Translations under genes and position numbers: made by a program
DNA from: an uncultured Bacteroidales bacterium
GTDB lineage: Bacteria > Bacteroidota > Bacteroidia > Bacteroidales > Bacteroidaceae
Direction of reading: 5' to 3'
Assembly: GCA_902787575.1 (NCBI GenBank)
Contig: CADAGX010000010.1
Coordinates: forward strand, 1 to 64,000
Length of the DNA stretch: 64,000 nt
Notes under the pieces: generated by a model
Seen by the model: only the letters and a program-made list of their open reading frames with translations
What the model was told of the DNA's origin: nothing
Databases searched by the model: none
Shown here: piece after piece, positions 1 to 64,000 of the stretch
Layout: every line of letters starts with the position of its first letter
Numbering within the stretch: position 1 is the stretch's first letter

Positions 1-506
1 AGCGCTCCCAGCCCGTCCCACAAATTGTCCAGCGCAAAGAGTCCTTTCGCTCCCATGCGGCTGCTTTGGTATTCCAGCGTTACGAAACTACGCCCCAACT
101 CTATGGTTTGCGGCATGTAATCTGTCATAAACCGTTCCGAGAAGCGGAACATGTGACTTGTGGCCAGTAGCGGCTGTCCGTCTGGCTGCAGTTGCACTTC
201 GCTTCCCAGCAGGTAGCGATAGCCGCCCAGTATCTCTTCGGCCTCGGGGTCCCACACAAGGAGCTGCTTATACGGGTGCTCCATGGTGTCGAACTCGTCA
301 AGATCTAAACTCTTGCCCGTGCCGCCTCCTGCGTCGCGGAATGCTATCTCGCGTAGTCGTCCTATCTCGCGTACCACGTTCGGGGAGTCTTGCCACGTAA
401 CGATGTATATCTCGTTTCCGCTTTTGTTTGTGCGCCGCAGTTTCTTGTCGGGCGTCAGCTCGGCCTTCAGGACCTCGCGTGGGATAGGAGAAATAATTGC
501 TTCCAT
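1..506 (-). CDS. glsB: GNAT-family N-acyltransferase, glycine lipid synthesis (partial)
   Basis: Only the first 168 residues lie in the window; the gene continues past the left edge. The reading frame is open from an ATG at 506 and reads as a hemolysin/OlsB-like GNAT acyltransferase: an early R-E-I-x-F-R-x-x-G segment, a conserved GGYRYLLG strand near residue 95 and an ELGRSFV motif near residue 140. In Bacteroides, GlsB N-acylates glycine with a 3-hydroxy fatty acid, the first step of glycine (serine-glycine) lipid synthesis at the inner membrane. The PlsC-like partner ends 3 bases upstream on the same strand, so the two are almost certainly co-transcribed, and the pairing supports the assignment. 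Alternative: another OlsB-type aminolipid acyltransferase. The C-terminal half is unseen. Confidence 0.8.
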   Translation of the reverse strand, partial: MEAIISPIPREVLKAELTPDKKLRRTNKSGNEIYIVTWQDSPNVVREIGRLREIAFRDAGGGTGKSLDLDEFDTMEHPYKQLLVWDPEAEEILGGYRYLLGSEVQLQPDGQPLLATSHMFRFSERFMTDYMPQTIELGRSFVTLEYQSSRMGAKGLFALDNLWDGLGA

Positions 507-509
507 TCT

Positions 510-1331
510 TTATAATTCGTACACTTTGTTTTGTACCCATCGGCCCCACTCTGAGGGAGTGCGACTTTCGTCGAACTGCGCGCAGGGGATGGGCTTTCCT
601 ATTTTCACTATGTAGCGTTTTCCGCGACTGCGGTACATTTCGTCTGGCAGCAACAGCATGGCAAAGTTGGGCAGATGAAGCCGTTTGCACCACTGCGCCA
701 CGTTGTAGAAGCGGTTGCTGTTTGTCCCGACGAAATGGACGGGCACAATGTCGCGGCCATGCTGTATGCTTTTGGTCACAAACGTCTTGTTCCACGGCAA
801 GTCGCGAATGCTTCCGTCAGCCTGGCGGCGGCTGCAGAGTCCGGCGGGAAACATGATTACATGGTTTTGGCCGGAGAAAGCGGTCTCTACCATCTGTGGC
901 AGGTTTCGCGCCTGCCGCCCCAACTTGTTTATCGGCACGCACAGCGGAGCCAGACCGCGCAGGTTCATCAGCAAGTCGTTCACCAGATAGCGGATGTGCC
1001 CGTCGTAATTCTCGCCCAGCACCCAGCCCAGTGTCACGCCGTCTATGGCACCCAACGGATGATTGCTCACAAAGGTGTGCCAACCTTCGGTGGGCAGGTT
1101 CTCGCGGCCCTCCACCTCAACTTCTACGCCCAGATAGTCCAAGACTCCCTTGCAGAATGGTACTCCCTCGAGCCCTTGCCGCAGGTATCCGTTGATGTAA
1201 TCCTGATGTATCAGCCGCTTCAGCCAGTTTATGAGCCACTGCGGCACGTATTTGCCCCACTTGCCGGCACGCTTGCGCACGATGGAGTCAAGATCTATCT
1301 CGGTCAGAGCCGAATCCTTAGTTTCTTCCAT
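510..1331 (-). CDS. glsA: PlsC-like O-acyltransferase, glycine lipid synthesis
   Basis: A 273-residue membrane-associated acyltransferase of the lysophosphatidate acyltransferase superfamily. The catalytic H-x4-D motif is in NHPLGAIDG (about residues 90-98), and the FPAGLCSRR block (about 161-169) matches the substrate-binding motif of the family. There is no signal peptide. In Bacteroides the equivalent protein adds the second, ester-linked fatty acid to N-acyl-glycine. The gene sits 3 bases upstream of the GNAT partner and 20 bases downstream of a small secreted-protein gene. The family is clear from the sequence; the glycine-lipid role is inferred from the pairing and the Bacteroides glsB/glsA precedent. 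A phospholipid-type PlsC role is the alternative. Confidence 0.8.
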   Translation of the reverse strand: MEETKDSALTEIDLDSIVRKRAGKWGKYVPQWLINWLKRLIHQDYINGYLRQGLEGVPFCKGVLDYLGVEVEVEGRENLPTEGWHTFVSNHPLGAIDGVTLGWVLGENYDGHIRYLVNDLLMNLRGLAPLCVPINKLGRQARNLPQMVETAFSGQNHVIMFPAGLCSRRQADGSIRDLPWNKTFVTKSIQHGRDIVPVHFVGTNSNRFYNVAQWCKRLHLPNFAMLLLPDEMYRSRGKRYIVKIGKPIPCAQFDESRTPSEWGRWVQNKVYEL

Positions 1332-1351
1332 TTTTTTCTTTTGCGAGAGCG

Positions 1352-1723
1352 TTAGTTAATGACGATGGGCCTGTTGTTTATGAAGTATCGTCCTCGAGGC
1401 AGGCCGCTGAGCCAGTTGGTTCCCTTGCTTAGGCGCATCGCCATATAGAGTGCGCCGCTTCCCGTATAGATGGGGAGAATCTGGTTGTGGTCGCTTTGAA
1501 TTCGGATGGCGCGCCCCGTAATGAACATTTGCACGGGGTAGGCCGAAAGGCTCATGCGCCGGCCGCCCGACATCTCCATGCGAGGAGCGCGCAGCGACAT
1601 GGTGTCCGGAATCTGATTGACTTTGCGCGAACGCTTTACGGGCCATGCGCCTGCAGCTGCTGAGAGACACAGCACTAGCGCCATGAGTAGTATCCGCTTT
1701 ATGACCCTGCGTTCGAAGAACAT
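1352..1723 (-). CDS. small secreted protein, unknown function
   Basis: A 123-residue protein with a basic start (RRVIKR), a hydrophobic signal segment at about residues 10-27 ending in alanines (AAAGAW), and a short mature part rich in beta-prone residues. No catalytic motif is visible. It resembles the small exported proteins common in Bacteroidales genomes, but I do not recognise a named family. A Met at residue 14 would give a shorter start, but a promoter -7 box at 1746-1753 fits the ATG at 1723. It lies 20 bases upstream of the PlsC-like gene and may be the first gene of that operon. Confidence 0.55.
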   Translation of the reverse strand: MFFERRVIKRILLMALVLCLSAAAGAWPVKRSRKVNQIPDTMSLRAPRMEMSGGRRMSLSAYPVQMFITGRAIRIQSDHNQILPIYTGSGALYMAMRLSKGTNWLSGLPRGRYFINNRPIVIN

Positions 1724-1745
1724 ATACTATCCCAATTTAATCTGT

Positions 1746-1753
1746 GCAAATGT
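1746..1753 (-). promoter_or_regulatory. Bacteroidetes -7 promoter box
   Basis: On the minus strand this reads TACATTTG, a full match to TAnnTTTG. Transcription would start about 7-10 bases downstream, just ahead of the ATG at 1723. Likely promoter of the small secreted protein and the glsA-glsB pair. Confidence 0.6.
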
Positions 1754-1890
1754 ACGAAAAAAGCATAATACAGGCAAGCATTCGGGGCGAAAAGTGGAGA
1801 AATGTACTCCCGACGGCCGCTGGGTGCGAAAACTACGCGTCGAAATATTTTTGCGACAGCCAGTATCGGACGAAACAACGTGTGAGAGAA

Positions 1891-1930
1891 AAAAGAAGCA
1901 CGCTTCGCAACAAAATTGCGAAGCGTGCTT
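1891..1930 (-). terminator. intrinsic terminator
   Basis: A perfect 15-bp stem (1896-1910 with 1916-1930) closes a 5-base loop. On the minus strand it is followed by a run of six T with one C (CTTTTTTC). It lies 38 bases after the stop of the 49-residue peptide gene and insulates it from the promoter at 1746-1753. The plus strand has no T run, so it acts leftwards. Confidence 0.85.
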
Positions 1931-1968
1931 TCTGTAAGTCGGTGCAGCAGCATCTTGCTGCGCGACCT

Positions 1969-2118
1969 TTATTCGCCCCAAATGTCCCAGTCGTTGTTTT
2001 CCTTCGTCAGGACATCTTCGTTCGGGTCGGCTGGCTTATTGTTCAGCGACAGCGCCAACATTTGTTCTACCACCACTTCTGTTATCTCCACGGCGGGAGT
2101 CATATATATCTTTTTCAT
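1969..2118 (-). CDS. 49-residue conserved-type Bacteroidales peptide
   Basis: A short frame from ATG at 2118 to TAA at 1969. It encodes 49 residues: a start MKKIYMTPAVEI, a central VEQMLALSLN, an acidic middle and an end WDIWGE. This build (basic start, V-E-x-x-x-E-Q-x-L-A core, acidic C-terminus with Trp-x-Ile-Trp-Gly) is typical of small uncharacterised peptides that recur in Prevotella and Bacteroides genomes. There is no signal peptide. A strong terminator follows, and the stop of the 1117-residue secreted-protein gene lies 78 bases upstream. I see no clear TAnnTTTG box directly ahead, so it may be read through from that gene. Function unknown; some members of such families are made in many genomic copies. 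Confidence 0.7.
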   Translation of the reverse strand: MKKIYMTPAVEITEVVVEQMLALSLNNKPADPNEDVLTKENNDWDIWGE

Positions 2119-2163
2119 ATACTGCAATATTTTTTAGAGTGAATAAATTATTTTCGTCCGCAA

Positions 2164-2181
2164 CTCCGGCCGAAGCCGGAG
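2164..2181 (-). terminator. hairpin after the 1117-residue protein gene
   Basis: A 7-bp GC-rich stem (CTCCGGC / GCCGGAG). On the minus strand the loop is TTCG closed by C-G, an extra-stable tetraloop. It lies 15 bases after the stop at 2197. No T run follows directly on the minus strand, so it may stabilise or process the message rather than terminate it. Confidence 0.45.
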
Positions 2182-2196
2182 CGTAAGGCGATTTTT

Positions 2197-5100
2197 TTAT
2201 TTCAGTACTTTCTTTCCGTTTACGATATACAGACCCTTTGTCATCTTCTCTATGCGTCGTCCGCTCATGTCGTAGATAACATTCTCGGCTTGCGACGGAG
2301 TCTGTTCATTCATCATAATTCCAGTGGCACGGTCGAACGTAAATGCTTTCACACCGCCCATAGTGGGTTCGTCGGTAATGAGGAAAGCGTGGCCAGCCGT
2401 CACAGTCATCGTCTGTTCCACGATATAGAAGGCTACGACGCCGCCTAATTTCTGCAGCACGTATGAGGGGATTGGTGCGTCGGTATCGGTGTAAGTTCCC
2501 ACGAGCATTCCGCTGGTAGGCCTCTCGGCTTTTTCTGCCTTGTGGCCCTGTACGGTGGTGTTCACGGCTGCGTCAGCTTTCAGAACGACAGGCGTATTGG
2601 CCGTAACCACGTCTGTCACCTCGTCCATCTGCAGCACGCCCTCCGTGTCGGCACCCGTCACAGTGTAAGCTGTCACACCGTCGGGCAGTGTCACGTCGGC
2701 GTCAGCTACGAACGTAGCCCAGCCGGCAGCAGAGACTTTCACGTTCACATCCTTCTTTTCCGGAGCGTACTGAGAAGCTTCCTGAGGTGCAATTTCCAGT
2801 GCGCTGTTGTATACTATCACCACTCCCGTCACGTCGTAGTAGTAGTTTTCTTTCGGAGTTTGGTAACCTGTCACCTTGAAGGAATTGTAGGGCTGGATTT
2901 GGCCGGTGGCGTCCACAAAGTTCGTACCGTCGAATTTGAGGCCCTTCAGCGAAACAAGTGCGCCCTGATTGGCTGTGCTCAGGCTTGCGATGCTGGCCAC
3001 CTCGTATGGCGTAGCCGGTGCGTCGGCCGTCACGTTCAGTCCCTCGGTCGAAGTCGTCAGTTGCGTAATCTCGGGCAGGCCGTTGAACAGCGTAAGGTTG
3101 CATTCCACCGTGCCGTTCAGTTCGTCGTGAAGTTTGAAACCATGACTCTTCTGGTAGCAAACGATACCTTTGTCCGTGCCGTCTGTCAGATAGAACTGGT
3201 TGCCGTTCACGCCTACCACCTTCCAACCGTTCATATTAACCTTCACAGGCGTGTTGCCTTCCACGGCGTCTGCGTTGAGGGCTGCGATAGATGTGTAAGG
3301 TGTAGATATGGAGTAAACAAACGTCGCTACGGGGCTGGCGTTTCCGTCGTCATCTACGGCGATAGCTTTCAACGTAGTAGTCTTGCTGATTGCAATTGGG
3401 CCTTCGTAGAGTGTGCCGTCGGCGTCGTTGGGTTCAGTTCCGTCGAGCGTATAGAAGATATCGTAGCCATCGGCGCTCTCCAACTCAACTGTGATAGCCA
3501 TTTCGTAGGCTCCCTCGGCCACTGATGCTGTCGGTGCGTTTACGTAGTTCGTAGGCTTGCTGACGAAGACGATGCCGTCGGCTGCCACAGGAGAAATCTG
3601 TGCTACAGCTTTGTTGTAAACCACGACACCCGTCACATCGTACGTCCAGCCGTCGGTCGGAGCGGCATAGCCCACATTGAATTTGTCGTAGAGGATAATC
3701 GAGTTGCTGCTTGCGTCTGTGAAGGTGCCGGCTGTCTCGTTGTAAACGACATTCTTCAGAATCACGGGCACGCCCTGCTTTGCCACAGTTATATCAGCAA
3801 TAGCTGTAGCTACGGCAGTAGCTGTCTGACCCTGCGTCACGGTGAGGCCGGTGGTGGTGGCCGTGAGATTCATCACTTCGGGCTGAGAGTTGTAGAGTTG
3901 TATGTTCACTTCCACAGTTCCGTTCAGCTTGTCGCCGACTGCGAAGCCGTGGCCGCTCTGGTAGCCAAGCAAGCCGTATCCATTGCCGTCGGTCATATAG
4001 AACTGGTTGCCTGCCACACCTGTCACTATCCAGTTCTGGATATTTACTGTAGCAGGAGTCTTCGTAGCTGTCATTGCTGCCTGCAGTTCGGCCATCGAGG
4101 CGATGGCAGGAGTCGGAAGTTCGATGGTGTACGTAGCAGACGTCACTTTGCTGCTCTCGCCGCCCTTAACTGCGATGGCTTTCAGCGTAGTCGTTTTTTC
4201 GATGGCAATGGCGGCAGAATAAACAGCGCTTTCCTCGGTGGGATTCGTGCCGTCCAGTGTGTAATGTATCACAGCGCCATCCTCGGCTGTGATAGTTACG
4301 TTTTGTACTTCCGTATATAAGCCAGCGGCCAGCGAGAATGTCGGCGCTGCCACAGCGGGTGCTGCTCCCGAAACAGAAATTGAAATTTCGTCTACGGCAC
4401 GAACGGCTGTGGTACCTTCGTAACTCAACTTGACATATACGTCAGAATACGCGCTAAGGTCTACAGAAAACTCAGTCCACGTAGTATTCGTAATGCCTGA
4501 GCCGTCATTCTTTCCAACCTCCGTCCAATTTTCTCCGTCAGCCGAGACAGAGACTGTCCACACGTTAGCTTTTGTATTTGTGGACTCTTTGCTGAGGAAA
4601 CACGTGAATGTCCCCGGAGTTGCCACCTTGTTCTTTGTTTGAATTGACGCTGTGGTTTTTCCACTCGTATTGCCGTAATATGAGCCAGCTTTAGGTGTTA
4701 ATTTATTTGCCTGCGTGATGTTTGCGAAAGTCCAATCGCTGTAATTTTCAGGGCTGCTTTCAAAATCGATGGAAAGACCTGAGATTCCGGCCTGTTTCAG
4801 GGTGTATGTGGCAGTAGCCACTGCGCTTTCGTTGTCTTTGTCATCCACTGCAATGGCTTTGATGGTTACGTCTTTTGTAATCTCAATGGGATCGCTGTAG
4901 AGTTCGCCCACGGTATTTTCGTAGCTGGGTGTCGTGCCGTCCATAGTGTACATGATAAGTGCGGCGTTGGCCTGTGTCAGCGTCACTTTCGTGCCTGCTT
5001 CCACCTCGCCGGCAGCCGGAGAAAATGTAGGAGCATCCACGGTTACCACATCGCCGCTCTTGTATGTGATGGAAATCTCGCTTATCTGAGTAGAAGAGTC

Positions 5101-5550
5101 CATGCCCTTTAGCGCCAGGTAAGTGTAGGTTTCCTTGAAAGTGTACTTGTCGGCCTCGCCAGTGAGCGTGATGGTAGAAATTTGTCCGCTTGCGGGAATA
5201 CCTGTGTAGGCTTCGTTGCTGGCAAAGAGACTGATTCTTTTGCCTGAGGTGCCCGTGATGCTGACGCTTTCAAGCGTGCCGCCGGATACTTTCATGTAGA
5301 GGTATCCGTTTTTGTTCCACTGCAAGGCGTGCTCTCCGCCTTTGGTTCCCATGCTGTGAACCCGAAATTCTGCGCCAGACGCGCCCGTAAGGGTGAAATC
5401 GTCGGCCCATGAGGTGGTGGCTGTGCCGCTCAAATACTCTGATGTGGCGGCATTGTTAATCACATCTGCGCCCTGCGCGCTGATTGCAAAGAGCGGAAGC
5501 AGCAACATGAGGAGTGCGTGCTTCAGTTTCTGAAAGTTAATTTTTCCCAT
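2197..5550 (-). CDS. large secreted modular protein with CHB/HEX and OB-like repeats
   Basis: 1117 residues with a signal peptide ending near A-Q-G (about 27). Three copies of the chitobiase/beta-hexosaminidase C-terminal type module (pattern Y-T-x-D-G-T-x-P ... T-L/I-K-A-I-A-V) lie at about 175-250, 400-475 and 670-745. A beta-sandwich, jelly-roll-like stretch lies at about 258-396. Two OB-fold-like repeats (NxQFYxTDG ... GFxxxDxLNGTVE) lie at about 480-640 and 750-900. The last 25 residues (YDMSGRRI ... GLYIVNGKK) form a C-terminal sorting-like tail of the Bacteroidales/T9SS type. No catalytic domain is visible. A role in surface carbohydrate or matrix binding is inferred from the modules. 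It starts 20 bases after the AraC-type regulator gene and is probably co-transcribed with it. Confidence 0.75.
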   Translation of the reverse strand: MGKINFQKLKHALLMLLLPLFAISAQGADVINNAATSEYLSGTATTSWADDFTLTGASGAEFRVHSMGTKGGEHALQWNKNGYLYMKVSGGTLESVSITGTSGKRISLFASNEAYTGIPASGQISTITLTGEADKYTFKETYTYLALKGMDSSTQISEISITYKSGDVVTVDAPTFSPAAGEVEAGTKVTLTQANAALIMYTMDGTTPSYENTVGELYSDPIEITKDVTIKAIAVDDKDNESAVATATYTLKQAGISGLSIDFESSPENYSDWTFANITQANKLTPKAGSYYGNTSGKTTASIQTKNKVATPGTFTCFLSKESTNTKANVWTVSVSADGENWTEVGKNDGSGITNTTWTEFSVDLSAYSDVYVKLSYEGTTAVRAVDEISISVSGAAPAVAAPTFSLAAGLYTEVQNVTITAEDGAVIHYTLDGTNPTEESAVYSAAIAIEKTTTLKAIAVKGGESSKVTSATYTIELPTPAIASMAELQAAMTATKTPATVNIQNWIVTGVAGNQFYMTDGNGYGLLGYQSGHGFAVGDKLNGTVEVNIQLYNSQPEVMNLTATTTGLTVTQGQTATAVATAIADITVAKQGVPVILKNVVYNETAGTFTDASSNSIILYDKFNVGYAAPTDGWTYDVTGVVVYNKAVAQISPVAADGIVFVSKPTNYVNAPTASVAEGAYEMAITVELESADGYDIFYTLDGTEPNDADGTLYEGPIAISKTTTLKAIAVDDDGNASPVATFVYSISTPYTSIAALNADAVEGNTPVKVNMNGWKVVGVNGNQFYLTDGTDKGIVCYQKSHGFKLHDELNGTVECNLTLFNGLPEITQLTTSTEGLNVTADAPATPYEVASIASLSTANQGALVSLKGLKFDGTNFVDATGQIQPYNSFKVTGYQTPKENYYYDVTGVVIVYNSALEIAPQEASQYAPEKKDVNVKVSAAGWATFVADADVTLPDGVTAYTVTGADTEGVLQMDEVTDVVTANTPVVLKADAAVNTTVQGHKAEKAERPTSGMLVGTYTDTDAPIPSYVLQKLGGVVAFYIVEQTMTVTAGHAFLITDEPTMGGVKAFTFDRATGIMMNEQTPSQAENVIYDMSGRRIEKMTKGLYIVNGKKVLK

Positions 5551-5570
5551 AATACGTTTTGTTTATTTAA

Positions 5571-6689
5571 TTATTGGTTTTGAATTTTTCTTTTTGTGAA
5601 CTGTTCTATGTAATCATCGAGGCTGGTGCCTTCCATGCGTTGGAAACAGCTGCGTGCTGTCTTGCTGGTGCCGAAGCCTGCGTCGGCTGCTTCGTTGGCC
5701 GATTGTACTTGCCCGCGCTGGATGAGGCGTTTGAGTTCCTCCACGCGGTAGCGGCTAATGTAGTCGTGAATATTGTTATATCCTTGGCTGCGGAGACACT
5801 GCAACAGGAGGTGGCGGTTGTATCCCACTTCGAGGCAGAGACGGTCGCGGCCGAAACTGCTGTCCGTCCAAGCGTCGCGGTGATTCTGCATCCAGTATTC
5901 TACGCGGTGAAAGCGTTGGAGGTTCGCCTCGTTGAAGTCTTCGCGTTCTGCCTTTTCGACTTCCGCCTCGTCGGGCGCCGTTTCCACGGTCTCTAAGGCG
6001 GGAAGTGGCAGTTCGAGCGCGATGGTCTCGAGGGTGCGAAAGACAAGATAGAGATTAAGTATCGTAAATATGAGATGATAGATGATAAGCAGCTTGACAT
6101 CGTAGAAAAGGATGACGTAGAGGTAGAAAAGCACCGACATGCCGAGTGCCGTGCAATATCCCAGCAGATAGCGCGGCACGTTGGCGTGACGTACCATCTG
6201 TTTTGGCAGGCGGAAAATATTGGTGATGTAGTAGAAACTCAGTCCGACGGCTGCCAGACGGCAGAGTACGTCCACGGTGAAAATATTTTCCGACACTTCC
6301 TTCCACGACTCGAATAGCACAATTCCACCGGTAAAGGGCAGCGTCAGCGCATAAACGGCAAAGAGAACGATGATGGGCAGCGCGTAGTTCCACATGCGCC
6401 GCCACTGCAGAAATCCGGGCATGGGGATGCTAAGCGGATAAATGCTCTGCAGGAAGACGCCGGCCAAGAATGCCAAGAGAATTATGGGGTTGAGGATTCC
6501 TGAGGGGAACGTGACGATGATGTCGGCAATGAACGTCTCGCCAAGCAGGATGAAGCCCAGAATGCCGTTTACCCAAGCCAGCGACAGGTATTGCACCCTG
6601 TGGCGCGCGTAAACTGCCATAACGCAGGCCGCCAGCAACTCGGCTGTGGCGCAGCAACAAAGTATGATTTGGGCGATATTGGCTTGCAT
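5571..6689 (-). CDS. membrane-anchored AraC-family transcriptional regulator
   Basis: 372 residues from the ATG at 6689. The N-terminal 230 or so residues contain about six or seven hydrophobic segments (first AQIILCCCATAELLAACVM, last LLIIYHLIFTILNLYLVF). An acidic linker follows, then a C-terminal AraC-type helix-turn-helix domain (about 290-365; RLCLEVGYNRHLLLQCL, then ANEAADAGFGTSKTARSCF). An in-frame TTG/ATG upstream could extend it by 15 residues, but a -7 promoter box at 6708-6715 lies inside that extension, which favours 6689. The design, a membrane sensor joined directly to a DNA-binding domain, is common in Bacteroidales. The ligand and targets are unknown. The adjoining surface-protein genes are the obvious candidates. 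Confidence 0.85.
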   Translation of the reverse strand: MQANIAQIILCCCATAELLAACVMAVYARHRVQYLSLAWVNGILGFILLGETFIADIIVTFPSGILNPIILLAFLAGVFLQSIYPLSIPMPGFLQWRRMWNYALPIIVLFAVYALTLPFTGGIVLFESWKEVSENIFTVDVLCRLAAVGLSFYYITNIFRLPKQMVRHANVPRYLLGYCTALGMSVLFYLYVILFYDVKLLIIYHLIFTILNLYLVFRTLETIALELPLPALETVETAPDEAEVEKAEREDFNEANLQRFHRVEYWMQNHRDAWTDSSFGRDRLCLEVGYNRHLLLQCLRSQGYNNIHDYISRYRVEELKRLIQRGQVQSANEAADAGFGTSKTARSCFQRMEGTSLDDYIEQFTKRKIQNQ

Positions 6690-6707
6690 GTTTAGCGTTT
6701 CTGTCCG

Positions 6708-6715
6708 CAAATATA
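6708..6715 (-). promoter_or_regulatory. -7 promoter box for the AraC regulator
   Basis: Minus strand TATATTTG, a full TAnnTTTG match, about 20 bases ahead of the ATG at 6689. It indicates that the regulator and the 1117-residue protein form a transcript separate from the long upstream operon. Confidence 0.6.
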
Positions 6716-6783
6716 CAAAAACATCTTCAAACAAGCATCATCTTCGGCTATCTTTTCTTTTAAAAAAGAAATGGCACAAAAAT

Positions 6784-6861
6784 TGCCACGTGTCGCATTG
6801 CGTGATGCGACGCGTGGTATCGAGTGATGCGACGCGTGAAAAATTTTTTTCCACGTGTGGC
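6784..6861. repeat. 22-bp periodic intergenic repeat array (locus A)
   Basis: Three full units and a partial one start at 6784, 6806, 6828 and 6850, exactly 22 bp apart. Cores: CCACGTGTCGCA, GCGACGCGTGG, GCGACGCGTG, CCACGTGTGGC. Units 1 and 2 are inverted to each other and can form a 12-bp stem (6786-6797 with 6806-6817, one G-T pair). On the minus strand this stem is followed by CAATTTTTG. It may therefore also terminate the long operon whose last stop is at 6864. It lies between that stop and the AraC promoter. Confidence 0.8.
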
Positions 6862-6863
6862 TT

Positions 6864-9788
6864 TTATCGGCACAGCACTTTGCGCACCGAGCCGTCTGCC
6901 TTGCGGACAATCGTTATGCCGTGTTGCGGCGCAGAAAGCTGCTGTCCGGTGGGCGAAAAGTAGCTCTCGCAAGCTTCGTCGTGGAGCGTCGCAGAGGTGA
7001 TGCCAAGCGGCTTGCCGTCGGCATCGAGGTACGAGACGACGGCTTTGACGAGGCTCTTTGTACCAGTGTAAGTGAAGTAGGCCGTCAAACCATCTAGGGT
7101 ACTCGAAGTTCCGCCGCGCTGTATGTTGGAATTTGCATTGACAACGCCATAGAGACCGCCCATCGTTTTGGCCGGTGTGTAGTTACACGTCATTGACCAG
7201 TCGCCTTGGCTGACGGTGGTTTCGGCTTCGGCAGCTACGTCCTTGGCTGCAAAAATCGGATCTGCCAGCGGTGCTGACAAATGTAACACGTATGGCGTGT
7301 TGGGTTCGATGCGTCCGTCCTCTACTTTCTGGAAGAAGAGCGTGTAGCCGTCGCGCTGGTTCCACGTCGTCTGACGCAGAGTGGCAACCCAGTCGCCTGC
7401 GTCCGTCCGTCCGGTGAGTTCGGCCACGGTGGTGCTGAACGGCAGCGAGAGGGTGCTGAAACCTTGTTTGAAGGTGCGCAACACGGTAACCGACGGGTAG
7501 GAGCGTGCTACGTATTCTGTGGTGCTTGTGGCGCTGAGTGTGAGACCTTTCTGCGCAAAGATGGCGTACAACACTTTCTGCGTGGTGGAGCCGGGCGTGC
7601 CGTTGGTGAGTGTGACTACGTGCGGATTGGCCGTAGATTCGTATTCGGTGGCCTCGGCTGTCGTGCCCCAGCCCAGAAATTCGTAGCCTTCCTCGGCCGT
7701 GGCGGTAAATACGGCCTTAGATTGTCCCGTTGCGGCATCTGGTTTTCCTTGTACGACGGATTCGGACAGATTTACCGTGGCCGAGCCCATCGCTGCGTCG
7801 GACGAATGTACCTGTGCTTCGAAATAGAACATCGGCGCGAAGTATGCTTTCAGACTTGCCGTGAAGGGATGGGCTGCATCCTCTGTGTCGTAGCTGTAGT
7901 TCTCCCACTTCTCGGTGGTGTTGGCCGACACGAATTCGTCGGTATCCGTGCGCCGCCATTCCAAGAATACGTATCCCGGCTCAGCTTCGGCCTTGAAGAA
8001 CGCCGTCGCAGTGGCCGACAGCGCAGTTGTGAGCCCGCTGTTCGTGGCGTCGCTGCTTTGTGTGGCTGCGTCGTAAGAGGTGAAAGATGCAAAAGCTTGG
8101 CCGCCACTGCTGTGTAGCGCCTCAGCCCGCGTGTAATACGTCGTTTGCGTTGTGCCGGACAGCGCGAGGGAGAGGTCGTCGTGCGAGCCGTTCGGGTCGC
8201 TGACGGTCAGCGTAGCTGTATGCTCGCCCGCGAGATTGTTGAGATAAGTCACGGTAATGGTTTCCTCGCCCATGCGGTCTCCTCCGGTGGAGGTGAGTGT
8301 TTGCGGCGCAACTGCGAAAATTTCGCTCGAAGACGTGAGCGTTACGCCGAAGCCTGCGTTACAGTGCGAGACAACAAACGTTTGCGTGGCCACACTCTCA
8401 CCTTTTGTATTTCTGCCAAAGGCAAGCGAATTTTTGCTTATCCTAAGATATCTGCGCTCTGTGATATTGATATTTTTGAAGTAGCCACCGAAATTTCCGC
8501 TGTACGTAAGGCGCACATATCGCACCGCAACATCCGTTATCTCCACATCCGCCGAGCCGCTGCCGCTCGTCGACGACCATATTTCAGTCCAATTGCTTCC
8601 GTCGGCACTTACTTTCGCATTCCAGCCAACGCCGGTTGCAGCCCCTGACGTGCGCTCGAAGTCAAACTTCAGGCGGTCTGGAATTCCCTCAAAGACAATT
8701 TCGGCCGTTTTGTCGTCCCAATTAAAGCCGCCGCCGCCATCGCCCAAGCGGATGCCGCCGTCATCCCAGGCGTAAGAGCCCGAAATGCTGCGCACTAACG
8801 TGGCTTGGTTGGATTCTACAATCGCCAGCGGCAAATGATTCTGCGCCGTCGTGACATTGACGGTGAAAGTTTCGGATTTGGCATTCCAATCCTCGTTCCC
8901 CTCTTGCTGGACGGAAAATACCACAGTTCCTTCCTTGTCGAAGAAAGCGAGTTTCCCGTCTTCGACCTTACCGATTGTCTCGTCGCTGCTGGTGATTGTG
9001 TAGGGGCATTCGTTGTTTGTGGTAGAGAAGAAGTCGGAATACGAATGATTCGTGTAGGCGTTTCTCACATTCCACGTGAAAGTTGGTGTTCCTTTGTCGG
9101 CCGCCGTGCCGGAAACCGTGAATTCTGTGGTGGCGCCTGCCATGCTGAGTGTTACTGTGCCTGATTGTGTGCCGGGCTGAGTGGGCGAGAAATTAATCGT
9201 CACGTCGGCCTCTCCGGTCTCGCCCATGCTACGGCTGGTGACGGAGAAGGCATTGTTGGTGCAGGAGCCAGTTAATGTCTGGTCGTATGTGGTATTGTTG
9301 TACGCGACGCGTATCGTGGCGGAAATTGTCTTTCCCACCTTCACTTCGCCCACATCGAGCGTCGGGGACACGCCGTCGGCCAGCGAAAGCGTAGTGGCGC
9401 GCGTAACTTTTATGTCTTTGTAGGATTTTTTAAGCGTGGCGCCAAATTTCGTAACAAAGCGAATATGCGTGACGTTGGCTGCAATATTGTAGCTGAATGA
9501 CTGGAAACTGGTGCTGAGAGACGGGCTATCAAGATCGGTCCAGTTGGTTCCGTCGGTCGACGCCTGTGCGTAGAAATTGCTGACTGCAAGTCTGCTGCTT
9601 TTCTTGGCTTGGAAAGTGAGCGTGGCACCCGGGCCGGAGAGAGCAAACGGCTGTCCGTCCTCGATTGTGGAGAGCGAATATTCCGTTGCGACATTCAGTA
9701 CGTAGGATGTCGTGGCGGCCCATAGCGTGTGGCTCGGCAGGCAAGCCAGGATGAGTAGGATGAGAAAGCTGTATTTCGTTCTTTGCAT
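6864..9788 (-). CDS. large secreted surface protein with Ig-like and InlB-type repeats
   Basis: 974 residues, signal peptide to about residue 24 (SHTLWA-A). Following are a discoidin-like beta-sandwich (about 25-130), an ASPM/SPD-2/Hydin-like Ig module (about 135-235, ending AGATTEFTVSGTA), another sandwich (about 330-445), a second Ig-like module (about 450-550) and two B-repeat-like modules with E-P-G-Y-x-F-L-x-W / E-E-G-Y-E-F-L-G-W (about 600-760). A beta-rich tail ends in SPTGQQLSAPQ...GSVRKVLCR, a C-terminal tail common on Prevotella exported proteins. No enzyme motif is visible. It starts 8 bases after a DUF4493-type lipoprotein gene and is the last gene of the long operon. An adhesive or matrix role is an inference. 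Confidence 0.7.
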   Translation of the reverse strand: MQRTKYSFLILLILACLPSHTLWAATTSYVLNVATEYSLSTIEDGQPFALSGPGATLTFQAKKSSRLAVSNFYAQASTDGTNWTDLDSPSLSTSFQSFSYNIAANVTHIRFVTKFGATLKKSYKDIKVTRATTLSLADGVSPTLDVGEVKVGKTISATIRVAYNNTTYDQTLTGSCTNNAFSVTSRSMGETGEADVTINFSPTQPGTQSGTVTLSMAGATTEFTVSGTAADKGTPTFTWNVRNAYTNHSYSDFFSTTNNECPYTITSSDETIGKVEDGKLAFFDKEGTVVFSVQQEGNEDWNAKSETFTVNVTTAQNHLPLAIVESNQATLVRSISGSYAWDDGGIRLGDGGGGFNWDDKTAEIVFEGIPDRLKFDFERTSGAATGVGWNAKVSADGSNWTEIWSSTSGSGSADVEITDVAVRYVRLTYSGNFGGYFKNINITERRYLRISKNSLAFGRNTKGESVATQTFVVSHCNAGFGVTLTSSSEIFAVAPQTLTSTGGDRMGEETITVTYLNNLAGEHTATLTVSDPNGSHDDLSLALSGTTQTTYYTRAEALHSSGGQAFASFTSYDAATQSSDATNSGLTTALSATATAFFKAEAEPGYVFLEWRRTDTDEFVSANTTEKWENYSYDTEDAAHPFTASLKAYFAPMFYFEAQVHSSDAAMGSATVNLSESVVQGKPDAATGQSKAVFTATAEEGYEFLGWGTTAEATEYESTANPHVVTLTNGTPGSTTQKVLYAIFAQKGLTLSATSTTEYVARSYPSVTVLRTFKQGFSTLSLPFSTTVAELTGRTDAGDWVATLRQTTWNQRDGYTLFFQKVEDGRIEPNTPYVLHLSAPLADPIFAAKDVAAEAETTVSQGDWSMTCNYTPAKTMGGLYGVVNANSNIQRGGTSSTLDGLTAYFTYTGTKSLVKAVVSYLDADGKPLGITSATLHDEACESYFSPTGQQLSAPQHGITIVRKADGSVRKVLCR

Positions 9789-9796
9789 TTTTGCTT

Positions 9797-10609
9797 TTAT
9801 TTGAAATGACGCTTCACGTCAAACGTACCATTATGTTCGCCACCCACCACCGGCAGCAAAATGCCCGTGACGGGATTTGCCTTCAGTGTGAGCGTGTAAG
9901 CGTGGCCCGCCTCCACCGTCAGACTGCCCGTGATACCACTCTCGGCTATCTCTTGTGCGTGGGAGCCGGCCTTTGCCGCTGCGTGTATCGTGTATGAAAT
10001 CTTGCCGTCCGCGGGCACTGCGAAGTAAGCTTCGTGTGCGGGGTCAGAAAGCACGGCCGTGCGTCCGTCAGCCTCGAGTGTCACGTCGGCCAAGTCGTAT
10101 AGTGCTGCGAATGATGCGTCCGTCTGGGTGGAAATCTTGGTGTTCTGCGGCGCGCCCAACGCGAGGCTTACGGATGTGTCCGCGCCTTTGGAAATCTGGA
10201 ACTGGGTCGTAGTGCCGCTGTAGAATGGCGCACCGAAACTGTTGCCTTGCGCACCTTCGGAAACGGCTTTCTTGGTGCGGACGGTAAGCGTGTAAGTTCC
10301 CACTTCGAAGACAGCCGTGCAATTTCCGTCGCCCTGCGCGATGAATTGGATAGGGTGGAGGCTGATGTCGCCACTCTCGGCGCTGGTGCCCGAGAGCAGA
10401 AATTCCAGATCGCCGATGTCCGTCAGCGGCTTTTCGGCACGCGTGGCTACGTAAACATCGGGTTCGGCCGTCAGTGCGAGGCGTATGCCACCCATTCCGA
10501 CGGATTCGGCGGGCGCTTCGTCCTGCCGGCAGCCAGCTACGACGAAGAGGCCTACGGCCAGCATCAATGTTGCCAGTTTTCTAACGAGAAGTTTTAACGC
10601 GCGCTTCAT
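9797..10609 (-). CDS. DUF4493-type surface lipoprotein (copy 8)
   Basis: 270 residues; signal peptide and lipobox VVAGC with lipid Cys at 27. A strand G-G-I-R-L-A-L is followed by A-T-R57-A, 30 residues after the Cys. The N-terminal beta-sandwich is of the DUF4493 kind (F-x-L-S-G ... G-T-Y-T-L-T-V ... A-P-F-Y-S-G-T-T-x-F-x-I). A second sandwich (about 150-260) ends with a polar tail. No catalytic motif. Spacing is 5 bases from the preceding gene and 8 to the following one. Family function is unknown. The conserved TR-A position recalls type V pilin precursors. Confidence 0.7.
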   Translation of the reverse strand: MKRALKLLVRKLATLMLAVGLFVVAGCRQDEAPAESVGMGGIRLALTAEPDVYVATRAEKPLTDIGDLEFLLSGTSAESGDISLHPIQFIAQGDGNCTAVFEVGTYTLTVRTKKAVSEGAQGNSFGAPFYSGTTTQFQISKGADTSVSLALGAPQNTKISTQTDASFAALYDLADVTLEADGRTAVLSDPAHEAYFAVPADGKISYTIHAAAKAGSHAQEIAESGITGSLTVEAGHAYTLTLKANPVTGILLPVVGGEHNGTFDVKRHFK

Positions 10610-10614
10610 CTTCT

Positions 10615-11391
10615 TTATCCGTTGATTACTTCGCCCGACCCGCCGTCGACTGTGATATCTACGATATCATTCTCGAAAGTATCGTCGTAACTAATGGAAA
10701 GATTCACCTTGCCGTTGCTGTTGAGCATGACATGAAGAGTTTTTTGCGTGCCGTCTGTGCCAAGTGTGACGGTGCCTTCGTAACGTTTCGCCAGACCGTT
10801 GAAACTATAAGTGAGGACGTATGCCACGCTGGCTCCCGCCTCGTAGTATGCATACTTGTCGGCCGTGGCAGCGTTAAAGACAAGGCCGCCGTCCACACCG
10901 CCCTTGCTGACAGTGAGCGTGTAGCCCTCTGCCGTGGAGGCAAACGAGGCGTCGAAGACAACACCCAGACGTGCATTGTCGGCTGTGCCGCACGCCACAG
11001 CCACCGTGGCTGTGCGTCCTTTCTCCACAGCCACCGTGTTGCTGCCGTTGTACCACGCTTCGCCCCATCCGCTGTTGGCTGTCAGCGCATCGGAAAGTGA
11101 GGCAAAGTTGGAGACTTCCACCGTGTAGGTTGTATTGGCGAGGAAGGCCTGATTGGCCAGTTCGGCAGCCGTGCCGCTGAATTTCTCGGCCTGATCGGCA
11201 TCCTTCACCGTGACGTTCCAGGCGTCCACATCTGTGACAGACCGCTCGGCACGCGTCACCACCTCGGTTGTCACGCCTTCGAGTGCTATGTATCCCACGC
11301 CTTCCTCGGGCGAAATGGCTTCGCCGGCGGTGCATGCGGCCAGACAAATCGTCGCTCCCAAGGTGCAGAAAGAAAGAATTCGGTGCTTCAT
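10615..11391 (-). CDS. DUF4493-type surface lipoprotein (copy 7)
   Basis: 258 residues; lipobox LAAC with Cys20 and VV-T-R47-A, 27 residues after it. The first sandwich has W-N-V-T-V-K-D ... T-Y-T-V-E-V ... W-Y-N-G-S-N-T-V-A-V-E-K-G. The second has G-Y-T-L-T-V-S-K-G and ends with I-S-Y-D-D-T-F-E-N-D-I-V-D-I-T-V-D, a C-terminal strand pair shared with the 11428-12273 protein. The paralogue relationship is visible from this tail, the lipobox/TR spacing and the A-x-x-Y-x-G element. Function unknown; gap of 36 bases to the preceding gene and 5 to the following gene. Confidence 0.7.
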   Translation of the reverse strand: MKHRILSFCTLGATICLAACTAGEAISPEEGVGYIALEGVTTEVVTRAERSVTDVDAWNVTVKDADQAEKFSGTAAELANQAFLANTTYTVEVSNFASLSDALTANSGWGEAWYNGSNTVAVEKGRTATVAVACGTADNARLGVVFDASFASTAEGYTLTVSKGGVDGGLVFNAATADKYAYYEAGASVAYVLTYSFNGLAKRYEGTVTLGTDGTQKTLHVMLNSNGKVNLSISYDDTFENDIVDITVDGGSGEVING

Positions 11392-11427
11392 ATCGTATCC
11401 TTTAAAAGGTCATTTTTCGGTTCTTGC

Positions 11428-12273
11428 TCAGTCGAGGTCCACTATCACGTCTTCGGTGTCGAGGCTGAACGTGTCGTCTATCGTCACTTCAACGCCCAAA
11501 TGCCCGATTTCATCGGCAGGTTTCATGTTGATGCGGCTCTTTTTTGCTTTCGTAAGTGTCATCGTGCCGCTCTGAGACACGTTAGTAGTCCCTGTGGCCT
11601 CAATATGGTATGTTACGGTTCGTGTTTCGTCGGCTCCGACGTTGAAATAAGCCGTTCTTCCCTCGCGAATGTTATTTCCGTCGCTGTAGCCGCCAGTTTC
11701 GCTGTCGAAGACAATCGTTCTGTCGCCGTCGACAATCGTCAAACTATACGTTGTATAGTTGCTGATGAACGCCTCGTAGAAAACCACTTCCATGCCGGCG
11801 TTCACTACCGAGCATCCCACGTCCACTTTGGTGGTTTGTCCCGCTTTTATGGCGAATGAGGCGGACGTTCCGGCAAAGTGGCGCTGTCCCCAGCCTTCGT
11901 TGGCCGTCTCGGCTTCCGCGTCGGAACAATTCTCGGCCTTCACCGTATATCCGTAGCCGGCCGAGAGACTGGAGTTAAGATCTTTCAGCCTCACCGTTTC
12001 GCGCACCACATCGCTGCCCTTGAATATCGTAACGAGGAAGTTGTCGGCCTCTTCCTTCGTGATGACGGTTGTGGTGGCACGTGTGGCGGCTCGCGTCAGC
12101 GCTATCTCGAGTGTACCCATTGCTTCGTCGTCTGGCGTCGGAGCGATCTCAACATCCTCGCTCAGCGAGCACGCGGCAAACAGCGGCAGCAGCAGGAGCC
12201 AACTGATCCACTGCACGAGGCGCGTGCCGTTGCGACGTGTGGTTTTGAAATTATGACGTGTGGTTTGCATCAT
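11428..12273 (-). CDS. DUF4493-type surface lipoprotein (copy 6), start inside a repeat array
   Basis: 281 residues. The first 18 or so residues (Q-T-T-R-H-N-F-K-T-T-R-R-N-G-T-R) are rich in Arg and Thr and are encoded by two units of the 22-bp repeat family. A hydrophobic stretch W-I-S-W-L-L-L-L-P-L-F-A-A-C and the lipid Cys35 follow. T-R61 and T-R65 lie 26 and 30 residues after it. The body is a two-sandwich DUF4493-type protein with Y-T-V-K-A-E ... H-F-A-G-T-S-A-S-F-A-I. It ends V-T-I-D-D-T-F-S-L-D-T-E-D-V-I-V-D. No other ATG lies between the repeat and the lipobox, so the array appears to have become coding. A GTG at residue 20 is a possible alternative start. Confidence 0.68.
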   Translation of the reverse strand: MMQTTRHNFKTTRRNGTRLVQWISWLLLLPLFAACSLSEDVEIAPTPDDEAMGTLEIALTRAATRATTTVITKEEADNFLVTIFKGSDVVRETVRLKDLNSSLSAGYGYTVKAENCSDAEAETANEGWGQRHFAGTSASFAIKAGQTTKVDVGCSVVNAGMEVVFYEAFISNYTTYSLTIVDGDRTIVFDSETGGYSDGNNIREGRTAYFNVGADETRTVTYHIEATGTTNVSQSGTMTLTKAKKSRINMKPADEIGHLGVEVTIDDTFSLDTEDVIVDLD

Positions 12274-12284
12274 TTCTGCGTGTG
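12231..12284. repeat. 22-bp repeat array overlapping a lipoprotein start (locus F)
   Basis: Units start at 12231 (GCGACGTGTGGTTTT), 12253 (ATGACGTGTGGTTTG) and 12275 (TCTGCGTGTGGG), 22 bp apart, with the same GACGTGTGG core as the intergenic arrays. The first two units lie within the first 15 codons of the minus-strand lipoprotein gene that starts at 12273. The third fills the 18-base gap before the stop of the preceding gene. Confidence 0.7.
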
Positions 12285-12291
12285 GGAATTG

Positions 12292-13014
12292 TTATATCTT
12301 GATGTCGTTGTCGTCCGTCTCCATGTTGTCTGTAATTTCTATGTCCACGCCTCCCGTGGTGGCAGCTGAGGCATAGTCATAATGCACCGTGAATAATTTT
12401 CCGCGCTCCACCTCGGGGAACAGGATGGCAGAGTGCGAATGTGTATTTCCATCGGTGTTTGTGGCACGTAGCGAGTATGTGAATCCACCGTCTGCCACGT
12501 CGAAATATGCTTTTTCGCCTTCTGTAACCGTGATCTGACGGCCGCCGCTGGCAAGTGTGAACGTGTAGCTGCTGAAAAGCGTGCCGAAGGTTTCGGGCAG
12601 ACGAAGTGTGGCAGCATAATTTGTCATGGGCACTTCCATGACCAGATTCAGCTGCGCGTCGGGCTGCATGGTGATGAGTGTGTCGGCGTAATAGCAGCCA
12701 GCTCCCTTTCCGCCGTTCTGCGTCTTCCACGACGACTGGTTGTCGGTGTAGGCTCGCACGGTGAATTGGCCCACTTCGAGCACTATTTTGGCCGGCACCT
12801 CGCCTGCTGCATACTGTTCCAACACGTTGCCGTGCGAATCCAATATGGTCACAGCCAAATCGCTGTCGGCCGAGCGCGTGGCCATCTTGGGCAGTCCGGC
12901 TCGATACAACTCGAGGCAAAGCTGTCCACGACCTTCGAAAACGGCCATTTCATCGTGCTGGCACGAGGCAAACGTGAGCAGACAAACTATATATATATAT
13001 AAGGTATGCTTCAT
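12292..13014 (-). CDS. short DUF4493-type surface lipoprotein (copy 5)
   Basis: 240 residues from ATG 13014, which overlaps the upstream stop by four bases (ATGA). A longer in-frame start at 13086 lies inside the preceding gene and lacks a signal peptide. Lipobox F-A-S-C, Cys18; A-T-R47-S 29 residues later. The first sandwich has D-L-A-V-T-I-L-D-S-H-G-N ... G-Q-F-T-V-R-A-Y, then a Y-Y-A-D-T-L element. The second has F-S-S-Y-T-F-T-L-A-S-G-G-R. It ends with acidic V-D-I-E-I-T-D-N-M-E-T-D. The signal-peptide codons contain a (TA)7 tract. Function unknown; translation is coupled to the preceding gene. Confidence 0.7.
   Translation of the reverse strand: MKHTLYIYIVCLLTFASCQHDEMAVFEGRGQLCLELYRAGLPKMATRSADSDLAVTILDSHGNVLEQYAAGEVPAKIVLEVGQFTVRAYTDNQSSWKTQNGGKGAGCYYADTLITMQPDAQLNLVMEVPMTNYAATLRLPETFGTLFSSYTFTLASGGRQITVTEGEKAYFDVADGGFTYSLRATNTDGNTHSHSAILFPEVERGKLFTVHYDYASAATTGGVDIEITDNMETDDNDIKI
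12988..13001. repeat. (TA)7 tract within signal-peptide codons
   Basis: Fourteen bases of alternating T and A at codons 5-9 of the 12292-13014 gene, encoding Leu-Tyr-Ile-Tyr-Ile. A gain or loss of one unit would shift the frame and switch the gene off. Seven units is short for efficient slippage. Confidence 0.6.
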
Positions 13015-14882
13015 TTGGTGCCGTAATTGAAAGTTAGTGAATAGACGTTTGTGTAGGTCTGACCGCCGCCATACGTATTGTTGCACTGTATCTGCGAGAT
13101 TGCGGAAGATGCTGTCAGCGCTCCCGTGCTGCCGCTGAACGGATGCTCCGAGGTGTCTCCTAATCCGCCGCCTTGATTTTGTGAGTAAATGGTCTGCGTC
13201 CCCACGACAACAGAGAATGTCGTGCCCATGGTTGCAGGGTGAATCATGATGTTATAATCCATCGTAATTGTCGTGCCGGAGGGGATGCTGACGGATGTGG
13301 TGTTGCGTATGTACTCGTCGTTCTCGGTGAGAAGTCCGCCGCGATGGCCCAACTGCACGTATCCCTGGTCCCACGAGACAGTGCCGCTCGTGCTCCAGTT
13401 GGAGGAAACAGGCGGCGCAAACGAGACGGGAAGGCCCGTAATGCGGAATTCGCGCTGATTGCTGAGCGACTGGCTGCAGAAGGAAACCGAGGCGCTGAAC
13501 GTGTAAGTGTTGGCGCTGACAGCCTCCGTCTGATTGCTCATTGCGAAACTTTTCTTTCCGGCGGGCACTGAGACGGCTGCTCCCTTGTAGCGGCAAGTCA
13601 TGGAGTACGAGTAGTTGGCGTTCGACAGCAGGCTTTCGTCGATGTTTACCGAGGCAGACGGCGCGTAGACTGTCAGACGGTCGCAGGCATTGGCGGCATT
13701 GATTTCGCCGGCTTGATATTTCGTATAAGACGTGTAGCCGCCCACGGAAAGCGAAAGGTTGGGTTCGTTGATGCGGAACTCGCGGCTGCTGACTTTGCTC
13801 GCTTTATTGTCGGCGAGAAGGTAGTATGTGGCTTTATAAAGGCCGGCAGGCAGGAAAGGCCACGCGGCGGAACTGCTGTAGGCCGAAGAAAGCGTGCCGC
13901 TGCCTTCAACAGTGCGTACTTCTGCACCGGAGGCGTTGGTTACAACAGCGCGCCACGTCATGCCGGGATAGGTGTCGGAGAAAGTGAGGTCTGTGCCAAT
14001 CAAATCGCCGGCTGCAGTATATTGATGTGCGAACGTGGCTGTCGGCACGGGCAACCACGAAAGTGGAATTGTCTCGTCGAGCGTCACCTGTTCCACCTCC
14101 ACTTTGCTTATGCCCACGGTAAGTACGCTTTCGGGGTTGGGCAGCGTCAGTGTAACGATGGCGTGGTCGGCAGCAGAGAACGTGTCGGGGAAGTCGGGGC
14201 TCGTCAGGTAGCAAGAGACTTCGCGGCCGTCGGTGCGCAAGGTGCCGCAGAAACGGAGTCTGATGTGCGAGCCGGCGGGGAAATAGATGCTCGACAACGG
14301 TTCTTCCTTGAGGATGGGCATTCCGAAGTCGCCGTTGTAAACGTAGAGCGCATAGTCGGAATAGAACTTTTCGAAGCGTGCTTTCTCCTCCTCGTCGGCG
14401 CCGAAAATGGCGGAAACAAGTGCGTTGGCTACCTTGGCGGCCACACTTACCGGAGTTGGCTCCTTGCTGCCAGGCAGGACGGTGGCTTGCGCAGTTCCGG
14501 CGTAATAGGGCGCATCGCGGCCGATGACCGCATTTTCTCCGCAGGATACTGAGACAGAATACGTGCCGGCTGCCGCATTTATCTTTTCGGACGTGTAGGG
14601 GCCGTCGTAGATGACGCCGCCGCCCTCGCGTTGTACTTTCACGTGGAAGTCCTGTGCCGTGGGAGCACCAAGTTCGGCAGGTGCGGAACGCGTTTCCGAC
14701 ACTTCGGCCGAAACGCCTGGAATGGTGAGAAGCAGGCTACCGCACGGTGTCTCGCTCTCGAGTACGTCGGTCGAGCACGAAAGGAGCGTGACGCAGGCCG
14801 TCAGACACAGCAGCCAGCTATGGCTGAGGGCTTTCGCTCTCCTAAAAAGTGCGTGGGTCGTATGTAGAATTGTCTGCTTCAA
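13011..14882 (-). CDS. long DUF4493-type surface lipoprotein (copy 4)
   Basis: 623 residues; lipobox L-L-S-C with Cys36, then S-E-T-R65-S 29 residues later. The first domain (about 45-155) has the family elements F-H-V-K-V-Q-R ... G-T-Y-S-V-S-V ... A-P-Y-Y-A-G-T-A. A second sandwich spans about 155-285. Two Ig-like segments follow (about 290-500), each ending E-F-R-I, and a Ser/Thr/Gly-rich C-terminal beta domain (about 505-623). No catalytic motif was found. It shares an ATGA overlap with the following gene and lies 34 bases after the PCMD lipoprotein gene. It could be the tip or largest subunit if the block builds a surface polymer, but that is speculation. Confidence 0.7.
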   Translation of the reverse strand: MKQTILHTTHALFRRAKALSHSWLLCLTACVTLLSCSTDVLESETPCGSLLLTIPGVSAEVSETRSAPAELGAPTAQDFHVKVQREGGGVIYDGPYTSEKINAAAGTYSVSVSCGENAVIGRDAPYYAGTAQATVLPGSKEPTPVSVAAKVANALVSAIFGADEEEKARFEKFYSDYALYVYNGDFGMPILKEEPLSSIYFPAGSHIRLRFCGTLRTDGREVSCYLTSPDFPDTFSAADHAIVTLTLPNPESVLTVGISKVEVEQVTLDETIPLSWLPVPTATFAHQYTAAGDLIGTDLTFSDTYPGMTWRAVVTNASGAEVRTVEGSGTLSSAYSSSAAWPFLPAGLYKATYYLLADNKASKVSSREFRINEPNLSLSVGGYTSYTKYQAGEINAANACDRLTVYAPSASVNIDESLLSNANYSYSMTCRYKGAAVSVPAGKKSFAMSNQTEAVSANTYTFSASVSFCSQSLSNQREFRITGLPVSFAPPVSSNWSTSGTVSWDQGYVQLGHRGGLLTENDEYIRNTTSVSIPSGTTITMDYNIMIHPATMGTTFSVVVGTQTIYSQNQGGGLGDTSEHPFSGSTGALTASSAISQIQCNNTYGGGQTYTNVYSLTFNYGTK

Positions 14883-14916
14883 AATTTTTTCTTACTGTTG
14901 TTTCGGCTTTGCCGCC

Positions 14917-16638
14917 CTATTCGTAGATTAGGCGGAAGTTATCTACGTTCAGGAGTGAGGTCTCTCCGCCCGTAAAGAAGTCGCCGAATTTGCTGGCCGA
15001 AGCCACCACAACTACCCATTTGGGCTGTCGGTCTGTGTATCTGTAGTTCAGTGTCAGTGTTTCGTGCGTCCAATCGGTCACGTCCTCGCCTTTGGTCATT
15101 TGGGCGTAGGCTATGATGTTGGGGTCGTGAAGGTCAATCAAGTGGCGTTCGGAGGGCCGCGTGCGAATTATGAAGGGGAACTTCTGCCCCTTGTACTCGT
15201 TGTTCTTGCCGTTGTAAACCTCGCCGTCCCAGTCTGCAAGAAGGATATAGACTTGGCATGAGTCTGGTTTCCCCTTAAGGTACTCGTAGGAAGAGTCGCC
15301 GCAACGTGTGATGGTGCTGGTCTTGTACTTGTAGTCGAATTCCAGCTTGGCTGGTTTTGACGAGAAGGGACGGCCAAAACCGAGCACGCCATTCGTGCCA
15401 TCCGTCTCGATGTACGTACCGGTAAAAATGTTGCCGGCCGCAAACTTTATTACGATGTACTTGGACTGCAGGTTTGCGGCCTTGCCTTTCCCAGTCGGCG
15501 TGTCGTCGGTCGGCGTGGAGTTGCTGTCGCCTACGGTTGTAGCGCCGCGATTTCCGGTATCCCAGTAGGAATTTCCGCCTTCACTCCACGGTTTGTAGAG
15601 TTTAAACTTGCCGTCGGAACCGACAGGGTCGAAATGCCAATTATCGAGGCTTGCATTCTCGAGTTGCTCGCCCACGAAGTAGAATTCTTTCTCCTGCGTT
15701 ACGATTCCGCCGAATGACACCTTATATATATATTTGACGTCGCTCTTCAGCGTCGAGAGAACCACTTCGTATGACGTGGAAGTTGGCAACTTCAGGGCTG
15801 AGGCAGGCACGGTGTTCCAGCTGCCGCCTTCTTCCTTATACTCCACAACGGGCGTGACGCCGTTGGGACGTGTGCCGGAAATCACGGTAGCGCCTTTTTC
15901 ATTCGTTGTGGCGTCGGCCGTGGGCTGTACGTCCTCAGCTGTATGGTATACAAACATCGTCCATTCCTCAGTCTGCTGCGTCCATGCGTATGATACGTAG
16001 AACTTCGTTGCTTGAGAAAAGTCGTACTTCGTTTGCGATGTCGGGTCCGGCATGACACGTCCGTGCTGACCGCCTAAAGAAAACTTCCTAACGGGAATGG
16101 CATTGAGGCTCTGAGACTCGCGAACGTAGACGACTACTATGTGGCTGGTGGCATCGACTATCGCATTTCCAACCTGACCTTCGAGTTCCACCTCGCGTTT
16201 GATGATTTGTTCCACGCGTACCGTCCATTTGTAATCTTGGTACGTGTGGAGCGTAAATGTCACCTCGTCTGAGAAATCCATTCGTGTGTCAGCGTCCCGT
16301 TCGGGAGCGGAGAATGTCTTGTTGGGGAACTTGGCAGGTGTGACGCAAAGGTCAGGCTTAACAAACACCGTCGGGTCGTTTGTGGCCTCGAGACGTGTAA
16401 TTTTCAGCTGACTAAGCTGCACCATGTCATTTACGTAAAGCGAGATGCTGCGGTTTGACTTGTCAATAACTGCGGAACCTTCGCCCGTGCCGTCTGCATC
16501 ACATTGTCCTTCCACTTCAAACGCAGTGATGTCCGACTCAACCGTCGGGTAGGGAATGTCATCGCGAATGGCACAACCTTCCGCCAGCACAAGCGCGCTT
16601 GCAATCAACAGCCAATATGTCCACCTAACTCGCATCAT
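14917..16638 (-). CDS. PCMD-domain surface lipoprotein
   Basis: 573 residues; lipobox L-A-E-G-C, Cys22. Two repeats of a DUF5018-like strand domain (about 35-145 and 150-235; pattern G-x-A-V/I-I/V-D ... F-x-V/T ... W-T-V/M-x-V) are followed by a fibronectin-III-like module (about 240-325) and a C-terminal PCMD (putative carbohydrate metabolism) domain (about 328-573). The last matches the C-terminal half of the 17740-19524 protein (W-x-F/Y-x-P ... Y-W-D ... K-A-A-x-L-Q-S-x-Y-x-I-I-K-F-A-A). PCMD is a jelly-roll-like fold of uncertain activity. It overlaps the upstream outer-membrane barrel gene by four bases (ATGA), so the two are translationally coupled. Confidence 0.8.
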   Translation of the reverse strand: MMRVRWTYWLLIASALVLAEGCAIRDDIPYPTVESDITAFEVEGQCDADGTGEGSAVIDKSNRSISLYVNDMVQLSQLKITRLEATNDPTVFVKPDLCVTPAKFPNKTFSAPERDADTRMDFSDEVTFTLHTYQDYKWTVRVEQIIKREVELEGQVGNAIVDATSHIVVVYVRESQSLNAIPVRKFSLGGQHGRVMPDPTSQTKYDFSQATKFYVSYAWTQQTEEWTMFVYHTAEDVQPTADATTNEKGATVISGTRPNGVTPVVEYKEEGGSWNTVPASALKLPTSTSYEVVLSTLKSDVKYIYKVSFGGIVTQEKEFYFVGEQLENASLDNWHFDPVGSDGKFKLYKPWSEGGNSYWDTGNRGATTVGDSNSTPTDDTPTGKGKAANLQSKYIVIKFAAGNIFTGTYIETDGTNGVLGFGRPFSSKPAKLEFDYKYKTSTITRCGDSSYEYLKGKPDSCQVYILLADWDGEVYNGKNNEYKGQKFPFIIRTRPSERHLIDLHDPNIIAYAQMTKGEDVTDWTHETLTLNYRYTDRQPKWVVVVASASKFGDFFTGGETSLLNVDNFRLIYE

Positions 16639-17627
16639 AAGTAGAAAGTCATGCCGATGTTTACACTCAGCAGATTAATCTTAAAGTTAGCGCCGCCCAG
16701 TCGGTTTTTCCCTTTTTCCACGCGGTTTGTTTCTTGATTCACCCACTTGTACTTCAAACCCATCACGCCGATGGAGCATTCCACAGCCATAAAATCGGTG
16801 GCGAAGGCCGTCATGCCCGGACACAAGCCGAGCTGTATGGAGTTTACGCGCTCCATAGTCCCTTCGTATTCCACACCTTTTCCGGTTGTGTTCTTTCCTT
16901 TCGAATATCCGTAGGTGAGGCGTGCCTCGGCAAAGAAGCCGAAAACTTTGCTGCGACCTATCGGCATGTAATTTCTCAGGAATGCGCTCGACTCGTAGTG
17001 GTGCTCGAGAAGATACAAATCAGAGAGGCTAATGTTGAAATCCTCGCCCAGATTCAGGTCGAACTTCCCGAGGTTGAAGAAATACCGGCTGTAGTTGAAG
17101 CGTCCGCCAACTGCCAGATTGTTGCGGATGAAGTACGCAAAATACGGACTGGCTGAGAAAGTGTGACCTTCCAAGTCGATGTTTTTCAGAACCAAGTAGT
17201 TCAGGTTGTCGCCGTCCCATTCGTTGTACGAAATGCTGCCGCCCAGCATCCACTGGCCTTTGGGCACAAAAAGTGCTGTCAGCTCTTCGCGGTCAACGCG
17301 CTGCAGATGGCGCCCTTTTTTCTCCTGCTTCTGAAGATACCTGTCGTAGATGGAACCGATTTTCGACGCACTACCTTTCTGTGAGTCCAACACGAGTTCT
17401 TTCTTCTTTCCGAAGGCGTTACGTACACCTTCCTCCACAGCTCGCGAGATATCTGTGTCGGTAAGTTTGCCTTTCTGGGCGCTGTCCACCTTCACTTCTA
17501 TCTTCATATCCATCTGAAGCACGGGAACGTATGTGGAATCTTGCTTCTGTTTTTGCTGCGCCTGCACGGCGGAAACAGAAAACAACAGGCAGCATACGAT
17601 GGCAATGGCTCTGAAATCAATTTTCAT
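16635..17627 (-). CDS. outer-membrane beta-barrel protein
   Basis: 330 residues from ATG 17627 (MKIDFRAIAIVCC), chosen over an in-frame ATG 39 bases upstream because it opens directly on a signal peptide (cleavage near A-Q-A-Q-Q). A charged periplasmic segment (about 25-120, rich in Lys/Gln/Asp) is followed by some 200 residues of alternating strands typical of an 8-10 strand barrel, ending in an aromatic-Leu terminus (G-M-T-F-Y-L) as required for barrel insertion. It is the only integral outer-membrane protein of the block, so it could anchor or assemble the lipoproteins. That is inferred only from position and the ATGA coupling to the PCMD lipoprotein. Confidence 0.75.
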   Translation of the reverse strand: MKIDFRAIAIVCCLLFSVSAVQAQQKQKQDSTYVPVLQMDMKIEVKVDSAQKGKLTDTDISRAVEEGVRNAFGKKKELVLDSQKGSASKIGSIYDRYLQKQEKKGRHLQRVDREELTALFVPKGQWMLGGSISYNEWDGDNLNYLVLKNIDLEGHTFSASPYFAYFIRNNLAVGGRFNYSRYFFNLGKFDLNLGEDFNISLSDLYLLEHHYESSAFLRNYMPIGRSKVFGFFAEARLTYGYSKGKNTTGKGVEYEGTMERVNSIQLGLCPGMTAFATDFMAVECSIGVMGLKYKWVNQETNRVEKGKNRLGGANFKINLLSVNIGMTFYL

Positions 17628-17672
17628 CCGAAAGGAAATCAACATTTCTGTGGTTCGTAAACACATCTGTCA

Positions 17673-17708
17673 CCCGTGTATGGAAGCATTCTTGCCGCCA
17701 TACACGGG
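17673..17708 (-). other. intra-operon hairpin
   Basis: An 11-bp perfect stem (CCCGTGTATGG at 17673-17683 with its complement at 17698-17708) closes a 14-base loop. It sits in the largest gap of the surface operon (112 bases, 17628-17739). No T run follows on the minus strand, so it looks like an mRNA-processing or stability element, or an attenuator, rather than a plain terminator. Confidence 0.6.
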
Positions 17709-17739
17709 ATGACAAACTGTGTCTGAGATAATACAACTC

Positions 17740-19524
17740 TTAGTTTTTCACTGTCGGCGTATCGGTGTACAGCAACTCGAAGTCGTCAAGATAGAGACAC
17801 GACGTGTCGCTTCCGTAGAAATAGTCGCCATATCGGCTCGACGAGCATACGATTATCAGATGCGTCGGCTTCTTTGTGAGGTTGTTGTACTCCAGAGGAA
17901 TGTCAAACTCCTTCCACGAACCGTTGGAGTCCACGCACTGGCTGGCTGGTAATGTGCCGTATGCAACGACGCGAGAGTCAGTTTGCCAGTTGGGGAAGTT
18001 ATCCATGTCGGTATTGTCAATCTGGATTGCAGAATTTGTCAGCACGCAATAAATCTGGCACTGGTCGGGCTGTCCCTTCGCAGGTGCGCCGGCAGGTGCT
18101 GTTCCACGATTGATATTTCCTGGCGCGTATTGCATAAATCCGTGTAGGCTGGTGGGACGGCCGGTAAATGGGACGCCCCAATTAAGTACGGCGCCCTTTG
18201 TGCCGACTAGATGGTCGAAGGAACCGGTGTAGATACTTGCGGCGGCAAATTTTATGATGACGTACATAGATTGCAACTTGGCAGCTTTCGAGCCGCTATG
18301 CACCGTTTCCGTTGTGCCGGTCGTCACATTGTAGCTGTCGCCCATGCTGGCCGAACCGGGGTTCGAAGAATCCCAATACGTCGTGCCTGCAGCTGTGGGG
18401 TACCACACGCTTCCGTCCTGATGCCATTCTTCGAAGCCTCCATTGTAGAGTGCGGGCTGTCCTTCAGTGGTAAACGTAGCCTCGTTACTATACACCTCAT
18501 CGTCGGCTGTCGTGTATGCGAAGCGATATGTGTAGTCTGTCGAGGGGAGAATTCCCTTCAGCGTGTAGGTAATATCGTCGCCGCTTATTGCAAGGGCAGA
18601 GTTGTCAACCGTTGTCCAATCTGTGGCGCCCGTTACTTTGTACTGCAACGTCACCTTTGTCTGGTCGAAATCAGACTTCTTCGACGTTACAGCGCCTGAA
18701 ATGTACGCGAAGGTACTCCAGGCATTCGCGGAATATGCAGCCAATGCCGTGCCGCTCTTGCGCGGAACCTCGAAGGTGTACGTATAAGTATTCGTCGTGG
18801 GATCCACCTTGACCGTCACGTCGCCCTGATTGCCGCTGGCAGCCACCGTGTAATTCAGGATATAATGGTCGCGGGCTTTCACATCTGTGATGTTATTCAA
18901 CATACTGTGGCCTTCGCCTGACTTGTTGAATACGGAAAGTATCGCGCGTAAGTTTCCTACGGGGAAATATGCAGGTCCCTTGTTCTGTCCCATTGTGTAC
19001 GTGATGGAGCCAACTCCGTCCAGTACGGACTCAATGGTGGAAGTTGCACTTTGGAAACTTGAAACGAAGTCGTCGGAAAAGTTTACCGTCACTTTAACGT
19101 TCGCCAACGTGCAGATGACATTTGCAGTGGTAAGCACCTTTGTCTGAACCTGTACGGTGGTTGTTCCGTAATAGAAGGGTGCATCCACGCCAGAGCCGCT
19201 GCCGTCCCAGTTGTTGGAGTGCGCCGTCACGGTGTACGTGCCGGGGTTGAGTTTCAGCGTAGCGCCCTTGAGCGATGTGTCATTGTCGAAGTCTGTGGTG
19301 CTGGCCACAATATTTCCCTGTGCGTCAGTTACCTCTACGTAAAGTTGCTTGGGAACGTAATTGTTTGGAACGTTGGTGACACGGGTTTTGGCCACCGTAT
19401 TCGTCTCCACGCCAAGTCGCAAGTAACCAACCTGGTCGTTCTCCACACCTTCCAACTCGTTGGAGCAAGCAGAAGCAAGTGCGGCAACGAAGAGAACGGA
19501 AAGGATATAATATATTTTTTTCAT
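17740..19524 (-). CDS. DUF4493 + PCMD fusion lipoprotein (copy 3)
   Basis: 594 residues; lipobox L-A-S-A-C, Cys20; K-T-R48-V 28 residues later. The N-terminal DUF4493 region (about 30-260) has L-Y-V-E-V-T-D-A-Q-G-N ... G-T-Y-T-V-T-A-H ... A-P-F-Y-Y-G-T-T-T-V-Q-V. A fibronectin-III-like linker (about 265-355; Y-K-V-T-G-A-T-D-W ... T-D-Y-T-Y-R-F) precedes a C-terminal PCMD domain (about 360-594; F-E-E-W ... Y-W-D-S-S-N-P-G ... K-A-A-K-L-Q-S). The fusion ties the two lipoprotein families of this block together in one chain. It lies 19 bases after the preceding gene and is followed by the intra-operon hairpin. Confidence 0.82.
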   Translation of the reverse strand: MKKIYYILSVLFVAALASACSNELEGVENDQVGYLRLGVETNTVAKTRVTNVPNNYVPKQLYVEVTDAQGNIVASTTDFDNDTSLKGATLKLNPGTYTVTAHSNNWDGSGSGVDAPFYYGTTTVQVQTKVLTTANVICTLANVKVTVNFSDDFVSSFQSATSTIESVLDGVGSITYTMGQNKGPAYFPVGNLRAILSVFNKSGEGHSMLNNITDVKARDHYILNYTVAASGNQGDVTVKVDPTTNTYTYTFEVPRKSGTALAAYSANAWSTFAYISGAVTSKKSDFDQTKVTLQYKVTGATDWTTVDNSALAISGDDITYTLKGILPSTDYTYRFAYTTADDEVYSNEATFTTEGQPALYNGGFEEWHQDGSVWYPTAAGTTYWDSSNPGSASMGDSYNVTTGTTETVHSGSKAAKLQSMYVIIKFAAASIYTGSFDHLVGTKGAVLNWGVPFTGRPTSLHGFMQYAPGNINRGTAPAGAPAKGQPDQCQIYCVLTNSAIQIDNTDMDNFPNWQTDSRVVAYGTLPASQCVDSNGSWKEFDIPLEYNNLTKKPTHLIIVCSSSRYGDYFYGSDTSCLYLDDFELLYTDTPTVKN

Positions 19525-19543
19525 AGCTTTATTCCTTATTATA

Positions 19544-20803
19544 TTATTCTACTGTCAAAGTAAGTGTGCCATTTTTCTTGTTGCCTTCCATGTCTTCAAC
19601 TACCATGTTGAATGTGTGCTGACCGGAGAGGAAACCGAGCAGACCGAAGAAGTTTCCGATGGGGAAAGTGTAGTCGATATCTCCCTGTGCGGGCACAGAG
19701 AGCGGCTGGTTCAAGTCTTGGAACAGCTGTACCACGTCCTGATTGCCCACAATTTCAGCGCCGCCGATGAAGTCTACGCCGTAGTTTGTGTTCAGGTCGC
19801 CCAAGGATTCTATCATTTCGCTGCTCGTGGAAACGATTGCCACGCGTATGCTCTTGATGCCATTCTCGCACTTGATGTAGGTGTCGCCCAGACTCTTGTC
19901 GGTTGCGGCGCTTACTGTCATGTTGTTCGGCAGGTTGAGAGTGATGCCGTTGTCCACGGGATCGTCGCCAGGTGTCGGGTCGTCGGGCGTGTCGGGCTTG
20001 AAGTTGCCGTTGTCCACCACGTTGATGAGCACATCTTCGACCGTTTCGTCGAATGTGATGGTCGCAGTAATGCCGATGGTAACCTTGCCAGATGTGGCTT
20101 CAACCGGTGTGAAGTTCACCACCACAGCGTCGCCGCCGCCAAAGTTCTCGGTGTCGCCGTCGTAAGTAGTCGTGGCCTGCGATTTGGTAAGTATCTTGGA
20201 TGCGGTTACGGTGTTTCCGTCCGTTGTTGTTCCGCGGAAGTTTACCGTCAGTTTGCTCACGTTGTCGCCAAATGCCCAGTAGACTTCGCTTGGGGCAGTG
20301 CCGTTGGCGTTGGTAAATGCCAGTGCCTGTCCGTTTCCGTCGTCGAATGTGATGGTCCACGCCGTGAACAAAGCGAGGTACTCTGCGTCATAGTTCACCT
20401 TGATGCTGCCGTTCATTTGCTTGCAGACGATGGTTGTCTGGGTTGTCACGTTCTTGATGATTTCAGACGTGGCGGTGCCCATGTAATATGGCTCTGTCAT
20501 TTGGCGCTGCATCGTACCTGGCGTGTGAGCCTCCAGCACGTAAGTACCAACGTCCAACCTTATCTGTGCGGGCATGTCGGCCACGCTTTCGTATGATTCA
20601 ACCTTTGTCGTACCGTCTTCCTTGTATATTGTCACAGGAAAGTTCGTCACTTCGTACTGATCGGCACGTGTCTCGTAGGGTTTCTGAGTGGTGACTCCGA
20701 CTGAAAGTACCCCTTTTTCTGCCGAGCCCGTGATGTCCTCGCTCACGCAACCCGCCATCAAAAAGGCAGCCGCACTCCCAAGAATTAATTTATGTAGTTT
20801 CAT
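19544..20803 (-). CDS. DUF4493-type surface lipoprotein with extra C-terminal domain (copy 2)
   Basis: 419 residues; lipobox L-M-A-G-C, Cys19; Y-E-T-R46-A 27 residues later. DUF4493 elements: F-P-V-T-I-Y-K-E-D-G ... G-T-Y-V-L-E-A-H-T ... E-P-Y-Y-M-G-T-A-T-S-E-I. The second sandwich ends with T-I-T-F-D-E-T-V-E-D-V-L-I-N-V-V-D-N, close to the tails of copies 6 and 7. A Pro/Asp linker (about 268-285) leads to an additional domain of about 130 residues (285-419; ending H-T-F-N-M-V-V-E-D-M-E-G-N). The extra domain resembles DUF4493 C-terminal extensions but has no recognisable active site. Confidence 0.75.
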   Translation of the reverse strand: MKLHKLILGSAAAFLMAGCVSEDITGSAEKGVLSVGVTTQKPYETRADQYEVTNFPVTIYKEDGTTKVESYESVADMPAQIRLDVGTYVLEAHTPGTMQRQMTEPYYMGTATSEIIKNVTTQTTIVCKQMNGSIKVNYDAEYLALFTAWTITFDDGNGQALAFTNANGTAPSEVYWAFGDNVSKLTVNFRGTTTDGNTVTASKILTKSQATTTYDGDTENFGGGDAVVVNFTPVEATSGKVTIGITATITFDETVEDVLINVVDNGNFKPDTPDDPTPGDDPVDNGITLNLPNNMTVSAATDKSLGDTYIKCENGIKSIRVAIVSTSSEMIESLGDLNTNYGVDFIGGAEIVGNQDVVQLFQDLNQPLSVPAQGDIDYTFPIGNFFGLLGFLSGQHTFNMVVEDMEGNKKNGTLTLTVE

Positions 20804-20846
20804 ACTTGTCTCGTTTATGAATTGTTATTTATTTCTTACTTCTCTT

Positions 20847-21689
20847 TTAGATCCACGTTACGGGTACTTCGATATTTATGGGCTTGTCGTTCGTACTTTC
20901 GTCAATGACGATGATGATGCTCAGACCGCCCTCCGTAGACGGAGTGTAGTTAGGTTTCACTCTCAGCTTGTATGCTTTGTTGCGTTGCAACTGGAAGGAA
21001 CCCGTCACTTCGGCCTCGGTACTCTTGGTTCCGTCGGCCAGTTTTGTAGCATAGTCCTCTTTGGCATTGAGGTGAATGGTATATGTTACCGTTTCGCCTG
21101 CAGCGTCGAGTGCCACATAATAGGGTGCGGTATCTTCCTTGCCCCACGTCACGTTGGTTCCTGTCAACGCTGTGGTGCCGGTAAAGCGCAGGTAGTATTC
21201 GTCGTAGTAAGTGCTCATCTCTGCGTCGAACTCAGCAGAAATCTTTCCGCACGTCGGTGTGCAATTCACACTCGTAGAGATGGTTTTACCAGCTTCGATG
21301 GAGAAAGTGTTTTCTCCGCTCACGTGGAAATCGTCGCGCGATGCGGGACGTTCTTCGCCAAAAGAGGCCAGAATGGTGTAAGAGCCCAGGTCGAGCTCAA
21401 GCGGAAGGCGTCCCAGCAACGTTTCATACGTGCCTTCGAACTTCTTGTTTCCTTTCTGATCCAAAATCTGGACGTTGTAGTTGTCGAAAACCTGATACGA
21501 GGCTTCGTTTACAGCACGTGTCGCGGCCTGGAAACTCACGTCAGACGACAGATTCAACGTCATCTTTCCTTTTCCCTCGGCGTTCAGCGGGCCGTCTGTT
21601 CCCAGTGGACTGTCTTGCTCCAGCGAGCAGGAAGCAGCAAACGCACCGAGCAAAAGAGATGCGCTTAGCATCATTGCTTTTGTTTTCAT
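20847..21689 (-). CDS. DUF4493-type surface lipoprotein (copy 1), first gene of the operon
   Basis: 280 residues from the ATG at 21689; a TTG four codons upstream is less likely. Lipobox F-A-A-S-C, Cys21; A-A-T-R58-A 37 residues later, the longest spacing of the set. Elements: Y-N-V-Q-I-L-D-Q-K-G-N ... G-S-Y-T-I-L-A-S-F ... D-F-H-V-S-G-E-N-T-F-S-I-E-A-G-K, with a cysteine pair (C-T-P-T-C). A second sandwich with Y-Y-L-R-F-T-G follows, ending I-I-V-I-D-E-S-T-N. It is the promoter-proximal gene of the surface block. If the block encodes a polymer, the first gene would be a reasonable major-subunit candidate. Function unproven. Confidence 0.72.
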   Translation of the reverse strand: MKTKAMMLSASLLLGAFAASCSLEQDSPLGTDGPLNAEGKGKMTLNLSSDVSFQAATRAVNEASYQVFDNYNVQILDQKGNKKFEGTYETLLGRLPLELDLGSYTILASFGEERPASRDDFHVSGENTFSIEAGKTISTSVNCTPTCGKISAEFDAEMSTYYDEYYLRFTGTTALTGTNVTWGKEDTAPYYVALDAAGETVTYTIHLNAKEDYATKLADGTKSTEAEVTGSFQLQRNKAYKLRVKPNYTPSTEGGLSIIIVIDESTNDKPINIEVPVTWI

Positions 21690-22076
21690 GTTTGTTCTCA
21701 ATTTTTTAAAGTTTATAATTTCTTATTTTCTCTTTTGTCTTTTTCTGTGTCTGCACAAAAATCGATGCAAAACTATTGCGAAATAAAGGTACGCGCGGGG
21801 AGATACGGACGAAAGTTCCCATCGTTCCGGTAGAATATTCGTCTTACCAATTTTTCTTTGTCGTGACAAATTGGAAATTACGGCGGGCAGAAATATTCCG
21901 ATGAAATGGCGATTTTTGAATGATTGGCACACGAGATTTCTTCTTTCTGCATACCATAATTTTCAGACTAAGAGGCGCCATTTCATCGGTTGGAGGAGAG
22001 AAATGGTGAAAGGGTGGGATGTTTTCTTTTGTGTGATACACCCCTGCGTCGCCTACGGCGCGTCGCAGCGAAAAAT
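21690..22076. other. gene-free leader and promoter region of the surface operon
   Basis: No credible gene lies between the surface operon (start 21689) and the repeat array at 22077. The short frames here lack start contexts and overlap the repeats. A minus-strand TAGTTTTG (21768-21775) matches the TAnnTTTG -7 box and would give a leader of about 70 bases ahead of 21689. The 300 bases further right are moderately AT-rich, and I see no operator or riboswitch fold I can name in them. Confidence 0.5.
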
Positions 22077-22164
22077 CTACACGTGGCAACACAAAAAACT
22101 ACACGTGGTTTTCGTTCACGCCACGTGTAGTTTTTGGATTTGCTGCACGTAGCATCAGACGTTG
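22077..22164. repeat. 22-bp periodic intergenic repeat array (locus B)
   Basis: Four units start at 22077, 22099, 22121 and 22143 with cores CTACACGTGGC, CTACACGTGG, CCACGTGTAG (inverted) and CTGCACGTAGC; a partial CTACATA follows at 22165. The spacing is exactly 22 bp. It lies between the cyclophilin stop and the surface-operon promoter region. Confidence 0.8.
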
Positions 22165-22214
22165 CTACATACAGATATTTCGAAAACGCGTTTTGGGCTA
22201 TGCGACGCGACTGC

Positions 22215-22910
22215 TTACTTGGCCTTTTTGCTGCGCTGCTCAACCACTGTGCGCAGCACTCGGATGTCCTGCAACGGGCGGTCGTTGAGGTCAGTCTCTA
22301 CGGCTTGTATTTTTTCCACCACGTCGAGGCCCTCTATCACTTCGCCAAAAACGGTGTACGCGCCATCAAGATGTGGCGTCCCGCCGCGCTGTCGGTAGCT
22401 TTCGTACATGTCGGCCGTCATCTCGATGCCTCTCTCGGCCATCGAGGCGCGGGCCTTTTTTAGGTCGGCAGAGTTGAACATCTTGCCCCAGACAATGTAG
22501 AATTGACAGCCGCTACTCCTGCGTTCTGGGTTCACTTCGTCTGGCTCACGTGCAGCCGCCAGTGCCCCACGTGTATGGAAAAGGTAGGGGACCTCTATTT
22601 CGGCCGGTAGTGTGTATCCTATCTCTCCTTCTCCCAATAGTGCGCCGGGTGCTGCGTCCTTAGACTTCGGGTCGCCGCCCTGAATCATAAAGTCGCGAAT
22701 GCAGCGGTGGAACAACGTGCCGTCGTAGAATCCTTCTGTCGCGAGCCGTAGGAAATTGTCGCGATGCTGCGGAGTAAAGTCCCAGAGTGCCACGCGTATG
22801 TTGCCCTCGGAAGTTTCAATCCTTACGATGGAGCGACGCTCCTTCTTGGCTGCCGTAGAAATGGACAGCAGAAAAATGCAGGCGAACAGGAAATAAGTAT
22901 GCTTTCTCAT
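22215..22910 (-). CDS. exported cyclophilin-type peptidyl-prolyl isomerase
   Basis: 231 residues with a signal peptide (F-L-F-A-C-I-F-L-L-S-I-S-T-A-A, about 6-21; the Cys is mid-segment, so a lipoprotein is unlikely). The cyclophilin core runs from about 28 to 225 with the signature F-H-R-C-I-R-D-F-M-I-Q-G-G-D (about 68-81) and the G-C-Q-F-Y-I-V substrate-groove strand; F-G-E-V-I-E-G closes the fold. Relative to minimal bacterial cyclophilins it has an insertion around 150-185 (ADLKKARASM...). It should assist proline isomerisation in periplasmic or outer-membrane protein folding. It is transcribed divergently from mraZ from a promoter at 22933-22940. Confidence 0.92.
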   Translation of the reverse strand: MRKHTYFLFACIFLLSISTAAKKERRSIVRIETSEGNIRVALWDFTPQHRDNFLRLATEGFYDGTLFHRCIRDFMIQGGDPKSKDAAPGALLGEGEIGYTLPAEIEVPYLFHTRGALAAAREPDEVNPERRSSGCQFYIVWGKMFNSADLKKARASMAERGIEMTADMYESYRQRGGTPHLDGAYTVFGEVIEGLDVVEKIQAVETDLNDRPLQDIRVLRTVVEQRSKKAK

Positions 22911-22932
22911 GTCGAAATTTTGTTTTCGACAG

Positions 22933-22940
22933 CAAAGTTA
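22933..22940 (-). promoter_or_regulatory. -7 promoter box for the cyclophilin gene
   Basis: Minus strand TAACTTTG, a full TAnnTTTG match, 22 bases ahead of the ATG at 22910. A minus-strand TGGGG lies about 11-15 bases further upstream (22951-22955) and could bind MraZ weakly, but it is a single copy. Confidence 0.6.
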
Positions 22941-23120
22941 CGGAAAAATTCCCCACCATCGGAAATATCTCGCCAAGAAAGTTTTCAACAGCCCCATTAA
23001 GATTCTTGGAAATCAAAGTTTAATGCGTATTTAGCGGTGTTTTGCTTCATCTTTTCAGACCCTCGGATAAGAAACTAAGAAAGTTATCAACAATTTTATT
23101 GAAAAAAAAGTTTCGAAAAG

Positions 23121-23153
23121 TTGTGGGGAATTGTGGGGAATTTTGTACCTTTG
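23121..23153 (+). promoter_or_regulatory. mraZ promoter with MraZ-type operator
   Basis: A TACCTTTG -7 box (23146-23153) is preceded by a tandem 10-base repeat TTGTGGGGAA (23121-23130 and 23131-23140). This places two TGGGG boxes (23124-23128, 23134-23138) exactly five bases apart, followed by a degenerate third position. MraZ is known to bind TGGGN boxes separated by five bases upstream of its own gene, so autoregulation of the dcw operon is expected. The boxes sit inside the promoter, which fits repression by occlusion. Confidence 0.75.
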
Positions 23154-23182
23154 AGCGCAAATTATCACGTAGAAGGAAAAAT

Positions 23183-23650
23183 ATGATGAGGTTCACCGGA
23201 AACATAGACGCCAAGTTGGACGATAAAGGACGCGTTTTCGTCCCCAGCAGCTTCCGTAAGATTCTTCAGCGCGAAGAGTCGCAAGGGCTGATTCTGCGTC
23301 GCGATGTCTTCCAGAAGTGCTTGGTCCTTTTTCCAAAAGAAGTGTGGGACGAGCAGGTAGATGCCATAACGGCACGCACAAGCATGTTCGACCGTCAGGG
23401 ACGCGACGCTTTGCGTCGATTCGTGGCAGGTGCGGAAAACGTAGCAATGGACAGTGGCGGACGTATTCTCATTCCGCGTCGTTATCTGGAAGAGGCCGAC
23501 ATAAAGTCGGATGTACGCTTCATCGGCGTGGATAACACCATTGAGATTTGGCAGAAACAGGCTGCCGAAAATCTCTCGGCTAACCCCGAGAATCTGGCCG
23601 ACAACCTGGAGAATATGATGAGAGACCCGCAGCAACCCAACAATCTGTAG
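23183..23650 (+). CDS. mraZ: transcriptional regulator MraZ
   Basis: 155 residues from ATG 23183 (M-M-R-F-T-G-N-I-D-A-K-L-D-D-K-G-R). A longer frame upstream runs through the promoter and is discarded. Two SpoVT/AbrB-like halves are visible: D-x-K-G-R-V-F-V-P near residues 11-19 and M-D-S-G-G-R-I-L-I-P near 92-101. MraZ forms a ring-shaped oligomer that binds TGGGN repeats and regulates the division and cell-wall cluster. It is the first gene, 8 bases ahead of rsmH. A short Asn/Pro-rich tail (ENLSANPENLADN) extends the C-terminus. Confidence 0.95.
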   Translation: MMRFTGNIDAKLDDKGRVFVPSSFRKILQREESQGLILRRDVFQKCLVLFPKEVWDEQVDAITARTSMFDRQGRDALRRFVAGAENVAMDSGGRILIPRRYLEEADIKSDVRFIGVDNTIEIWQKQAAENLSANPENLADNLENMMRDPQQPNNL

Positions 23651-23658
23651 CAGCTACG

Positions 23659-24576
23659 ATGAACGCCGAAGGTTATCACATACCCGTCTTGCTGCAAGCC
23701 AGCATGGAAGGCCTGAACATCAGGCCCGACGGCACGTATGTCGACCTTACTTACGGCGGCGGCGGACACAGCAAAGCCATTCTGGAACGGTTGAGCGACA
23801 GCGGACATCTCTACGGATTTGACCAGGACGAGGATGCCATGCAGGGTGCAGTGGAGGATGCACGCTTCACTTTCGTCAGAAGCAACTTCCGCTTCCTGAA
23901 AAACTGGATGCAGTATTACGGAGTGGAACAGGTAGACGGCATACTGGCCGACTTGGGCGTGAGCAGCCATCACTTCGACACGGAGAGTCGCGGCTTCAGT
24001 TTCCGTTTCGATGCCCCATTGGATATGCGAATGAATCAGCGCGCAAGTCTGACGGCGCAGAAGGTATTGCAAGATTACACAGAGGAGCAATTGGCAAACA
24101 TCTTCTACCTTTACGGAGAAATGAAGAACAGCCGACGCATTGCTGCGGCCATTGTGAAGCGACGCGACACGCAGCCCCTGCAGACAACAGGCGAGCTGGT
24201 GGAGACACTGAAGCCTTACATCCAACGAGGTCGCGAGAAGAAAGATATGGCGAAGCTGTTTCAGGCGCTCCGCATTGAGGTGAACGGCGAGATGAAAGCC
24301 CTGCAGCAAATGCTCAAAGCTGCCGTGGAAATATTGCGGCCCGGCGGTCGGCTTGTGGTGCTGACCTATCATTCGCTTGAGGATCGACTGGTGAAAAATA
24401 TGATACATGCGGGTAACGTGGAAGGTAACGCCGAGACAAATATCTATGGCCACACGCTGTCGCCGCTAAAGAGCGTGGGACGCAACTACATTGCACCCGA
24501 CGAAGAAGAACAAACTGCAAATCCTCGGAGTCGTTCCGCCAAACTGCGGGTGGCCGAAAGAACCAACATTGAGTAA
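23659..24576 (+). CDS. rsmH: 16S rRNA (cytosine1402-N4)-methyltransferase RsmH
   Basis: 305 residues, full length for the MraW/RsmH family. The SAM-binding start is visible as H-I-P-V-L-L ... Y-V-D-L-T-Y-G-G-G-G-H-S (about 7-36), then G-F-D-Q-D-E-D-A, the conserved D-G-I-L-A-D-L-G-V-S-S-H-H-F-D (about 95-109), R-G-F-S-F-R-F-D-A-P-L-D-M-R-M and S-F/Y-H-S-L-E-D-R near the C-terminus. It methylates N4 of C1402 in the 16S decoding centre. It sits between mraZ and the ftsL-like gene with gaps of 8 and 12 bases. Confidence 0.97.
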   Translation: MNAEGYHIPVLLQASMEGLNIRPDGTYVDLTYGGGGHSKAILERLSDSGHLYGFDQDEDAMQGAVEDARFTFVRSNFRFLKNWMQYYGVEQVDGILADLGVSSHHFDTESRGFSFRFDAPLDMRMNQRASLTAQKVLQDYTEEQLANIFYLYGEMKNSRRIAAAIVKRRDTQPLQTTGELVETLKPYIQRGREKKDMAKLFQALRIEVNGEMKALQQMLKAAVEILRPGGRLVVLTYHSLEDRLVKNMIHAGNVEGNAETNIYGHTLSPLKSVGRNYIAPDEEEQTANPRSRSAKLRVAERTNIE

Positions 24577-24588
24577 GAAGAAAGAACC

Positions 24589-25023
24589 ATGTCAGAGCAA
24601 ACAGACCAACTTCGAAATCCGGCAGAGGTGAAAGAGACCGAAACCGAGAGCAACACGACGACATTGCTCACTTCGTTGATAAGCGACGAAGAGGAGAAAA
24701 TGCCAGACTTGCACCAGATAAAAGATCTGTTGCACGCCCTTCGCATCGACGGCCAATGGTTCAAACGGCAAATCAAAGTCATCTTACTCATCGTGGCAGG
24801 CATCATCTGGTACATTACCAACCGCTATCAGGCGCAGCAGGAAATGATAGAGGAGGAGAAACTGCGTAGGGAACTGACCGATTGGAAGTGGCGAAACATG
24901 ACGCGCACCAGTGAACTGACACTGCACACACGTCAGACTTTCCTCGAAGACAAACTGAAGGAACTCGGCGACAGCACGCTGAAGACCAGTGCAACGCCAC
25001 CGTTCATATTGAAAAGCAACTAA
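24589..25023 (+). CDS. FtsL-like division protein
   Basis: 144 residues. An acidic cytoplasmic N-terminus (about 1-62) is followed by one transmembrane helix (about 63-80; V-I-L-L-I-V-A-G-I-I-W-Y-I) and a short periplasmic coiled-coil-like segment rich in Glu, Arg and Lys (Q-E-M-I-E-E-E-K-L-R-R-E-L). The size, topology and place between rsmH and ftsI are those of FtsL, the bitopic partner of FtsQ/FtsB that activates FtsWI. Sequence conservation of this family is low, so the call rests mainly on topology and synteny. Five bases separate it from ftsI. Confidence 0.75.
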   Translation: MSEQTDQLRNPAEVKETETESNTTTLLTSLISDEEEKMPDLHQIKDLLHALRIDGQWFKRQIKVILLIVAGIIWYITNRYQAQQEMIEEEKLRRELTDWKWRNMTRTSELTLHTRQTFLEDKLKELGDSTLKTSATPPFILKSN

Positions 25024-25028
25024 AGAAA

Positions 25029-27146
25029 ATGGATCCCGATAAAAAGAATTCCATAGGACGATACAGAATCTTATTCGGCTTCATGTGCCTCGCTGCCGTG
25101 TATGTGCTCGGCACAGCGTTGCGTACTATGTTGCCGCCGAAGAGCGAATACTGGGCAAGTGTGAATAAACGCTTCATAAAGGAGAATGTGCCCATTCCTG
25201 CTTCACGTGGTAATCTGTTAGGCTGCGACGGACAGGTGCTGGTTGGCACGTTGCCGAAGTATCGTTTGTGCGTAGATTTCCGCGTGGGTGGTCGGGATTC
25301 TGTGGCGGTGGACAGCATGCAGCGTTGGAGAGACGATGCTTACAAACTTTATAAAGATAGTATCGCGCTGGGCTTGGCCCGTATCTTTCCCGAGTACGGC
25401 GCCAATTGGTTTAGGAACCGTATAGAAAAAGGCTTGCGCGAGCGGCGTTTTGGTTTTCAGCTGTATCCGAAATTGGCCAGCTACATCCAATATAAGCAAG
25501 CGCAGGAGCTACCCGTCTTGCGTGAGTCTGTGCTGAAAGGTGGCTTCCACGGCGATCCAATTCCGCTGCGCATCAAACCTTACGGCTCGTTAGCTAGTCG
25601 CACGCTTGGCGAACTTTATACCGATTCGGGGCGTGCCAAGTGTGGACTCGAACTCAGTTTCGACAGCATTTTGCGCGGTACACCCGGATCGAGTCATCGC
25701 ATAAAAGTCAGAGACGCGCGTGTGAGTATTATAGACCGCCCGCCGTTGGACGGACACGACCTGAAGACTACCATTGATATCAACCTGCAGGACGTAGCCG
25801 AACGCTCGCTGAAAAATAAACTGATGGAGGAAAGCGTGAACGGCGAGGTAGGCATCGCCATCGTAATGGAAGTAAAGACGGGCGACGTGAAGGCTATCGT
25901 AAATCTCACACGTGGCGCTGACGGTAACTATTACGAAATGAAAAATAATGCCGTAAGCGATTTGATGGAGCCGGGCTCTACGTTTAAAACTGCGAGCATC
26001 ATGGTAGCTTTGGAGGATGGAAAAATAACTAAGGACACCAGAGTGGACACAGGTAAAGGCGTCTTCAAGATGCACGGCAGCAATATGAAAGATCACAACT
26101 GGAACAAGGGCGGATACGGCGAGTTGACGGTGAGCCAGGTGCTGGAGTTTAGTTCAAATATTGGGGTGAGCCGGCTCATTGATGACGCCTACCACGATCA
26201 TCCTGAGGCTTACGTTGATGGTCTCTACCGCGAGGGTGTTGGTATTCCGCTTAATCTTCCGTTTGCCGGAGCTGGCGAGCCAAAAGTACGCCGTCCCGAG
26301 AAAAAAGGCAAGTATTGGTTGAACTGGAGCAAGACTGCTTTGCCGTGGATGAGCATTGGTTACGAAACTATGTTGCCTCCCATCAGTACGCTCACATTCT
26401 ACAATGCCATTGCTAACGGCGGGTGTATGGTGAAACCGCGTTTCATTACGGCAGAATTGTGCGACGGGCAGGTCGTGCGTGAGTTCCCGACTGAGGTAAT
26501 CAAACCAAGCATCTGTAGCAAGCACACACTATACGACATACAGGATATTCTGGAAAAGGTGGTCAGCCAAGGACTTGGAAAAAAAGCTGGCAATGGCGGC
26601 AAACTTTTCAAGGTCAGTGGCAAGACAGGCACAGCTCAAATTGCATCGGGAGGCAGCTACCGCAACGGCGTTCACCGCTACATGGTAAGTTTCTGTGGTT
26701 ACTTTCCATCGGAGGCGCCTCGATACAGTTGCATCGTCTGCATTGTGAAACGTGGCACACCTGCCTCGGGAGGTTCGCAGGCGGGCCCCGTCTTCCGCGA
26801 CATCTCGCTCTATTTGATGTCGAAAGGCGTCTACAGAAATACGGAAGAGGCTGCTGATTCTAATTCTGTTTACACGCCAGAAGTGTTGAAAGGAAGTGCC
26901 GAAAAAACAGAAACACTGCTGAAACAGATGAATCTGCGAGGTGCGCAGTTCGAAAACGCCCCCGACACACTTGCCAAAGGTCGTGTTCCCAACTTTATTG
27001 GCATGGGTGCCAGCGATGCTGTTTATGAGGCACAAAAGAGGGGATTGAAGGTGAGAATCACAGGTGTCGGCCGCGTAATGGCTCAAGACATCACTGCGGG
27101 TTCGGAGGTATCGAAAGGTAAAACCATTACGCTGACGCTGAAATAA
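25029..27146 (+). CDS. ftsI: division-specific peptidoglycan transpeptidase (PBP3 / FtsI) with PASTA tail
   Basis: 705 residues. One N-terminal transmembrane helix (about 14-34), a PBP dimer domain with R-G-N-L-L-G (about 60), and a transpeptidase domain with all three active-site motifs: S317-T-F-K320, S375-S-N377 and K532-T-G-T. A single C-terminal PASTA module (about 650-705; V-P-N-F-I-G-M ... G-S-E-V-S-K-G-K-T-I-T-L-T-L) is usual in Bacteroidetes FtsI. It cross-links septal peptidoglycan together with FtsW, encoded in the same operon. Its Ser-x-x-Lys serine is the beta-lactam target. A 39-base gap to murE contains the repeated leader motif. Confidence 0.96.
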   Translation: MDPDKKNSIGRYRILFGFMCLAAVYVLGTALRTMLPPKSEYWASVNKRFIKENVPIPASRGNLLGCDGQVLVGTLPKYRLCVDFRVGGRDSVAVDSMQRWRDDAYKLYKDSIALGLARIFPEYGANWFRNRIEKGLRERRFGFQLYPKLASYIQYKQAQELPVLRESVLKGGFHGDPIPLRIKPYGSLASRTLGELYTDSGRAKCGLELSFDSILRGTPGSSHRIKVRDARVSIIDRPPLDGHDLKTTIDINLQDVAERSLKNKLMEESVNGEVGIAIVMEVKTGDVKAIVNLTRGADGNYYEMKNNAVSDLMEPGSTFKTASIMVALEDGKITKDTRVDTGKGVFKMHGSNMKDHNWNKGGYGELTVSQVLEFSSNIGVSRLIDDAYHDHPEAYVDGLYREGVGIPLNLPFAGAGEPKVRRPEKKGKYWLNWSKTALPWMSIGYETMLPPISTLTFYNAIANGGCMVKPRFITAELCDGQVVREFPTEVIKPSICSKHTLYDIQDILEKVVSQGLGKKAGNGGKLFKVSGKTGTAQIASGGSYRNGVHRYMVSFCGYFPSEAPRYSCIVCIVKRGTPASGGSQAGPVFRDISLYLMSKGVYRNTEEAADSNSVYTPEVLKGSAEKTETLLKQMNLRGAQFENAPDTLAKGRVPNFIGMGASDAVYEAQKRGLKVRITGVGRVMAQDITAGSEVSKGKTITLTLK

Positions 27147-27163
27147 TTTTCTTCGCGCGCGTA

Positions 27164-27180
27164 TATATAATAAGGTATAG
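27164..27180 (+). repeat. repeated A/T-rich leader motif before murE
   Basis: TATATAATAAGGTATAG, 5 bases before the murE ATG. The first 15 bases also occur at 31270-31284 (before ftsW) and 38475-38489 (running into the yqeY-like ATG). A degenerate form (AAAATAGAAAGGTACAGGG) precedes mraY at 28645-28663. The AAGG could act as a ribosome contact, although Bacteroidetes rarely use strong Shine-Dalgarno sites. Confidence 0.6.
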
Positions 27181-27185
27181 GTAAA

Positions 27186-28646
27186 ATGAAACTGGAACAA
27201 CTCATAGATTTCTGTAAGCCTGAGTATGTTTGCGGGCCAACGGACGTGGAAATAACAGGAATGGAGATAGACTCCCGTCAGATTAAGCCCGGCAGTATTT
27301 TTGTTGCCATGCGTGGCACACAGGCCGATGGGCACGATTTCATCGGGAAGGCCATCGAAAACGGAGCCGCTGCCATTGTTTGTGAACATCTTCCCGAGGC
27401 GTTTGCCAAGAAACAGGACGTAGCATTCCTGCAATACGCCAGCACCGAGCAGGTTGTCGGCCCGCTGGCCACGCATTTCTATGGAGATCCAACGTCAAAG
27501 ATGAAATTGGTGGGTGTCACAGGAACAAATGGAAAAACCACCATCGCAACGTTGCTTTATCAAATATTCCGTCGTTTGGGTCATAAGTGCGGATTGTGCA
27601 GTACAGTATGTAATTATATAAATGGCGAAGCCGTTCCCACCGAATGCACCACGCCCGACCCGATTACACTGAACCGCCTGCTGGGACGGATGGCCGCAGA
27701 AGGCTGCGAATATGCTTTCATGGAAGTCAGCAGTCACAGCGTTGTGCAGAACCGCATAGGCGGTCTGACTTTTGCCGGCGGTATTTTCACTAATCTTACG
27801 CGCGATCATCTTGATTACCACAAGACATTCGAAGCGTATCGCGATGCAAAAAAGGAGTTTTTCGACCGTCTGCCCAAGAAATCTTTTGCCGTGACGAATG
27901 CCGACGACAAGAATGGCATGGTTATGGTGCAGAACACGAAAGCTTCGGTGAGGACTTATTCGTTGCGCTCGGCCGCCGACTTCAAGGCTCAAGTGCTGGA
28001 AGAAAGTTTCGAAGGCATGAATTTGGAACTCGACGGCCACGAAGTCAGCGTACAATTTGTGGGCCGCTTCAATGTGAGCAATCTTCTGGCCGTCTATGCC
28101 GCTACGGTTATGCTCGGAGTCGAAAAGGAAGAGGCGCTGGTGCAGTTGAGCGCCATGAAACCCGTGAATGGGCGTTTCGAAACGTTACGCTCGCCCAACG
28201 GTGTGACAGCAATTGTGGATTATGCCCACACGCCCGACGCTTTGGCCAATGTGCTCGATACCATTAACAAGGTGTTAAAACATAGGGGACAATGCTGGAC
28301 AGTATGCGGCGCAGGCGGTAATCGCGACAAGGGTAAGCGTCCGCTTATGGCGCAGGAGGCTGTAAAGAACAGCGACCGCGTCATCATTACGAGCGACAAT
28401 CCTCGGTTTGAGGAACCGCAAGACATCATAAACGATATGCTGGACGGACTTACAGAAAAACAGCGACGCGATGTGCTTAGCATCGTCGACCGCCGCGAGG
28501 CAATCCGCACGGCGTGTATGATGGCGCAGCCCGGAGATGTCATCTTGGTGGCTGGAAAAGGACACGAAGATTACCAGATAATAAAAGGTGTGAAACATCA
28601 TTTCGATGACCATGAAGTGATACGCGAGGCATTTGGCATTGCATAA
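27186..28646 (+). CDS. murE: UDP-MurNAc-tripeptide synthetase MurE
   Basis: 486 residues, three Mur-ligase domains. The ATP-binding loop [10 protein letters not shown] lies near residue 107, the T-T-P-D block near 157 and E-V-S-S-H near 181. The substrate-specifying D-N-P-R (in I-T-S-D-N-P-R-F-E, about 400) is the signature of meso-diaminopimelate rather than lysine addition, so the peptidoglycan should be of the meso-DAP type. It acts in the cytoplasm, adding the third amino acid to UDP-MurNAc-dipeptide. mraY follows after 18 bases. Confidence 0.97.
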
Positions 28647-28664
28647 AATAGAAAGGTACAGGGC

Positions 28665-29930
28665 ATGTTATATTATTTGTTCAGATATTTAGAACGTTTT
28701 GGCGTTTCGGGTGCAGGACTCTGGCAGTATATATCTTTCCGGGCAATCCTCACTCTGGTGTTGAGCCTCCTTATTTCCATGTGGTTCGGCCAGTATTTCA
28801 TCAAGTGGATGAGGCGTCATAAGGCAAGCGAAGTGCAGCGCGATGCAAGCATCGACCCGTATGGAGTGGAAAAGCAGGGCGTTCCGTCGATGGGTGGTGT
28901 CATCATCATCATTGCCACGGTTATCCCCTGCCTCTTGTTTGGGCGCTTGCGCAATATCTACATGCTGATGATGCTTTTTACCACCTTATGGTTGGGTGCA
29001 CTGGGTTTTGCCGACGACTATACGAAACTCAAGATCTCAAAAGACGGCCTGCGTCCTATATATAAGTTGGTGGGACAGGCCATCTTGGGTCTCGTGATAG
29101 GACTCACGCTGTGGCTCAGCCCCGATGCAGTCATTCGCGAGAATATTACTATGACGCGCGACGGTGCAAATAAGACCATTATACACAAGAGCGAACCAGT
29201 GAAGAGTAATATCACCACGATACCTTTCGTTAAAAATAACAACCTCAGTTATACCGAGGTCGTCGGCTTCTGCGGAAAATATCGCCGTGCGGCTGGTTGG
29301 ATACTATTCGTGCTTGTCACCACATTTGTGGTGATGGCGGTGAGCAACGGCAGCAATCTCAACGATGGGATGGATGGTATGTGTGCCGGCAACTCTGCCA
29401 TCATGTGTGTCGCCTTAGGCGTCTTGGCTTACGTAAGCAGTCACATAGAGATGGCAAGCTACCTAAATATTATGTTTATCCCGGGCAGCGAGGAACTGGT
29501 CATATTCCTTTGTGCTTTCGTGGGCGCGCTGGTAGGTTTTCTGTGGTACAACGCATATCCGGCACAAGTTTTCATGGGAGACACGGGCAGTTTGGCCATC
29601 GGCGGCATTATAGCAGTTGTCGCCATCATTATTCACAAGGAATTGCTCCTGCCGCTGCTGTGTTTTGTCTTTCTGATGGAGAGTGTCAGCGTGCTGTTGC
29701 AGACAAGCTACGCCAAGCGTGGCAACCGGCGCGGGGAGAAATGGCGCGTCTTCAAGCGCGCTCCGTTGCACGACACGTTCCGTGTCAAGCCTGGGCAGTT
29801 GCCAAAAGATTTCCGAGTCTTGATAAATTGGCCCAGCGGCTGTTGGCTCGAGTCAAAGATAACTATGCGGTTCTGGATTGTCACCATAATCCTTGCCGCG
29901 CTCACTATTGTCACACTTAAAATCAGGTAA
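28665..29930 (+). CDS. mraY: phospho-MurNAc-pentapeptide transferase MraY
   Basis: 421 residues with about ten transmembrane helices. Conserved loops are visible: G-V-P-S-M-G-G-V-I-I-I (about 70-80), F-A-D-D-Y-T-K (about 116-122, metal-binding aspartates), N-L-N-D-G-M-D-G-M near 230 and M-G-D-T-G-S-L-A-I-G-G near 304. It transfers phospho-MurNAc-pentapeptide to undecaprenyl phosphate, making lipid I. The extracytoplasmic insertion around 160-200 is longer than in E. coli, as usual in Bacteroidetes. murD starts 2 bases after it. Confidence 0.97.
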   Translation: MLYYLFRYLERFGVSGAGLWQYISFRAILTLVLSLLISMWFGQYFIKWMRRHKASEVQRDASIDPYGVEKQGVPSMGGVIIIIATVIPCLLFGRLRNIYMLMMLFTTLWLGALGFADDYTKLKISKDGLRPIYKLVGQAILGLVIGLTLWLSPDAVIRENITMTRDGANKTIIHKSEPVKSNITTIPFVKNNNLSYTEVVGFCGKYRRAAGWILFVLVTTFVVMAVSNGSNLNDGMDGMCAGNSAIMCVALGVLAYVSSHIEMASYLNIMFIPGSEELVIFLCAFVGALVGFLWYNAYPAQVFMGDTGSLAIGGIIAVVAIIIHKELLLPLLCFVFLMESVSVLLQTSYAKRGNRRGEKWRVFKRAPLHDTFRVKPGQLPKDFRVLINWPSGCWLESKITMRFWIVTIILAALTIVTLKIR

Positions 29931-29932
29931 GG

Positions 29933-31267
29933 ATGAAGAGAATCGTTGTGTTGGGAGCTGCGGAGAGTGGCGTGGGAGCTGCTGTGCTGGCAAAGGTGAA
30001 AGGTTTTGACGTGTTTGTCAGCGACATGGGCCAGATTAAGGAAAAATATAAGCAGGTGCTGGAGCAATACCAGATTCCGTGGGAGGAGGGGAAGCATACC
30101 GAGTCGCTGATTCTTTCGGCCGACGAGGTAGTGAAAAGTCCTGGTATTCCCGACGACGCTCCGATGCCGCAGAAAATCCGCGAAGCGGGAATAGGCATAA
30201 TTAGCGAGATAGAGTTTGCAGGCCGATACACACATGCCAAAATGATATGTGTCACCGGCTCGAACGGAAAGACCACCACCACGAGTCTCATCTACCATAT
30301 TTTCAAGGAGGCAGGTTACAACGTCGGGCTGGCGGGCAATATCGGACGCAGCCTTGCCCTGCAGATTGCAGAAGGCAGGCAGTTTGACTACTACATCATC
30401 GAGCTAAGCAGTTTTCAGCTTGATAATATGTACGATTTCCGCGCCAACATTGCCGTCTTGCTGAACATCACACCCGACCATCTCGACCGCTACAACAACG
30501 ATATGCAGAGCTATACTGACTCGAAAATGCGCATCATACGAAACCAGACGGAGGAGGATGCCTTCGTTTATTGGGCCGACGACCCAATTATCAAGCGCGA
30601 ACTTACGAAGTACGGCATCAGAGCAAAGCAGTGCCCATTCAGCATTCTGAAGAAAACGGGCATGATAGGATATATCTCCGATGGACAGTATGTCATAGAG
30701 CAGCCCACACCGTTCAATATGGAGCAGGAATCTTTGAGTCTGACAGGCAAGCACAATATGTACAACAGCCTTGCGGCAGGTATCGCAGCCCACTTGAGCG
30801 GAATTAAGGATGAGGACCTGCGAAAGAGCCTGAGCGACTTCGAGGGCGTTGAGCATCGGCTGGAGAAAGTGGCTCGCGTAGGTGGCGTACAATACATCAA
30901 CGACTCGAAAGCAACGAACGTGGACGCGTGCTGGTACGCGCTTGAGAGTATGACCACGCCCACTATCCTAATTTTGGGCGGAAAGGACAAGGGAAACGAC
31001 TACTCGTCTATTCGCGACTTGGTGCAGAAAAAGTGTGCCGGCCTTGTATATCTGGGCGCCGACAATGCAAAACTGCATGCTTTCTTCGACGATATGGGAC
31101 TTCCCGTGGCCGACACGCACAGTATGAAAGATTGCGTCGAAGCGTGTGCACGTATGGCTCAGCCTGGCTACACTGTCCTGCTCAGTCCGTGCTGTGCCAG
31201 CTTCGATCTCTTTAAGAATATGGAAGATCGTGGAGATCAGTTCAAGGCGCTCGTGCGTGCGCTATAA
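29933..31267 (+). CDS. murD: UDP-MurNAc-L-alanine:D-glutamate ligase MurD
   Basis: 444 residues. The N-terminal Rossmann start is I-V-V-L-G-A-A-E-S-G-V-G. The P-loop G-S-N-G-K-T-T-T-T lies near 107-115, E-L-S-S-F-Q near 154 and N-I-T-P-D-H-L-D-R near 180. The C-terminal domain has N-D-S-K-A-T-N and G-G-K-D-K-G (about 320-350) and ends L-S-P-C-C-A-S-F-D, the usual MurD finish. It adds D-glutamate to UDP-MurNAc-alanine in the cytoplasm. The gene is tightly packed with mraY (2 bases) and followed by the leader motif before ftsW. Confidence 0.97.
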   Translation: MKRIVVLGAAESGVGAAVLAKVKGFDVFVSDMGQIKEKYKQVLEQYQIPWEEGKHTESLILSADEVVKSPGIPDDAPMPQKIREAGIGIISEIEFAGRYTHAKMICVTGSNGKTTTTSLIYHIFKEAGYNVGLAGNIGRSLALQIAEGRQFDYYIIELSSFQLDNMYDFRANIAVLLNITPDHLDRYNNDMQSYTDSKMRIIRNQTEEDAFVYWADDPIIKRELTKYGIRAKQCPFSILKKTGMIGYISDGQYVIEQPTPFNMEQESLSLTGKHNMYNSLAAGIAAHLSGIKDEDLRKSLSDFEGVEHRLEKVARVGGVQYINDSKATNVDACWYALESMTTPTILILGGKDKGNDYSSIRDLVQKKCAGLVYLGADNAKLHAFFDDMGLPVADTHSMKDCVEACARMAQPGYTVLLSPCCASFDLFKNMEDRGDQFKALVRAL

Positions 31268-31269
31268 AA

Positions 31270-31286
31270 TATATAATAAGGTATAG
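31270..31286 (+). repeat. repeated A/T-rich leader motif before ftsW
   Basis: The same 17 bases as before murE (TATATAATAAGGTATAG), here starting 2 bases after the murD stop and ending 6 bases before the ftsW ATG. It leaves almost no other sequence in the 25-base gap, so it is likely the translation-initiation region itself. Confidence 0.6.
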
Positions 31287-31292
31287 GGTAAA

Positions 31293-32531
31293 ATGAAGTT
31301 GAAAAAAGGATTTTTGGAGAACGGAATCATGCAGGGCGACATGGTAGTCTGGATGATCTTCCTCTTGCTATGTATGGTTTCGGTCATCGAAGTCTACAGT
31401 GCCAGCAGTAATATGACTTACAAGTCGGGCGAATACTGGCGTCCCATACTGGAGCATGGTTCGTACGTGCTGGTGGGAATCGGCATAGCATGGCTCATAC
31501 ACCGTATGCCGCTCAATGTTTTCAAGTTGGCCAGCACGGTGTTGCTGCACATTTCATACATACTTCTTATTATTGTGCTCTTTGGCGAGAAGATAAACGG
31601 CGCGGCGCGCTGGGACGAGATTATGGGTATATCTTACCAGCCGAGTGAGATAACGAAGGTGAGCCTCGTGGTTTTCATCGCTTTCATATTGGCGCATCTG
31701 CGCGACGGCAAGATGGCATCTGCAACGGCGGCCAAGATAGTCGCCTGTGAGGTGGGTCTTTCCGTCATGCTCATCGTTACGGAAAATGCGTCCACGGCTG
31801 GAATCATTTTCCTTGTCTCGCTTTGCATCTGCTTTTATGGCAAGGTGCGTGCTCGCTACCTCGCGTGGGTTGTGGGCCTGCTGGCCGTCGTTGCCATCGT
31901 CGTGGGCATGGTGGCGTATAAAATCCCCGAGTCCACGCTCGACGAATGGCGTGAGTCTAAAGTTCTGCATCGTGTGCCCGTGTGGGTACATCGCCTCAAG
32001 GACCACGCCGAGTTGCCCGAAGATCCGATGGATTACGACTTGACAAGTAACATACAAGTCACACATGCGCAGATTGCCGTGGCCACTTGCAACATTGTGG
32101 GCCGCGGACCTGGCAATTCCGTCCAGCGCGATTATCTGCCGCAGGCCTTCTCCGATTTCATTTATGCCATCATCATCGAGGAAGGTGGCTTCCTGAGCGG
32201 CGTCTTTGTGATGTTCCTCTACTTGTTGCTCATGTGGCGCGCCATGAAGATAGCGGGCCGATGTAAGACACTCTTCCCGGCATATCTGGTGATGGGGCTG
32301 GCGCTGATGATGGTGGTGCAGGCAATGGTGAACATGGCTGTGGCCGTGGGCGCATTCCCTGTCACAGGTCAGCCGCTGCCGCTCATAAGCAAAGGCGGAA
32401 CGAGCACTTTCGTGAATTGTGCCTACATTGGCATGATTCTGAGCGTCAGCCGTCGGATTAACAAGAAACAGACTTCGCCGGTTGTGGCACAGGCCGAGCC
32501 TACCACGCCCGAAAACGATAAAACAGCATAG
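31293..32531 (+). CDS. ftsW: peptidoglycan glycosyltransferase FtsW
   Basis: 412 residues, SEDS family, about ten transmembrane helices starting at V-V-W-M-I-F-L-L-L-C-M-V. The catalytic-loop region K-I-N-G-A-A-R-W lies near 94-101, and Q-P-L-P-L-I-S-K-G-G-T-S near 360-371 is the family signature. It polymerises lipid II at the septum with FtsI, which is encoded three genes upstream. The extreme C-terminus is a polar tail (PVVAQAEPTTPENDK). murG starts 4 bases downstream. Confidence 0.96.
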   Translation: MKLKKGFLENGIMQGDMVVWMIFLLLCMVSVIEVYSASSNMTYKSGEYWRPILEHGSYVLVGIGIAWLIHRMPLNVFKLASTVLLHISYILLIIVLFGEKINGAARWDEIMGISYQPSEITKVSLVVFIAFILAHLRDGKMASATAAKIVACEVGLSVMLIVTENASTAGIIFLVSLCICFYGKVRARYLAWVVGLLAVVAIVVGMVAYKIPESTLDEWRESKVLHRVPVWVHRLKDHAELPEDPMDYDLTSNIQVTHAQIAVATCNIVGRGPGNSVQRDYLPQAFSDFIYAIIIEEGGFLSGVFVMFLYLLLMWRAMKIAGRCKTLFPAYLVMGLALMMVVQAMVNMAVAVGAFPVTGQPLPLISKGGTSTFVNCAYIGMILSVSRRINKKQTSPVVAQAEPTTPENDKTA

Positions 32532-32535
32532 CGAA

Positions 32536-33642
32536 ATGGAAGCAAAACGAATCATTATAAGCGGCGGAGGCACGGGTGGACACATTTTCCCGGCCGTCAG
32601 CATAGCCAATGCAATTAAGGAGTTGGTTCCCGAAGCCGAAATCCTGTTTGTCGGCGCCGAGGGCCGTATGGAGATGACACGTGTTCCGGCTGCGGGCTAT
32701 AAGATAGTAGGTCTTCCCTTACGTGGCCTGCTTCGCCCGCTTTGGAAACCGGGCAACGTGGGTGTCGTGCTGGATTACCTGCGCAGCAAACGACGTGTGA
32801 AGAAGATTCTGCGCGAATTTAAGCCTGACGTGGCAGTGGGTGTGGGTGGATATGCCAGTTCGGCCACGCTGAATGCGGCGTACGACCTTGGTATTCCGTG
32901 CCTCATACAGGAGCAAAACAGTTTTGCGGGCCTGACAAATAAGTTACTGGGCAAGAAAGCCAGCAAGATATGCGTTGCGTACGAAGGTATGGAACGCTTC
33001 TTCCCGAAGGACAAACTGATGCTTACCGGAAACCCCGTGCGGCAAGACTTAAAACTGCCTGCACTTTCGCGCGAAACTGCAGCCACTTTTTTCGGTATGA
33101 CGTGCGAGAAACCAACCATCTTGCTGGTGGGAGGAAGTCTGGGTGCCGGCACACTGAACGAAAGCGTACTTCGCAACCTGAATCTCATAGCCAGTTCACC
33201 CATACAGTTCATTTGGCAGACGGGCGCCTACTACTACAAAAAGATAGAGGCACGGCTGGCCGCAGAGGGGAAGCCCGCTAATCTATACGTTTCGGACTTC
33301 ATCTCGAAGATGAACTACGCTTATTGCCTGGCCGACTTGGTTATCAGCCGAGCCGGCGCCAGCAGCATCAGTGAACTCTGCCTGCTGGGGAAACCGAGCA
33401 TCCTCGTGCCCAGCCCCAATGTGGCCGAAGACCATCAGACGCACAACGCCATGGCGTTGGTAGAGCGTGATGCCGCTCTGATGGTGCGCGACACAGATGC
33501 TCCCCAGCAGCTCTTGCCGCTGGCGGTGAAGACCGTGGCCGACGCGGCTCGCCTCGAAACGCTCGGACGCAACGCTCGCGCCATGGCATTCGAGGACTCT
33601 GCGCGTGTGATAGCACAGGAAGTGTTGAATCTTGCAAAATGA
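32536..33642 (+). CDS. murG: UDP-GlcNAc:lipid I N-acetylglucosaminyltransferase MurG
   Basis: 368 residues from ATG 32536. An in-frame ATG 54 bases earlier lies inside ftsW and is rejected because the conserved protein begins R-I-I-I-S-G-G-G-T-G-G-H-I-F-P-A. A second G-rich loop G-G-S-L-G-A lies near 198 and the UDP-sugar site I-S-R-A-G-A-S-S-I-S-E-L near 274, with N-V-A-E-D-H-Q-T-H-N-A near 300. It is a peripheral membrane enzyme that converts lipid I to lipid II. murC follows after 7 bases. Confidence 0.97.
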   Translation: MEAKRIIISGGGTGGHIFPAVSIANAIKELVPEAEILFVGAEGRMEMTRVPAAGYKIVGLPLRGLLRPLWKPGNVGVVLDYLRSKRRVKKILREFKPDVAVGVGGYASSATLNAAYDLGIPCLIQEQNSFAGLTNKLLGKKASKICVAYEGMERFFPKDKLMLTGNPVRQDLKLPALSRETAATFFGMTCEKPTILLVGGSLGAGTLNESVLRNLNLIASSPIQFIWQTGAYYYKKIEARLAAEGKPANLYVSDFISKMNYAYCLADLVISRAGASSISELCLLGKPSILVPSPNVAEDHQTHNAMALVERDAALMVRDTDAPQQLLPLAVKTVADAARLETLGRNARAMAFEDSARVIAQEVLNLAK

Positions 33643-33649
33643 CGCGACA

Positions 33650-35029
33650 ATGAATCTAAAGGACGTACATAGTGTTTATTTCGTGGGAATCGGTGGCATT
33701 GGCATGAGCGCCATTGCACGATACTTTCTTCACTCGGGCTTGCAGGTGGCAGGCTACGACAAGACGCCCAGCGAGCTGACAAAGACGCTGGCCGCTGAAG
33801 GCGCACAAGTCCATTACGATGACGATGTGCGGCAGATTCCGGACGCCTGCCTCGACGCATCTACTTGTCTCGTGGTCTATACGCCAGCCATTCCAGCCGA
33901 GCACACGGAACTGACCTATTTCCGGCAGCACGGCTTCACGATACAGAAACGCGCACAAGTGCTGGGACTCCTGACGCAATCCATGCGCGGACTTTGTGTG
34001 GCGGGCACGCACGGCAAAACCACCACCAGCAGCATGGCGGCCCACCTGTTGCACCAGAGCCACGTCGATTGCAACGCATTCCTGGGAGGTATCACGAAGA
34101 ACTATGGCACGAATTACATTTTCAGTACGCAGAGCCCCTTCGTTGTTATCGAGGCCGACGAGTTCGACCGCTCGTTCCACTGGCTGACGCCCTTTGCCAG
34201 TGTTATCACCGCCACGGACGCAGATCATCTTGATATTTACGGCACAGAAGAAGCATACCTCGAGAGTTTTCGCCACTACAGCAGCCTGATTCAGTCGGGA
34301 GGCTACCTCATTTTGCATACGGGCCTCGCCATGAAGCCGGATGTGCAGGAGGGAGTGACGGTTTTCACCTATAGTCAGGACACGGGCGACTTCCACGCCC
34401 GCAATATCCGCATCGGGAATGGTGAAATCTGCTTCGACCTTGTTTCGCCGCTGGGCGACATCACCGATATAACATTGGGTGTTCCCGTTTTGGTAAACAT
34501 CGAAAACGGAATCGCCGCCATGGCGCTGGCTCAGATTGCAGGCGCCACAGCCGAGGAAATACGCCGTGGAATGCAGTCGTTCAAAGGTGTGGACCGACGG
34601 TTTGACATTCATCTGAAGACCGATGAGGTGGTATATGTCAGCGATTACGCTCATCACCCCGAGGAAATACGTCAGAGCCTTGCCAGCCTGAAGCAGCTTT
34701 ATGCCGGCCGACGGCTGAAGGTGATATTCCAACCTCATCTTTACACTCGCACACGCGACTTTTATCGCCAGTTTGCCGACGCTCTTTCGCTAGCCGACGA
34801 CGTAACGCTGACCGAGATATATCCTGCTCGCGAAAAACCCATTCCGGGCGTCAGCAGCGAACTGATATACGACAATCTGCGACCCGGCGTAAAGCGCGAA
34901 ATCTGCCGCTCGGAGGAAGTCTGCGACATTGTGCGCCGCGGCGGCTTCGACGTGCTGGTGACACTGGGAGCCGGAGACATTGAGAAATATGCCGATGATA
35001 TTACACAAATACTGAAGAACCGCACATGA
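33650..35029 (+). CDS. murC: UDP-MurNAc:L-alanine ligase MurC
   Basis: 459 residues from ATG 33650. An ATG 18 bases earlier overlaps murG, while this start places V-Y-F-V-G-I-G-G-I-G-M-S-A-I-A at residues 9-23 as in the family. The ATP loop G-T-H-G-K-T-T-T-S-S lies near 120, E-A-D-E-F-D-R-S near 168 and D-Y-A-H-H-P-E-E near 330. It adds the first amino acid, L-alanine, to UDP-MurNAc. It overlaps ftsQ by four bases (ATGA). No ddl gene lies between murC and ftsQ, unlike E. coli. Confidence 0.97.
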   Translation: MNLKDVHSVYFVGIGGIGMSAIARYFLHSGLQVAGYDKTPSELTKTLAAEGAQVHYDDDVRQIPDACLDASTCLVVYTPAIPAEHTELTYFRQHGFTIQKRAQVLGLLTQSMRGLCVAGTHGKTTTSSMAAHLLHQSHVDCNAFLGGITKNYGTNYIFSTQSPFVVIEADEFDRSFHWLTPFASVITATDADHLDIYGTEEAYLESFRHYSSLIQSGGYLILHTGLAMKPDVQEGVTVFTYSQDTGDFHARNIRIGNGEICFDLVSPLGDITDITLGVPVLVNIENGIAAMALAQIAGATAEEIRRGMQSFKGVDRRFDIHLKTDEVVYVSDYAHHPEEIRQSLASLKQLYAGRRLKVIFQPHLYTRTRDFYRQFADALSLADDVTLTEIYPAREKPIPGVSSELIYDNLRPGVKREICRSEEVCDIVRRGGFDVLVTLGAGDIEKYADDITQILKNRT

Positions 35030-35760
35030 AAACGGCCATAAAACTTCTGCTTTTCCTCTGCGCGGGCGCTTATCTGGTGTTCGCCCTCGTAAAATTCGCG
35101 CATCGCACGGAGGACGTAACGTGTTCCGGCGTGTCTATTATTCTCAGCGACACGCTCAGCCAAGGTTTTATCTGCGAGCGCGACGTCGAGGATATTCTTG
35201 CCAAGAATAAAATCTTTGCGCAGGGAGAGAGTATCGACAAACTCGACCTTGGGCTTATTGAGACGCGCCTGAAGGAAAGTCCGTATATCGAGCGGGCGAA
35301 ATGCTACTTCTCGGGGAACGGAAATCTCTGCATCAAGGTTTCCCCGCAGCATCCCATCCTGCGCATCATATCGCACGAGAACGGAAATTATTACCTCGAT
35401 CGTGAGGGACTTACGATGCCTGCCGGCGACATTAACATGAACCTTTGCGTGGCCACGGGCAGCATCTCCAAGGATTTTGCAAGCAAGAAACTCCTGCCGC
35501 TGGCTCAGTTTATTCACGACGACCCCTTCTGGAAGGAGCAAATCGTGCAGATAAACGTTACGCCCAAAGGCGAGATAGAACTTTTCCCACGCGTGGGAGA
35601 ACATAAGATACTGCTTGGCGGCGTGGAAGACTACGAGAAGAAACTCCACAAGATGCGCATCTTCTACAAAAACGGACTGCCGCGCGTTGGGTGGAACCGT
35701 TACAAAATCATAAATCTGGCCTTCGACGGACAAATAGTTTGCATAAGAAACAACAAATAA
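35026..35760 (+). CDS. ftsQ: cell division protein FtsQ
   Basis: 244 residues. One N-terminal membrane helix (about 5-22; L-L-L-F-L-C-A-G-A-Y-L-V-F-A-L) is followed by a periplasmic region with a POTRA-like segment (about 35-110) and the FtsQ beta domain (V-Q-I-N-V-T-P-K-G-E-I-E-L-F-P-R ... I-L-L-G). Sequence similarity is modest, as always for FtsQ. The topology, the size and the position between murC (ATGA overlap) and ftsA (11 bases) are decisive. It scaffolds the FtsL/FtsB partners at the septum. Confidence 0.9.
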   Translation: MKTAIKLLLFLCAGAYLVFALVKFAHRTEDVTCSGVSIILSDTLSQGFICERDVEDILAKNKIFAQGESIDKLDLGLIETRLKESPYIERAKCYFSGNGNLCIKVSPQHPILRIISHENGNYYLDREGLTMPAGDINMNLCVATGSISKDFASKKLLPLAQFIHDDPFWKEQIVQINVTPKGEIELFPRVGEHKILLGGVEDYEKKLHKMRIFYKNGLPRVGWNRYKIINLAFDGQIVCIRNNK

Positions 35761-35771
35761 ACACATAGAAT

Positions 35772-37130
35772 ATGGTAGTAGAAAAGGACATTATCGTCGC
35801 AGTGGAGCTCGGATCGACAGCAATCCGTGCCATAGCTGGAAAAAGAGAGCCCGATGGGAGTATGCAGGTTCTCGCCGTCGCGCAGGAAGAGAGCGCCAAT
35901 GCAATTCGCAAGGGCGTCGTGGATAATATCGACCGCACGACGCAGGCTATAAGGCGCGTCGTGGACCAAATCAACGAGAAACTTGGCGTTTTTGTCAACA
36001 GCGTGTACGTAGGACTCGGCGGACAATCGCTCCACGCTGTGTCAAACAAGGTGTCGCGACAGTTCGGCGAGAAGATTCAGATAGCCCACAGCATGGTGGA
36101 CGAAATGAAGGATACAAATTTGGGCGTGATGTATCCCGACGCTGAAATTCTGGACGTAGTCCCGCAGGAGTTCCGAATTGGAAATCGCCTTGTGGCGGAT
36201 CCCGTCGGAATGCAGAGCGAGCAGTTGGAAGCGCACTTTCTGAACGTTATCAGTCGGAAAAGTATGAGCGAGAACATCGAAAAGTGCGTGCAAGGTGCCG
36301 GGCTTGAGATGGCTGAGCTGCTTATCTCGCCCATCTGCCTGTCCGACGCACTGCTCTCGGCCAGCGAGAAACGTTCGGGCTGTGCGCTCGTGGATATGGG
36401 CGCCGACACCACCAGTATCGCAGTGTATGACGGCGGTATGTTGCGTCATCTTATCGTTATCCCCTTGGGCGGTAGCAATGTGACGGCCGACATTATGAGC
36501 AAGAGCATTGAGCAGGAAGAAGCTGAAACGTTGAAACTGAAATATGGCACGGCATATCGTGTGGAAACAGAGGATCAGTCCGACGAAGACATAGCGCTGA
36601 GCCATTCGCGCAGCATTAAAGAAAGTGTTTTGCAAGAGATCGTAGAAGCGCGCTATGAGGAGATAATCGACAATATCTGGGAACAAATCCGCGGAAAGAG
36701 CCAGTTGCTTTCGGGAGTAGTATTCACGGGAGGTTGTGCTCGGGTGCGCAATCTTACGGAAGCCTTTACGCAGTTTACACACTGTGGGCCGTTGAGTCTG
36801 CGCGTGGCAAAGGGACTTCCTGTCGGCATAAGCTTGTCGTCCGGCGTCCGTCCCGACGTAGAGCAACTCGACACGCTTATGGCGCTGCTTTTGCAAGGCA
36901 AGTGTAGTTGTGTGACAGAGAAACCCGAGGAAAAGGTGGTGCAGGACGAGATAAACTTTGGCGACGAAACGCCGGAGCAGCCTGTCGCAACAGAGAACGA
37001 AGCAGAGCAAAATACGCCTGAGACGCCCGAGACTGAAAAAACTCCCAAGAAGCCGCGCGAAGGTCTCGGCAAGAAAGTGATGAAATGGTGGGAAAAAATA
37101 AACGACGCGTTCTCCGAGCCGGAAGATTAA
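35772..37130 (+). CDS. ftsA: cell division protein FtsA
   Basis: 452 residues, actin-like ATPase. I-V-A-V-E-L-G-S-T-A-I-R lies at the N-terminus (phosphate 1), V-D-M-G-A-D-T-T-S-I-A near 207 (phosphate 2) and V-F-T-G-G-C-A-R near 316 (adenosine site). A long acidic, Pro/Thr-rich linker (about 385-430) precedes a C-terminal amphipathic membrane-targeting helix (G-L-G-K-K-V-M-K-W-W-E-K-I). FtsA tethers FtsZ, encoded 31 bases downstream, to the membrane and signals to the FtsQLB-FtsWI complex. Confidence 0.97.
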   Translation: MVVEKDIIVAVELGSTAIRAIAGKREPDGSMQVLAVAQEESANAIRKGVVDNIDRTTQAIRRVVDQINEKLGVFVNSVYVGLGGQSLHAVSNKVSRQFGEKIQIAHSMVDEMKDTNLGVMYPDAEILDVVPQEFRIGNRLVADPVGMQSEQLEAHFLNVISRKSMSENIEKCVQGAGLEMAELLISPICLSDALLSASEKRSGCALVDMGADTTSIAVYDGGMLRHLIVIPLGGSNVTADIMSKSIEQEEAETLKLKYGTAYRVETEDQSDEDIALSHSRSIKESVLQEIVEARYEEIIDNIWEQIRGKSQLLSGVVFTGGCARVRNLTEAFTQFTHCGPLSLRVAKGLPVGISLSSGVRPDVEQLDTLMALLLQGKCSCVTEKPEEKVVQDEINFGDETPEQPVATENEAEQNTPETPETEKTPKKPREGLGKKVMKWWEKINDAFSEPED

Positions 37131-37161
37131 CACCTGTCTTAGAAAATAAACTACATGCATT

Positions 37162-38472
37162 ATGGAAGACAATAATACATTGAATACTGGAGGAATATCT
37201 TTCAACTTCAAGTCCTCTGCGCCTGCCATTATAAAAGTTATAGGCGTAGGCGGTGGTGGCGGCAATGCCGTAAATCACATGTATCGCGAGGGAATCCACG
37301 ACGTGACGTATGTCTTGTGCAATACCGACAAGAAGGCGCTCAGCGACTCGCCCGTCCCCAATCATCTGCAACTCGGCAAGGATGGTCTCGGCGCCGGCAA
37401 CCGACCTGAGAAGGCGCGGCTGGCTGCGCAGGAAAGCATAGAGGACGTAAAGCAAATGCTGAACGACGGAACCCGCATGGTGTTTATCACGGCCGGCATG
37501 GGCGGCGGAACGGGAACGGGTGCCGCACCGATAATTGCGCAGTGTGCCAAGGAAATGGGCATTCTCACCGTGGGAATTGTGACGATTCCTTTCAAGTTTG
37601 AGGGAAATAAAAAAATTAATCAGGCACTCGACGGCGTGGAGGAGATAGCTAAGCACGTGGACGCGCTGCTTGTTATCAACAACGAACGCCTGCGCGAAAT
37701 TTATCCCGAACTGACGGTTATCAACGCCTTCGCTAAGGCAGACGACACGCTGAGCGTGGCAGCCAAGAGCATTGCTGAGATAATAACCATGCATGGTATC
37801 ATAAACCTCGACTTTCAGGACGTAACCACAGTGCTGAAGGATGGCGGCGTGGCGCTGATGAGTACCGGCTATGGCGAGGGCGAGAATCGTGTGTCAAAGG
37901 CCATTCGGGAAGCGCTAAACAGCCCGTTGCTTAACAATACCGACATTTTCAATTCCAAAAAGGTGCTGCTGAACATCAATTTCTGTAACGACAAAGAACA
38001 GGAGAGCCTGATGATGGAAGAAATGAATGAGGTGAACGACTTCATGGGCAAGTTCCGCCAGGATGTTGAGACCAAGTGGGGATTGGCTACCGACAGCTCG
38101 CTTGGAGCGAAAGTGAAGGTGACGCTGCTTGCCACGGGCTTCGGTCTGCAGAATATTCCGGGTATGCCCGAAAATGTAGAGCCTGCTGTTCCCGAACCCA
38201 CAGGCCCGGATGAAGACGAAAAGAAGTTGATAAGAGAAATTCAAAAGGATCATTATTACGGCGAAAGCGGCAAGACGAAACAGATCCGACGTCGCCATAG
38301 TATTTTCATCTTCAGCGAGTCTGATATCGACAACGAGGATATAATTTCCATGGTTGATACGCTGCCCACCTACCGCCGCACGAAGGAAGAACTCAACAAG
38401 ATTAGAAAAAAGAACGAGGAGCCGGTCGAAGGTTCGGAGGCCGTGCCATCGGGAATTAACTTCAACGTATAA
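37162..38472 (+). CDS. ftsZ: cell division GTPase FtsZ
   Basis: 436 residues, tubulin-like. The N-terminal nucleotide loop V-I-G-V-G-G-G-G-G-N-A-V lies near 29-40, the tubulin signature G-G-G-T-G-T-G-A-A-P near 113-122 and the T7 loop N-L-D-F-Q-D-V near 213-219. The C-terminal 120 residues are charged and longer than in E. coli, containing the sequence I-R-R-R-H-S-I-F-I-F, before the end G-I-N-F-N-V. FtsZ polymers form the Z-ring. The leader motif at 38475 overlaps the start of the next gene 15 bases on. Confidence 0.98.
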   Translation: MEDNNTLNTGGISFNFKSSAPAIIKVIGVGGGGGNAVNHMYREGIHDVTYVLCNTDKKALSDSPVPNHLQLGKDGLGAGNRPEKARLAAQESIEDVKQMLNDGTRMVFITAGMGGGTGTGAAPIIAQCAKEMGILTVGIVTIPFKFEGNKKINQALDGVEEIAKHVDALLVINNERLREIYPELTVINAFAKADDTLSVAAKSIAEIITMHGIINLDFQDVTTVLKDGGVALMSTGYGEGENRVSKAIREALNSPLLNNTDIFNSKKVLLNINFCNDKEQESLMMEEMNEVNDFMGKFRQDVETKWGLATDSSLGAKVKVTLLATGFGLQNIPGMPENVEPAVPEPTGPDEDEKKLIREIQKDHYYGESGKTKQIRRRHSIFIFSESDIDNEDIISMVDTLPTYRRTKEELNKIRKKNEEPVEGSEAVPSGINFNV

Positions 38473-38474
38473 TA

Positions 38475-38489
38475 TATATAATAAGGTAT
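38475..38489 (+). repeat. repeated A/T-rich leader motif running into the yqeY-like start
   Basis: TATATAATAAGGTAT, the exact 15-mer found before murE and ftsW. Here its last two bases are the AT of the ATG of the next gene (38488-38490), so the spacing to the start codon differs from the other copies. Confidence 0.6.
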
Positions 38490-38937
38490 GTTGTTCGAGA
38501 AAGTAAGCAGCGACATTATCGCTGCGATGAAAGCAAAGGACAAAGTGCGGCTTTCTGCACTGAGAAACATCAAAAAATATTTTATCGAGGCCAAGACACA
38601 GCCTGGCGCGAACGACGAGTTGAGCGACGCAGATGCTACGAAGATTCTGGCCAAGCTGGCCAAACAGGGCCGCGACACGGCTGCCATCTATGTGGCTCAG
38701 GGACGGCAGGATCTGGCCGACGAAGAGTTGGCGCAGGCCAGTGTTATAGAGGAATACCTGCCGAAGCAACTTACGCCCGACGAGTTGCGGAAAGAACTTC
38801 TGGCGATAATTGCCGAGACGGGTGCTTCGGGACAGAAGGATATGGGACGTGTGATGGGAGTTGCCACGAAGGCGCTCAACGGACGCGCCGACGGAAAAGC
38901 CATCAGTCTGCTGGTGAAAGAGCTGCTGGCTAACTAA
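38488..38937 (+). CDS. GatB/YqeY-domain protein
   Basis: 149 residues, full length for the YqeY family. Opening V-S-S-D-I-I-A-A-M-K-A-K-D-K-V-R-L-S-A-L-R (partly) and the helical core Q-A-S-V-I-E-E-Y-L-P-K-Q-L are typical, and D-M-G-R-V-M-G-V near the end is the conserved tail motif. The fold resembles the tRNA-binding tail of the GatB amidotransferase subunit. The biochemical role is unproven. In Bacteroidetes it commonly follows ftsZ. Its stop overlaps the stop of the convergent recO by eight bases. Confidence 0.93.
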   Translation: MLFEKVSSDIIAAMKAKDKVRLSALRNIKKYFIEAKTQPGANDELSDADATKILAKLAKQGRDTAAIYVAQGRQDLADEELAQASVIEEYLPKQLTPDELRKELLAIIAETGASGQKDMGRVMGVATKALNGRADGKAISLLVKELLAN

Positions 38938-39670
38938 GAACCTCGCGAAGTATCGGCAGAGACTTCAGGGCGGGAACTTCGGGAATGTGTAGTTGGTAGT
39001 ATTGCAGCAGCACATCGAGCAGTCGGTTTCGCTGCGCCCGCGTGAGGTGGAAGAGATGCAGCGTGTGGAAATCCATGCGCAGCAGTGTGGGCATCAGCGC
39101 GCTCTCTTCGGCTGAAAGATATTGTCCGTGCAGGGGCAGTGAATCCGTCAGCATGCCTTCTTGCATATCGAAGACGGCAGTCCGGCTCTCACGCCTGCGG
39201 GCACGAGCGCTTCTGCTGGTTTCCACGGCGGGCCAGAATCCCAAGTGTCGTGTCATGTGAATGAGCAGCACAAGGTGGAAGTTGGAAACTCCGCGCGACG
39301 TTGTGTCCAGCCACTGCAGGCTGTGCCGCAGGTAGGTGTATAGTGCAGCATTTGGGCCTTCGCTGCGCAGGATGTGCGAAAGAAACTCTGCCAGAAAAAT
39401 TGCCAGCATCTCTTTCATCGGGTCGAACATGAGCGAAGAATAAGCGTGTGCCGAGCGAATCTCGCGGACGTGCTGCAGTTCTTGGCGTGTCCGGAAATCG
39501 AAACTCACTTCTACAAGGCTCAGCGGCCGCAGGAGAGACGACTTTCCCGACCTTCGGGCACGCAGCAGAAAGCCTACCATGCCTCGCGAGGCCGTGTAGA
39601 TGTTTGCTATCAAACGGTCGTCGCCATATTTCTGAGTGCGCAGCACGATACCTTCAGTCGTTTCCCACAT
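38930..39670 (-). CDS. recO: DNA repair protein RecO
   Basis: 246 residues from ATG 39670 (M-W-E-T-T-E-G-I-V-L-R-T-Q-K-Y); the upstream TTG is less likely. An N-terminal OB-fold (about 1-80) with G-D-D-R-L-I-A-N-I-Y-T and G-M-V-G-F-L-L-R-A-R-R, and a helical C-terminal part, follow the family pattern. The zinc-binding cysteines present in some RecO proteins are not seen. RecO loads RecA onto SSB-coated gaps with RecR. It is convergent with the dcw operon and overlaps its last gene by eight bases. Confidence 0.93.
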   Translation of the reverse strand: MWETTEGIVLRTQKYGDDRLIANIYTASRGMVGFLLRARRSGKSSLLRPLSLVEVSFDFRTRQELQHVREIRSAHAYSSLMFDPMKEMLAIFLAEFLSHILRSEGPNAALYTYLRHSLQWLDTTSRGVSNFHLVLLIHMTRHLGFWPAVETSRSARARRRESRTAVFDMQEGMLTDSLPLHGQYLSAEESALMPTLLRMDFHTLHLFHLTRAQRNRLLDVLLQYYQLHIPEVPALKSLPILREVLS

Positions 39671-39792
39671 AAAAATCAAAAAGACGTGTAAAGTTACGAA
39701 AAAAGAACTGATTACACGCTACGTAAATTCGCTTTTTGCGTTGAAAACTGCATTTTTTCGCAAAAATATTTTGCCAGTCAGCAGAAATCCGC

Positions 39793-39800
39793 TACCTTTG
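39793..39800 (+). promoter_or_regulatory. -7 promoter box for tRNA-Glu and rpsT
   Basis: TACCTTTG, full match to TAnnTTTG, with a TTTTG about 20 bases upstream (39769-39773) that suits the -33 element. Transcription would start near 39807, about 50 bases ahead of the tRNA. Confidence 0.7.
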
Positions 39801-39855
39801 CATCCGCAATTGAGAGTTCGCCCTCAAAAGCACCGGCTTCAGAAGCCAAGGGTTT

Positions 39856-39927
39856 GGTCCCTTCGTCTATCGGTTAGGACGAGAGATTTTCATTCTCTAA
39901 AGAGGAGTTCGACTCTCCTAGGGACTA
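39856..39927 (+). tRNA. tRNA-Glu (TTC anticodon)
   Basis: A complete cloverleaf of 72 bases: acceptor stem 39856-39862 with 39920-39926 (one G-T pair), D-stem GTC/GAC, anticodon stem AGAGA/TCTCT with loop TTTTCAT (anticodon TTC at 39889-39891), T-stem AGGAG/CTCCT with loop TTCGACT. CCA is not encoded. The cognate synthetase gene, gltX, also lies in this window. Confidence 0.97.
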
Positions 39928-39957
39928 CAAAAAACAAAAATTAAAAGGAAAAATAAA

Positions 39958-40212
39958 ATGGCAAACCACAAATCGTCATTAAAGCGCATTCGCCAGACGG
40001 AAAAGAGAAGGCTGCACAACAGATATTATGCTAAGACAATGCGTAATGCTGTGCGTAAGCTGCGCGCTACCACCGAGAAGGCAGCCGCAGAAGCAATGTA
40101 CCCAAGTGTTCAGAAGATACTGGACAAATTGGCTAAGACAAATGTTATCCACAAGAACAAAGCGTCGAATCTGAAGTCGAAGCTTGCTCTCTACATCCAG
40201 AGGCTGAAATAA
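39958..40212 (+). CDS. rpsT: 30S ribosomal protein S20
   Basis: 84 residues, strongly basic and helical, with the S20 opening [18 protein letters not shown] and the end [11 protein letters not shown]. It binds 16S rRNA in the small subunit. It shares the tRNA-Glu promoter, 30 bases after the tRNA, and is closed by the terminator at 40242-40280. Confidence 0.97.
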
Positions 40213-40241
40213 ATTTCGGCCGTCTCTGTGAGAAAAAAATA

Positions 40242-40280
40242 AAAGCGTTGTGCCCCGAGTAGAGGTGCAGCGCTTTTTTT
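40242..40280 (+). terminator. intrinsic terminator after rpsT
   Basis: A 13-bp stem (40242-40254 with 40264-40276, including three G-T pairs), 9-base loop and a run of seven T. It lies 30 bases after the rpsT stop. Confidence 0.9.
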
Positions 40281-40353
40281 GTTGCAAAGGGTAATATTTC
40301 GCGCCGCCGGCTGTAATAAAATGGAAAAACGCCGAAGTTAAAAACTTTTTTCG

Positions 40354-40361
40354 TATCTTTG
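40354..40361 (+). promoter_or_regulatory. -7 promoter box for gmd-fcl
   Basis: TATCTTTG, full TAnnTTTG match. It is the only such box between the rpsT terminator and gmd, giving an untranslated leader of about 270 bases that contains repeat locus C. Confidence 0.6.
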
Positions 40362-40411
40362 CAGTGAACAACGCCCGTTTCCGATCCACTGCCGCAAGTG
40401 GGAATTTTAAA

Positions 40412-40515
40412 ACGACGTGTGGCAATCGGAAATACGACGTGTGGCAATGAGAAATGCGACGTGTGGCAATCGGAAATGCGACGTGTGGCAATGAGAGAAA
40501 CCACGTGTGGCATTT
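40412..40515 (+). repeat. 22-bp periodic repeat array in the gmd leader (locus C)
   Basis: Five units start at 40412, 40434, 40456, 40478 and 40500/40501. The first four are nearly identical (core GACGTGTGGCAAT, then alternating CGGAAAT and GAGAAAT). The last ends CCACGTGTGGCATTTG. The period is 22 bp (23 once). This is the best-preserved array of the window and lies between the predicted gmd promoter and its start codon. Confidence 0.85.
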
Positions 40516-40637
40516 GATGGCACGACAGGTGGGCTGACGGAGGGCGGCAGCGTCGAGGAAGAGAAGGCGGGCTGCATGACGAAAACGACAGATGGTTTCG
40601 CCAGACGGAAAACAGGAAACAAAAAGTGTAATACGAT

Positions 40638-41735
40638 ATGGCAAAAGTGGCACTTATCACGGGCATAACCGGACAGGACGGCTCGTTTCTGGCCGAGTTC
40701 CTTATCGAGAAGGGATACGAGGTACACGGCATACTGCGCCGTAGCAGTTCTTTCAACACGGGTCGCATCGAGCATTTGTACTTAGACGAGTGGGTGCGCG
40801 ACATGAAGAAACGCCGGTTGGTGAACTTGCATTGGGGCGACATGACGGACAGCAGTTCGCTCATCCGTATCATCATGGAGACAAAACCCGATGAGATATA
40901 CAATCTGGCGGCGCAGAGCCACGTGAAAGTGAGCTTCGATGTGCCTGAATTCACGGCCGATGCCGACGCCATGGGCGTGCTGCGGCTGCTGGAGGCCGTG
41001 CGGATTGTCGGGCTTGCCAAGTCGTGCCGCATTTATCAGGCTTCCACATCCGAGTTGTATGGCATGGTGCAGGAAATCCCACAGAAGGAAACGACTCCGT
41101 TCTACCCACGCAGCCCCTACGGCGTGGCTAAAATGTACGGATTCTGGATTATGAAGAATTACCGCGAAAGCTACGGAATGTATTGCTGCAACGGCATTCT
41201 TTTCAATCACGAGAGCGAGCGTCGCGGCGAGACCTTCGTCACGCGCAAAATTACGCTTGCTGCCGCCCGAATCGCGCAGGGGTATCAGGACAAACTATAC
41301 CTTGGGAACCTAAATTCGCTGCGCGACTGGGGGTATGCAAAGGATTACATCGAGTGTATGTGGCTCATACTGCAGCAGCCGGCACCCGACGATTTTGTTA
41401 TTGCCACGGGCCAGTATCATAGTGTTCGCGAGTTCTGTACGTTGGCCTTCAAGGAGGTGGGCATACAACTGCGCTGGGAAGGCGAGGGCGTGAACGAGAA
41501 AGGCATCGATATGGCGTCTGGCCGCGTGCTTGTGGAGGTCGATCCCAAGTATTTCCGGCCGGCAGAAGTGGACCAACTGCTTGGTGATCCCACGAAGGCC
41601 AAGCGTCAGTTGGGATGGAATCCGCAGAAGACTTCGTTCGAGGAACTTGTCAGAATTATGGTGCGTCACGACATGAAGAAAGTGCGTAAGCTACATTTCA
41701 AAGAACAGCAGGCAGAAGATGGAGAAACAGAGTAA
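40638..41735 (+). CDS. gmd: GDP-mannose 4,6-dehydratase
   Basis: 365 residues, extended SDR family. The NAD(P) loop is [10 protein letters not shown] (about 8-17), then [14 protein letters not shown]. The catalytic pair is Y161-x3-K165 in S-P-Y-G-V-A-K, with the Ser/Thr site in [19 protein letters not shown] and N-L[12 protein letters not shown] are Gmd signatures. It converts GDP-mannose to GDP-4-keto-6-deoxymannose, the substrate of the next enzyme. The gene overlaps fcl by 17 bases. Confidence 0.97.
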
Positions 41736-42660
41736 GATATTTGTGGCGGGACACCGTGGTATGGTGGGCAGCGCCATTGTGAGAGAACTGCTGCGACAGG
41801 GCTACACCAACATTGTCACACGCACCCACAAGGAACTCGACCTTACGCGGCAGGATGCCGTGGAGCAGTTTTTTGCCGCCGAGCGTCCGGAATATGTCTT
41901 TCTGGCAGCCGCCAAGGTGGGTGGCATCGTTGCCAACCAAAGTGCGTTGGCCGATTTCATGTACGACAACATGGTGCTTGAGATGAATGTCATACATGCC
42001 GCCTGGAAAAACGGCTGTAAGAAACTGGAATTCCTGGGCAGCAGTTGCATCTATCCGCGCTTGGCACCGCAGCCGATGCGCGAGGATTGCCTGCTTACGG
42101 GCTCTCTGGAGCAGACAAACGAAGCCTACGCCTTAGCAAAGATCAGCGGGCTGAAATATTGCGAATACTTGAACCGTCAGTACGGCACAGATTATATTTC
42201 AGTTATGCCCACGAATCTTTACGGCCCCAACGACAACTATCATCCCGAACATAGTCACGTATTGCCTGCGCTGATACGTCGTTTTCACGAAGCCAAGGTT
42301 GCCGGCCTGAGGGACGTCACGTGCTGGGGCGACGGAAGTCCGCTGAGAGAGTTTCTTTACGTGGATGATTTGGCCAATCTCTGCGTGTTCCTTATGAACA
42401 ATTATAGTGGCAACGAAACGGTAAATGCAGGCACCGGCCAAGAACTCACCATAAGGGAATTGACAGAACTCGTGGCGAAAGTGGTAGGATTTGAAGGCGA
42501 AATAAAATGGGACACGTCTCGCCCGAATGGAACTCCGCGTAAGTTGCTCGACGTCAGCAAGGCCGCAGCTTTGGGGTGGACTTACAAAACGGAACTGGAG
42601 GACGGCATCCGCTTGGCTTACGAGGATTACCTGAACAATCCCCACAGGGCTGAAAGATAG
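41719..42660 (+). CDS. fcl: GDP-L-fucose synthase
   Basis: 313 residues, SDR epimerase/reductase. [11 protein letters not shown] (about 11-21), S-S-C-I-Y-P (about 107-112), and the catalytic Y137-x3-K141 in E-A-Y-A-L-A-K. It epimerises and reduces the Gmd product to GDP-L-fucose using NADPH. With gmd it forms a complete de novo GDP-fucose route, which would supply fucosylated capsule, LPS or glycoproteins (surface fucosylation is known in Bacteroides). The 17-base overlap with gmd implies translational coupling. Confidence 0.97.
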
Positions 42661-42755
42661 CAACCACGGGCGGCACGGACAGTCGCATCCCGTGCGAAGT
42701 GGTTTCTGCAAAGCAGAAAAAAGAGTTTTTTCTTTTTCTTTCCGCTCAATTGCAC

Positions 42756-42763
42756 TACCTTTG
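42756..42763 (+). promoter_or_regulatory. -7 promoter box for the epimerase gene
   Basis: TACCTTTG, full TAnnTTTG match, with a T-rich -33 region (TTTTTTCTTTTTC). It lies only 8 bases before the ATG at 42772 and 20 before the ATG at 42784, so the second ATG may be the true start. Confidence 0.65.
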
Positions 42764-42771
42764 CAAGCAGA

Positions 42772-43842
42772 ATGACGGAAGAAATGGAGAAAACAGCGTC
42801 CATCCTGATAACGGGAGCCAGCGGCTTTATCGGGAGTTTCATTGTGGAAGAAGGACTGGCACGTGGCTTCGACGTGTGGGCGGGCGTCCGCAGCACCAGT
42901 AGCAAGGTTTACTTGCAGGACCATCGCATTCGCTTTGCGAACCTCGACCTGGGGAATCCCCAGAAATTACGTGCACAACTCAGTGAGCTGAAGGCCGAAA
43001 TGGGCGGCCGGGGCTGGGACTACGTCGTACATGCCGCCGGTGCCACCAAATGCCTGCGGGCAGAAGATTTTTTCCGCACCAACACCGATGGGACGCGACA
43101 CCTCGTTGAGGCGTTGCGAAGCGAGGAAATGATGCCGCGCCGCTTTGTTTTCGTTAGCAGCCTCAGCATCTTTGGAGCTATTCGCGAGGAGCCGGTTCGC
43201 ACTCCGACGGCCGACAATCCGTGGCGCTACGCTCCAATTCTGGACTCCGACAAGCCGCAACCCAACACGGCGTACGGACGCAGCAAACTTTTGGCCGAGC
43301 AGTACTTGATGGAACAACAGGACGTACCACTCACAATCCTGCGTCCCACCGGAGTTTACGGCCCTCGCGAGAAAGATTACTTCCTTATGGCACAGAGTAT
43401 ACAGCGTCACACAGATTTTGCTGTGGGCTTCCGTCCGCAGGAAATCACGTTCGTCTACATGGCCGACGTGGTGCAGGCTGTGTACAAATGTCTCGACGCA
43501 CCGGCTGCTGTGGGGCATGCCTACTTCCTTTCCGACGGGCAGGTTTATCATAGCCGACGTTTCAGCGACCTCCTGCAGCGCGAGCTTGGCAACCCTTGGG
43601 TGTTTCACATCAAGGCTCCCTTATGGTTCTTGCGCGCAGTTTGCTGGGTGAGCGGTCGGATAAGTCGCCTCACCGGACGTATGAACGCACTTAATGACGA
43701 CAAATACCACATCTTGGCGCAGCGAAACTGGCAGTGCGACATCGAGCCTGCCCGCCGAGATTTTGGCTACGAGCCGCAGTGGGACTTGGAACGAGGCGTG
43801 GCTGCGTCCGTGAAATGGTACAAAGAAAACGGATGGCTCTGA
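42772..43842 (+). CDS. NAD-dependent epimerase/dehydratase (extended SDR)
   Basis: 356 residues from 42772, or 352 from 42784, which the promoter spacing favours. Rossmann loop I-T-G-A-S-G-F-I-G-S-F (about 13-23), V-H-A-A-G-A-T-K-C near 85, F-V-S-S-L-S-I-F-G near 127 and the catalytic Y-G-R-S-K-L near 167. The substrate is not evident: the family includes nucleotide-sugar epimerases, dihydroflavonol-reductase-like and sterol-dehydrogenase-like enzymes. It has its own promoter, so it is not simply the third gene of the fucose operon. Its stop lies 49 bases before sufC. Confidence 0.88.
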   Translation: MTEEMEKTASILITGASGFIGSFIVEEGLARGFDVWAGVRSTSSKVYLQDHRIRFANLDLGNPQKLRAQLSELKAEMGGRGWDYVVHAAGATKCLRAEDFFRTNTDGTRHLVEALRSEEMMPRRFVFVSSLSIFGAIREEPVRTPTADNPWRYAPILDSDKPQPNTAYGRSKLLAEQYLMEQQDVPLTILRPTGVYGPREKDYFLMAQSIQRHTDFAVGFRPQEITFVYMADVVQAVYKCLDAPAAVGHAYFLSDGQVYHSRRFSDLLQRELGNPWVFHIKAPLWFLRAVCWVSGRISRLTGRMNALNDDKYHILAQRNWQCDIEPARRDFGYEPQWDLERGVAASVKWYKENGWL

Positions 43843-43891
43843 CGGAGCGGAATTCCCGAGAGTAGAAAATAATATAGCACAACAAGAAACG

Positions 43892-44638
43892 ATGCTTGAG
43901 ATACGAGATTTACACGCCAGCATTGGTGGAAAAGAAATATTGAAAGGCGTAAACTTGACTGTCGGCGAGGGAGAAATCCATGCGCTGATGGGTCAGAACG
44001 GTGCCGGCAAGAGCACTCTGAGCAATGTGATAGTTGGTCACCCGGCTTACGAGGTGACGCAGGGAAGCATCCGCTGGCAGGGAAAAGATTTGTTGGCGCT
44101 GTCGCCCGAAGAACGTGCCCACGAGGGAATTTTTCTCAGCTTTCAGCAGCCGGTTGAGATACCTGGCGTGAGTATGATTAACTTTATGCGCGCTGCGCTC
44201 AACGCCAAGAGAAAATATTTCGGACAGGAGCCATTGGCAGCTGCGGACTTTCTGAAACTTATGCGTGAGAAGCGGAAAATCGTGGAACTGGACAGCAAAT
44301 TGGCAAATCGTAGCGTGAACGAAGGATTTAGCGGCGGTGAGAAGAAGAGAAACGAAATCTTCCAAATGGCAATGCTGGAGCCCGCGTTGAGCATTCTCGA
44401 CGAGACGGACTCCGGACTCGACGTGGACGCGCTGCGCATAGTGGCCGAGGGATTTAACAAACTGCGCACGCCAAAGTCCAGCGCCATCGTCATCACGCAC
44501 TACCAGCGCCTGTTGGACTATCTGAAACCAGACGTGGTACACGTGCTCATAGACGGTCGTATTGTGAAGACCGGCGGTCCGGAACTTGCGCACGAGATAG
44601 AGGAAAAAGGTTTTGACTGGATAAAAAGCGAGCAATGA
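43892..44638 (+). CDS. sufC: Fe-S cluster assembly ATPase SufC
   Basis: 248 residues, ABC-type ATPase. Walker A G-Q-N-G-A-G-K-S-T (about 34-42), the ABC signature region F-S-G-G-E-K-K-R (about 148-155) and Walker B-like A-L-S-I-L-D-E-T-D-S-G-L-D (about 168-180), where the D-E-T-D-S-G-L-D ending is the SufC hallmark. It forms the SufBC2D scaffold complex. The partner SufD is encoded next with an ATGA overlap. SufB, normally encoded beside sufC, is not in this window. Confidence 0.97.
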   Translation: MLEIRDLHASIGGKEILKGVNLTVGEGEIHALMGQNGAGKSTLSNVIVGHPAYEVTQGSIRWQGKDLLALSPEERAHEGIFLSFQQPVEIPGVSMINFMRAALNAKRKYFGQEPLAAADFLKLMREKRKIVELDSKLANRSVNEGFSGGEKKRNEIFQMAMLEPALSILDETDSGLDVDALRIVAEGFNKLRTPKSSAIVITHYQRLLDYLKPDVVHVLIDGRIVKTGGPELAHEIEEKGFDWIKSEQ

Positions 44639-45990
44639 TGGGCAGCGAGCATCAGTACATAGAGCTGTTTCAGCAAAATCGCGCTTTGCTTGCACAGTCG
44701 CCGCAGGTCATCGACCGCCTGCGCGACACGTCGTACGAAAATTTTTGCCGTATGGGATTCCCCACTACGAAGGCCGAGCGCTATCGGTACACCAATGTGG
44801 CAGAATCTTTTTCTCCCGATTATGGTGTGAATCTGAAGCGTGTTGCCTTCCCACTCAACCCTTACGAAATTTTCCGCTGCGACGTCCCCAACCTCAGCAC
44901 CTCGCTTTATTTTGTGGCGAATGACCAGTTCTATGAGCGGGAATTGCCCAAGGCATCTCTGCCCGAAGGCGTGATAGTGGGCTCGCTGGCACGTGCGGCT
45001 GCAGAACGTCCAGATCTTATCAGCAAATATTACGGCCGCCAGGCGCAAAGTGGCGAGGACGCAATTACGGCACTGAACTCGATGTTGGTGCAAGACGGCC
45101 TCTTCGTCTACGTTCCGAAGAATGTCGTGCTCGAACGCCCGCTGCAGATTGTGAACGTCTTGCGTGCCGATGTAGATTTGATGGCTAATCGCCGTGTGCT
45201 TGTCGTGCTCGAGGAGGGCGCCAGTGCGCAGTTGTTGGTGTGCGACCACGCAATGGACGAGCGTTCTTTCCTTGTGACGCAGGTGGTGGAGGCTTTCGTG
45301 GGCGAAAATGCTCACTTGGAATTCTACGAACTCGAGGAGACGCACGCGCTTTGCCGCCGCTTCAGCAACATGTTTGTGCGTCAGGAGGCCAACAGCACGG
45401 GCACTTTCGACAACATCAGCCTGAGCTGCGGACTGACGCACAACCTTGCAGACATAGTGCTGGACGGCGAAAATGCAGAAGTACACGTGAACGGCTGCGT
45501 GGTGGCCGACGGAAATCAGCATGTGGACAATAATACGCTCATAGACCACCGCTCGCCGGCGTGCAGCAGCAACGAACTTTATAAATATGTGCTCGACGGA
45601 AATGCCGTGGGCGCCTTTGCCGGCCGCATTCTGGTGCGTAAGGGCGCACAGAAGACCGTGTCGCAAGAGACGAATGCAAACCTCTGCGCTACGCGAACGG
45701 CACGTATGTTTACGCAGCCCATGCTTGAGATTTATGCCGACGACGTGAAGTGCAGCCACGGCAGCACGGTGGGACAACTCAATGACGCGGCTCTCTTCTA
45801 TATGCGCCAGCGCGGGATTCCTGAATCCGAAGCGCGGTTGCTGCTGAAATTTGCTTTCGTAGGCGAGGTTATCGACAGCATCCGTCTGGCTCCCTTGCGC
45901 GACCGTCTGCATTACCTTACTGAGAAACGCTTCCGTGGCGAACTCGGAAAGTGCGCGGGCTGCAGGACAAATCAGAATTGTGGCCTATGA
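44635..45990 (+). CDS. sufD: Fe-S cluster assembly protein SufD
   Basis: 451 residues, SufB/SufD family beta-helix protein. N-terminal K-A-E-R-Y-R-Y-T (about 44-51). The C-terminal conserved region has D-D-V-K-C-S-H-G-S-T-V-G-Q-L (about 368-381) and F-Y-M-R-Q-R-G-I-P-E-S-E-A-R. It is the non-catalytic partner of SufB in the SufBC2D complex, needed for iron acquisition during cluster assembly. Both neighbours overlap it by four bases (ATGA), so sufC-sufD-sufS are coupled. Confidence 0.95.
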   Translation: MMGSEHQYIELFQQNRALLAQSPQVIDRLRDTSYENFCRMGFPTTKAERYRYTNVAESFSPDYGVNLKRVAFPLNPYEIFRCDVPNLSTSLYFVANDQFYERELPKASLPEGVIVGSLARAAAERPDLISKYYGRQAQSGEDAITALNSMLVQDGLFVYVPKNVVLERPLQIVNVLRADVDLMANRRVLVVLEEGASAQLLVCDHAMDERSFLVTQVVEAFVGENAHLEFYELEETHALCRRFSNMFVRQEANSTGTFDNISLSCGLTHNLADIVLDGENAEVHVNGCVVADGNQHVDNNTLIDHRSPACSSNELYKYVLDGNAVGAFAGRILVRKGAQKTVSQETNANLCATRTARMFTQPMLEIYADDVKCSHGSTVGQLNDAALFYMRQRGIPESEARLLLKFAFVGEVIDSIRLAPLRDRLHYLTEKRFRGELGKCAGCRTNQNCGL

Positions 45991-47195
45991 AAGAGTATCG
46001 GAACGACTTTCCCATTCTTGGGCGCAAGATTTACGAAAAATATCCCCTCGTGTATCTCGACAACGCCGCCACGACGCAGAAACCGCGCCAAGTGGTGGAA
46101 GCGATGACGGAGGAGTATTACAATGTGAATGCCAACGTGCACCGCGGCGTCCACTTCCTTAGCCAGCAGGCTACCGACCTGATGGAATCGAGCCGCGAGA
46201 CGGTGAGACGCTTCCTGAATGCAGGTTCCACGAGCGAAATCATCTTTACGCGCGGCACCACCGAAAGCATAAATCTGGTGGCGCAAAGTTTCGGCGAGAA
46301 ATTTATGCGCGAGGGAGACGAGGTTATCATCAGCGAAATGGAGCACCACTCCAATATCGTTTCATGGCAACTGCTGCAGGCACGCTTGGGTATCAGCCTT
46401 CGCGTGATTCCTATCACGGATGACGGCCAGTTGCGCCTCGATGTGCTGGAAAAATTATTTACTGGCCGCACGCGACTTGTCTCGGTTGCCCACGTGAGCA
46501 ACGTGCTGGGGACGGTGAACCCGGTGGCCGAGGTAATCCGCATTTCGCATGCGCACGACGTGCCGGTGCTCGTGGACGGCGCACAGAGCACGCCCCACTT
46601 TGCAGTGGACGTGCGCGAGATGGACTGCGACTTCTTTGCTTTCAGTGGGCACAAGGTGTACGGGCCCACGGGCGTCGGCGTGTTGTACGGAAAAGAGCGC
46701 TGGCTGGAGCAGATGCCGCCTTACATGGGTGGCGGCGAGATGATAAAAACCGTGTCGTTCGAGCGTACCACCTTCAACGACCTGCCGTATAAATTCGAGG
46801 CCGGCACGCCGGATTATGTGGCCACCACGGGTTTGGCTCGGGCGCTGGACTACGTTTCTGCCATTGGCATGGATCGTATTGCGGCTCACGAGCGCGACCT
46901 GACGCAATATGCCATGCAGCGGCTGCAGACGGTGGAGGGCATGAAAATTTTTGGTCCGGCCGACAACCGCGATGCCGTGGTCAGTTTCCAGGTGGGCGAC
47001 ATTCACCACCTGGACATGGGAACGCTGCTTGACCGACTTGGCATAGCCATTCGCACCGGTCACCACTGCGCGGAACCACTGATGCGACGCCTCGGAGTGG
47101 AAGGCACCTGCCGTGCTTCGTTTGCTCTCTACAATACGCGCGAGGAAGTGGACGCGCTGGTGGAGGGAATAGAGAGAGTGAGAAAAATGTTTTAA
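45987..47195 (+). CDS. sufS: cysteine desulfurase SufS
   Basis: 402 residues from ATG 45987, which overlaps the sufD stop; an ATG 36 bases earlier lacks family conservation. PLP lysine K223 in S-G-H-K-V-Y-G-P-T-G and catalytic C361 in T-G-H-H-C-A-E-P-L-M match group II (SufS/CsdA) desulfurases. It mobilises sulfur from cysteine for the SufBCD scaffold. No SufE or SufU partner gene is seen nearby. Confidence 0.97.
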   Translation: MKEYRNDFPILGRKIYEKYPLVYLDNAATTQKPRQVVEAMTEEYYNVNANVHRGVHFLSQQATDLMESSRETVRRFLNAGSTSEIIFTRGTTESINLVAQSFGEKFMREGDEVIISEMEHHSNIVSWQLLQARLGISLRVIPITDDGQLRLDVLEKLFTGRTRLVSVAHVSNVLGTVNPVAEVIRISHAHDVPVLVDGAQSTPHFAVDVREMDCDFFAFSGHKVYGPTGVGVLYGKERWLEQMPPYMGGGEMIKTVSFERTTFNDLPYKFEAGTPDYVATTGLARALDYVSAIGMDRIAAHERDLTQYAMQRLQTVEGMKIFGPADNRDAVVSFQVGDIHHLDMGTLLDRLGIAIRTGHHCAEPLMRRLGVEGTCRASFALYNTREEVDALVEGIERVRKMF

Positions 47196-47215
47196 CCCTT
47201 AATAATAAAGAAACT

Positions 47216-47845
47216 ATGAAGAAGTTTTTCAAGAAATCCATCGTGCTGCTGTGCCTGCTGGGCACGGGAGTGGGAATGACCAGCTGTGACGGAGATACTG
47301 TGCAGAGTATTCTCAACGAAATCGTGGGCATCATCACAAACAACAACGTGCAGAGCAAGGAGTATGCATACGTGGGAACACTGAATGCGCAGTTGCTGGT
47401 GTCGGATGGCAAAGGCGGTTACACGACTCCCGGCGAAGGGGCGGCGTTCAGCAACACGCAACTTCCTGTGACGGAAAAGGTGACAACCGTGACTACGGGC
47501 GATAAAATGACAGACGGCAGCGTGCAGAACGAGAAGACGACATCTTCACGCGCTGCAGATATCGTGCTTCCCGCCTTTCCGGTTGACGGCGTGTCGATGA
47601 GCGAAGTATCCTTTGCAGATTTGGATTGCACCATCGACAATAAAAATGTGAGAGCCCTCAGCGTAGGAAACAGCACGACAGGAACTGGCACACTGACTGT
47701 GAGCGGACAGACGTATGGGGTGAGCTCTGTATATCTCGAGGGCACTTTCACAGAGACGAACTATGTCATCTCCGTAATGTCTATCTACTTTGGCGACAAG
47801 TACGTGATAAACATTACGTTCTCGGGTCAGGCATCTGCAAACTGA
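47216..47845 (+). CDS. calycin-like lipoprotein, unknown function
   Basis: 209 residues; signal peptide with lipobox M-T-S-C, Cys24. After a short helix, the body (about 45-209) is a run of beta strands (Y-A-Y-V-G-T-L-N-A-Q-L-L-V, then G-T-L-T-V-S-G, ending Y-V-I-N-I-T-F-S-G) in line with the calycin-like beta-barrel lipoproteins of Bacteroides. No active-site residues are evident. It lies 20 bases after sufS and 9 before rnhB. Whether it shares their transcript is unclear. Confidence 0.65.
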   Translation: MKKFFKKSIVLLCLLGTGVGMTSCDGDTVQSILNEIVGIITNNNVQSKEYAYVGTLNAQLLVSDGKGGYTTPGEGAAFSNTQLPVTEKVTTVTTGDKMTDGSVQNEKTTSSRAADIVLPAFPVDGVSMSEVSFADLDCTIDNKNVRALSVGNSTTGTGTLTVSGQTYGVSSVYLEGTFTETNYVISVMSIYFGDKYVINITFSGQASAN

Positions 47846-47854
47846 CACGCACCG

Positions 47855-48457
47855 ATGCTGGCGCCCTACTTCCATAAGGGAGTTATCGAGGCCGGTTGCG
47901 ACGAGGCAGGCCGCGGTTGCTTGGCCGGCCCCGTGTATGCGGCGGCCGTGGTGCTGCCGCCCGACTTCGAAAACGCGCTTCTCAACGACTCGAAGCAGCT
48001 GAGCGAAAAAAATCGCTACGCGTTGCGCGAGGTGATAGAGCGTGAGGCACTGGCATGGGCCGTGGGTGTCGTGGACAATCGCGAGATAGACAAAATAAAC
48101 ATTCTGCGGGCGAGCATTCTGGCCATGCACCGTGCTTTGGACGGACTGAAGGTGCGACCGCAGGAAATCATCGTGGATGGCAACCGTTTCTCGCCTTATG
48201 GGAATCTTCCGGCCACGCCGATTGTGAAGGGCGACGGCAAGTATATGAGCATCGCGGCTGCCAGCATTCTGGCCAAGACGTATCGCGACGACTGTATGCG
48301 CCGCCTGCACGAGGAGTTTCCGCAGTACCATTGGGACAGCAACAAAGGCTATCCCGCGCCCGCGCACCGCGAGGCCATCCGTCGCTGCGGTACTTCGCCC
48401 TACCACCGGCTGACGTTTAATCTGCTTGGCACGCAGCAGCTGGAATTTGACTTTTAG
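47855..48457 (+). CDS. rnhB: ribonuclease HII
   Basis: 200 residues. The metal-binding motif [19 protein letters not shown] lies near 13-31 and D-S-K-Q-L-S-E-K near 46-53. The third acidic position is in I-V-D-G-N-R-F, then [21 protein letters not shown] near 125-145. It cuts RNA-DNA hybrids, including single ribonucleotides in DNA. It has the usual length and starts 9 bases after the calycin-like lipoprotein gene. Confidence 0.96.
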
Positions 48458-48474
48458 ATACTAACAAAACAGCC

Positions 48475-51012
48475 ATGCGAAAAATTTTTTTCTGCCTGTC
48501 GTTTCTGATTTTCTGCGTGTCGCAACCAGCAAAACCACAGGAGGCGTGGAATCCGCAGGCCGACAGCGCCGCCGTGGTGACGAGCGGCCGTGCGCGTTTC
48601 ACGGTGCTTACGCCGCAGTTGATACGCATCCAGTACAGTACGACCAACGACTTCGAAGACCGCGCCACGTTTGCCGTTGTGAACCGACGGCTGCCAGTGC
48701 CGCATTTCACGTGCAGCGAGGAGGATGGTTACCTCACGATTGAGACCGATTCGCTGCTGCTGCGCTATAGGGTGGGCGGCACCATTTCGCGTGCCGCGGT
48801 CAATTCCTCGGTGCTCCGCATTACGTTCCGCATGGGACGTAAGGACGTACTTTGGTATCCCGGCAAGGACAATGCTCTGAACTTGCTGGGAACAAACCGG
48901 ACGCTGGACGGCGCAATCGGAGATACGCACCGTCCCATGCTGGACTACGGCCTTCTGTCGCGCGAGGGTTGGGCCGTGCTCGATGAGTCGCCGGCTGCAG
49001 AGCGCGAGGACGGCAGCCGCAGTTTTGCCTTCGACCACCCGGTGGACGGAATTCCGTGGGTGGCGACACCTGTGGATGCGAAGGCCGTGGACTGGTATTT
49101 CTTCGGCTACGGTCATCAATACAAAGCGGCGTTGCAGGACTATGTGCGCATCGCAGGTCGTCAGCCCATACCGCCGCGTTTTATGTTTGGCTATTGGTAT
49201 AGCAAATACCAAGCGTACACTTCGAGCCAATTTCAGCAGATAGTTCGAGATATGGAGGCCAACGCCGTGCCGCACGACGTCATTATGTTCGATGTGGACT
49301 GGCATCAGTACGGCTGGACTGGGTGGACGTGGAACAAATCGCTCATCCCAAGTCCGACGACACTGCTCAACTGGATGCATGCTCGCCGCATGAAGGTGGG
49401 ACTCAACCTGCATCCAGCCGACGGCGTCGGCAGCGAGGACGACAACTTCGCGCAGATTCGCCAGGACATGGGGCTGCCATCCACGGCAACGAACGTACCT
49501 TGGCAACTGGAGGACTCCACGTTCTATCGTACCATGTTTCGCAATCTTATTCGCAAGCGCGAAGAGCAGGGCGTCGACTTCTGGTGGATAGACTGGCAAC
49601 AGGACAAAACCAGCAGTTTCGTGCCCGGTTTGGGAAATACGTTCTGGTGCAACCATGTTTTCTTCAACGACATGCGAGTGAATCGGCCTGATCGCCGCCC
49701 GATTATCTTGCATCGTTGGGGCGGAAACGGCAGCCACCGCTATCCGATAGGATTCTCGGGAGACACATTTGCCACGTATGCCACCATGAGGTACGAAGCG
49801 TACTTTACGGCCACGGCAGCTAACATATGCATGGGATATTGGAGTCACGACGGCGGCGGCTACCTGCAACCTAACGAGTCGCCGACCGACGAAGAATTGG
49901 TGCTGCGCTGGCTTCAGTATTGTGTCTTCAGCCCGATTTTCCGTACCCACGGGTCGAGTCAGAGCGGCTGCGAGCGACGCGTATGGCGCTTCAGCAACTT
50001 TGGACTGCAACGTCAGGCCATGCAACTTCGCTACCAGCTTATACCTTATATATATACGTGCGCGCGAGAAGCGTACGACACGGGAGTCTCCATCTGCCGC
50101 CCGTTGTACTACGAATGGCCCGAGGAGAATCTGGCATACTCGGTGGAAGACCAGTATTTGTTTGGCCCGGACATTCTGGTGGCACCCGTCTTCTCGGAGT
50201 CGGACTGCGCAGGCAACACAGCTCAGCGCACCACGTGGCTGCCCGACGGGCTGTGGTACGATGTTTGCCGCGGGCAGATGTTGGAGGGTGGCACGCGCCA
50301 CACAGACCTTTATGCCCTCAACGAAATTCCATACTTCATTCGTTCGGGCAGCATTTTGCCTTGTAATCCGCAGGTTTTGAGCCTTCAGGAGAGCACAGAC
50401 ACGCTTTGTCTGATGGTTGTTCCCGGCACAGAAGGCGAAGGACGACTCTACGAAGATGAGGGCGACACGCAGGGTTACCAGCAAGGCAAGTTCACTTTCA
50501 CTCATTTTCAGCAGCAGCGTGGCAATGGCCGCGTGGAGCTAATCATACAACCACGTCAGGGAACCTACGACGGCATGCCCGAGACACGAGTTTGGACGGC
50601 TGATTTCGTGGCACAGGACAGGCCGTTGCGTGTGACGGTGAACGGCGAGGAAACGACGGACTGGGCCTACAACGAAGTGGAACGCCGCCTGCATCTGACG
50701 ATCGGACGGCAGCCGTGCGACCAGCCGACGCGCGTCGTCTTGGAAAGCGAGACGAGCATTGCGGAAAACAATAGCTTGCAGCCGCAGCTGGCATATGTGC
50801 CGGATGCGCAAATGCTTTGTGTAAAGACGAAAACCACGGCTCGCAACATCAAGTTGATGGTGACGGACCTGAGCGGACGACGCGTGATGGAGGCAGTTTG
50901 GAGAGGTCGCACGCAGGCCGAGTGCTCTGTGGCGTCGCTGCCCACAGGGTCGTATGTCTGTCATGTGAACGCCGACGGACAGACTGTGACGCGCAAGTTC
51001 CTGAAATATTGA
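48475..51012 (+). CDS. secreted GH31 glycoside hydrolase with C-terminal sorting domain
   Basis: 845 residues: signal peptide (about 1-22), N-terminal beta-sandwich (about 25-215), a (beta/alpha)8 barrel (about 220-590), proximal and distal beta domains, and a C-terminal Bacteroidetes sorting-type domain (about 765-845; V-T-D-L-S-G-R-R-V ... L-P-T-G-S-Y). The GH31 nucleophile is D373 in W-W-I-D-W and the likely acid/base D430 in F-S-G-D-T. H-D-G-G-G (D459) matches the following conserved loop. GH31 enzymes include alpha-glucosidases and alpha-xylosidases; the exact substrate is not readable here. The SusE/F-like protein encoded 22 bases downstream suggests alpha-glucans. Confidence 0.9.
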   Translation: MRKIFFCLSFLIFCVSQPAKPQEAWNPQADSAAVVTSGRARFTVLTPQLIRIQYSTTNDFEDRATFAVVNRRLPVPHFTCSEEDGYLTIETDSLLLRYRVGGTISRAAVNSSVLRITFRMGRKDVLWYPGKDNALNLLGTNRTLDGAIGDTHRPMLDYGLLSREGWAVLDESPAAEREDGSRSFAFDHPVDGIPWVATPVDAKAVDWYFFGYGHQYKAALQDYVRIAGRQPIPPRFMFGYWYSKYQAYTSSQFQQIVRDMEANAVPHDVIMFDVDWHQYGWTGWTWNKSLIPSPTTLLNWMHARRMKVGLNLHPADGVGSEDDNFAQIRQDMGLPSTATNVPWQLEDSTFYRTMFRNLIRKREEQGVDFWWIDWQQDKTSSFVPGLGNTFWCNHVFFNDMRVNRPDRRPIILHRWGGNGSHRYPIGFSGDTFATYATMRYEAYFTATAANICMGYWSHDGGGYLQPNESPTDEELVLRWLQYCVFSPIFRTHGSSQSGCERRVWRFSNFGLQRQAMQLRYQLIPYIYTCAREAYDTGVSICRPLYYEWPEENLAYSVEDQYLFGPDILVAPVFSESDCAGNTAQRTTWLPDGLWYDVCRGQMLEGGTRHTDLYALNEIPYFIRSGSILPCNPQVLSLQESTDTLCLMVVPGTEGEGRLYEDEGDTQGYQQGKFTFTHFQQQRGNGRVELIIQPRQGTYDGMPETRVWTADFVAQDRPLRVTVNGEETTDWAYNEVERRLHLTIGRQPCDQPTRVVLESETSIAENNSLQPQLAYVPDAQMLCVKTKTTARNIKLMVTDLSGRRVMEAVWRGRTQAECSVASLPTGSYVCHVNADGQTVTRKFLKY

Positions 51013-51034
51013 ATGACGCCAAAAAGATACTGCT

Positions 51035-51934
51035 ATGAAGAAAATATTCCTCCTCCTTTCGTTGCTGTTAAGCCTGCAGGTGCTGGACGCACAGACGGCT
51101 TACTATATCACCGGCTCGGCTGTGCCGGACGGCGTGCAGCAGCTGGTTGCCTTCCCCAACGGCCAATATAAATATGCCGGCACGCTCTACGAAGGAAAAC
51201 TCCGCGTCAGCAATACGCCAAGTCCCAAGACGGGAACGCGATATCTGAAGCCCACATACGAAGATTCGCACGTGGTAAACCATGGTCTCCCGTTCACTTC
51301 CGTCATGGCCCGCGACAGCTTAGCTGCGGAATGGACTGTGCCATTCAGTGAAGACCGCTATCGTTTTACAGTGGACGTGCAGGCAAGAATTCTCACGGGA
51401 GAGCTGTTTACTCCGTGGAACGAGTGTTTCATGGTGGGCGGCGCCACGTCGTGTGCATGGAATACATACACGTTTTTGCCGTTCTCACGTGTGGAAAATG
51501 AGATTTGCACGTGGACGTGGACGGGCGAACTGAAGTACAGACCCGAGAATGGCGAGCCCCGGAGATTTAAAATCATGGGTCAGAATGCTTGGGAGCCCAA
51601 GTCGCTTCATCCATTTCAGCAGGACGCAGATATTCTGACGACCTCGCAATTGCGCACCAACGGCTCCGACGATTTCAAATGGTCCGTGACGAAAGACGGC
51701 TACTACCGCGTGCGAGTTGATATTTTCCGCGAGACATGTGAGGCGGAATACTTGGGAACCTCGCTTCCTACGGCAGGCGATGGTGGTGCCGACGAGTTGC
51801 AGCAGGCTGAGTGCGTTCCGCCGTCTGTTTACGGCGTGTACGATTTGCAGGGACGATGGGTCGCTCCCCGACTCGACGGCAGCTTGCGGCGCGGATGGTA
51901 CGTGGTGGACGGACGCAAAGTATGGGTGAGATAA
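51035..51934 (+). CDS. SusE/SusF-like secreted glycan-binding protein
   Basis: 299 residues; signal peptide to about 19 (L-D-A-Q). Two repeats of the SusE/F starch-binding type (about 22-120 and 130-240): Y-Y-I-T-G-S-A-V ... Y-K-Y-A-G-T-L, and C-F-M-V-G-G-A-T ... C-T-W-T-W-T-G-E-L ... R-F-K-I. The end (Y-G-V-Y-D-L-Q-G-R-W-V ... G-W-Y-V-V-D-G-R-K-V) is a C-terminal sorting-like tail. There is no lipobox, unlike classical SusE/SusF. It follows the GH31 gene by 22 bases and would bind the same glycan. No SusC/SusD pair lies in the window. Confidence 0.75.
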   Translation: MKKIFLLLSLLLSLQVLDAQTAYYITGSAVPDGVQQLVAFPNGQYKYAGTLYEGKLRVSNTPSPKTGTRYLKPTYEDSHVVNHGLPFTSVMARDSLAAEWTVPFSEDRYRFTVDVQARILTGELFTPWNECFMVGGATSCAWNTYTFLPFSRVENEICTWTWTGELKYRPENGEPRRFKIMGQNAWEPKSLHPFQQDADILTTSQLRTNGSDDFKWSVTKDGYYRVRVDIFRETCEAEYLGTSLPTAGDGGADELQQAECVPPSVYGVYDLQGRWVAPRLDGSLRRGWYVVDGRKVWVR

Positions 51935-52026
51935 ACAGGTGAAGGCCAAAGGAAAACGAGCGCCTCGCGTACTTCCGCCGGAAACAAAATTCCGCAGACG
52001 GATTATGATATCTGAATTAAAAGTTG

Positions 52027-52034
52027 TACCTTTG
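52027..52034 (+). promoter_or_regulatory. -7 promoter box for gpmI
   Basis: TACCTTTG, full TAnnTTTG match, 70 bases ahead of the gpmI start. A GC-rich segment (CGCGAAGCGCG, 52040-52050) just downstream could form a small leader hairpin. Confidence 0.65.
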
Positions 52035-52103
52035 CAGCCGCGAAGCGCGGACGAGGCGCGACGACACAAACAAAGGGACAAATAATTAAAAAGCATACAG
52101 AAA

Positions 52104-53618
52104 ATGGGAAAGAAAGCGCTGCTGATGATCCTCGACGGCTGGGGCATCGGCAATCATGGCAAGGGCGATGTGATTTTCAACACGCCGACTCCGTATCTTG
52201 ACGCATTGCAAAAGAACTATCCGCACTCACAATTGCTGGCCAGTGGCGAGAATGTGGGTCTTCCCGACGGTCAGATGGGAAATTCCGAGGTGGGACACCT
52301 GAACATCGGAGCGGGCAGAATCGTTTATCAGGACCTTGTAAAAATCAATCGTGCCTGTGCCGACGGAAGCATCCTGCGCAACCCCGAGGTGGTTTCGGCT
52401 TACGAATATGCAAAAGTGCACGGCAAAAGTGTTCATCTGATGGGTCTTACCAGCAACGGCGGCGTGCACAGCAGTCTGGATCATCTGTTCAAATTGGTGG
52501 ATATCTCACGCGAATATGGTATCCAGCACACGTACGTTCACTGCTTTATGGACGGCCGCGACACAGATCCGAAGAGCGGTAAGGGATTCATCGAGCAGTT
52601 GCAGGAGAAATGCGACGAGGTGCCGGGCGCAGCGATTGCCAGTGTCATCGGTCGATTCTACGCGATGGACCGCGACAAACGGTGGGAGCGAGTGAAAATA
52701 GCATACGACCTTTTGGTCTCTGCCGAAGGCAAGCAGGCAACGAATATGGCCGAGGCAGTTCAGGAAAGTTACGACGAAGGCGTGACTGACGAGTTTATCA
52801 AGCCGATAAACAACAGCACGATTGACGGAACCATCAAGGAGGGAGATGTGGTTATCTTCTTTAATTACCGCAACGACCGCGCTAAGGAACTCACCATCGT
52901 GCTGACGCAGCAGGACATGCCCGAGCAGGGAATGCACACGATACCCTTGGAATACTATTGCATGACGCCCTACGACGCATCTTTCACGGGTGTGCATATT
53001 CTTTTCCCGAAGGAAAACGTCATGAATACGCTGGGCGAGTACATCAGCAGCAAGGGCCTGAAGCAGCTTCACACGGCCGAGACGGAGAAATACGCTCACG
53101 TAACATTTTTCTTCAACGGCGGCCGCGAGCAACCGTTCGAGGGCGAGGAGCGCATACTCGTGGCAAGCCCGAAAGTGGCCACCTACGATTTGAAACCAGA
53201 GATGAGCGCCTTTGAAGTGAAGGATAAACTCGTGGCTGCCATAGGCGAAAATAAATATGACTTTATTGTCGTGAACTTTGCCAACGGCGACATGGTGGGT
53301 CACACGGGCGTTTATTCTGCCATCGAGAAAGCTGTGGCTGCTGTGGACTGCTGCGTGCATGATGTGGTGGAAGCGGCCAAAGCTGTGGGCTATGAAACCA
53401 TAATTATCGCAGATCACGGCAACGCTGACAACGCTCTGAATCCTGACGGGACACCCAATACGGCTCATTCGTTGAATCCCGTGCCGTTCATCTACGTGAC
53501 GGAAAACAAGAACGCCAAGGTGGAAGACGGTGTGCTGGCCGACGTGGCACCGAGTATCTTGCGCATCATGGGACTTCCGCAGCCCGAGGAGATGACGGGC
53601 AAGTGCCTCATCAAGTAA
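52104..53618 (+). CDS. gpmI: 2,3-bisphosphoglycerate-independent phosphoglycerate mutase
   Basis: 504 residues, alkaline-phosphatase superfamily. N-terminal metal site in L-L-M-I-L-D-G-W-G (about 6-14), the phosphorylated serine in [15 protein letters not shown] (about 59-73), H-C-F-M-D-G-R-D-T near 145 and the second metal cluster with [13 protein letters not shown] and [10 protein letters not shown] near 440. It interconverts 3- and 2-phosphoglycerate in glycolysis without a cofactor. It has its own promoter and is followed by ung after 24 bases. Confidence 0.97.
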
Positions 53619-53642
53619 GGGCGCCTGTCGTCTGTTTGCCTT

Positions 53643-54305
53643 ATGGACGTGAAGATTGAGCCTTCGTGGGGAAAGTTGCTGGCCGCCGAGTTCGAGAAGC
53701 CATATTTTGCAGAACTCGTGAATTTTGTGCGACAGGAATATTCGGCGGGCGTGTGCTATCCTCCCGGCTCGCTCATCTTCAATGCTTTCTGGCAGACGCC
53801 GTTCGAAAGAGTGCGTGCTGTCATTCTTGGTCAGGACCCGTATCATGGGCCGGGGCAGGCGCACGGACTTTGTTTTTCGGTGCGCGACGGGGTGGAATTT
53901 CCGCCGTCGTTGCGCAACATTTTTCAGGAGATAAAGAACGAGACGGGCGCTGAGATTCCCACTTCTGGCGACCTGACACGCTGGGCGCAGCAGGGAGTTT
54001 TCCTGCTCAACACGTGTCTGAGTGTGAGGGCCCACACGGCGTTCAGCCACTCGGGACACGGGTGGGAGACATTTACCGACGCCGTTATCCGACTTCTCTC
54101 CAGAGAGCGCGAGCACTTGGTATTCTTGCTTTGGGGTGCTCCCGCGGGCCGGAAAGCAGATTTGATAGACCGTTCGCGTCACTGCGTGCTGCAGAGTGCT
54201 CACCCGAGTCCGCTGAGCGCCTATCGTGGCTTCTTTGGGAATAATCATTTCAACCTTTGCAACCAATATCTCCAGCAGCATGGCAGCGAACCCATCACTT
54301 GGTAG
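53643..54305 (+). CDS. ung: uracil-DNA glycosylase
   Basis: 220 residues, family 1 UDG. The water-activating loop G-Q-D-P-Y-H-G (about 63-69), L-L-N-T-C-L-S-V near 120, the uracil-binding segment and the leucine-intercalation loop H-P-S-P-L-S-A (about 190-196) are all present. It removes uracil from DNA. The next gene starts one base after its stop. Confidence 0.97.
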   Translation: MDVKIEPSWGKLLAAEFEKPYFAELVNFVRQEYSAGVCYPPGSLIFNAFWQTPFERVRAVILGQDPYHGPGQAHGLCFSVRDGVEFPPSLRNIFQEIKNETGAEIPTSGDLTRWAQQGVFLLNTCLSVRAHTAFSHSGHGWETFTDAVIRLLSREREHLVFLLWGAPAGRKADLIDRSRHCVLQSAHPSPLSAYRGFFGNNHFNLCNQYLQQHGSEPITW

Positions 54306-54306
54306 C

Positions 54307-54903
54307 ATGATTGTGGTGGGCGATGTCGTCGTTCACTCAGATATCCTGACGGAATTCTTCTGTTGCAATCTTTCTGCCTGCCGTGGCGCCTGCTGCGTGG
54401 AGGGCGATGCGGGTGCACCCGTTACGTTGGACGAGGTGGCCGAGCTGGAGGAATGTCTCGACGTGGTGTGGGACGAGTTGAATGCACAGGCGCAAAGTGT
54501 CATCGACAGGCAAGGTGTGAGTTATATCGACCGCGAGGGCGATATGGTGACGAGCATCGTGCAGGGTCGCGACTGCGCTTTTGCGTGTACCGACTTAGGC
54601 AGCGGCTGTACGATGTGCGTCCTCGAGCGTGCGTTTCGTGGCGGCCGTACGCACTGGATGAAGCCCATCAGCTGCAGCCTTTATCCGATTCGCGAGAAGC
54701 GGCTCGGCGACATGGTTGGGCTGAGCTACCATCGGTGGGACATTTGCCGCGACGCTGTTCGGCTGGGGCGCGAGAAGCGCCTGCCGCTGTATCAGTTCCT
54801 CCGCGAGCCGCTTATCGCACGCTTCGGCAAGGAATGGTACGCCGAACTGGAGACGGCCGTCCGCGAAATGCGGGCGCAGGGACTGCTGCCAGAGGCGTCG
54901 TAA
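54307..54903 (+). CDS. DUF3109 cysteine-rich protein
   Basis: 198 residues from ATG 54307; an in-frame start 81 bases earlier lies within ung and is rejected. The N-terminus has F-C-C-N-L-S-A-C-R-G-A-C-C, then C-A-F-A-C, G-C-T-M-C and C-S-L-Y-P. These eight or more cysteines resemble the metal-binding (YkgJ-like) cysteine set of the DUF3109 family. R-x-x-H-W-M-K-P-I-S-C precedes the last one. The likely role is metal (Fe-S or zinc) binding; the function is unknown. It is one base after ung and probably co-transcribed with it. Confidence 0.85.
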   Translation: MIVVGDVVVHSDILTEFFCCNLSACRGACCVEGDAGAPVTLDEVAELEECLDVVWDELNAQAQSVIDRQGVSYIDREGDMVTSIVQGRDCAFACTDLGSGCTMCVLERAFRGGRTHWMKPISCSLYPIREKRLGDMVGLSYHRWDICRDAVRLGREKRLPLYQFLREPLIARFGKEWYAELETAVREMRAQGLLPEAS

Positions 54904-54905
54904 AA

Positions 54906-54985
54906 TGCGACGCGTGGCAAATGAAAATGCGACACGTCGCGTGAAGCAAAACTACACGTCGCGTGAAGCGAAACTACACGTGGCA
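54906..54985 (+). repeat. 22-bp periodic intergenic repeat array (locus D)
   Basis: Units start near 54906 (GCGACGCGTGGCA), 54928 (GCGACACGTCGCG), then two copies of CACGTCGCGTGAAGCRAAAC at 54933 and 54955, and a final CACGTGGCA at 54977, all on a 22-bp period. The last unit runs into ATTTTTTTATT, so the array may also end the ung-DUF3109 transcript. It sits 3 bases after the DUF3109 stop. Confidence 0.8.
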
Positions 54986-55055
54986 TTTTTTTATTCTTGC
55001 TGTCGCATTCTCAGAAGTGCGTGCAGTTTTTTCAGAAACGAAAGGAGACAGGTGA

Positions 55056-55805
55056 ATGACTGACACTTGGTTGGGACGTATACGACGTGCCGCAGGCGGA
55101 ATTCTCACGGCTGTGCGCATGGGTTGGTGGCTGATAGCGCCGCTCTACGTGCTGTGTGGCTTCGCATCGTGGCGGGCCATGTATTCCGAAACTGCCAGCC
55201 CGGTGCTCGCGGATGCCCTCGTCCTTATTTTTCTGCTGCTCTTGGTTCTCTACATTGTGGCGCAAGTCTGTCTTTTTCGGGCCGAGAAGGTTTGGCAATT
55301 CTTCCTGTCGCTGGCCGTGGGTGTGCTGGTGGTTTTGCCGACGACACTCTTTGTAAGTGCGGCAGGCAGGGCAATGCCCGACAATTTTGGCAAGCAGCAT
55401 CCCATCCCCGAAGGGCTGGCAACCGTCAAGCCCGCGCCTCAGGACAGCATTTTGCCGGTTGATTCTGCCAACGCCGACACGTACCTTCAACTCTACCGCA
55501 CCGGCGTGGGCGGGCAGTATGCCTATTCTTTTTATTATCCAGCCCTGCCCGAAGGCGAAATCTACCTGCAGTGCTACGAGGCTGTGACCAATGAAAAACT
55601 TTCTTCCATGCGAAGAAAGACGCGATGCCACGTGTCGCGAACCACCCGCTTTGGCTGTGTCGTGGAGAAAAAGAAGTTTCTGAATGTGGACGGCGACCCG
55701 TGCGATTTCTATGCGGTACGCGTGGAAGTGTGGCACCGCGACCGTTGGAATCGGAAAACCAAACTGACGGAAAAGATTTACGTCATGGACGGCTGGACGT
55801 TCTGA
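55056..55805 (+). CDS. membrane protein of unknown function
   Basis: 249 residues. Three hydrophobic segments (about 22-40, 50-71 and 78-101) are followed by a soluble C-terminal part of about 145 residues with alternating charged strands (V-E-K-K-K-F-L-N-V, Y-A-V-R-V-E-V-W-H-R-D) ending at D-G-W-T-F. The region around residues 188-198 contains K-T-R-C-H-V-S-R-T-T-R, whose codons include GCCACGTGTCGCG, a single sequence like the 22-bp repeat core. I do not recognise a family. It is preceded by repeat locus D and is convergent with waaA, six bases apart. Confidence 0.55.
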   Translation: MTDTWLGRIRRAAGGILTAVRMGWWLIAPLYVLCGFASWRAMYSETASPVLADALVLIFLLLLVLYIVAQVCLFRAEKVWQFFLSLAVGVLVVLPTTLFVSAAGRAMPDNFGKQHPIPEGLATVKPAPQDSILPVDSANADTYLQLYRTGVGGQYAYSFYYPALPEGEIYLQCYEAVTNEKLSSMRRKTRCHVSRTTRFGCVVEKKKFLNVDGDPCDFYAVRVEVWHRDRWNRKTKLTEKIYVMDGWTF

Positions 55806-55811
55806 CGTGTC

Positions 55812-57041
55812 TCAGAGTCCCAGGCTGCGGAAGATGGTGTCGGCAGCGCCTGCGTTAGACTCGATGTAGGACTTGTTGATTGCTCCGCGGCGCGTGCGCA
55901 AATCCTCGTCCTCGCGCAGATGGTCGGCTGCCGCGTTGAAGAGCGATTGTCCCGTGATTTCGAAGCAACCTCCCAGCCGCAGCATATCTTGTGCCTCGCG
56001 GAATCCTTTGTTTTTCGGACCGAAGAGCACCGGTATGCCGTACACCGCCGCTTCTGGCACGTTATGAATGCCAGCTCCGAAGCCGCCGCCCACATAGGCG
56101 AAGTCGCCGTAGCGGTAGATGCTGCTCAGCAAACCGAAGCAATCAAGTATGACACAGTCGGCGGCAGCAATGTTATCGGCGGTTGCCTGCGTATAGCGCA
56201 CCGATGGGCGCCGCAGTTTTCCTTCTATCTGCTGCAGATGCTCCTCGTTTATCACGTGAGGAGCCAGCACGAGTTTCATGTCAGCGTGGGTGTTGAAGTA
56301 CGGAATGATGAGATCCTCGTCCGGCGCCCACGTGCTGCCAGCCACGAGCACTACGTTCTTCGCTTGGCCGACAAATTTCTCCACCAGAGGCAACGGACGC
56401 GCCTGGTGGCAGATGTCAAGCACGCGGTCGAAACGCGTGTCGCCGACCACGGTAACATTATTTCGAATGCCGCGAGTGGCGAGAAGTCGAGCCGATTCCT
56501 CGTCTTGCACGAAGAAGTACTTCACAAACTTAAGCACCTGAGCGTAGTTCCAACCATACCAGCGGAAAAAAATCTTATTGCGGCGGAAGATGCTGCTGAC
56601 GCTGATAAATGGAATGTGAAAGTAGCGACACGAGAGAATGTAGTTCATCCAGAACTCATACTTGATGAAAAAAGCCATTTCCGGCCGCACAAGCCGGAAA
56701 AAGTGCACCGTGTTGATGGGCGTATCGAAGGGCAGATAACAGATAATGTCGGCACCTTCGTAATTTTTCCGCACTTCGTAGCCCGACGGCGAGAAGAAGG
56801 TAAGTAGAATCTTGAACTCGGGATGCTGCTGGCGAAAGCGGTCCATGAGCGGGCGCCCCTGTTCGAATTCGCCCAACGACGCGGCGTGGAACCAGACGTA
56901 ACGTGCCGTCGGGTCTACTTTCTCGCGCAGAATCCGGAAAGACTGCCTTTGGCCATGCATCATAGCACGCGCCTTTCTGTGGAATGGCGAGACAAGTATT
57001 ACAGCCAACTGGTAGAGGTAAATGGCAAAAGTATACAGCAT
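55812..57041 (-). CDS. waaA: 3-deoxy-D-manno-octulosonic acid (Kdo) transferase
   Basis: 409 residues. An N-terminal membrane anchor (about 4-20), the conserved W-F-H-A-A-S-L-G-E-F-E-Q with the catalytic Glu (about 50-60), and a C-terminal GT-B domain with V-A-G-S-T-W-A-P-D-E-D (about 238-248) and Y-V-G-G-G-F-G-A-G-I-H-N-V-P-E-A (about 330-345). It adds Kdo to lipid A precursor in lipopolysaccharide core synthesis at the inner membrane. Its start overlaps the gltX stop by one base (TAATG), so the two are coupled. Confidence 0.96.
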   Translation of the reverse strand: MLYTFAIYLYQLAVILVSPFHRKARAMMHGQRQSFRILREKVDPTARYVWFHAASLGEFEQGRPLMDRFRQQHPEFKILLTFFSPSGYEVRKNYEGADIICYLPFDTPINTVHFFRLVRPEMAFFIKYEFWMNYILSCRYFHIPFISVSSIFRRNKIFFRWYGWNYAQVLKFVKYFFVQDEESARLLATRGIRNNVTVVGDTRFDRVLDICHQARPLPLVEKFVGQAKNVVLVAGSTWAPDEDLIIPYFNTHADMKLVLAPHVINEEHLQQIEGKLRRPSVRYTQATADNIAAADCVILDCFGLLSSIYRYGDFAYVGGGFGAGIHNVPEAAVYGIPVLFGPKNKGFREAQDMLRLGGCFEITGQSLFNAAADHLREDEDLRTRRGAINKSYIESNAGAADTIFRSLGL

Positions 57042-58603
57042 TAGCCCAATTGTTGAATGGCGTTCTCAATGCGGCGAAGCGTCTCGTCCTTGCCAAGGAA
57101 GGCTGCCAATTCGTACATGTCGGGGCCTTGTCCCTCACCCACAAGGCAGATACGCCAAGCGTTCCAAGGTCGTATTCCGGTTTCCTCGGTCCACGGGTCT
57201 ATCTTCTGGCGCAGGCCTTCGGTGCTGAAATCTTCAGTTTCCTGCAGCTGACGCATGAATTGCTTCATTTCCTCGGCCGTCGTCTCCTTCCAGTTCTTGC
57301 GCACAAATTTATCCTCGCGGTCGAAAGCCTGCGGTGCCACGAAGAAGAAACGGCAGAGCGGCCAGAGGTCGCTGACAAAACTGACGTTGCGTTTCTTCTT
57401 GTTGCCTTCGTTGTCTGTGTATTCGATGACTTTGAGTTTCATCATCCGCACTACGTCTTCCTCCTTCTCGGGCGTCGTTTCGATGCCGTTGGCACGCAGT
57501 ATCCGGTCCAGCTCCGGCACCCACTCGGCGTCGGGACGGCTGATAAGATACTGATGATTGAACCACGCCGCTTTTATGTAGTCGAAACGTGCACCATTCC
57601 GCGAGCACTTTTCGAGGTCGAAGAGTTCGATAAGTTCGGCCATCGACAGCACTTCGCTGTGCTCATTGCCGGGATTCCATCCAAGCAAGGCCAGGAAATT
57701 CACTACGGCCTCTGGCAGATATCCTTTCTCGCGATAGCCGCTGCTTACCTCGCCCGATTTCGGGTCGTGCCACTCGAGCGGGAAAACCGGGAAGCCCAGT
57801 CTGTCGCCGTCGCGCTTGCTGAGTTTTCCATTCCCGACAGGCTTGAGCAGCAGTGGCAAGTGTGCGAAGCGCGGCATCGTGTCCGTCCAGCCGAATGCCT
57901 CGTATAGGAGCACGTGCAGCGGGGCTGACGGCAGCCATTCCTCACCACGTATCACGTGGCTGATGTCCATCAAGTGGTCGTCCACAATGTTGGCCAAATG
58001 ATACGTCGGCAGCTGGTCGGCACTCTTAAAGAGAACTTTGTCGTCCAGAATGCTGCTGTTGATGCTGACATCGCCGCGAATTAAATCGTGAACCACCACA
58101 TCGCGGCCGGGTTCCACGAGAAAGCGAACAACGTACTGCTCGCCGTCGGCTATCATCTGTTGTACCTGCGATGCGGGCAGTGTGAGGGAATTGCGCATCG
58201 TGAGGCGAGTGGACGCGTCGTACTGGAAATTCTCCACTTCGCCGCGCTTTGCTTCCAGTTCCTCGGGCGTATCGAAGGCGTAGTACGCTTTGCCGGCATC
58301 CAACAACTGCTGAACGTATTTCTGGTAAATGTCGCGCCGTTCGCTCTGACGGTACGGACCGTAATTTCCGCCGTAGCTTACTCCTTCGTCGAACTCGATG
58401 CCCAACCACTTGAAGGCTTCGATAATATATTCCTCGGCGCCGGGAACGAAGCGCGTTGAGTCAGTGTCCTCGATGCGGAACACCATATCGCCACCATGCT
58501 GGCGTGCAAAAAGATAATTGTAAAGGGCGGTCCGAACGCCGCCGATGTGCAAAGGTCCCGTTGGACTGGGTGCAAATCTCACCCGCACGCGTCTTTCTGA
58601 CAT
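57041..58603 (-). CDS. gltX: glutamyl-tRNA synthetase
   Basis: 520 residues from ATG 58603. A 53-residue extension is open upstream but runs through repeat locus E and reads as repetitive, so it is excluded. Class I motifs: H-I-G-G in [13 protein letters not shown] (HIGH, about 9-21) and K-L-S-K-R in [10 protein letters not shown] (KMSKS, about 265). The anticodon-binding C-terminal part ends near residue 520. It charges tRNA-Glu; the matching tRNA gene is at 39856. It is followed directly by waaA. Confidence 0.96.
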
Positions 58604-58624
58604 TTCTTTTTCGTTATATTTTTG

Positions 58625-58632
58625 CAAAAGTA
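58625..58632 (-). promoter_or_regulatory. -7 promoter box for gltX
   Basis: Minus strand TACTTTTG, full TAnnTTTG match, 21 bases ahead of the gltX ATG at 58603. It supports the short start. Confidence 0.6.
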
Positions 58633-58665
58633 CGATATTTTTTTCAGATAGAAGCGTCTTTTTTG

Positions 58666-58673
58666 TATTTTTG
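58666..58673 (+). promoter_or_regulatory. -7 promoter box for the 7TM-HD gene
   Basis: TATTTTTG, full TAnnTTTG match. The leader of about 100 bases up to 58780 is almost entirely repeat locus E. Confidence 0.6.
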
Positions 58674-58691
58674 CAGTGCGAAAGGGTAAAA

Positions 58692-58750
58692 ACCACGTGT
58701 GAGAATTCGCGTGCCACGTGTGGAAAATCTGTTTTCACGTGTGGCGTTTC
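58692..58750 (+). repeat. 21-22 bp periodic repeat array in the 7TM-HD leader (locus E)
   Basis: CACGTGTG cores begin at 58694, 58715 and 58736, 21 bp apart, with the extended forms CCACGTGTGAG, CCACGTGTGGAAAA and TCACGTGTGGCG. It occupies the shared divergent region between gltX and the HD-domain gene and lies downstream of the plus-strand promoter. Confidence 0.75.
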
Positions 58751-58779
58751 CCTTGTCGCCACGACAAAAAGAAGAAACT

Positions 58780-60873
58780 ATGAGCCGATACAATCATCGT
58801 CGCCGCCTGACATTCCGCGACTACCTTTACCGCGTGCTACTCTGCAGTGCATCAATTGTCATTCTGGTGCTTTGTATGCCGCGCAACAGCTATAGAACCT
58901 ACCAATACGGGCTGGGCGAACCGTGGGACGACAGCCCCGTCATTGCGCAGGACAGCTTCCCCATCTATAAACCCGAAGCACAGTTGCAGCACGAGCGCGA
59001 CAGCCTTCGCCGTTTCTACGAGCCGTATTATCAGGCCGACCCGTCGTTGGCCGAGCAACAAGACAAGGCACTGACCGATGCCTTCCGTGGCGAGCTGGGC
59101 GAGACGGTTCCTGCGTACTATCTGTCGCATCTGCGCGAAAAACTTGCCACGGTGTACGAGCGCGGCATCATGGAAGCGGAGGAATATGACCGTCTCCACG
59201 CTGAGCAAGTGCGCAACATACGCGTATTTTGGCAGAACGAAGCCGGCACGCGCTCGCTTCGCAGCGTCTTTACGCCCAAGACGGCCTACGAATACATGAT
59301 GACGGAGCGCGACAGCCTGCGCTTCTCCAGTGCAAAACTGCAGCGGTGCAATTTGGCGCGATTCATACAAAGCGATCTTTCGTACGACGTAGAAAAATCC
59401 CTGCAGCAGAAACAAGAGGTGGATGCCATGCTTGTACCATTTATGGGGCAAGTGCAGAAAGGAGAGAAGATTGTGGACCGCGGAGACATCGTGAGCGAAT
59501 ATACTTTCAACGTGTTGCAGTCGATGGAACGATACCAGCAAGGACGCACGAAAAGCAGCTCCGAGTGGCTGGCACTCGTCGTTGGACAGACGCTGTTCGC
59601 CACAATTATGGTGCTGCTCTTGCTTTTCTACTTCGAGCAGTTCCGCAACGACTATCTCACGCATTCGCGCAATGTATTCCTCGTGCTGAGTCTTTTCCTC
59701 ATCTTTCCGCTGATAACTTACGGCATGATGAGTCATCACTTTATGAGCGTGTATTTGGTGCCGTACTGTGTACTGCCCATTTTTGTGCGTATCTTTATGG
59801 ACTCTCGCACGGCCTTCATCACTCATCTTCTCATGGTGCTGACTTGCGCCGTAGCGTTGCATCATCCGGCGGAATTCATCATAACGCAGAGCGTGGCTGG
59901 GCTGGTGGCGATTTATAATTTGCGACAGCTCTCGCAGCGCTCCGAACTTTTCCGGGCGGCCTTGTTTGTCACCGTCTCGACGCTCGTAACTTATCTCTGT
60001 CTCGACCTGATGAAAGGAACCTTCTTTGGTTCTGACGGTGTGGACCGCTGGACGTATATTTACCTGACGCTGGCAGGCCTGCTTTCGTTGATAGCATACT
60101 TGCTGCTTATCCCCATAGAAAAAATATTTGGTTTCACATCCACCGTCACGCTTGTGGAATTGTCGAATACAAACAACAAAATCTTGCGCCGACTCTCGGA
60201 AGAGGCTCCCGGCACGTTCCAGCACAGTATGCAGGTGGCCAATTTGGCTGCTGAGGTGGCCAACAAGATTGGCGGCAAGAGTCAGCTTGTGCGAACCGGC
60301 GCGCTGTATCACGACATCGGCAAGCTGGAAAATCCCGCCTTCTTCACAGAAAATCAAAGCGGCGTGAATCCGCACGAAGGATTACCCTTCGAACAGAGCG
60401 CGCAAATCATCATACAACACGTGAAGAACGGCGTACGGCTGGCGGAGAAGTACAAACTTCCGACGGTGATAAAGGATTTCATCCAGACACACCACGGACG
60501 GTCGGTGGCACGCTTCTTTTACGTGTCGTTCAAGAATCAATTTCCGGGCCGCGAGGTCGACGCTTCGCTTTTCTCCTATCCCGGCCCGAATCCTACCACG
60601 CTGGAGCAGGCAATCCTGATGATGGCAGACGCGGTGGAGGCCGCGTCAAGGAGTCTAACGGAGTATACCGAGGAGAGTGTGAACGCGCTGGTGGATAAAA
60701 TCGTCGATACGCAGGTGAGCGAAGGTTACTTCGCAGAGTGTCCTATCACGTTCCTCGAAATAAAAGATGCAAAGGACGTCTTCAAGACCAAGCTGAAGAC
60801 CATCTACCATACGCGTATTCAATATCCCGAAATGAACGCGGCCGCCGAGGAACAAAGTACGGCACGGGTGTAG
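58780..60873 (+). CDS. 7TM-HD phosphodiesterase, PgpH-like (putative c-di-AMP hydrolase)
   Basis: 697 residues from ATG 58780; the in-frame ATG at 58699 lies within repeats and is rejected. An N-terminal helix (about 17-35), an extracytoplasmic 7TMR-HDED domain (about 40-250), then about seven transmembrane helices (about 265-460) and a cytoplasmic HD domain with L-Y-H511-D512-I-G-K and a distal T-H-H-G-R. The domain order is that of PgpH, which hydrolyses cyclic di-AMP in Listeria. Activity here is inferred from architecture only; some homologues might prefer another nucleotide. It converges on the next gene with a 7-base gap. Confidence 0.88.
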   Translation: MSRYNHRRRLTFRDYLYRVLLCSASIVILVLCMPRNSYRTYQYGLGEPWDDSPVIAQDSFPIYKPEAQLQHERDSLRRFYEPYYQADPSLAEQQDKALTDAFRGELGETVPAYYLSHLREKLATVYERGIMEAEEYDRLHAEQVRNIRVFWQNEAGTRSLRSVFTPKTAYEYMMTERDSLRFSSAKLQRCNLARFIQSDLSYDVEKSLQQKQEVDAMLVPFMGQVQKGEKIVDRGDIVSEYTFNVLQSMERYQQGRTKSSSEWLALVVGQTLFATIMVLLLLFYFEQFRNDYLTHSRNVFLVLSLFLIFPLITYGMMSHHFMSVYLVPYCVLPIFVRIFMDSRTAFITHLLMVLTCAVALHHPAEFIITQSVAGLVAIYNLRQLSQRSELFRAALFVTVSTLVTYLCLDLMKGTFFGSDGVDRWTYIYLTLAGLLSLIAYLLLIPIEKIFGFTSTVTLVELSNTNNKILRRLSEEAPGTFQHSMQVANLAAEVANKIGGKSQLVRTGALYHDIGKLENPAFFTENQSGVNPHEGLPFEQSAQIIIQHVKNGVRLAEKYKLPTVIKDFIQTHHGRSVARFFYVSFKNQFPGREVDASLFSYPGPNPTTLEQAILMMADAVEAASRSLTEYTEESVNALVDKIVDTQVSEGYFAECPITFLEIKDAKDVFKTKLKTIYHTRIQYPEMNAAAEEQSTARV

Positions 60874-60880
60874 GCGCGCC

Positions 60881-62029
60881 TTATTCCACCAGTCGCAACG
60901 GCTCGTTGGCATCGTTCGTCCAGCGGTAAAGATGGATGGTACTACTATGCAAGCCATCATGCTTGCCGTTGTGTGAAATGTAGAAAAGGCCATTTCCAAT
61001 GGGGCAGAAGCCCGTAGCTCCCCACTTGAAGTCCCAGCCGCGAGTTTCTCCGCTTTGTTTCCCGTCTGTTGCCAGTGGTACCACCAAGCCCTTGGTGTCG
61101 TCGCTCATCCCCTTGAGCTTCTCTTTGTGCGCTTTGGCGCGTGTGTCGAAGGCGAAAAGGCCGTAATTGTGGAATTCTGCCTTCTTGCCCGGATAAACGG
61201 CAGCGAACATCTTACCTGTTTCAGCGTCGTAAGCCAGATTCTGAATGCCATAGGTGGTATTACCTGTGTAGGCGAAATACTTCTTCTTGGGGTGCCGCGG
61301 CCCGCTCCGGTGCAGATTGTCGGGTGTAAGCGGCTGCTCGTATTTCTTCCAGTTTCGCACGTCGTAGGCCAGAAGCACTTGGTAGTCATTGTCCGTGCGG
61401 TTTGTGTCGCCGTAGATGCCGTATGCTACGTAGAGCATGTTGCGCCCCGACTTCTTACCCCACGCAGGTGCAAATGCCACGCCGTCTATGCCCGAGCATC
61501 CGAAGCGATGCTTCACCTGCCGGCCGCCGCAGGGAACTTCTGCCATGTAGTCGCTGACGGCCTCGCTGATGTAGACAGTCGTCATCACGTCGCGGGCGTC
61601 CATGTGAGGGCGAGTAATTCGCTGCACGTCGAAGATTGCCACGTAGAACCCCGTCTGCGCATCGTTATTGCGGCCCAGACGGTTTTCGATGAGCGTGCCA
61701 ATCTCGTCGTGCTTGTATTCTATTGAGCCGTAGAGCCTGCCGTCGTCGGGATTCAGCGCGAGGCATCCCAGATGTCCCGTCAGACCTTCCACACTGCCAA
61801 GCAAGCGGCCCTCACCGTCAAGTTTTATAAGCGACGTGGTGAAGGAGAGATAAAAACATCCGCTCGTCTTGTCGTAGGCGATGCCTTGCACATGGAACTG
61901 CCCTTGCCCGCCAGAAAAAACCTGACGTGGTAGGTTCTCAAAACTGGCTGTGGTTTGTGCCGAAAGCACACTGCAGAAAATAAAAAACTGCACGCAGAAA
62001 ATTGCGTGGCGGCAGGAGAAAAATTTCAT
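60881..62029 (-). CDS. secreted propeller-like protein, unknown function
   Basis: 382 residues; signal peptide to about 24 (V-L-S-A-Q-T). Repeated blade-like segments follow, with the pattern G-I-A-Y-D ... G-C-F-Y-L-S-F-T-T, G-C-L-A-L-N-P-D-D-G-R-L-Y-G, G-V-A-F-A-P-A and Q-N-L-A-Y-D-A-E-T-G-K-M-F. This suggests a beta-propeller of the esterase-like or phytase-like type. The sequence G-W-D-F-K-W-G-A-T-G-F-C-P-I-G lies near the end. I cannot name a family or an active site. No TAnnTTTG box is seen ahead of it. The gyrB terminator lies upstream at 62075. Confidence 0.6.
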   Translation of the reverse strand: MKFFSCRHAIFCVQFFIFCSVLSAQTTASFENLPRQVFSGGQGQFHVQGIAYDKTSGCFYLSFTTSLIKLDGEGRLLGSVEGLTGHLGCLALNPDDGRLYGSIEYKHDEIGTLIENRLGRNNDAQTGFYVAIFDVQRITRPHMDARDVMTTVYISEAVSDYMAEVPCGGRQVKHRFGCSGIDGVAFAPAWGKKSGRNMLYVAYGIYGDTNRTDNDYQVLLAYDVRNWKKYEQPLTPDNLHRSGPRHPKKKYFAYTGNTTYGIQNLAYDAETGKMFAAVYPGKKAEFHNYGLFAFDTRAKAHKEKLKGMSDDTKGLVVPLATDGKQSGETRGWDFKWGATGFCPIGNGLFYISHNGKHDGLHSSTIHLYRWTNDANEPLRLVE

Positions 62030-62074
62030 GGCTAATGTGGTTAGAATAATGCGGTTCTGTTTAAGGAATAAAAG

Positions 62075-62102
62075 AAGGCCCAGAATATGACTTCTGGGCT
62101 TT
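62075..62102 (-). terminator. intrinsic terminator after gyrB
   Basis: A 10-bp stem (AAGGCCCAGA at 62075-62084 with 62093-62102, one G-T pair) and an 8-base loop. On the minus strand it is followed by CTTTTATT. It lies 18 bases after the gyrB stop. Confidence 0.8.
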
Positions 62103-62120
62103 CCTGTTGTCTCTGTGAAG

Positions 62121-64000
<1,880 letters not shown>

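Follow-up and report, generated by a model that had tools for sequence, protein, structure and literature searches.

Plasmid iterons and centromere arrays of the RHH/ParR type consist of protein sites phased by helical turns and occupy one locus per replicon. In CRISPR arrays, nearly identical repeats alternate with unique spacers at least about 20 bp long. The arrays described here were found in a 64-kb stretch of DNA (the window) of the genome of a rumen-type Bacteroidales bacterium. They share with iteron and ParR-type arrays the phasing of repeated sites by helical turns, but lie at many dispersed loci. The spacer of about 4 bp and the degenerate repeats do not fit a CRISPR array.

As far as the accessible parts of the reports go, REPs are extragenic, palindromic, clustered and species-specific (PMC2817692, PMC3733652, PMC6006769), and inter-REP segments in Stenotrophomonas BIMEs vary in length (PMC2817692). 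The arrays here are likewise extragenic clusters of imperfect palindromes, present in many copies and in species-specific families. They differ from REP/BIME elements in that they follow a 22 (21)-bp grid with 4-bp spacers, the family tested does not preserve pairing, units standing alone between genes are rare, and two array-bearing genomes have no detectable gene for a REP-associated tyrosine (Y1) transposase (RAYT). The minisatellite MITE BrickBuilt of Porphyromonas gingivalis has, in the accessible portion of its description, a 23-nt tandem unit without spacers, and a leader and tail carrying terminal inverted repeats (PMC4596501). It resembles our arrays in its Bacteroidales host, its tandem unit (about 22-23 bp) and its dispersed copies. 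In contrast, the arrays have a 22-bp unit with a variable 4-bp spacer, a sequence unlike the BrickBuilt consensus in that portion and, judged by eye, no leader/tail inverted-repeat ends, and thus lack the features that define this MITE. The TAACTGA direct repeats of Beggiatoaceae likewise consist of a short conserved word, arrayed at many places between genes, but that core is unrelated to the cores here, and the accessible text on them does not mention "palindrom", "21 bp" or "22 bp" (PMC4679880). A literature search, with most subscription journals outside its reach, recognised no description of the present design.

Six arrays in the window

The first-pass annotation had listed six loci with a recurring short core. 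All six lie where it placed them (Table 1), in a family larger than it had noted. It had given the spacing as 22 bp, and 21 bp in the last locus; locus 6 is indeed at 21 bp, but so, in part, is locus 2. Locus 3 flips orientation at its third unit. Pairs of ACGTGTGG less than 120 bp apart in the window are separated only by 21, 22, 44, 66 or 88 bp, and the two members of every pair point the same way. A scan for a 22-bp period recovers loci 1, 4 and 5; loci 2, 3 and 6 are visible through their cores only.

Table 1. Arrays and associated promoter-like element in the window
Feature	Positions	Strand	Remarks
Array 1: cores ACGTGT, ACGCGT, ACGCGT, ACGTGT	6784..6861	+	spacing 22, 22 and about 21 bp
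Array 2: three weak units (ACGTGT x2, GCGTGT x1)	12231..12284	+	spacing ~21 bp
Array 3: ACACGT x2, inverted ACGTGT, decayed fourth unit	22077..22164	+	inverted core 22 bp further
Array 4: ACGTGTGGC x5	40409..40515	+	spacing 22 bp
Array 5: ACGCGT x1, ACACGT x3	54904..54987	.	spacing 22 bp
Array 6: ACGTGT x3	58688..58750	+	spacing 21 bp
TATTTTTG, -7-like element	58666..58673	+	upstream of array 6; sequence reading

Array 1 occupies the gap separating two minus-strand genes and adjoins the stop codon of gene 6864-9788. Array 2 lies where two minus-strand DUF4493 genes meet and reaches the 5' end of an ORF. Array 3 is upstream of gene 20847-21689 and downstream of a cyclophilin-type gene, both on the minus strand. 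Array 4 is upstream of a GDP-mannose dehydratase gene (40638-41735), and array 5 begins immediately 3' of the stop codon of gene 54307-54903. Array 6 has a promoter-like element on one side and, on the other, the start codon of a 7TM-HD gene. This element resembles the Bacteroidales-type -7 promoter consensus, and a similar TATNTTT/TATTTTC word occupies its position in the nine aligned relatives; array 6 itself is missing from the aligned locus in all nine.

Genome-wide number and spacing

A profile search found at least 69 arrays in the 2.65-Mb genome, a lower bound because 150 of 2579 candidates were scored and three of the six window arrays were among the matches listed. Taken with the related genome G052, where a sister family gives 293 pair matches, this puts the earlier estimate of hundreds per genome in the right order. 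The pattern ACGTGTGG-N13..15-CGTGTGG, with cores 20-22 bp apart, matches 61 times genome-wide and its reverse not once. A core-independent period scan of 445 kb, a biased sample in which the 20 pieces besides the window were cut around known arrays, returned 28 segments at 22 bp, 14 at 44 bp and 5 at 21 bp; every remaining period between 10 and 60 gave 0-6.

The spacing persists through divergence of flanks and inversion of cores. Neighbouring units with diverged flanks stand 21-22 bp apart in 18 of 24 pairs, and inverted neighbouring cores 21-23 bp apart in 20 of 23, which bears out the view that core and spacing are conserved beyond simple duplication. Of 195 profile hits, 147 are in arrays (138 of them intergenic) and 48 are isolated (40 of them in genes). 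The isolated hits exceed the 15 in a shuffled control, and some single sites may therefore be real. Copies inside one array are often near-identical. Two point changes, instead of an inversion, could also yield inverted cores, a point against the reading proposed below.

Placement relative to genes and promoters

The arrays are mostly intergenic and show no strand preference. Promoters are overlapped by 3 of 64 arrays, compared with about 14 under random placement. Gaps between convergent genes contain 34 arrays where 19.7 would be expected from gap length, and those between divergent genes 21 where 25.6 would be; in gaps of 80 bp or more, the flanks comprise 132 gene 3' ends and 97 5' ends.

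This placement bears on whether the arrays could be operators of one transcription regulon. A conserved core with two-turn spacing would suit a cooperative regulator. A sugar-nucleotide gene has one array upstream of it, and three DUF4493 genes adjoin arrays 2 and 3. However, arrays are depleted at promoters, 3' flanks outnumber 5' flanks, and the array-to-promoter distance varies widely; they are therefore not ordinary operators. Apart from DUF4493, the flanking genes tested have no common family. Altogether, we consider a regulon very unlikely.

Unit anatomy and folding

Each unit joins an imperfect palindrome of 18 bp to a 4-bp spacer whose sequence is free to vary. The filler between cores, first described as freely variable, is thus free over about 4 bp, whereas the core flanks belong to the palindrome. 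In 80 arrays picked for a visible dyad, pairing within the palindrome is 0.58-0.88 across the 8-bp arms and 0.24 at the centre, and agreement between neighbouring units is 0.49-0.55 in the four spacer columns versus 0.67-0.95 elsewhere. Of 122 filtered arrays, 65 score above the 95% point set by column-shuffled controls, and only a handful of the arrays sampled from this genome pass a strict dyad test. Arrays contain two to eight units, and dyad centres in sister genomes are mostly 11, 22, 33 or 44 bp apart. A GTAG/GTGG tag at one end of the palindrome is a REP trait; GTGG/GTAG is found within this genome's palindrome and is absent from the GCGTGC and CAACGTGTTG families.

Such palindromes could act in RNA, as intrinsic (bidirectional) transcription terminators or stability hairpins. 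The enrichment in convergent gaps would fit, the predicted folds of arrays 1 and 3 are good (z -4.7 and -4.95), and a terminator-like match touches two of the six window arrays. However, the other four have no such match, three of the six fold no better than shuffles, divergent gaps are hardly avoided, and array 6 separates a promoter-like element from a start codon. The arrays do not fit the combination that marks intrinsic terminators, a GC hairpin and a T-run downstream of genes, and at gathering score Rfam matches nothing in the window except one tRNA.

The 16 palindrome pairs of this genome's family show no covariation (69.6% of cells paired, versus 70.5% in shuffles), and on the transcribed strand of 20 arrays G-U is not in excess over A-C (25 versus 35). 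Each column varies on its own, and at one palindrome pair 35 of 44 cases are unpaired, typically as G-G, a pattern that suits a binding site rather than a hairpin. Across families, a fair test in which the phase is taken from the first unit only gives a weak trend, with 34 of 81 double changes compensatory versus 30 of 93 in slid controls. When the phase is fitted to the same data the figures are 60 versus 13-22, a biased comparison. Intergenic location, avoidance of promoters, lack of covariation and lack of G-U bias together weigh against RNA hairpins; they favour a protein that reads one face of double-stranded DNA. RNA folding of the cores, suggested by the first-pass annotation, is accordingly disfavoured despite the good folds of arrays 1 and 3, and we regard terminators or stability hairpins as highly improbable. 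Its other suggestion, a putative DNA-binding protein with all its sites on the same face, agrees with the DNA-level evidence.

Transposase genes and arrays

REP/BIME elements proper would be mobilised by RAYT. The imperfect palindromic extragenic unit at high copy is found here as in REPs, and the extragenic, palindromic, clustered and species-specific traits seen in the accessible text of PMC2817692 are shared. This genome encodes a RAYT-like protein of 201 aa (E 9.8e-19, below the curated cut-off). Within the 2-3 kb examined, a 22-bp segment occurs at three of nine Y1 loci (L190, L195 and L198), in G042 only 58 bp from the gene. G070, alone among 11 genus members, has a protein above the RAYT (NF047646) cut-off, and G119, outside the family, combines 12 RAYT matches with a 21-bp ACGTGT array.

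On the other hand, six of the nine Y1 loci lack a 22-bp segment in the same interval, and none lies within about 1.3 kb of this genome's RAYT-like gene. The array-bearing genomes G054 and G052 (MAGs 97% and 89% complete) match neither PF01797 nor NF047646, and a cognate RAYT gene flanked by the repeats was found neither in these two nor in this genome. Profile matches are equally common in outgroups (9/12) and in array-bearing genus members (8/11); G187 and G186 are matched by NF047646 only and G167 by PF01797 only. The spacer is fixed at about 4 bp, unlike the variable inter-REP segments of Stenotrophomonas BIMEs in that same text, and pairing is not kept by complementary changes in this genome's family, with the weak trend noted across families. 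We therefore find mobilisation by RAYT improbable; the proximity at three of nine Y1 loci keeps it as a lead. Matches to PF01797 and NF047646 fail to follow the arrays from genome to genome, which speaks against RAYT as the agent. Weak Y1-like proteins (about 360-470 aa) occur here and there in the genus.

Sister species and what may read the grid

All 11 genus members sampled in depth contain 22-bp segments, and their palindromes differ. In G054, all 37 core pairs of CAACGTGTTG within 70 bp are at 22, 44 or 66 bp, and G070 carries several unrelated palindrome families side by side. Period 22 stands strongly above neighbouring periods in array-rich genomes and at least twofold above them in four of six unselected genomes.

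We tentatively read the arrays, with slightly more doubt than confidence, as dispersed extragenic repeats in the style of REP/BIME but of their own design, whose palindromes are bound on a 21-22 bp grid by a putative homodimeric protein. Each 18-bp palindrome would be the site for a homodimer of this putative DNA-binding protein. As 21-22 bp corresponds to two helical turns, neighbouring dimers would sit on the same DNA face, and arrays would be bound well and single sites not. From the pattern of the arrays we infer both the protein and its cooperativity; the arrays would spread through copying of whole arrays, and protein and palindrome would co-evolve fast. Several observations count against binding by dimers. 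G187 arrays show no clear dyad (0/4 at 0.6 or more), G186 and G167 have only one array each with a clear dyad, the distance to promoters varies widely, there is the weak compensatory trend across families, and isolated hits outnumber the control. Moreover, one sequence-specific protein would not explain the palindromes coexisting in G070, because the families are several and unrelated.

Alternatively, the arrays could be purely selfish or mutational repeats. Short palindromes would be amplified in tandem and spread by an enzyme that recognises structure, or through errors of replication with a built-in 22-bp ruler, and no host protein would read them. One geometry common to many unrelated palindromes, families that differ between species, placement where disturbance is least, the absence of array 6 from nine relatives and the frequency of near-identical copies within an array would all fit. 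However, hairpin pairing is not kept in this genome's family, spacing is retained despite diverged flanks, and slippage alone does not predict the period-22 excess of array-rich and unselected genomes. We rate this explanation as rather doubtful, if far from negligible.

A broader proposal, on balance unlikely to hold in full, extends the protein-bound grid to a repeat class defined by geometry rather than sequence. Each genome would have its own palindromes on a 21-22-bp grid, in dozens to hundreds of intergenic arrays. Such genomes would occur throughout the species sampled from one genus and, patchily, among Prevotella relatives, with at least one case in another family. A putative rapidly diverging, polymer-forming, chromosome-organising protein would read the arrays. 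Arrays and reader would be a bacterial equivalent of rapidly evolving satellite DNA with the proteins that bind it. Sequence is the usual basis for defining a repeat class; here the spacing is kept, and for the most part the symmetry, while the sequence changes from species to species. A protein that reads the grid would be a new organiser of whole chromosomes in a group of gut bacteria, with species-specific sites on which protein-DNA co-evolution could be tested directly. If nothing reads it, a copying mechanism with a 22-bp ruler is needed, of which known REP transposases are not an obvious source.

Unselected outgroup pieces from other families contain no 22-bp segment in 301 kb. Strict restriction of the arrays to the genus is nevertheless too strong a reading, given two loci. 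In L105 of G119, the one outgroup locus chosen by core pattern, three ACGTGT/ACACGT cores follow one another at 21 bp. The other, L175, is on a contig named as Bacteroidales and has an inverted core pair at 22 bp. No viral contig matches this genome's family, and one matches the GCGTGC family.

Abundance of the arrays in the source genome

A direct sequence check found the six arrays of the window as the first-pass annotation had described them. The source genome (34 contigs totalling 2.65 Mb, with the window on contig 10) likely belongs to a rumen Prevotella-like organism, because its nearest named records are uncultured Prevotellaceae/Bacteroidaceae MAGs, many of them ruminant-derived. Searching it with the pattern ACGTGTGG-N13..15-CGTGTGG, which sets cores 20-22 bp apart, returned 61 matches (32 forward and 29 reverse) vs none for the reversed control. 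A two-unit profile of 40 positions gave at least 146 matches, scoring having covered 150 of 2579 candidates. The 140 places listed group into at least 69 arrays; because only three of the six window arrays are among these, the true total is probably above 100. Chains of exact cores in the source-genome sample (41 chains) contain 2 to 8 units.

Related arrays and palindrome families in other genomes

The ACGTGTGG pattern matched in 15 of 150 genomes, i.e. the source, 13 other genus members and G119, a member of another family, and the source-genome profile found 0-6 matches in each of eight other genus genomes. The G119 array (L105, one of 20 other-family pieces, cut around the pattern match) has the design of the genus arrays outside the genus; this genome has 12 matches to profiles of RAYT, the REP-associated tyrosine (Y1) transposase. 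A sister family with GCGTGC cores gave 293 pair matches in genus member G052 (146 and 147 per strand), with none for the reversed pattern in that genome, and at most four in every other of 399 family genomes sampled, a set without G027 and G070. In G240, from another genus of the same family, the reversed control matched 15 times; this genome may have its own repeat family at about this spacing.

GCGTGC families are present in G070 and G052, and CCACGTGTGG-type cores with various arms in G027, G070, G052 and G062. Other cores are CAACGTGTTG in G054, GGAGCGTGCTCC in G066, GATGCAGCAGGCTGCATC in G043 and ATTCCATGATGATGGAAT in G167, the centre CGTG being common to several families. Segments with a dyad of at least 0.6 numbered 3/6 in G066, 7/9 in G054, 3/6 in G043, 0/4 in G187, 1/3 in G167 and 1/5 in G186. 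Palindromic 22-bp arrays also occur on named Prevotella-like contigs. Further composite loci are tabulated, together with a viral contig whose stretch may be phage or host DNA.

Coordinates of features at compared loci (L-numbers) and in the window
Feature	Coordinates	Genome or contig
Cores ACGTGT, ACACGT, ACACGT at 21-bp steps, A/T-rich spacers	L105:10380-10445	G119
Four different 22-bp repeat families in succession, 335 bp	L117:1-335	
Two palindrome families, arrays directly abutting	L233:8448-8637	G043
One GCGTGC-family pair	L271:4865-4896	IMGVR_UViG_3300028888_002997
ACGTGTGG array	L195:606-743	G042
414-aa open frame, RAYT-like domain, 58 bp from array	L195:802-2046	G042
DUF4493 genes	window:11428-13014, window:20847-21689	source

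As assessed by self-similarity at periods of 10-60 bp, 22 bp was far in front in the source genome (28 segments), G027 (30), G070 (36), G052 (11) and G062 (7), all in samples cut around known arrays and thus biased upward. Unselected pieces from 20 other genus members (355 kb) held 15 segments at 22 bp, from eight of the 20 genomes, and also 12 at 21 bp and 11 at 14 bp, which were taken as heptad repeats. Periods at multiples of 7 (14, 21, 28, 35, 42, 49) were frequent at sampled genus loci and look like a separate class, heptad repeats. In pieces of six near-complete genus members picked without reference to arrays (1.08 Mb), 22-bp segments numbered 33, with three or more in every genome; some of them may be coding repeats, gene calls being absent there. 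Named contigs of nearer relatives had 35 segments at 22 bp vs 28 at 14 and 23 at 21; those of farther relatives had three at 22 bp, and there was none in the 20 pieces (301 kb) that represent other families of the order.

Spacing and anatomy of the units

Among intergenic cores, 61 of 63 neighbour pairs in the same orientation have a spacing of 21-22 bp, 20 of 23 inverted pairs one of 21-23 bp, and 18 of 24 pairs with at most 5/12 flanking bases alike one of 21-22 bp. Every one of the 37 pairs that CAACGTGTTG or its complement forms within 70 bp in G054 has a distance of 22, 44 or 66 bp (13 inverted, 19 with diverged flanks). No such order was seen for the hexamer GCGTGC alone in G066 or for ACGTGT in G187 and G186; other words are in use there. 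Core spacing is constrained rather than merely inherited: flanks that have diverged yet are free of indels imply selection on it. ACACGT is reachable from ACGTGT via ACGCGT by two point changes, and inversion is thus not proof of independent origin.

In 80 arrays picked for visible dyad, the unit has 8-bp arms with 58-88% pairing per position around two central bases at 24%, and neighbouring units agree at 49-55% in the four spacer columns. Among 122 arrays (138 found minus 16 low-complexity or coding), 65 score above the 95% point of controls with shuffled columns. Strict dyad centres in sister genomes are mostly 11, 22, 33 or 44 bp apart; the source-genome sample has few such pairs because its palindrome is less perfect. 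In window arrays and sampled cores the centre is GT, AC or GC, usually GT, a pattern that would result if one CpG of a perfect ACGCGT had changed to TpG on one strand or the other.

A profile search of 445 kb, in which conservation of the core hexamer is built in by seeding, gave 195 matches: 147 in arrays (138 intergenic, nine inside called genes) and 48 on their own. Of the isolated ones 40 fall within genes, close to the 89% coding share. Since the shuffled control gave 15 matches, some isolated sites may be genuine.

The arrays are REP-like extragenic repeats, a class whose geometry was not found in the literature searched. The most economical explanation of the fixed spacing, of occurrence in arrays only and of the independent columns is a putative dimeric protein, which would read the sites from one DNA face. 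Its main rival is an origin by selfish spread or mutation that includes a 22-bp ruler, and both could be true.

RNA hairpin or double-stranded DNA

The first-pass annotation had offered an RNA fold beside a cooperative DNA-binding protein. Selection on RNA hairpins is expected to raise G-U above A-C on the transcribed strand. There was no such excess in 20 arrays (25 G-U vs 35 A-C); all strong arrays, strand disregarded, gave 106 G-T vs 87 A-C. In 44 two-unit sequences of the source genome, 69.6% of cells in the 16 palindrome pairs were paired vs 70.5% in shuffles, with one pair per unit unpaired in 35 of the 44. Pairing-restoring double changes across families numbered 34/81 vs 30/93 in slid controls. 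Folding as single strands was clearly better than shuffles for arrays 1 and 3 and weakly so for array 6; arrays 2, 4 and 5 folded no better. The RNA option thus retains the folding of arrays 1 and 3, and loses ground on pairing and G-U. On these results taken together, the palindrome looks kept as double-stranded sequence, like a dimer site.

RAYT as a candidate agent

For some array families the agent may be RAYT. PF01797 matched in 6/8 and 6/10 genomes (overlapping sets), NF047646 in 8/11 array-bearing genus members and 9/12 outgroups, and a 22-bp segment was present in three of nine Y1 loci examined, a rate possibly no higher than array density predicts. G054 (97% complete) and G052 (89%) match neither profile. 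This distribution, with the 3/9 loci, does not demonstrate that RAYT is required. Besides L195, loci L190 and L198 have 22-bp segments close to Y1 genes; the remaining six Y1 loci have none.

Placement relative to genes and promoters

Pooled arrays lie in 52 co-directional, 34 convergent and 21 divergent gaps vs 61.7, 19.7 and 25.6 expected from gap length (edge and coding cases excluded, a few low-complexity ones retained), convergent gaps being mildly preferred. Gene ends flanking arrays are 3' in 132 cases and 5' in 97 (gaps of at least 80 bp). Promoters were called with a Bacteroidales-type consensus, one mismatch allowed. Relative to a predicted promoter (n = 64), 57 arrays are upstream, four beyond and three over it, vs ∼45, ∼5 and ∼14 under random placement, at distances of tens to more than 1000 bases; 33 further array regions had no promoter by this consensus.

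Array 6, a lineage-specific array, separates a promoter-like element from the start codon of a 7TM-HD gene. Nine relatives, of 11 loci retrieved, could be aligned; in all nine the flanks align and the array is missing. These relatives are too diverged for a target-site duplication to show. Beside arrays 2 and 3 are three DUF4493 genes, two adjacent and one apart.
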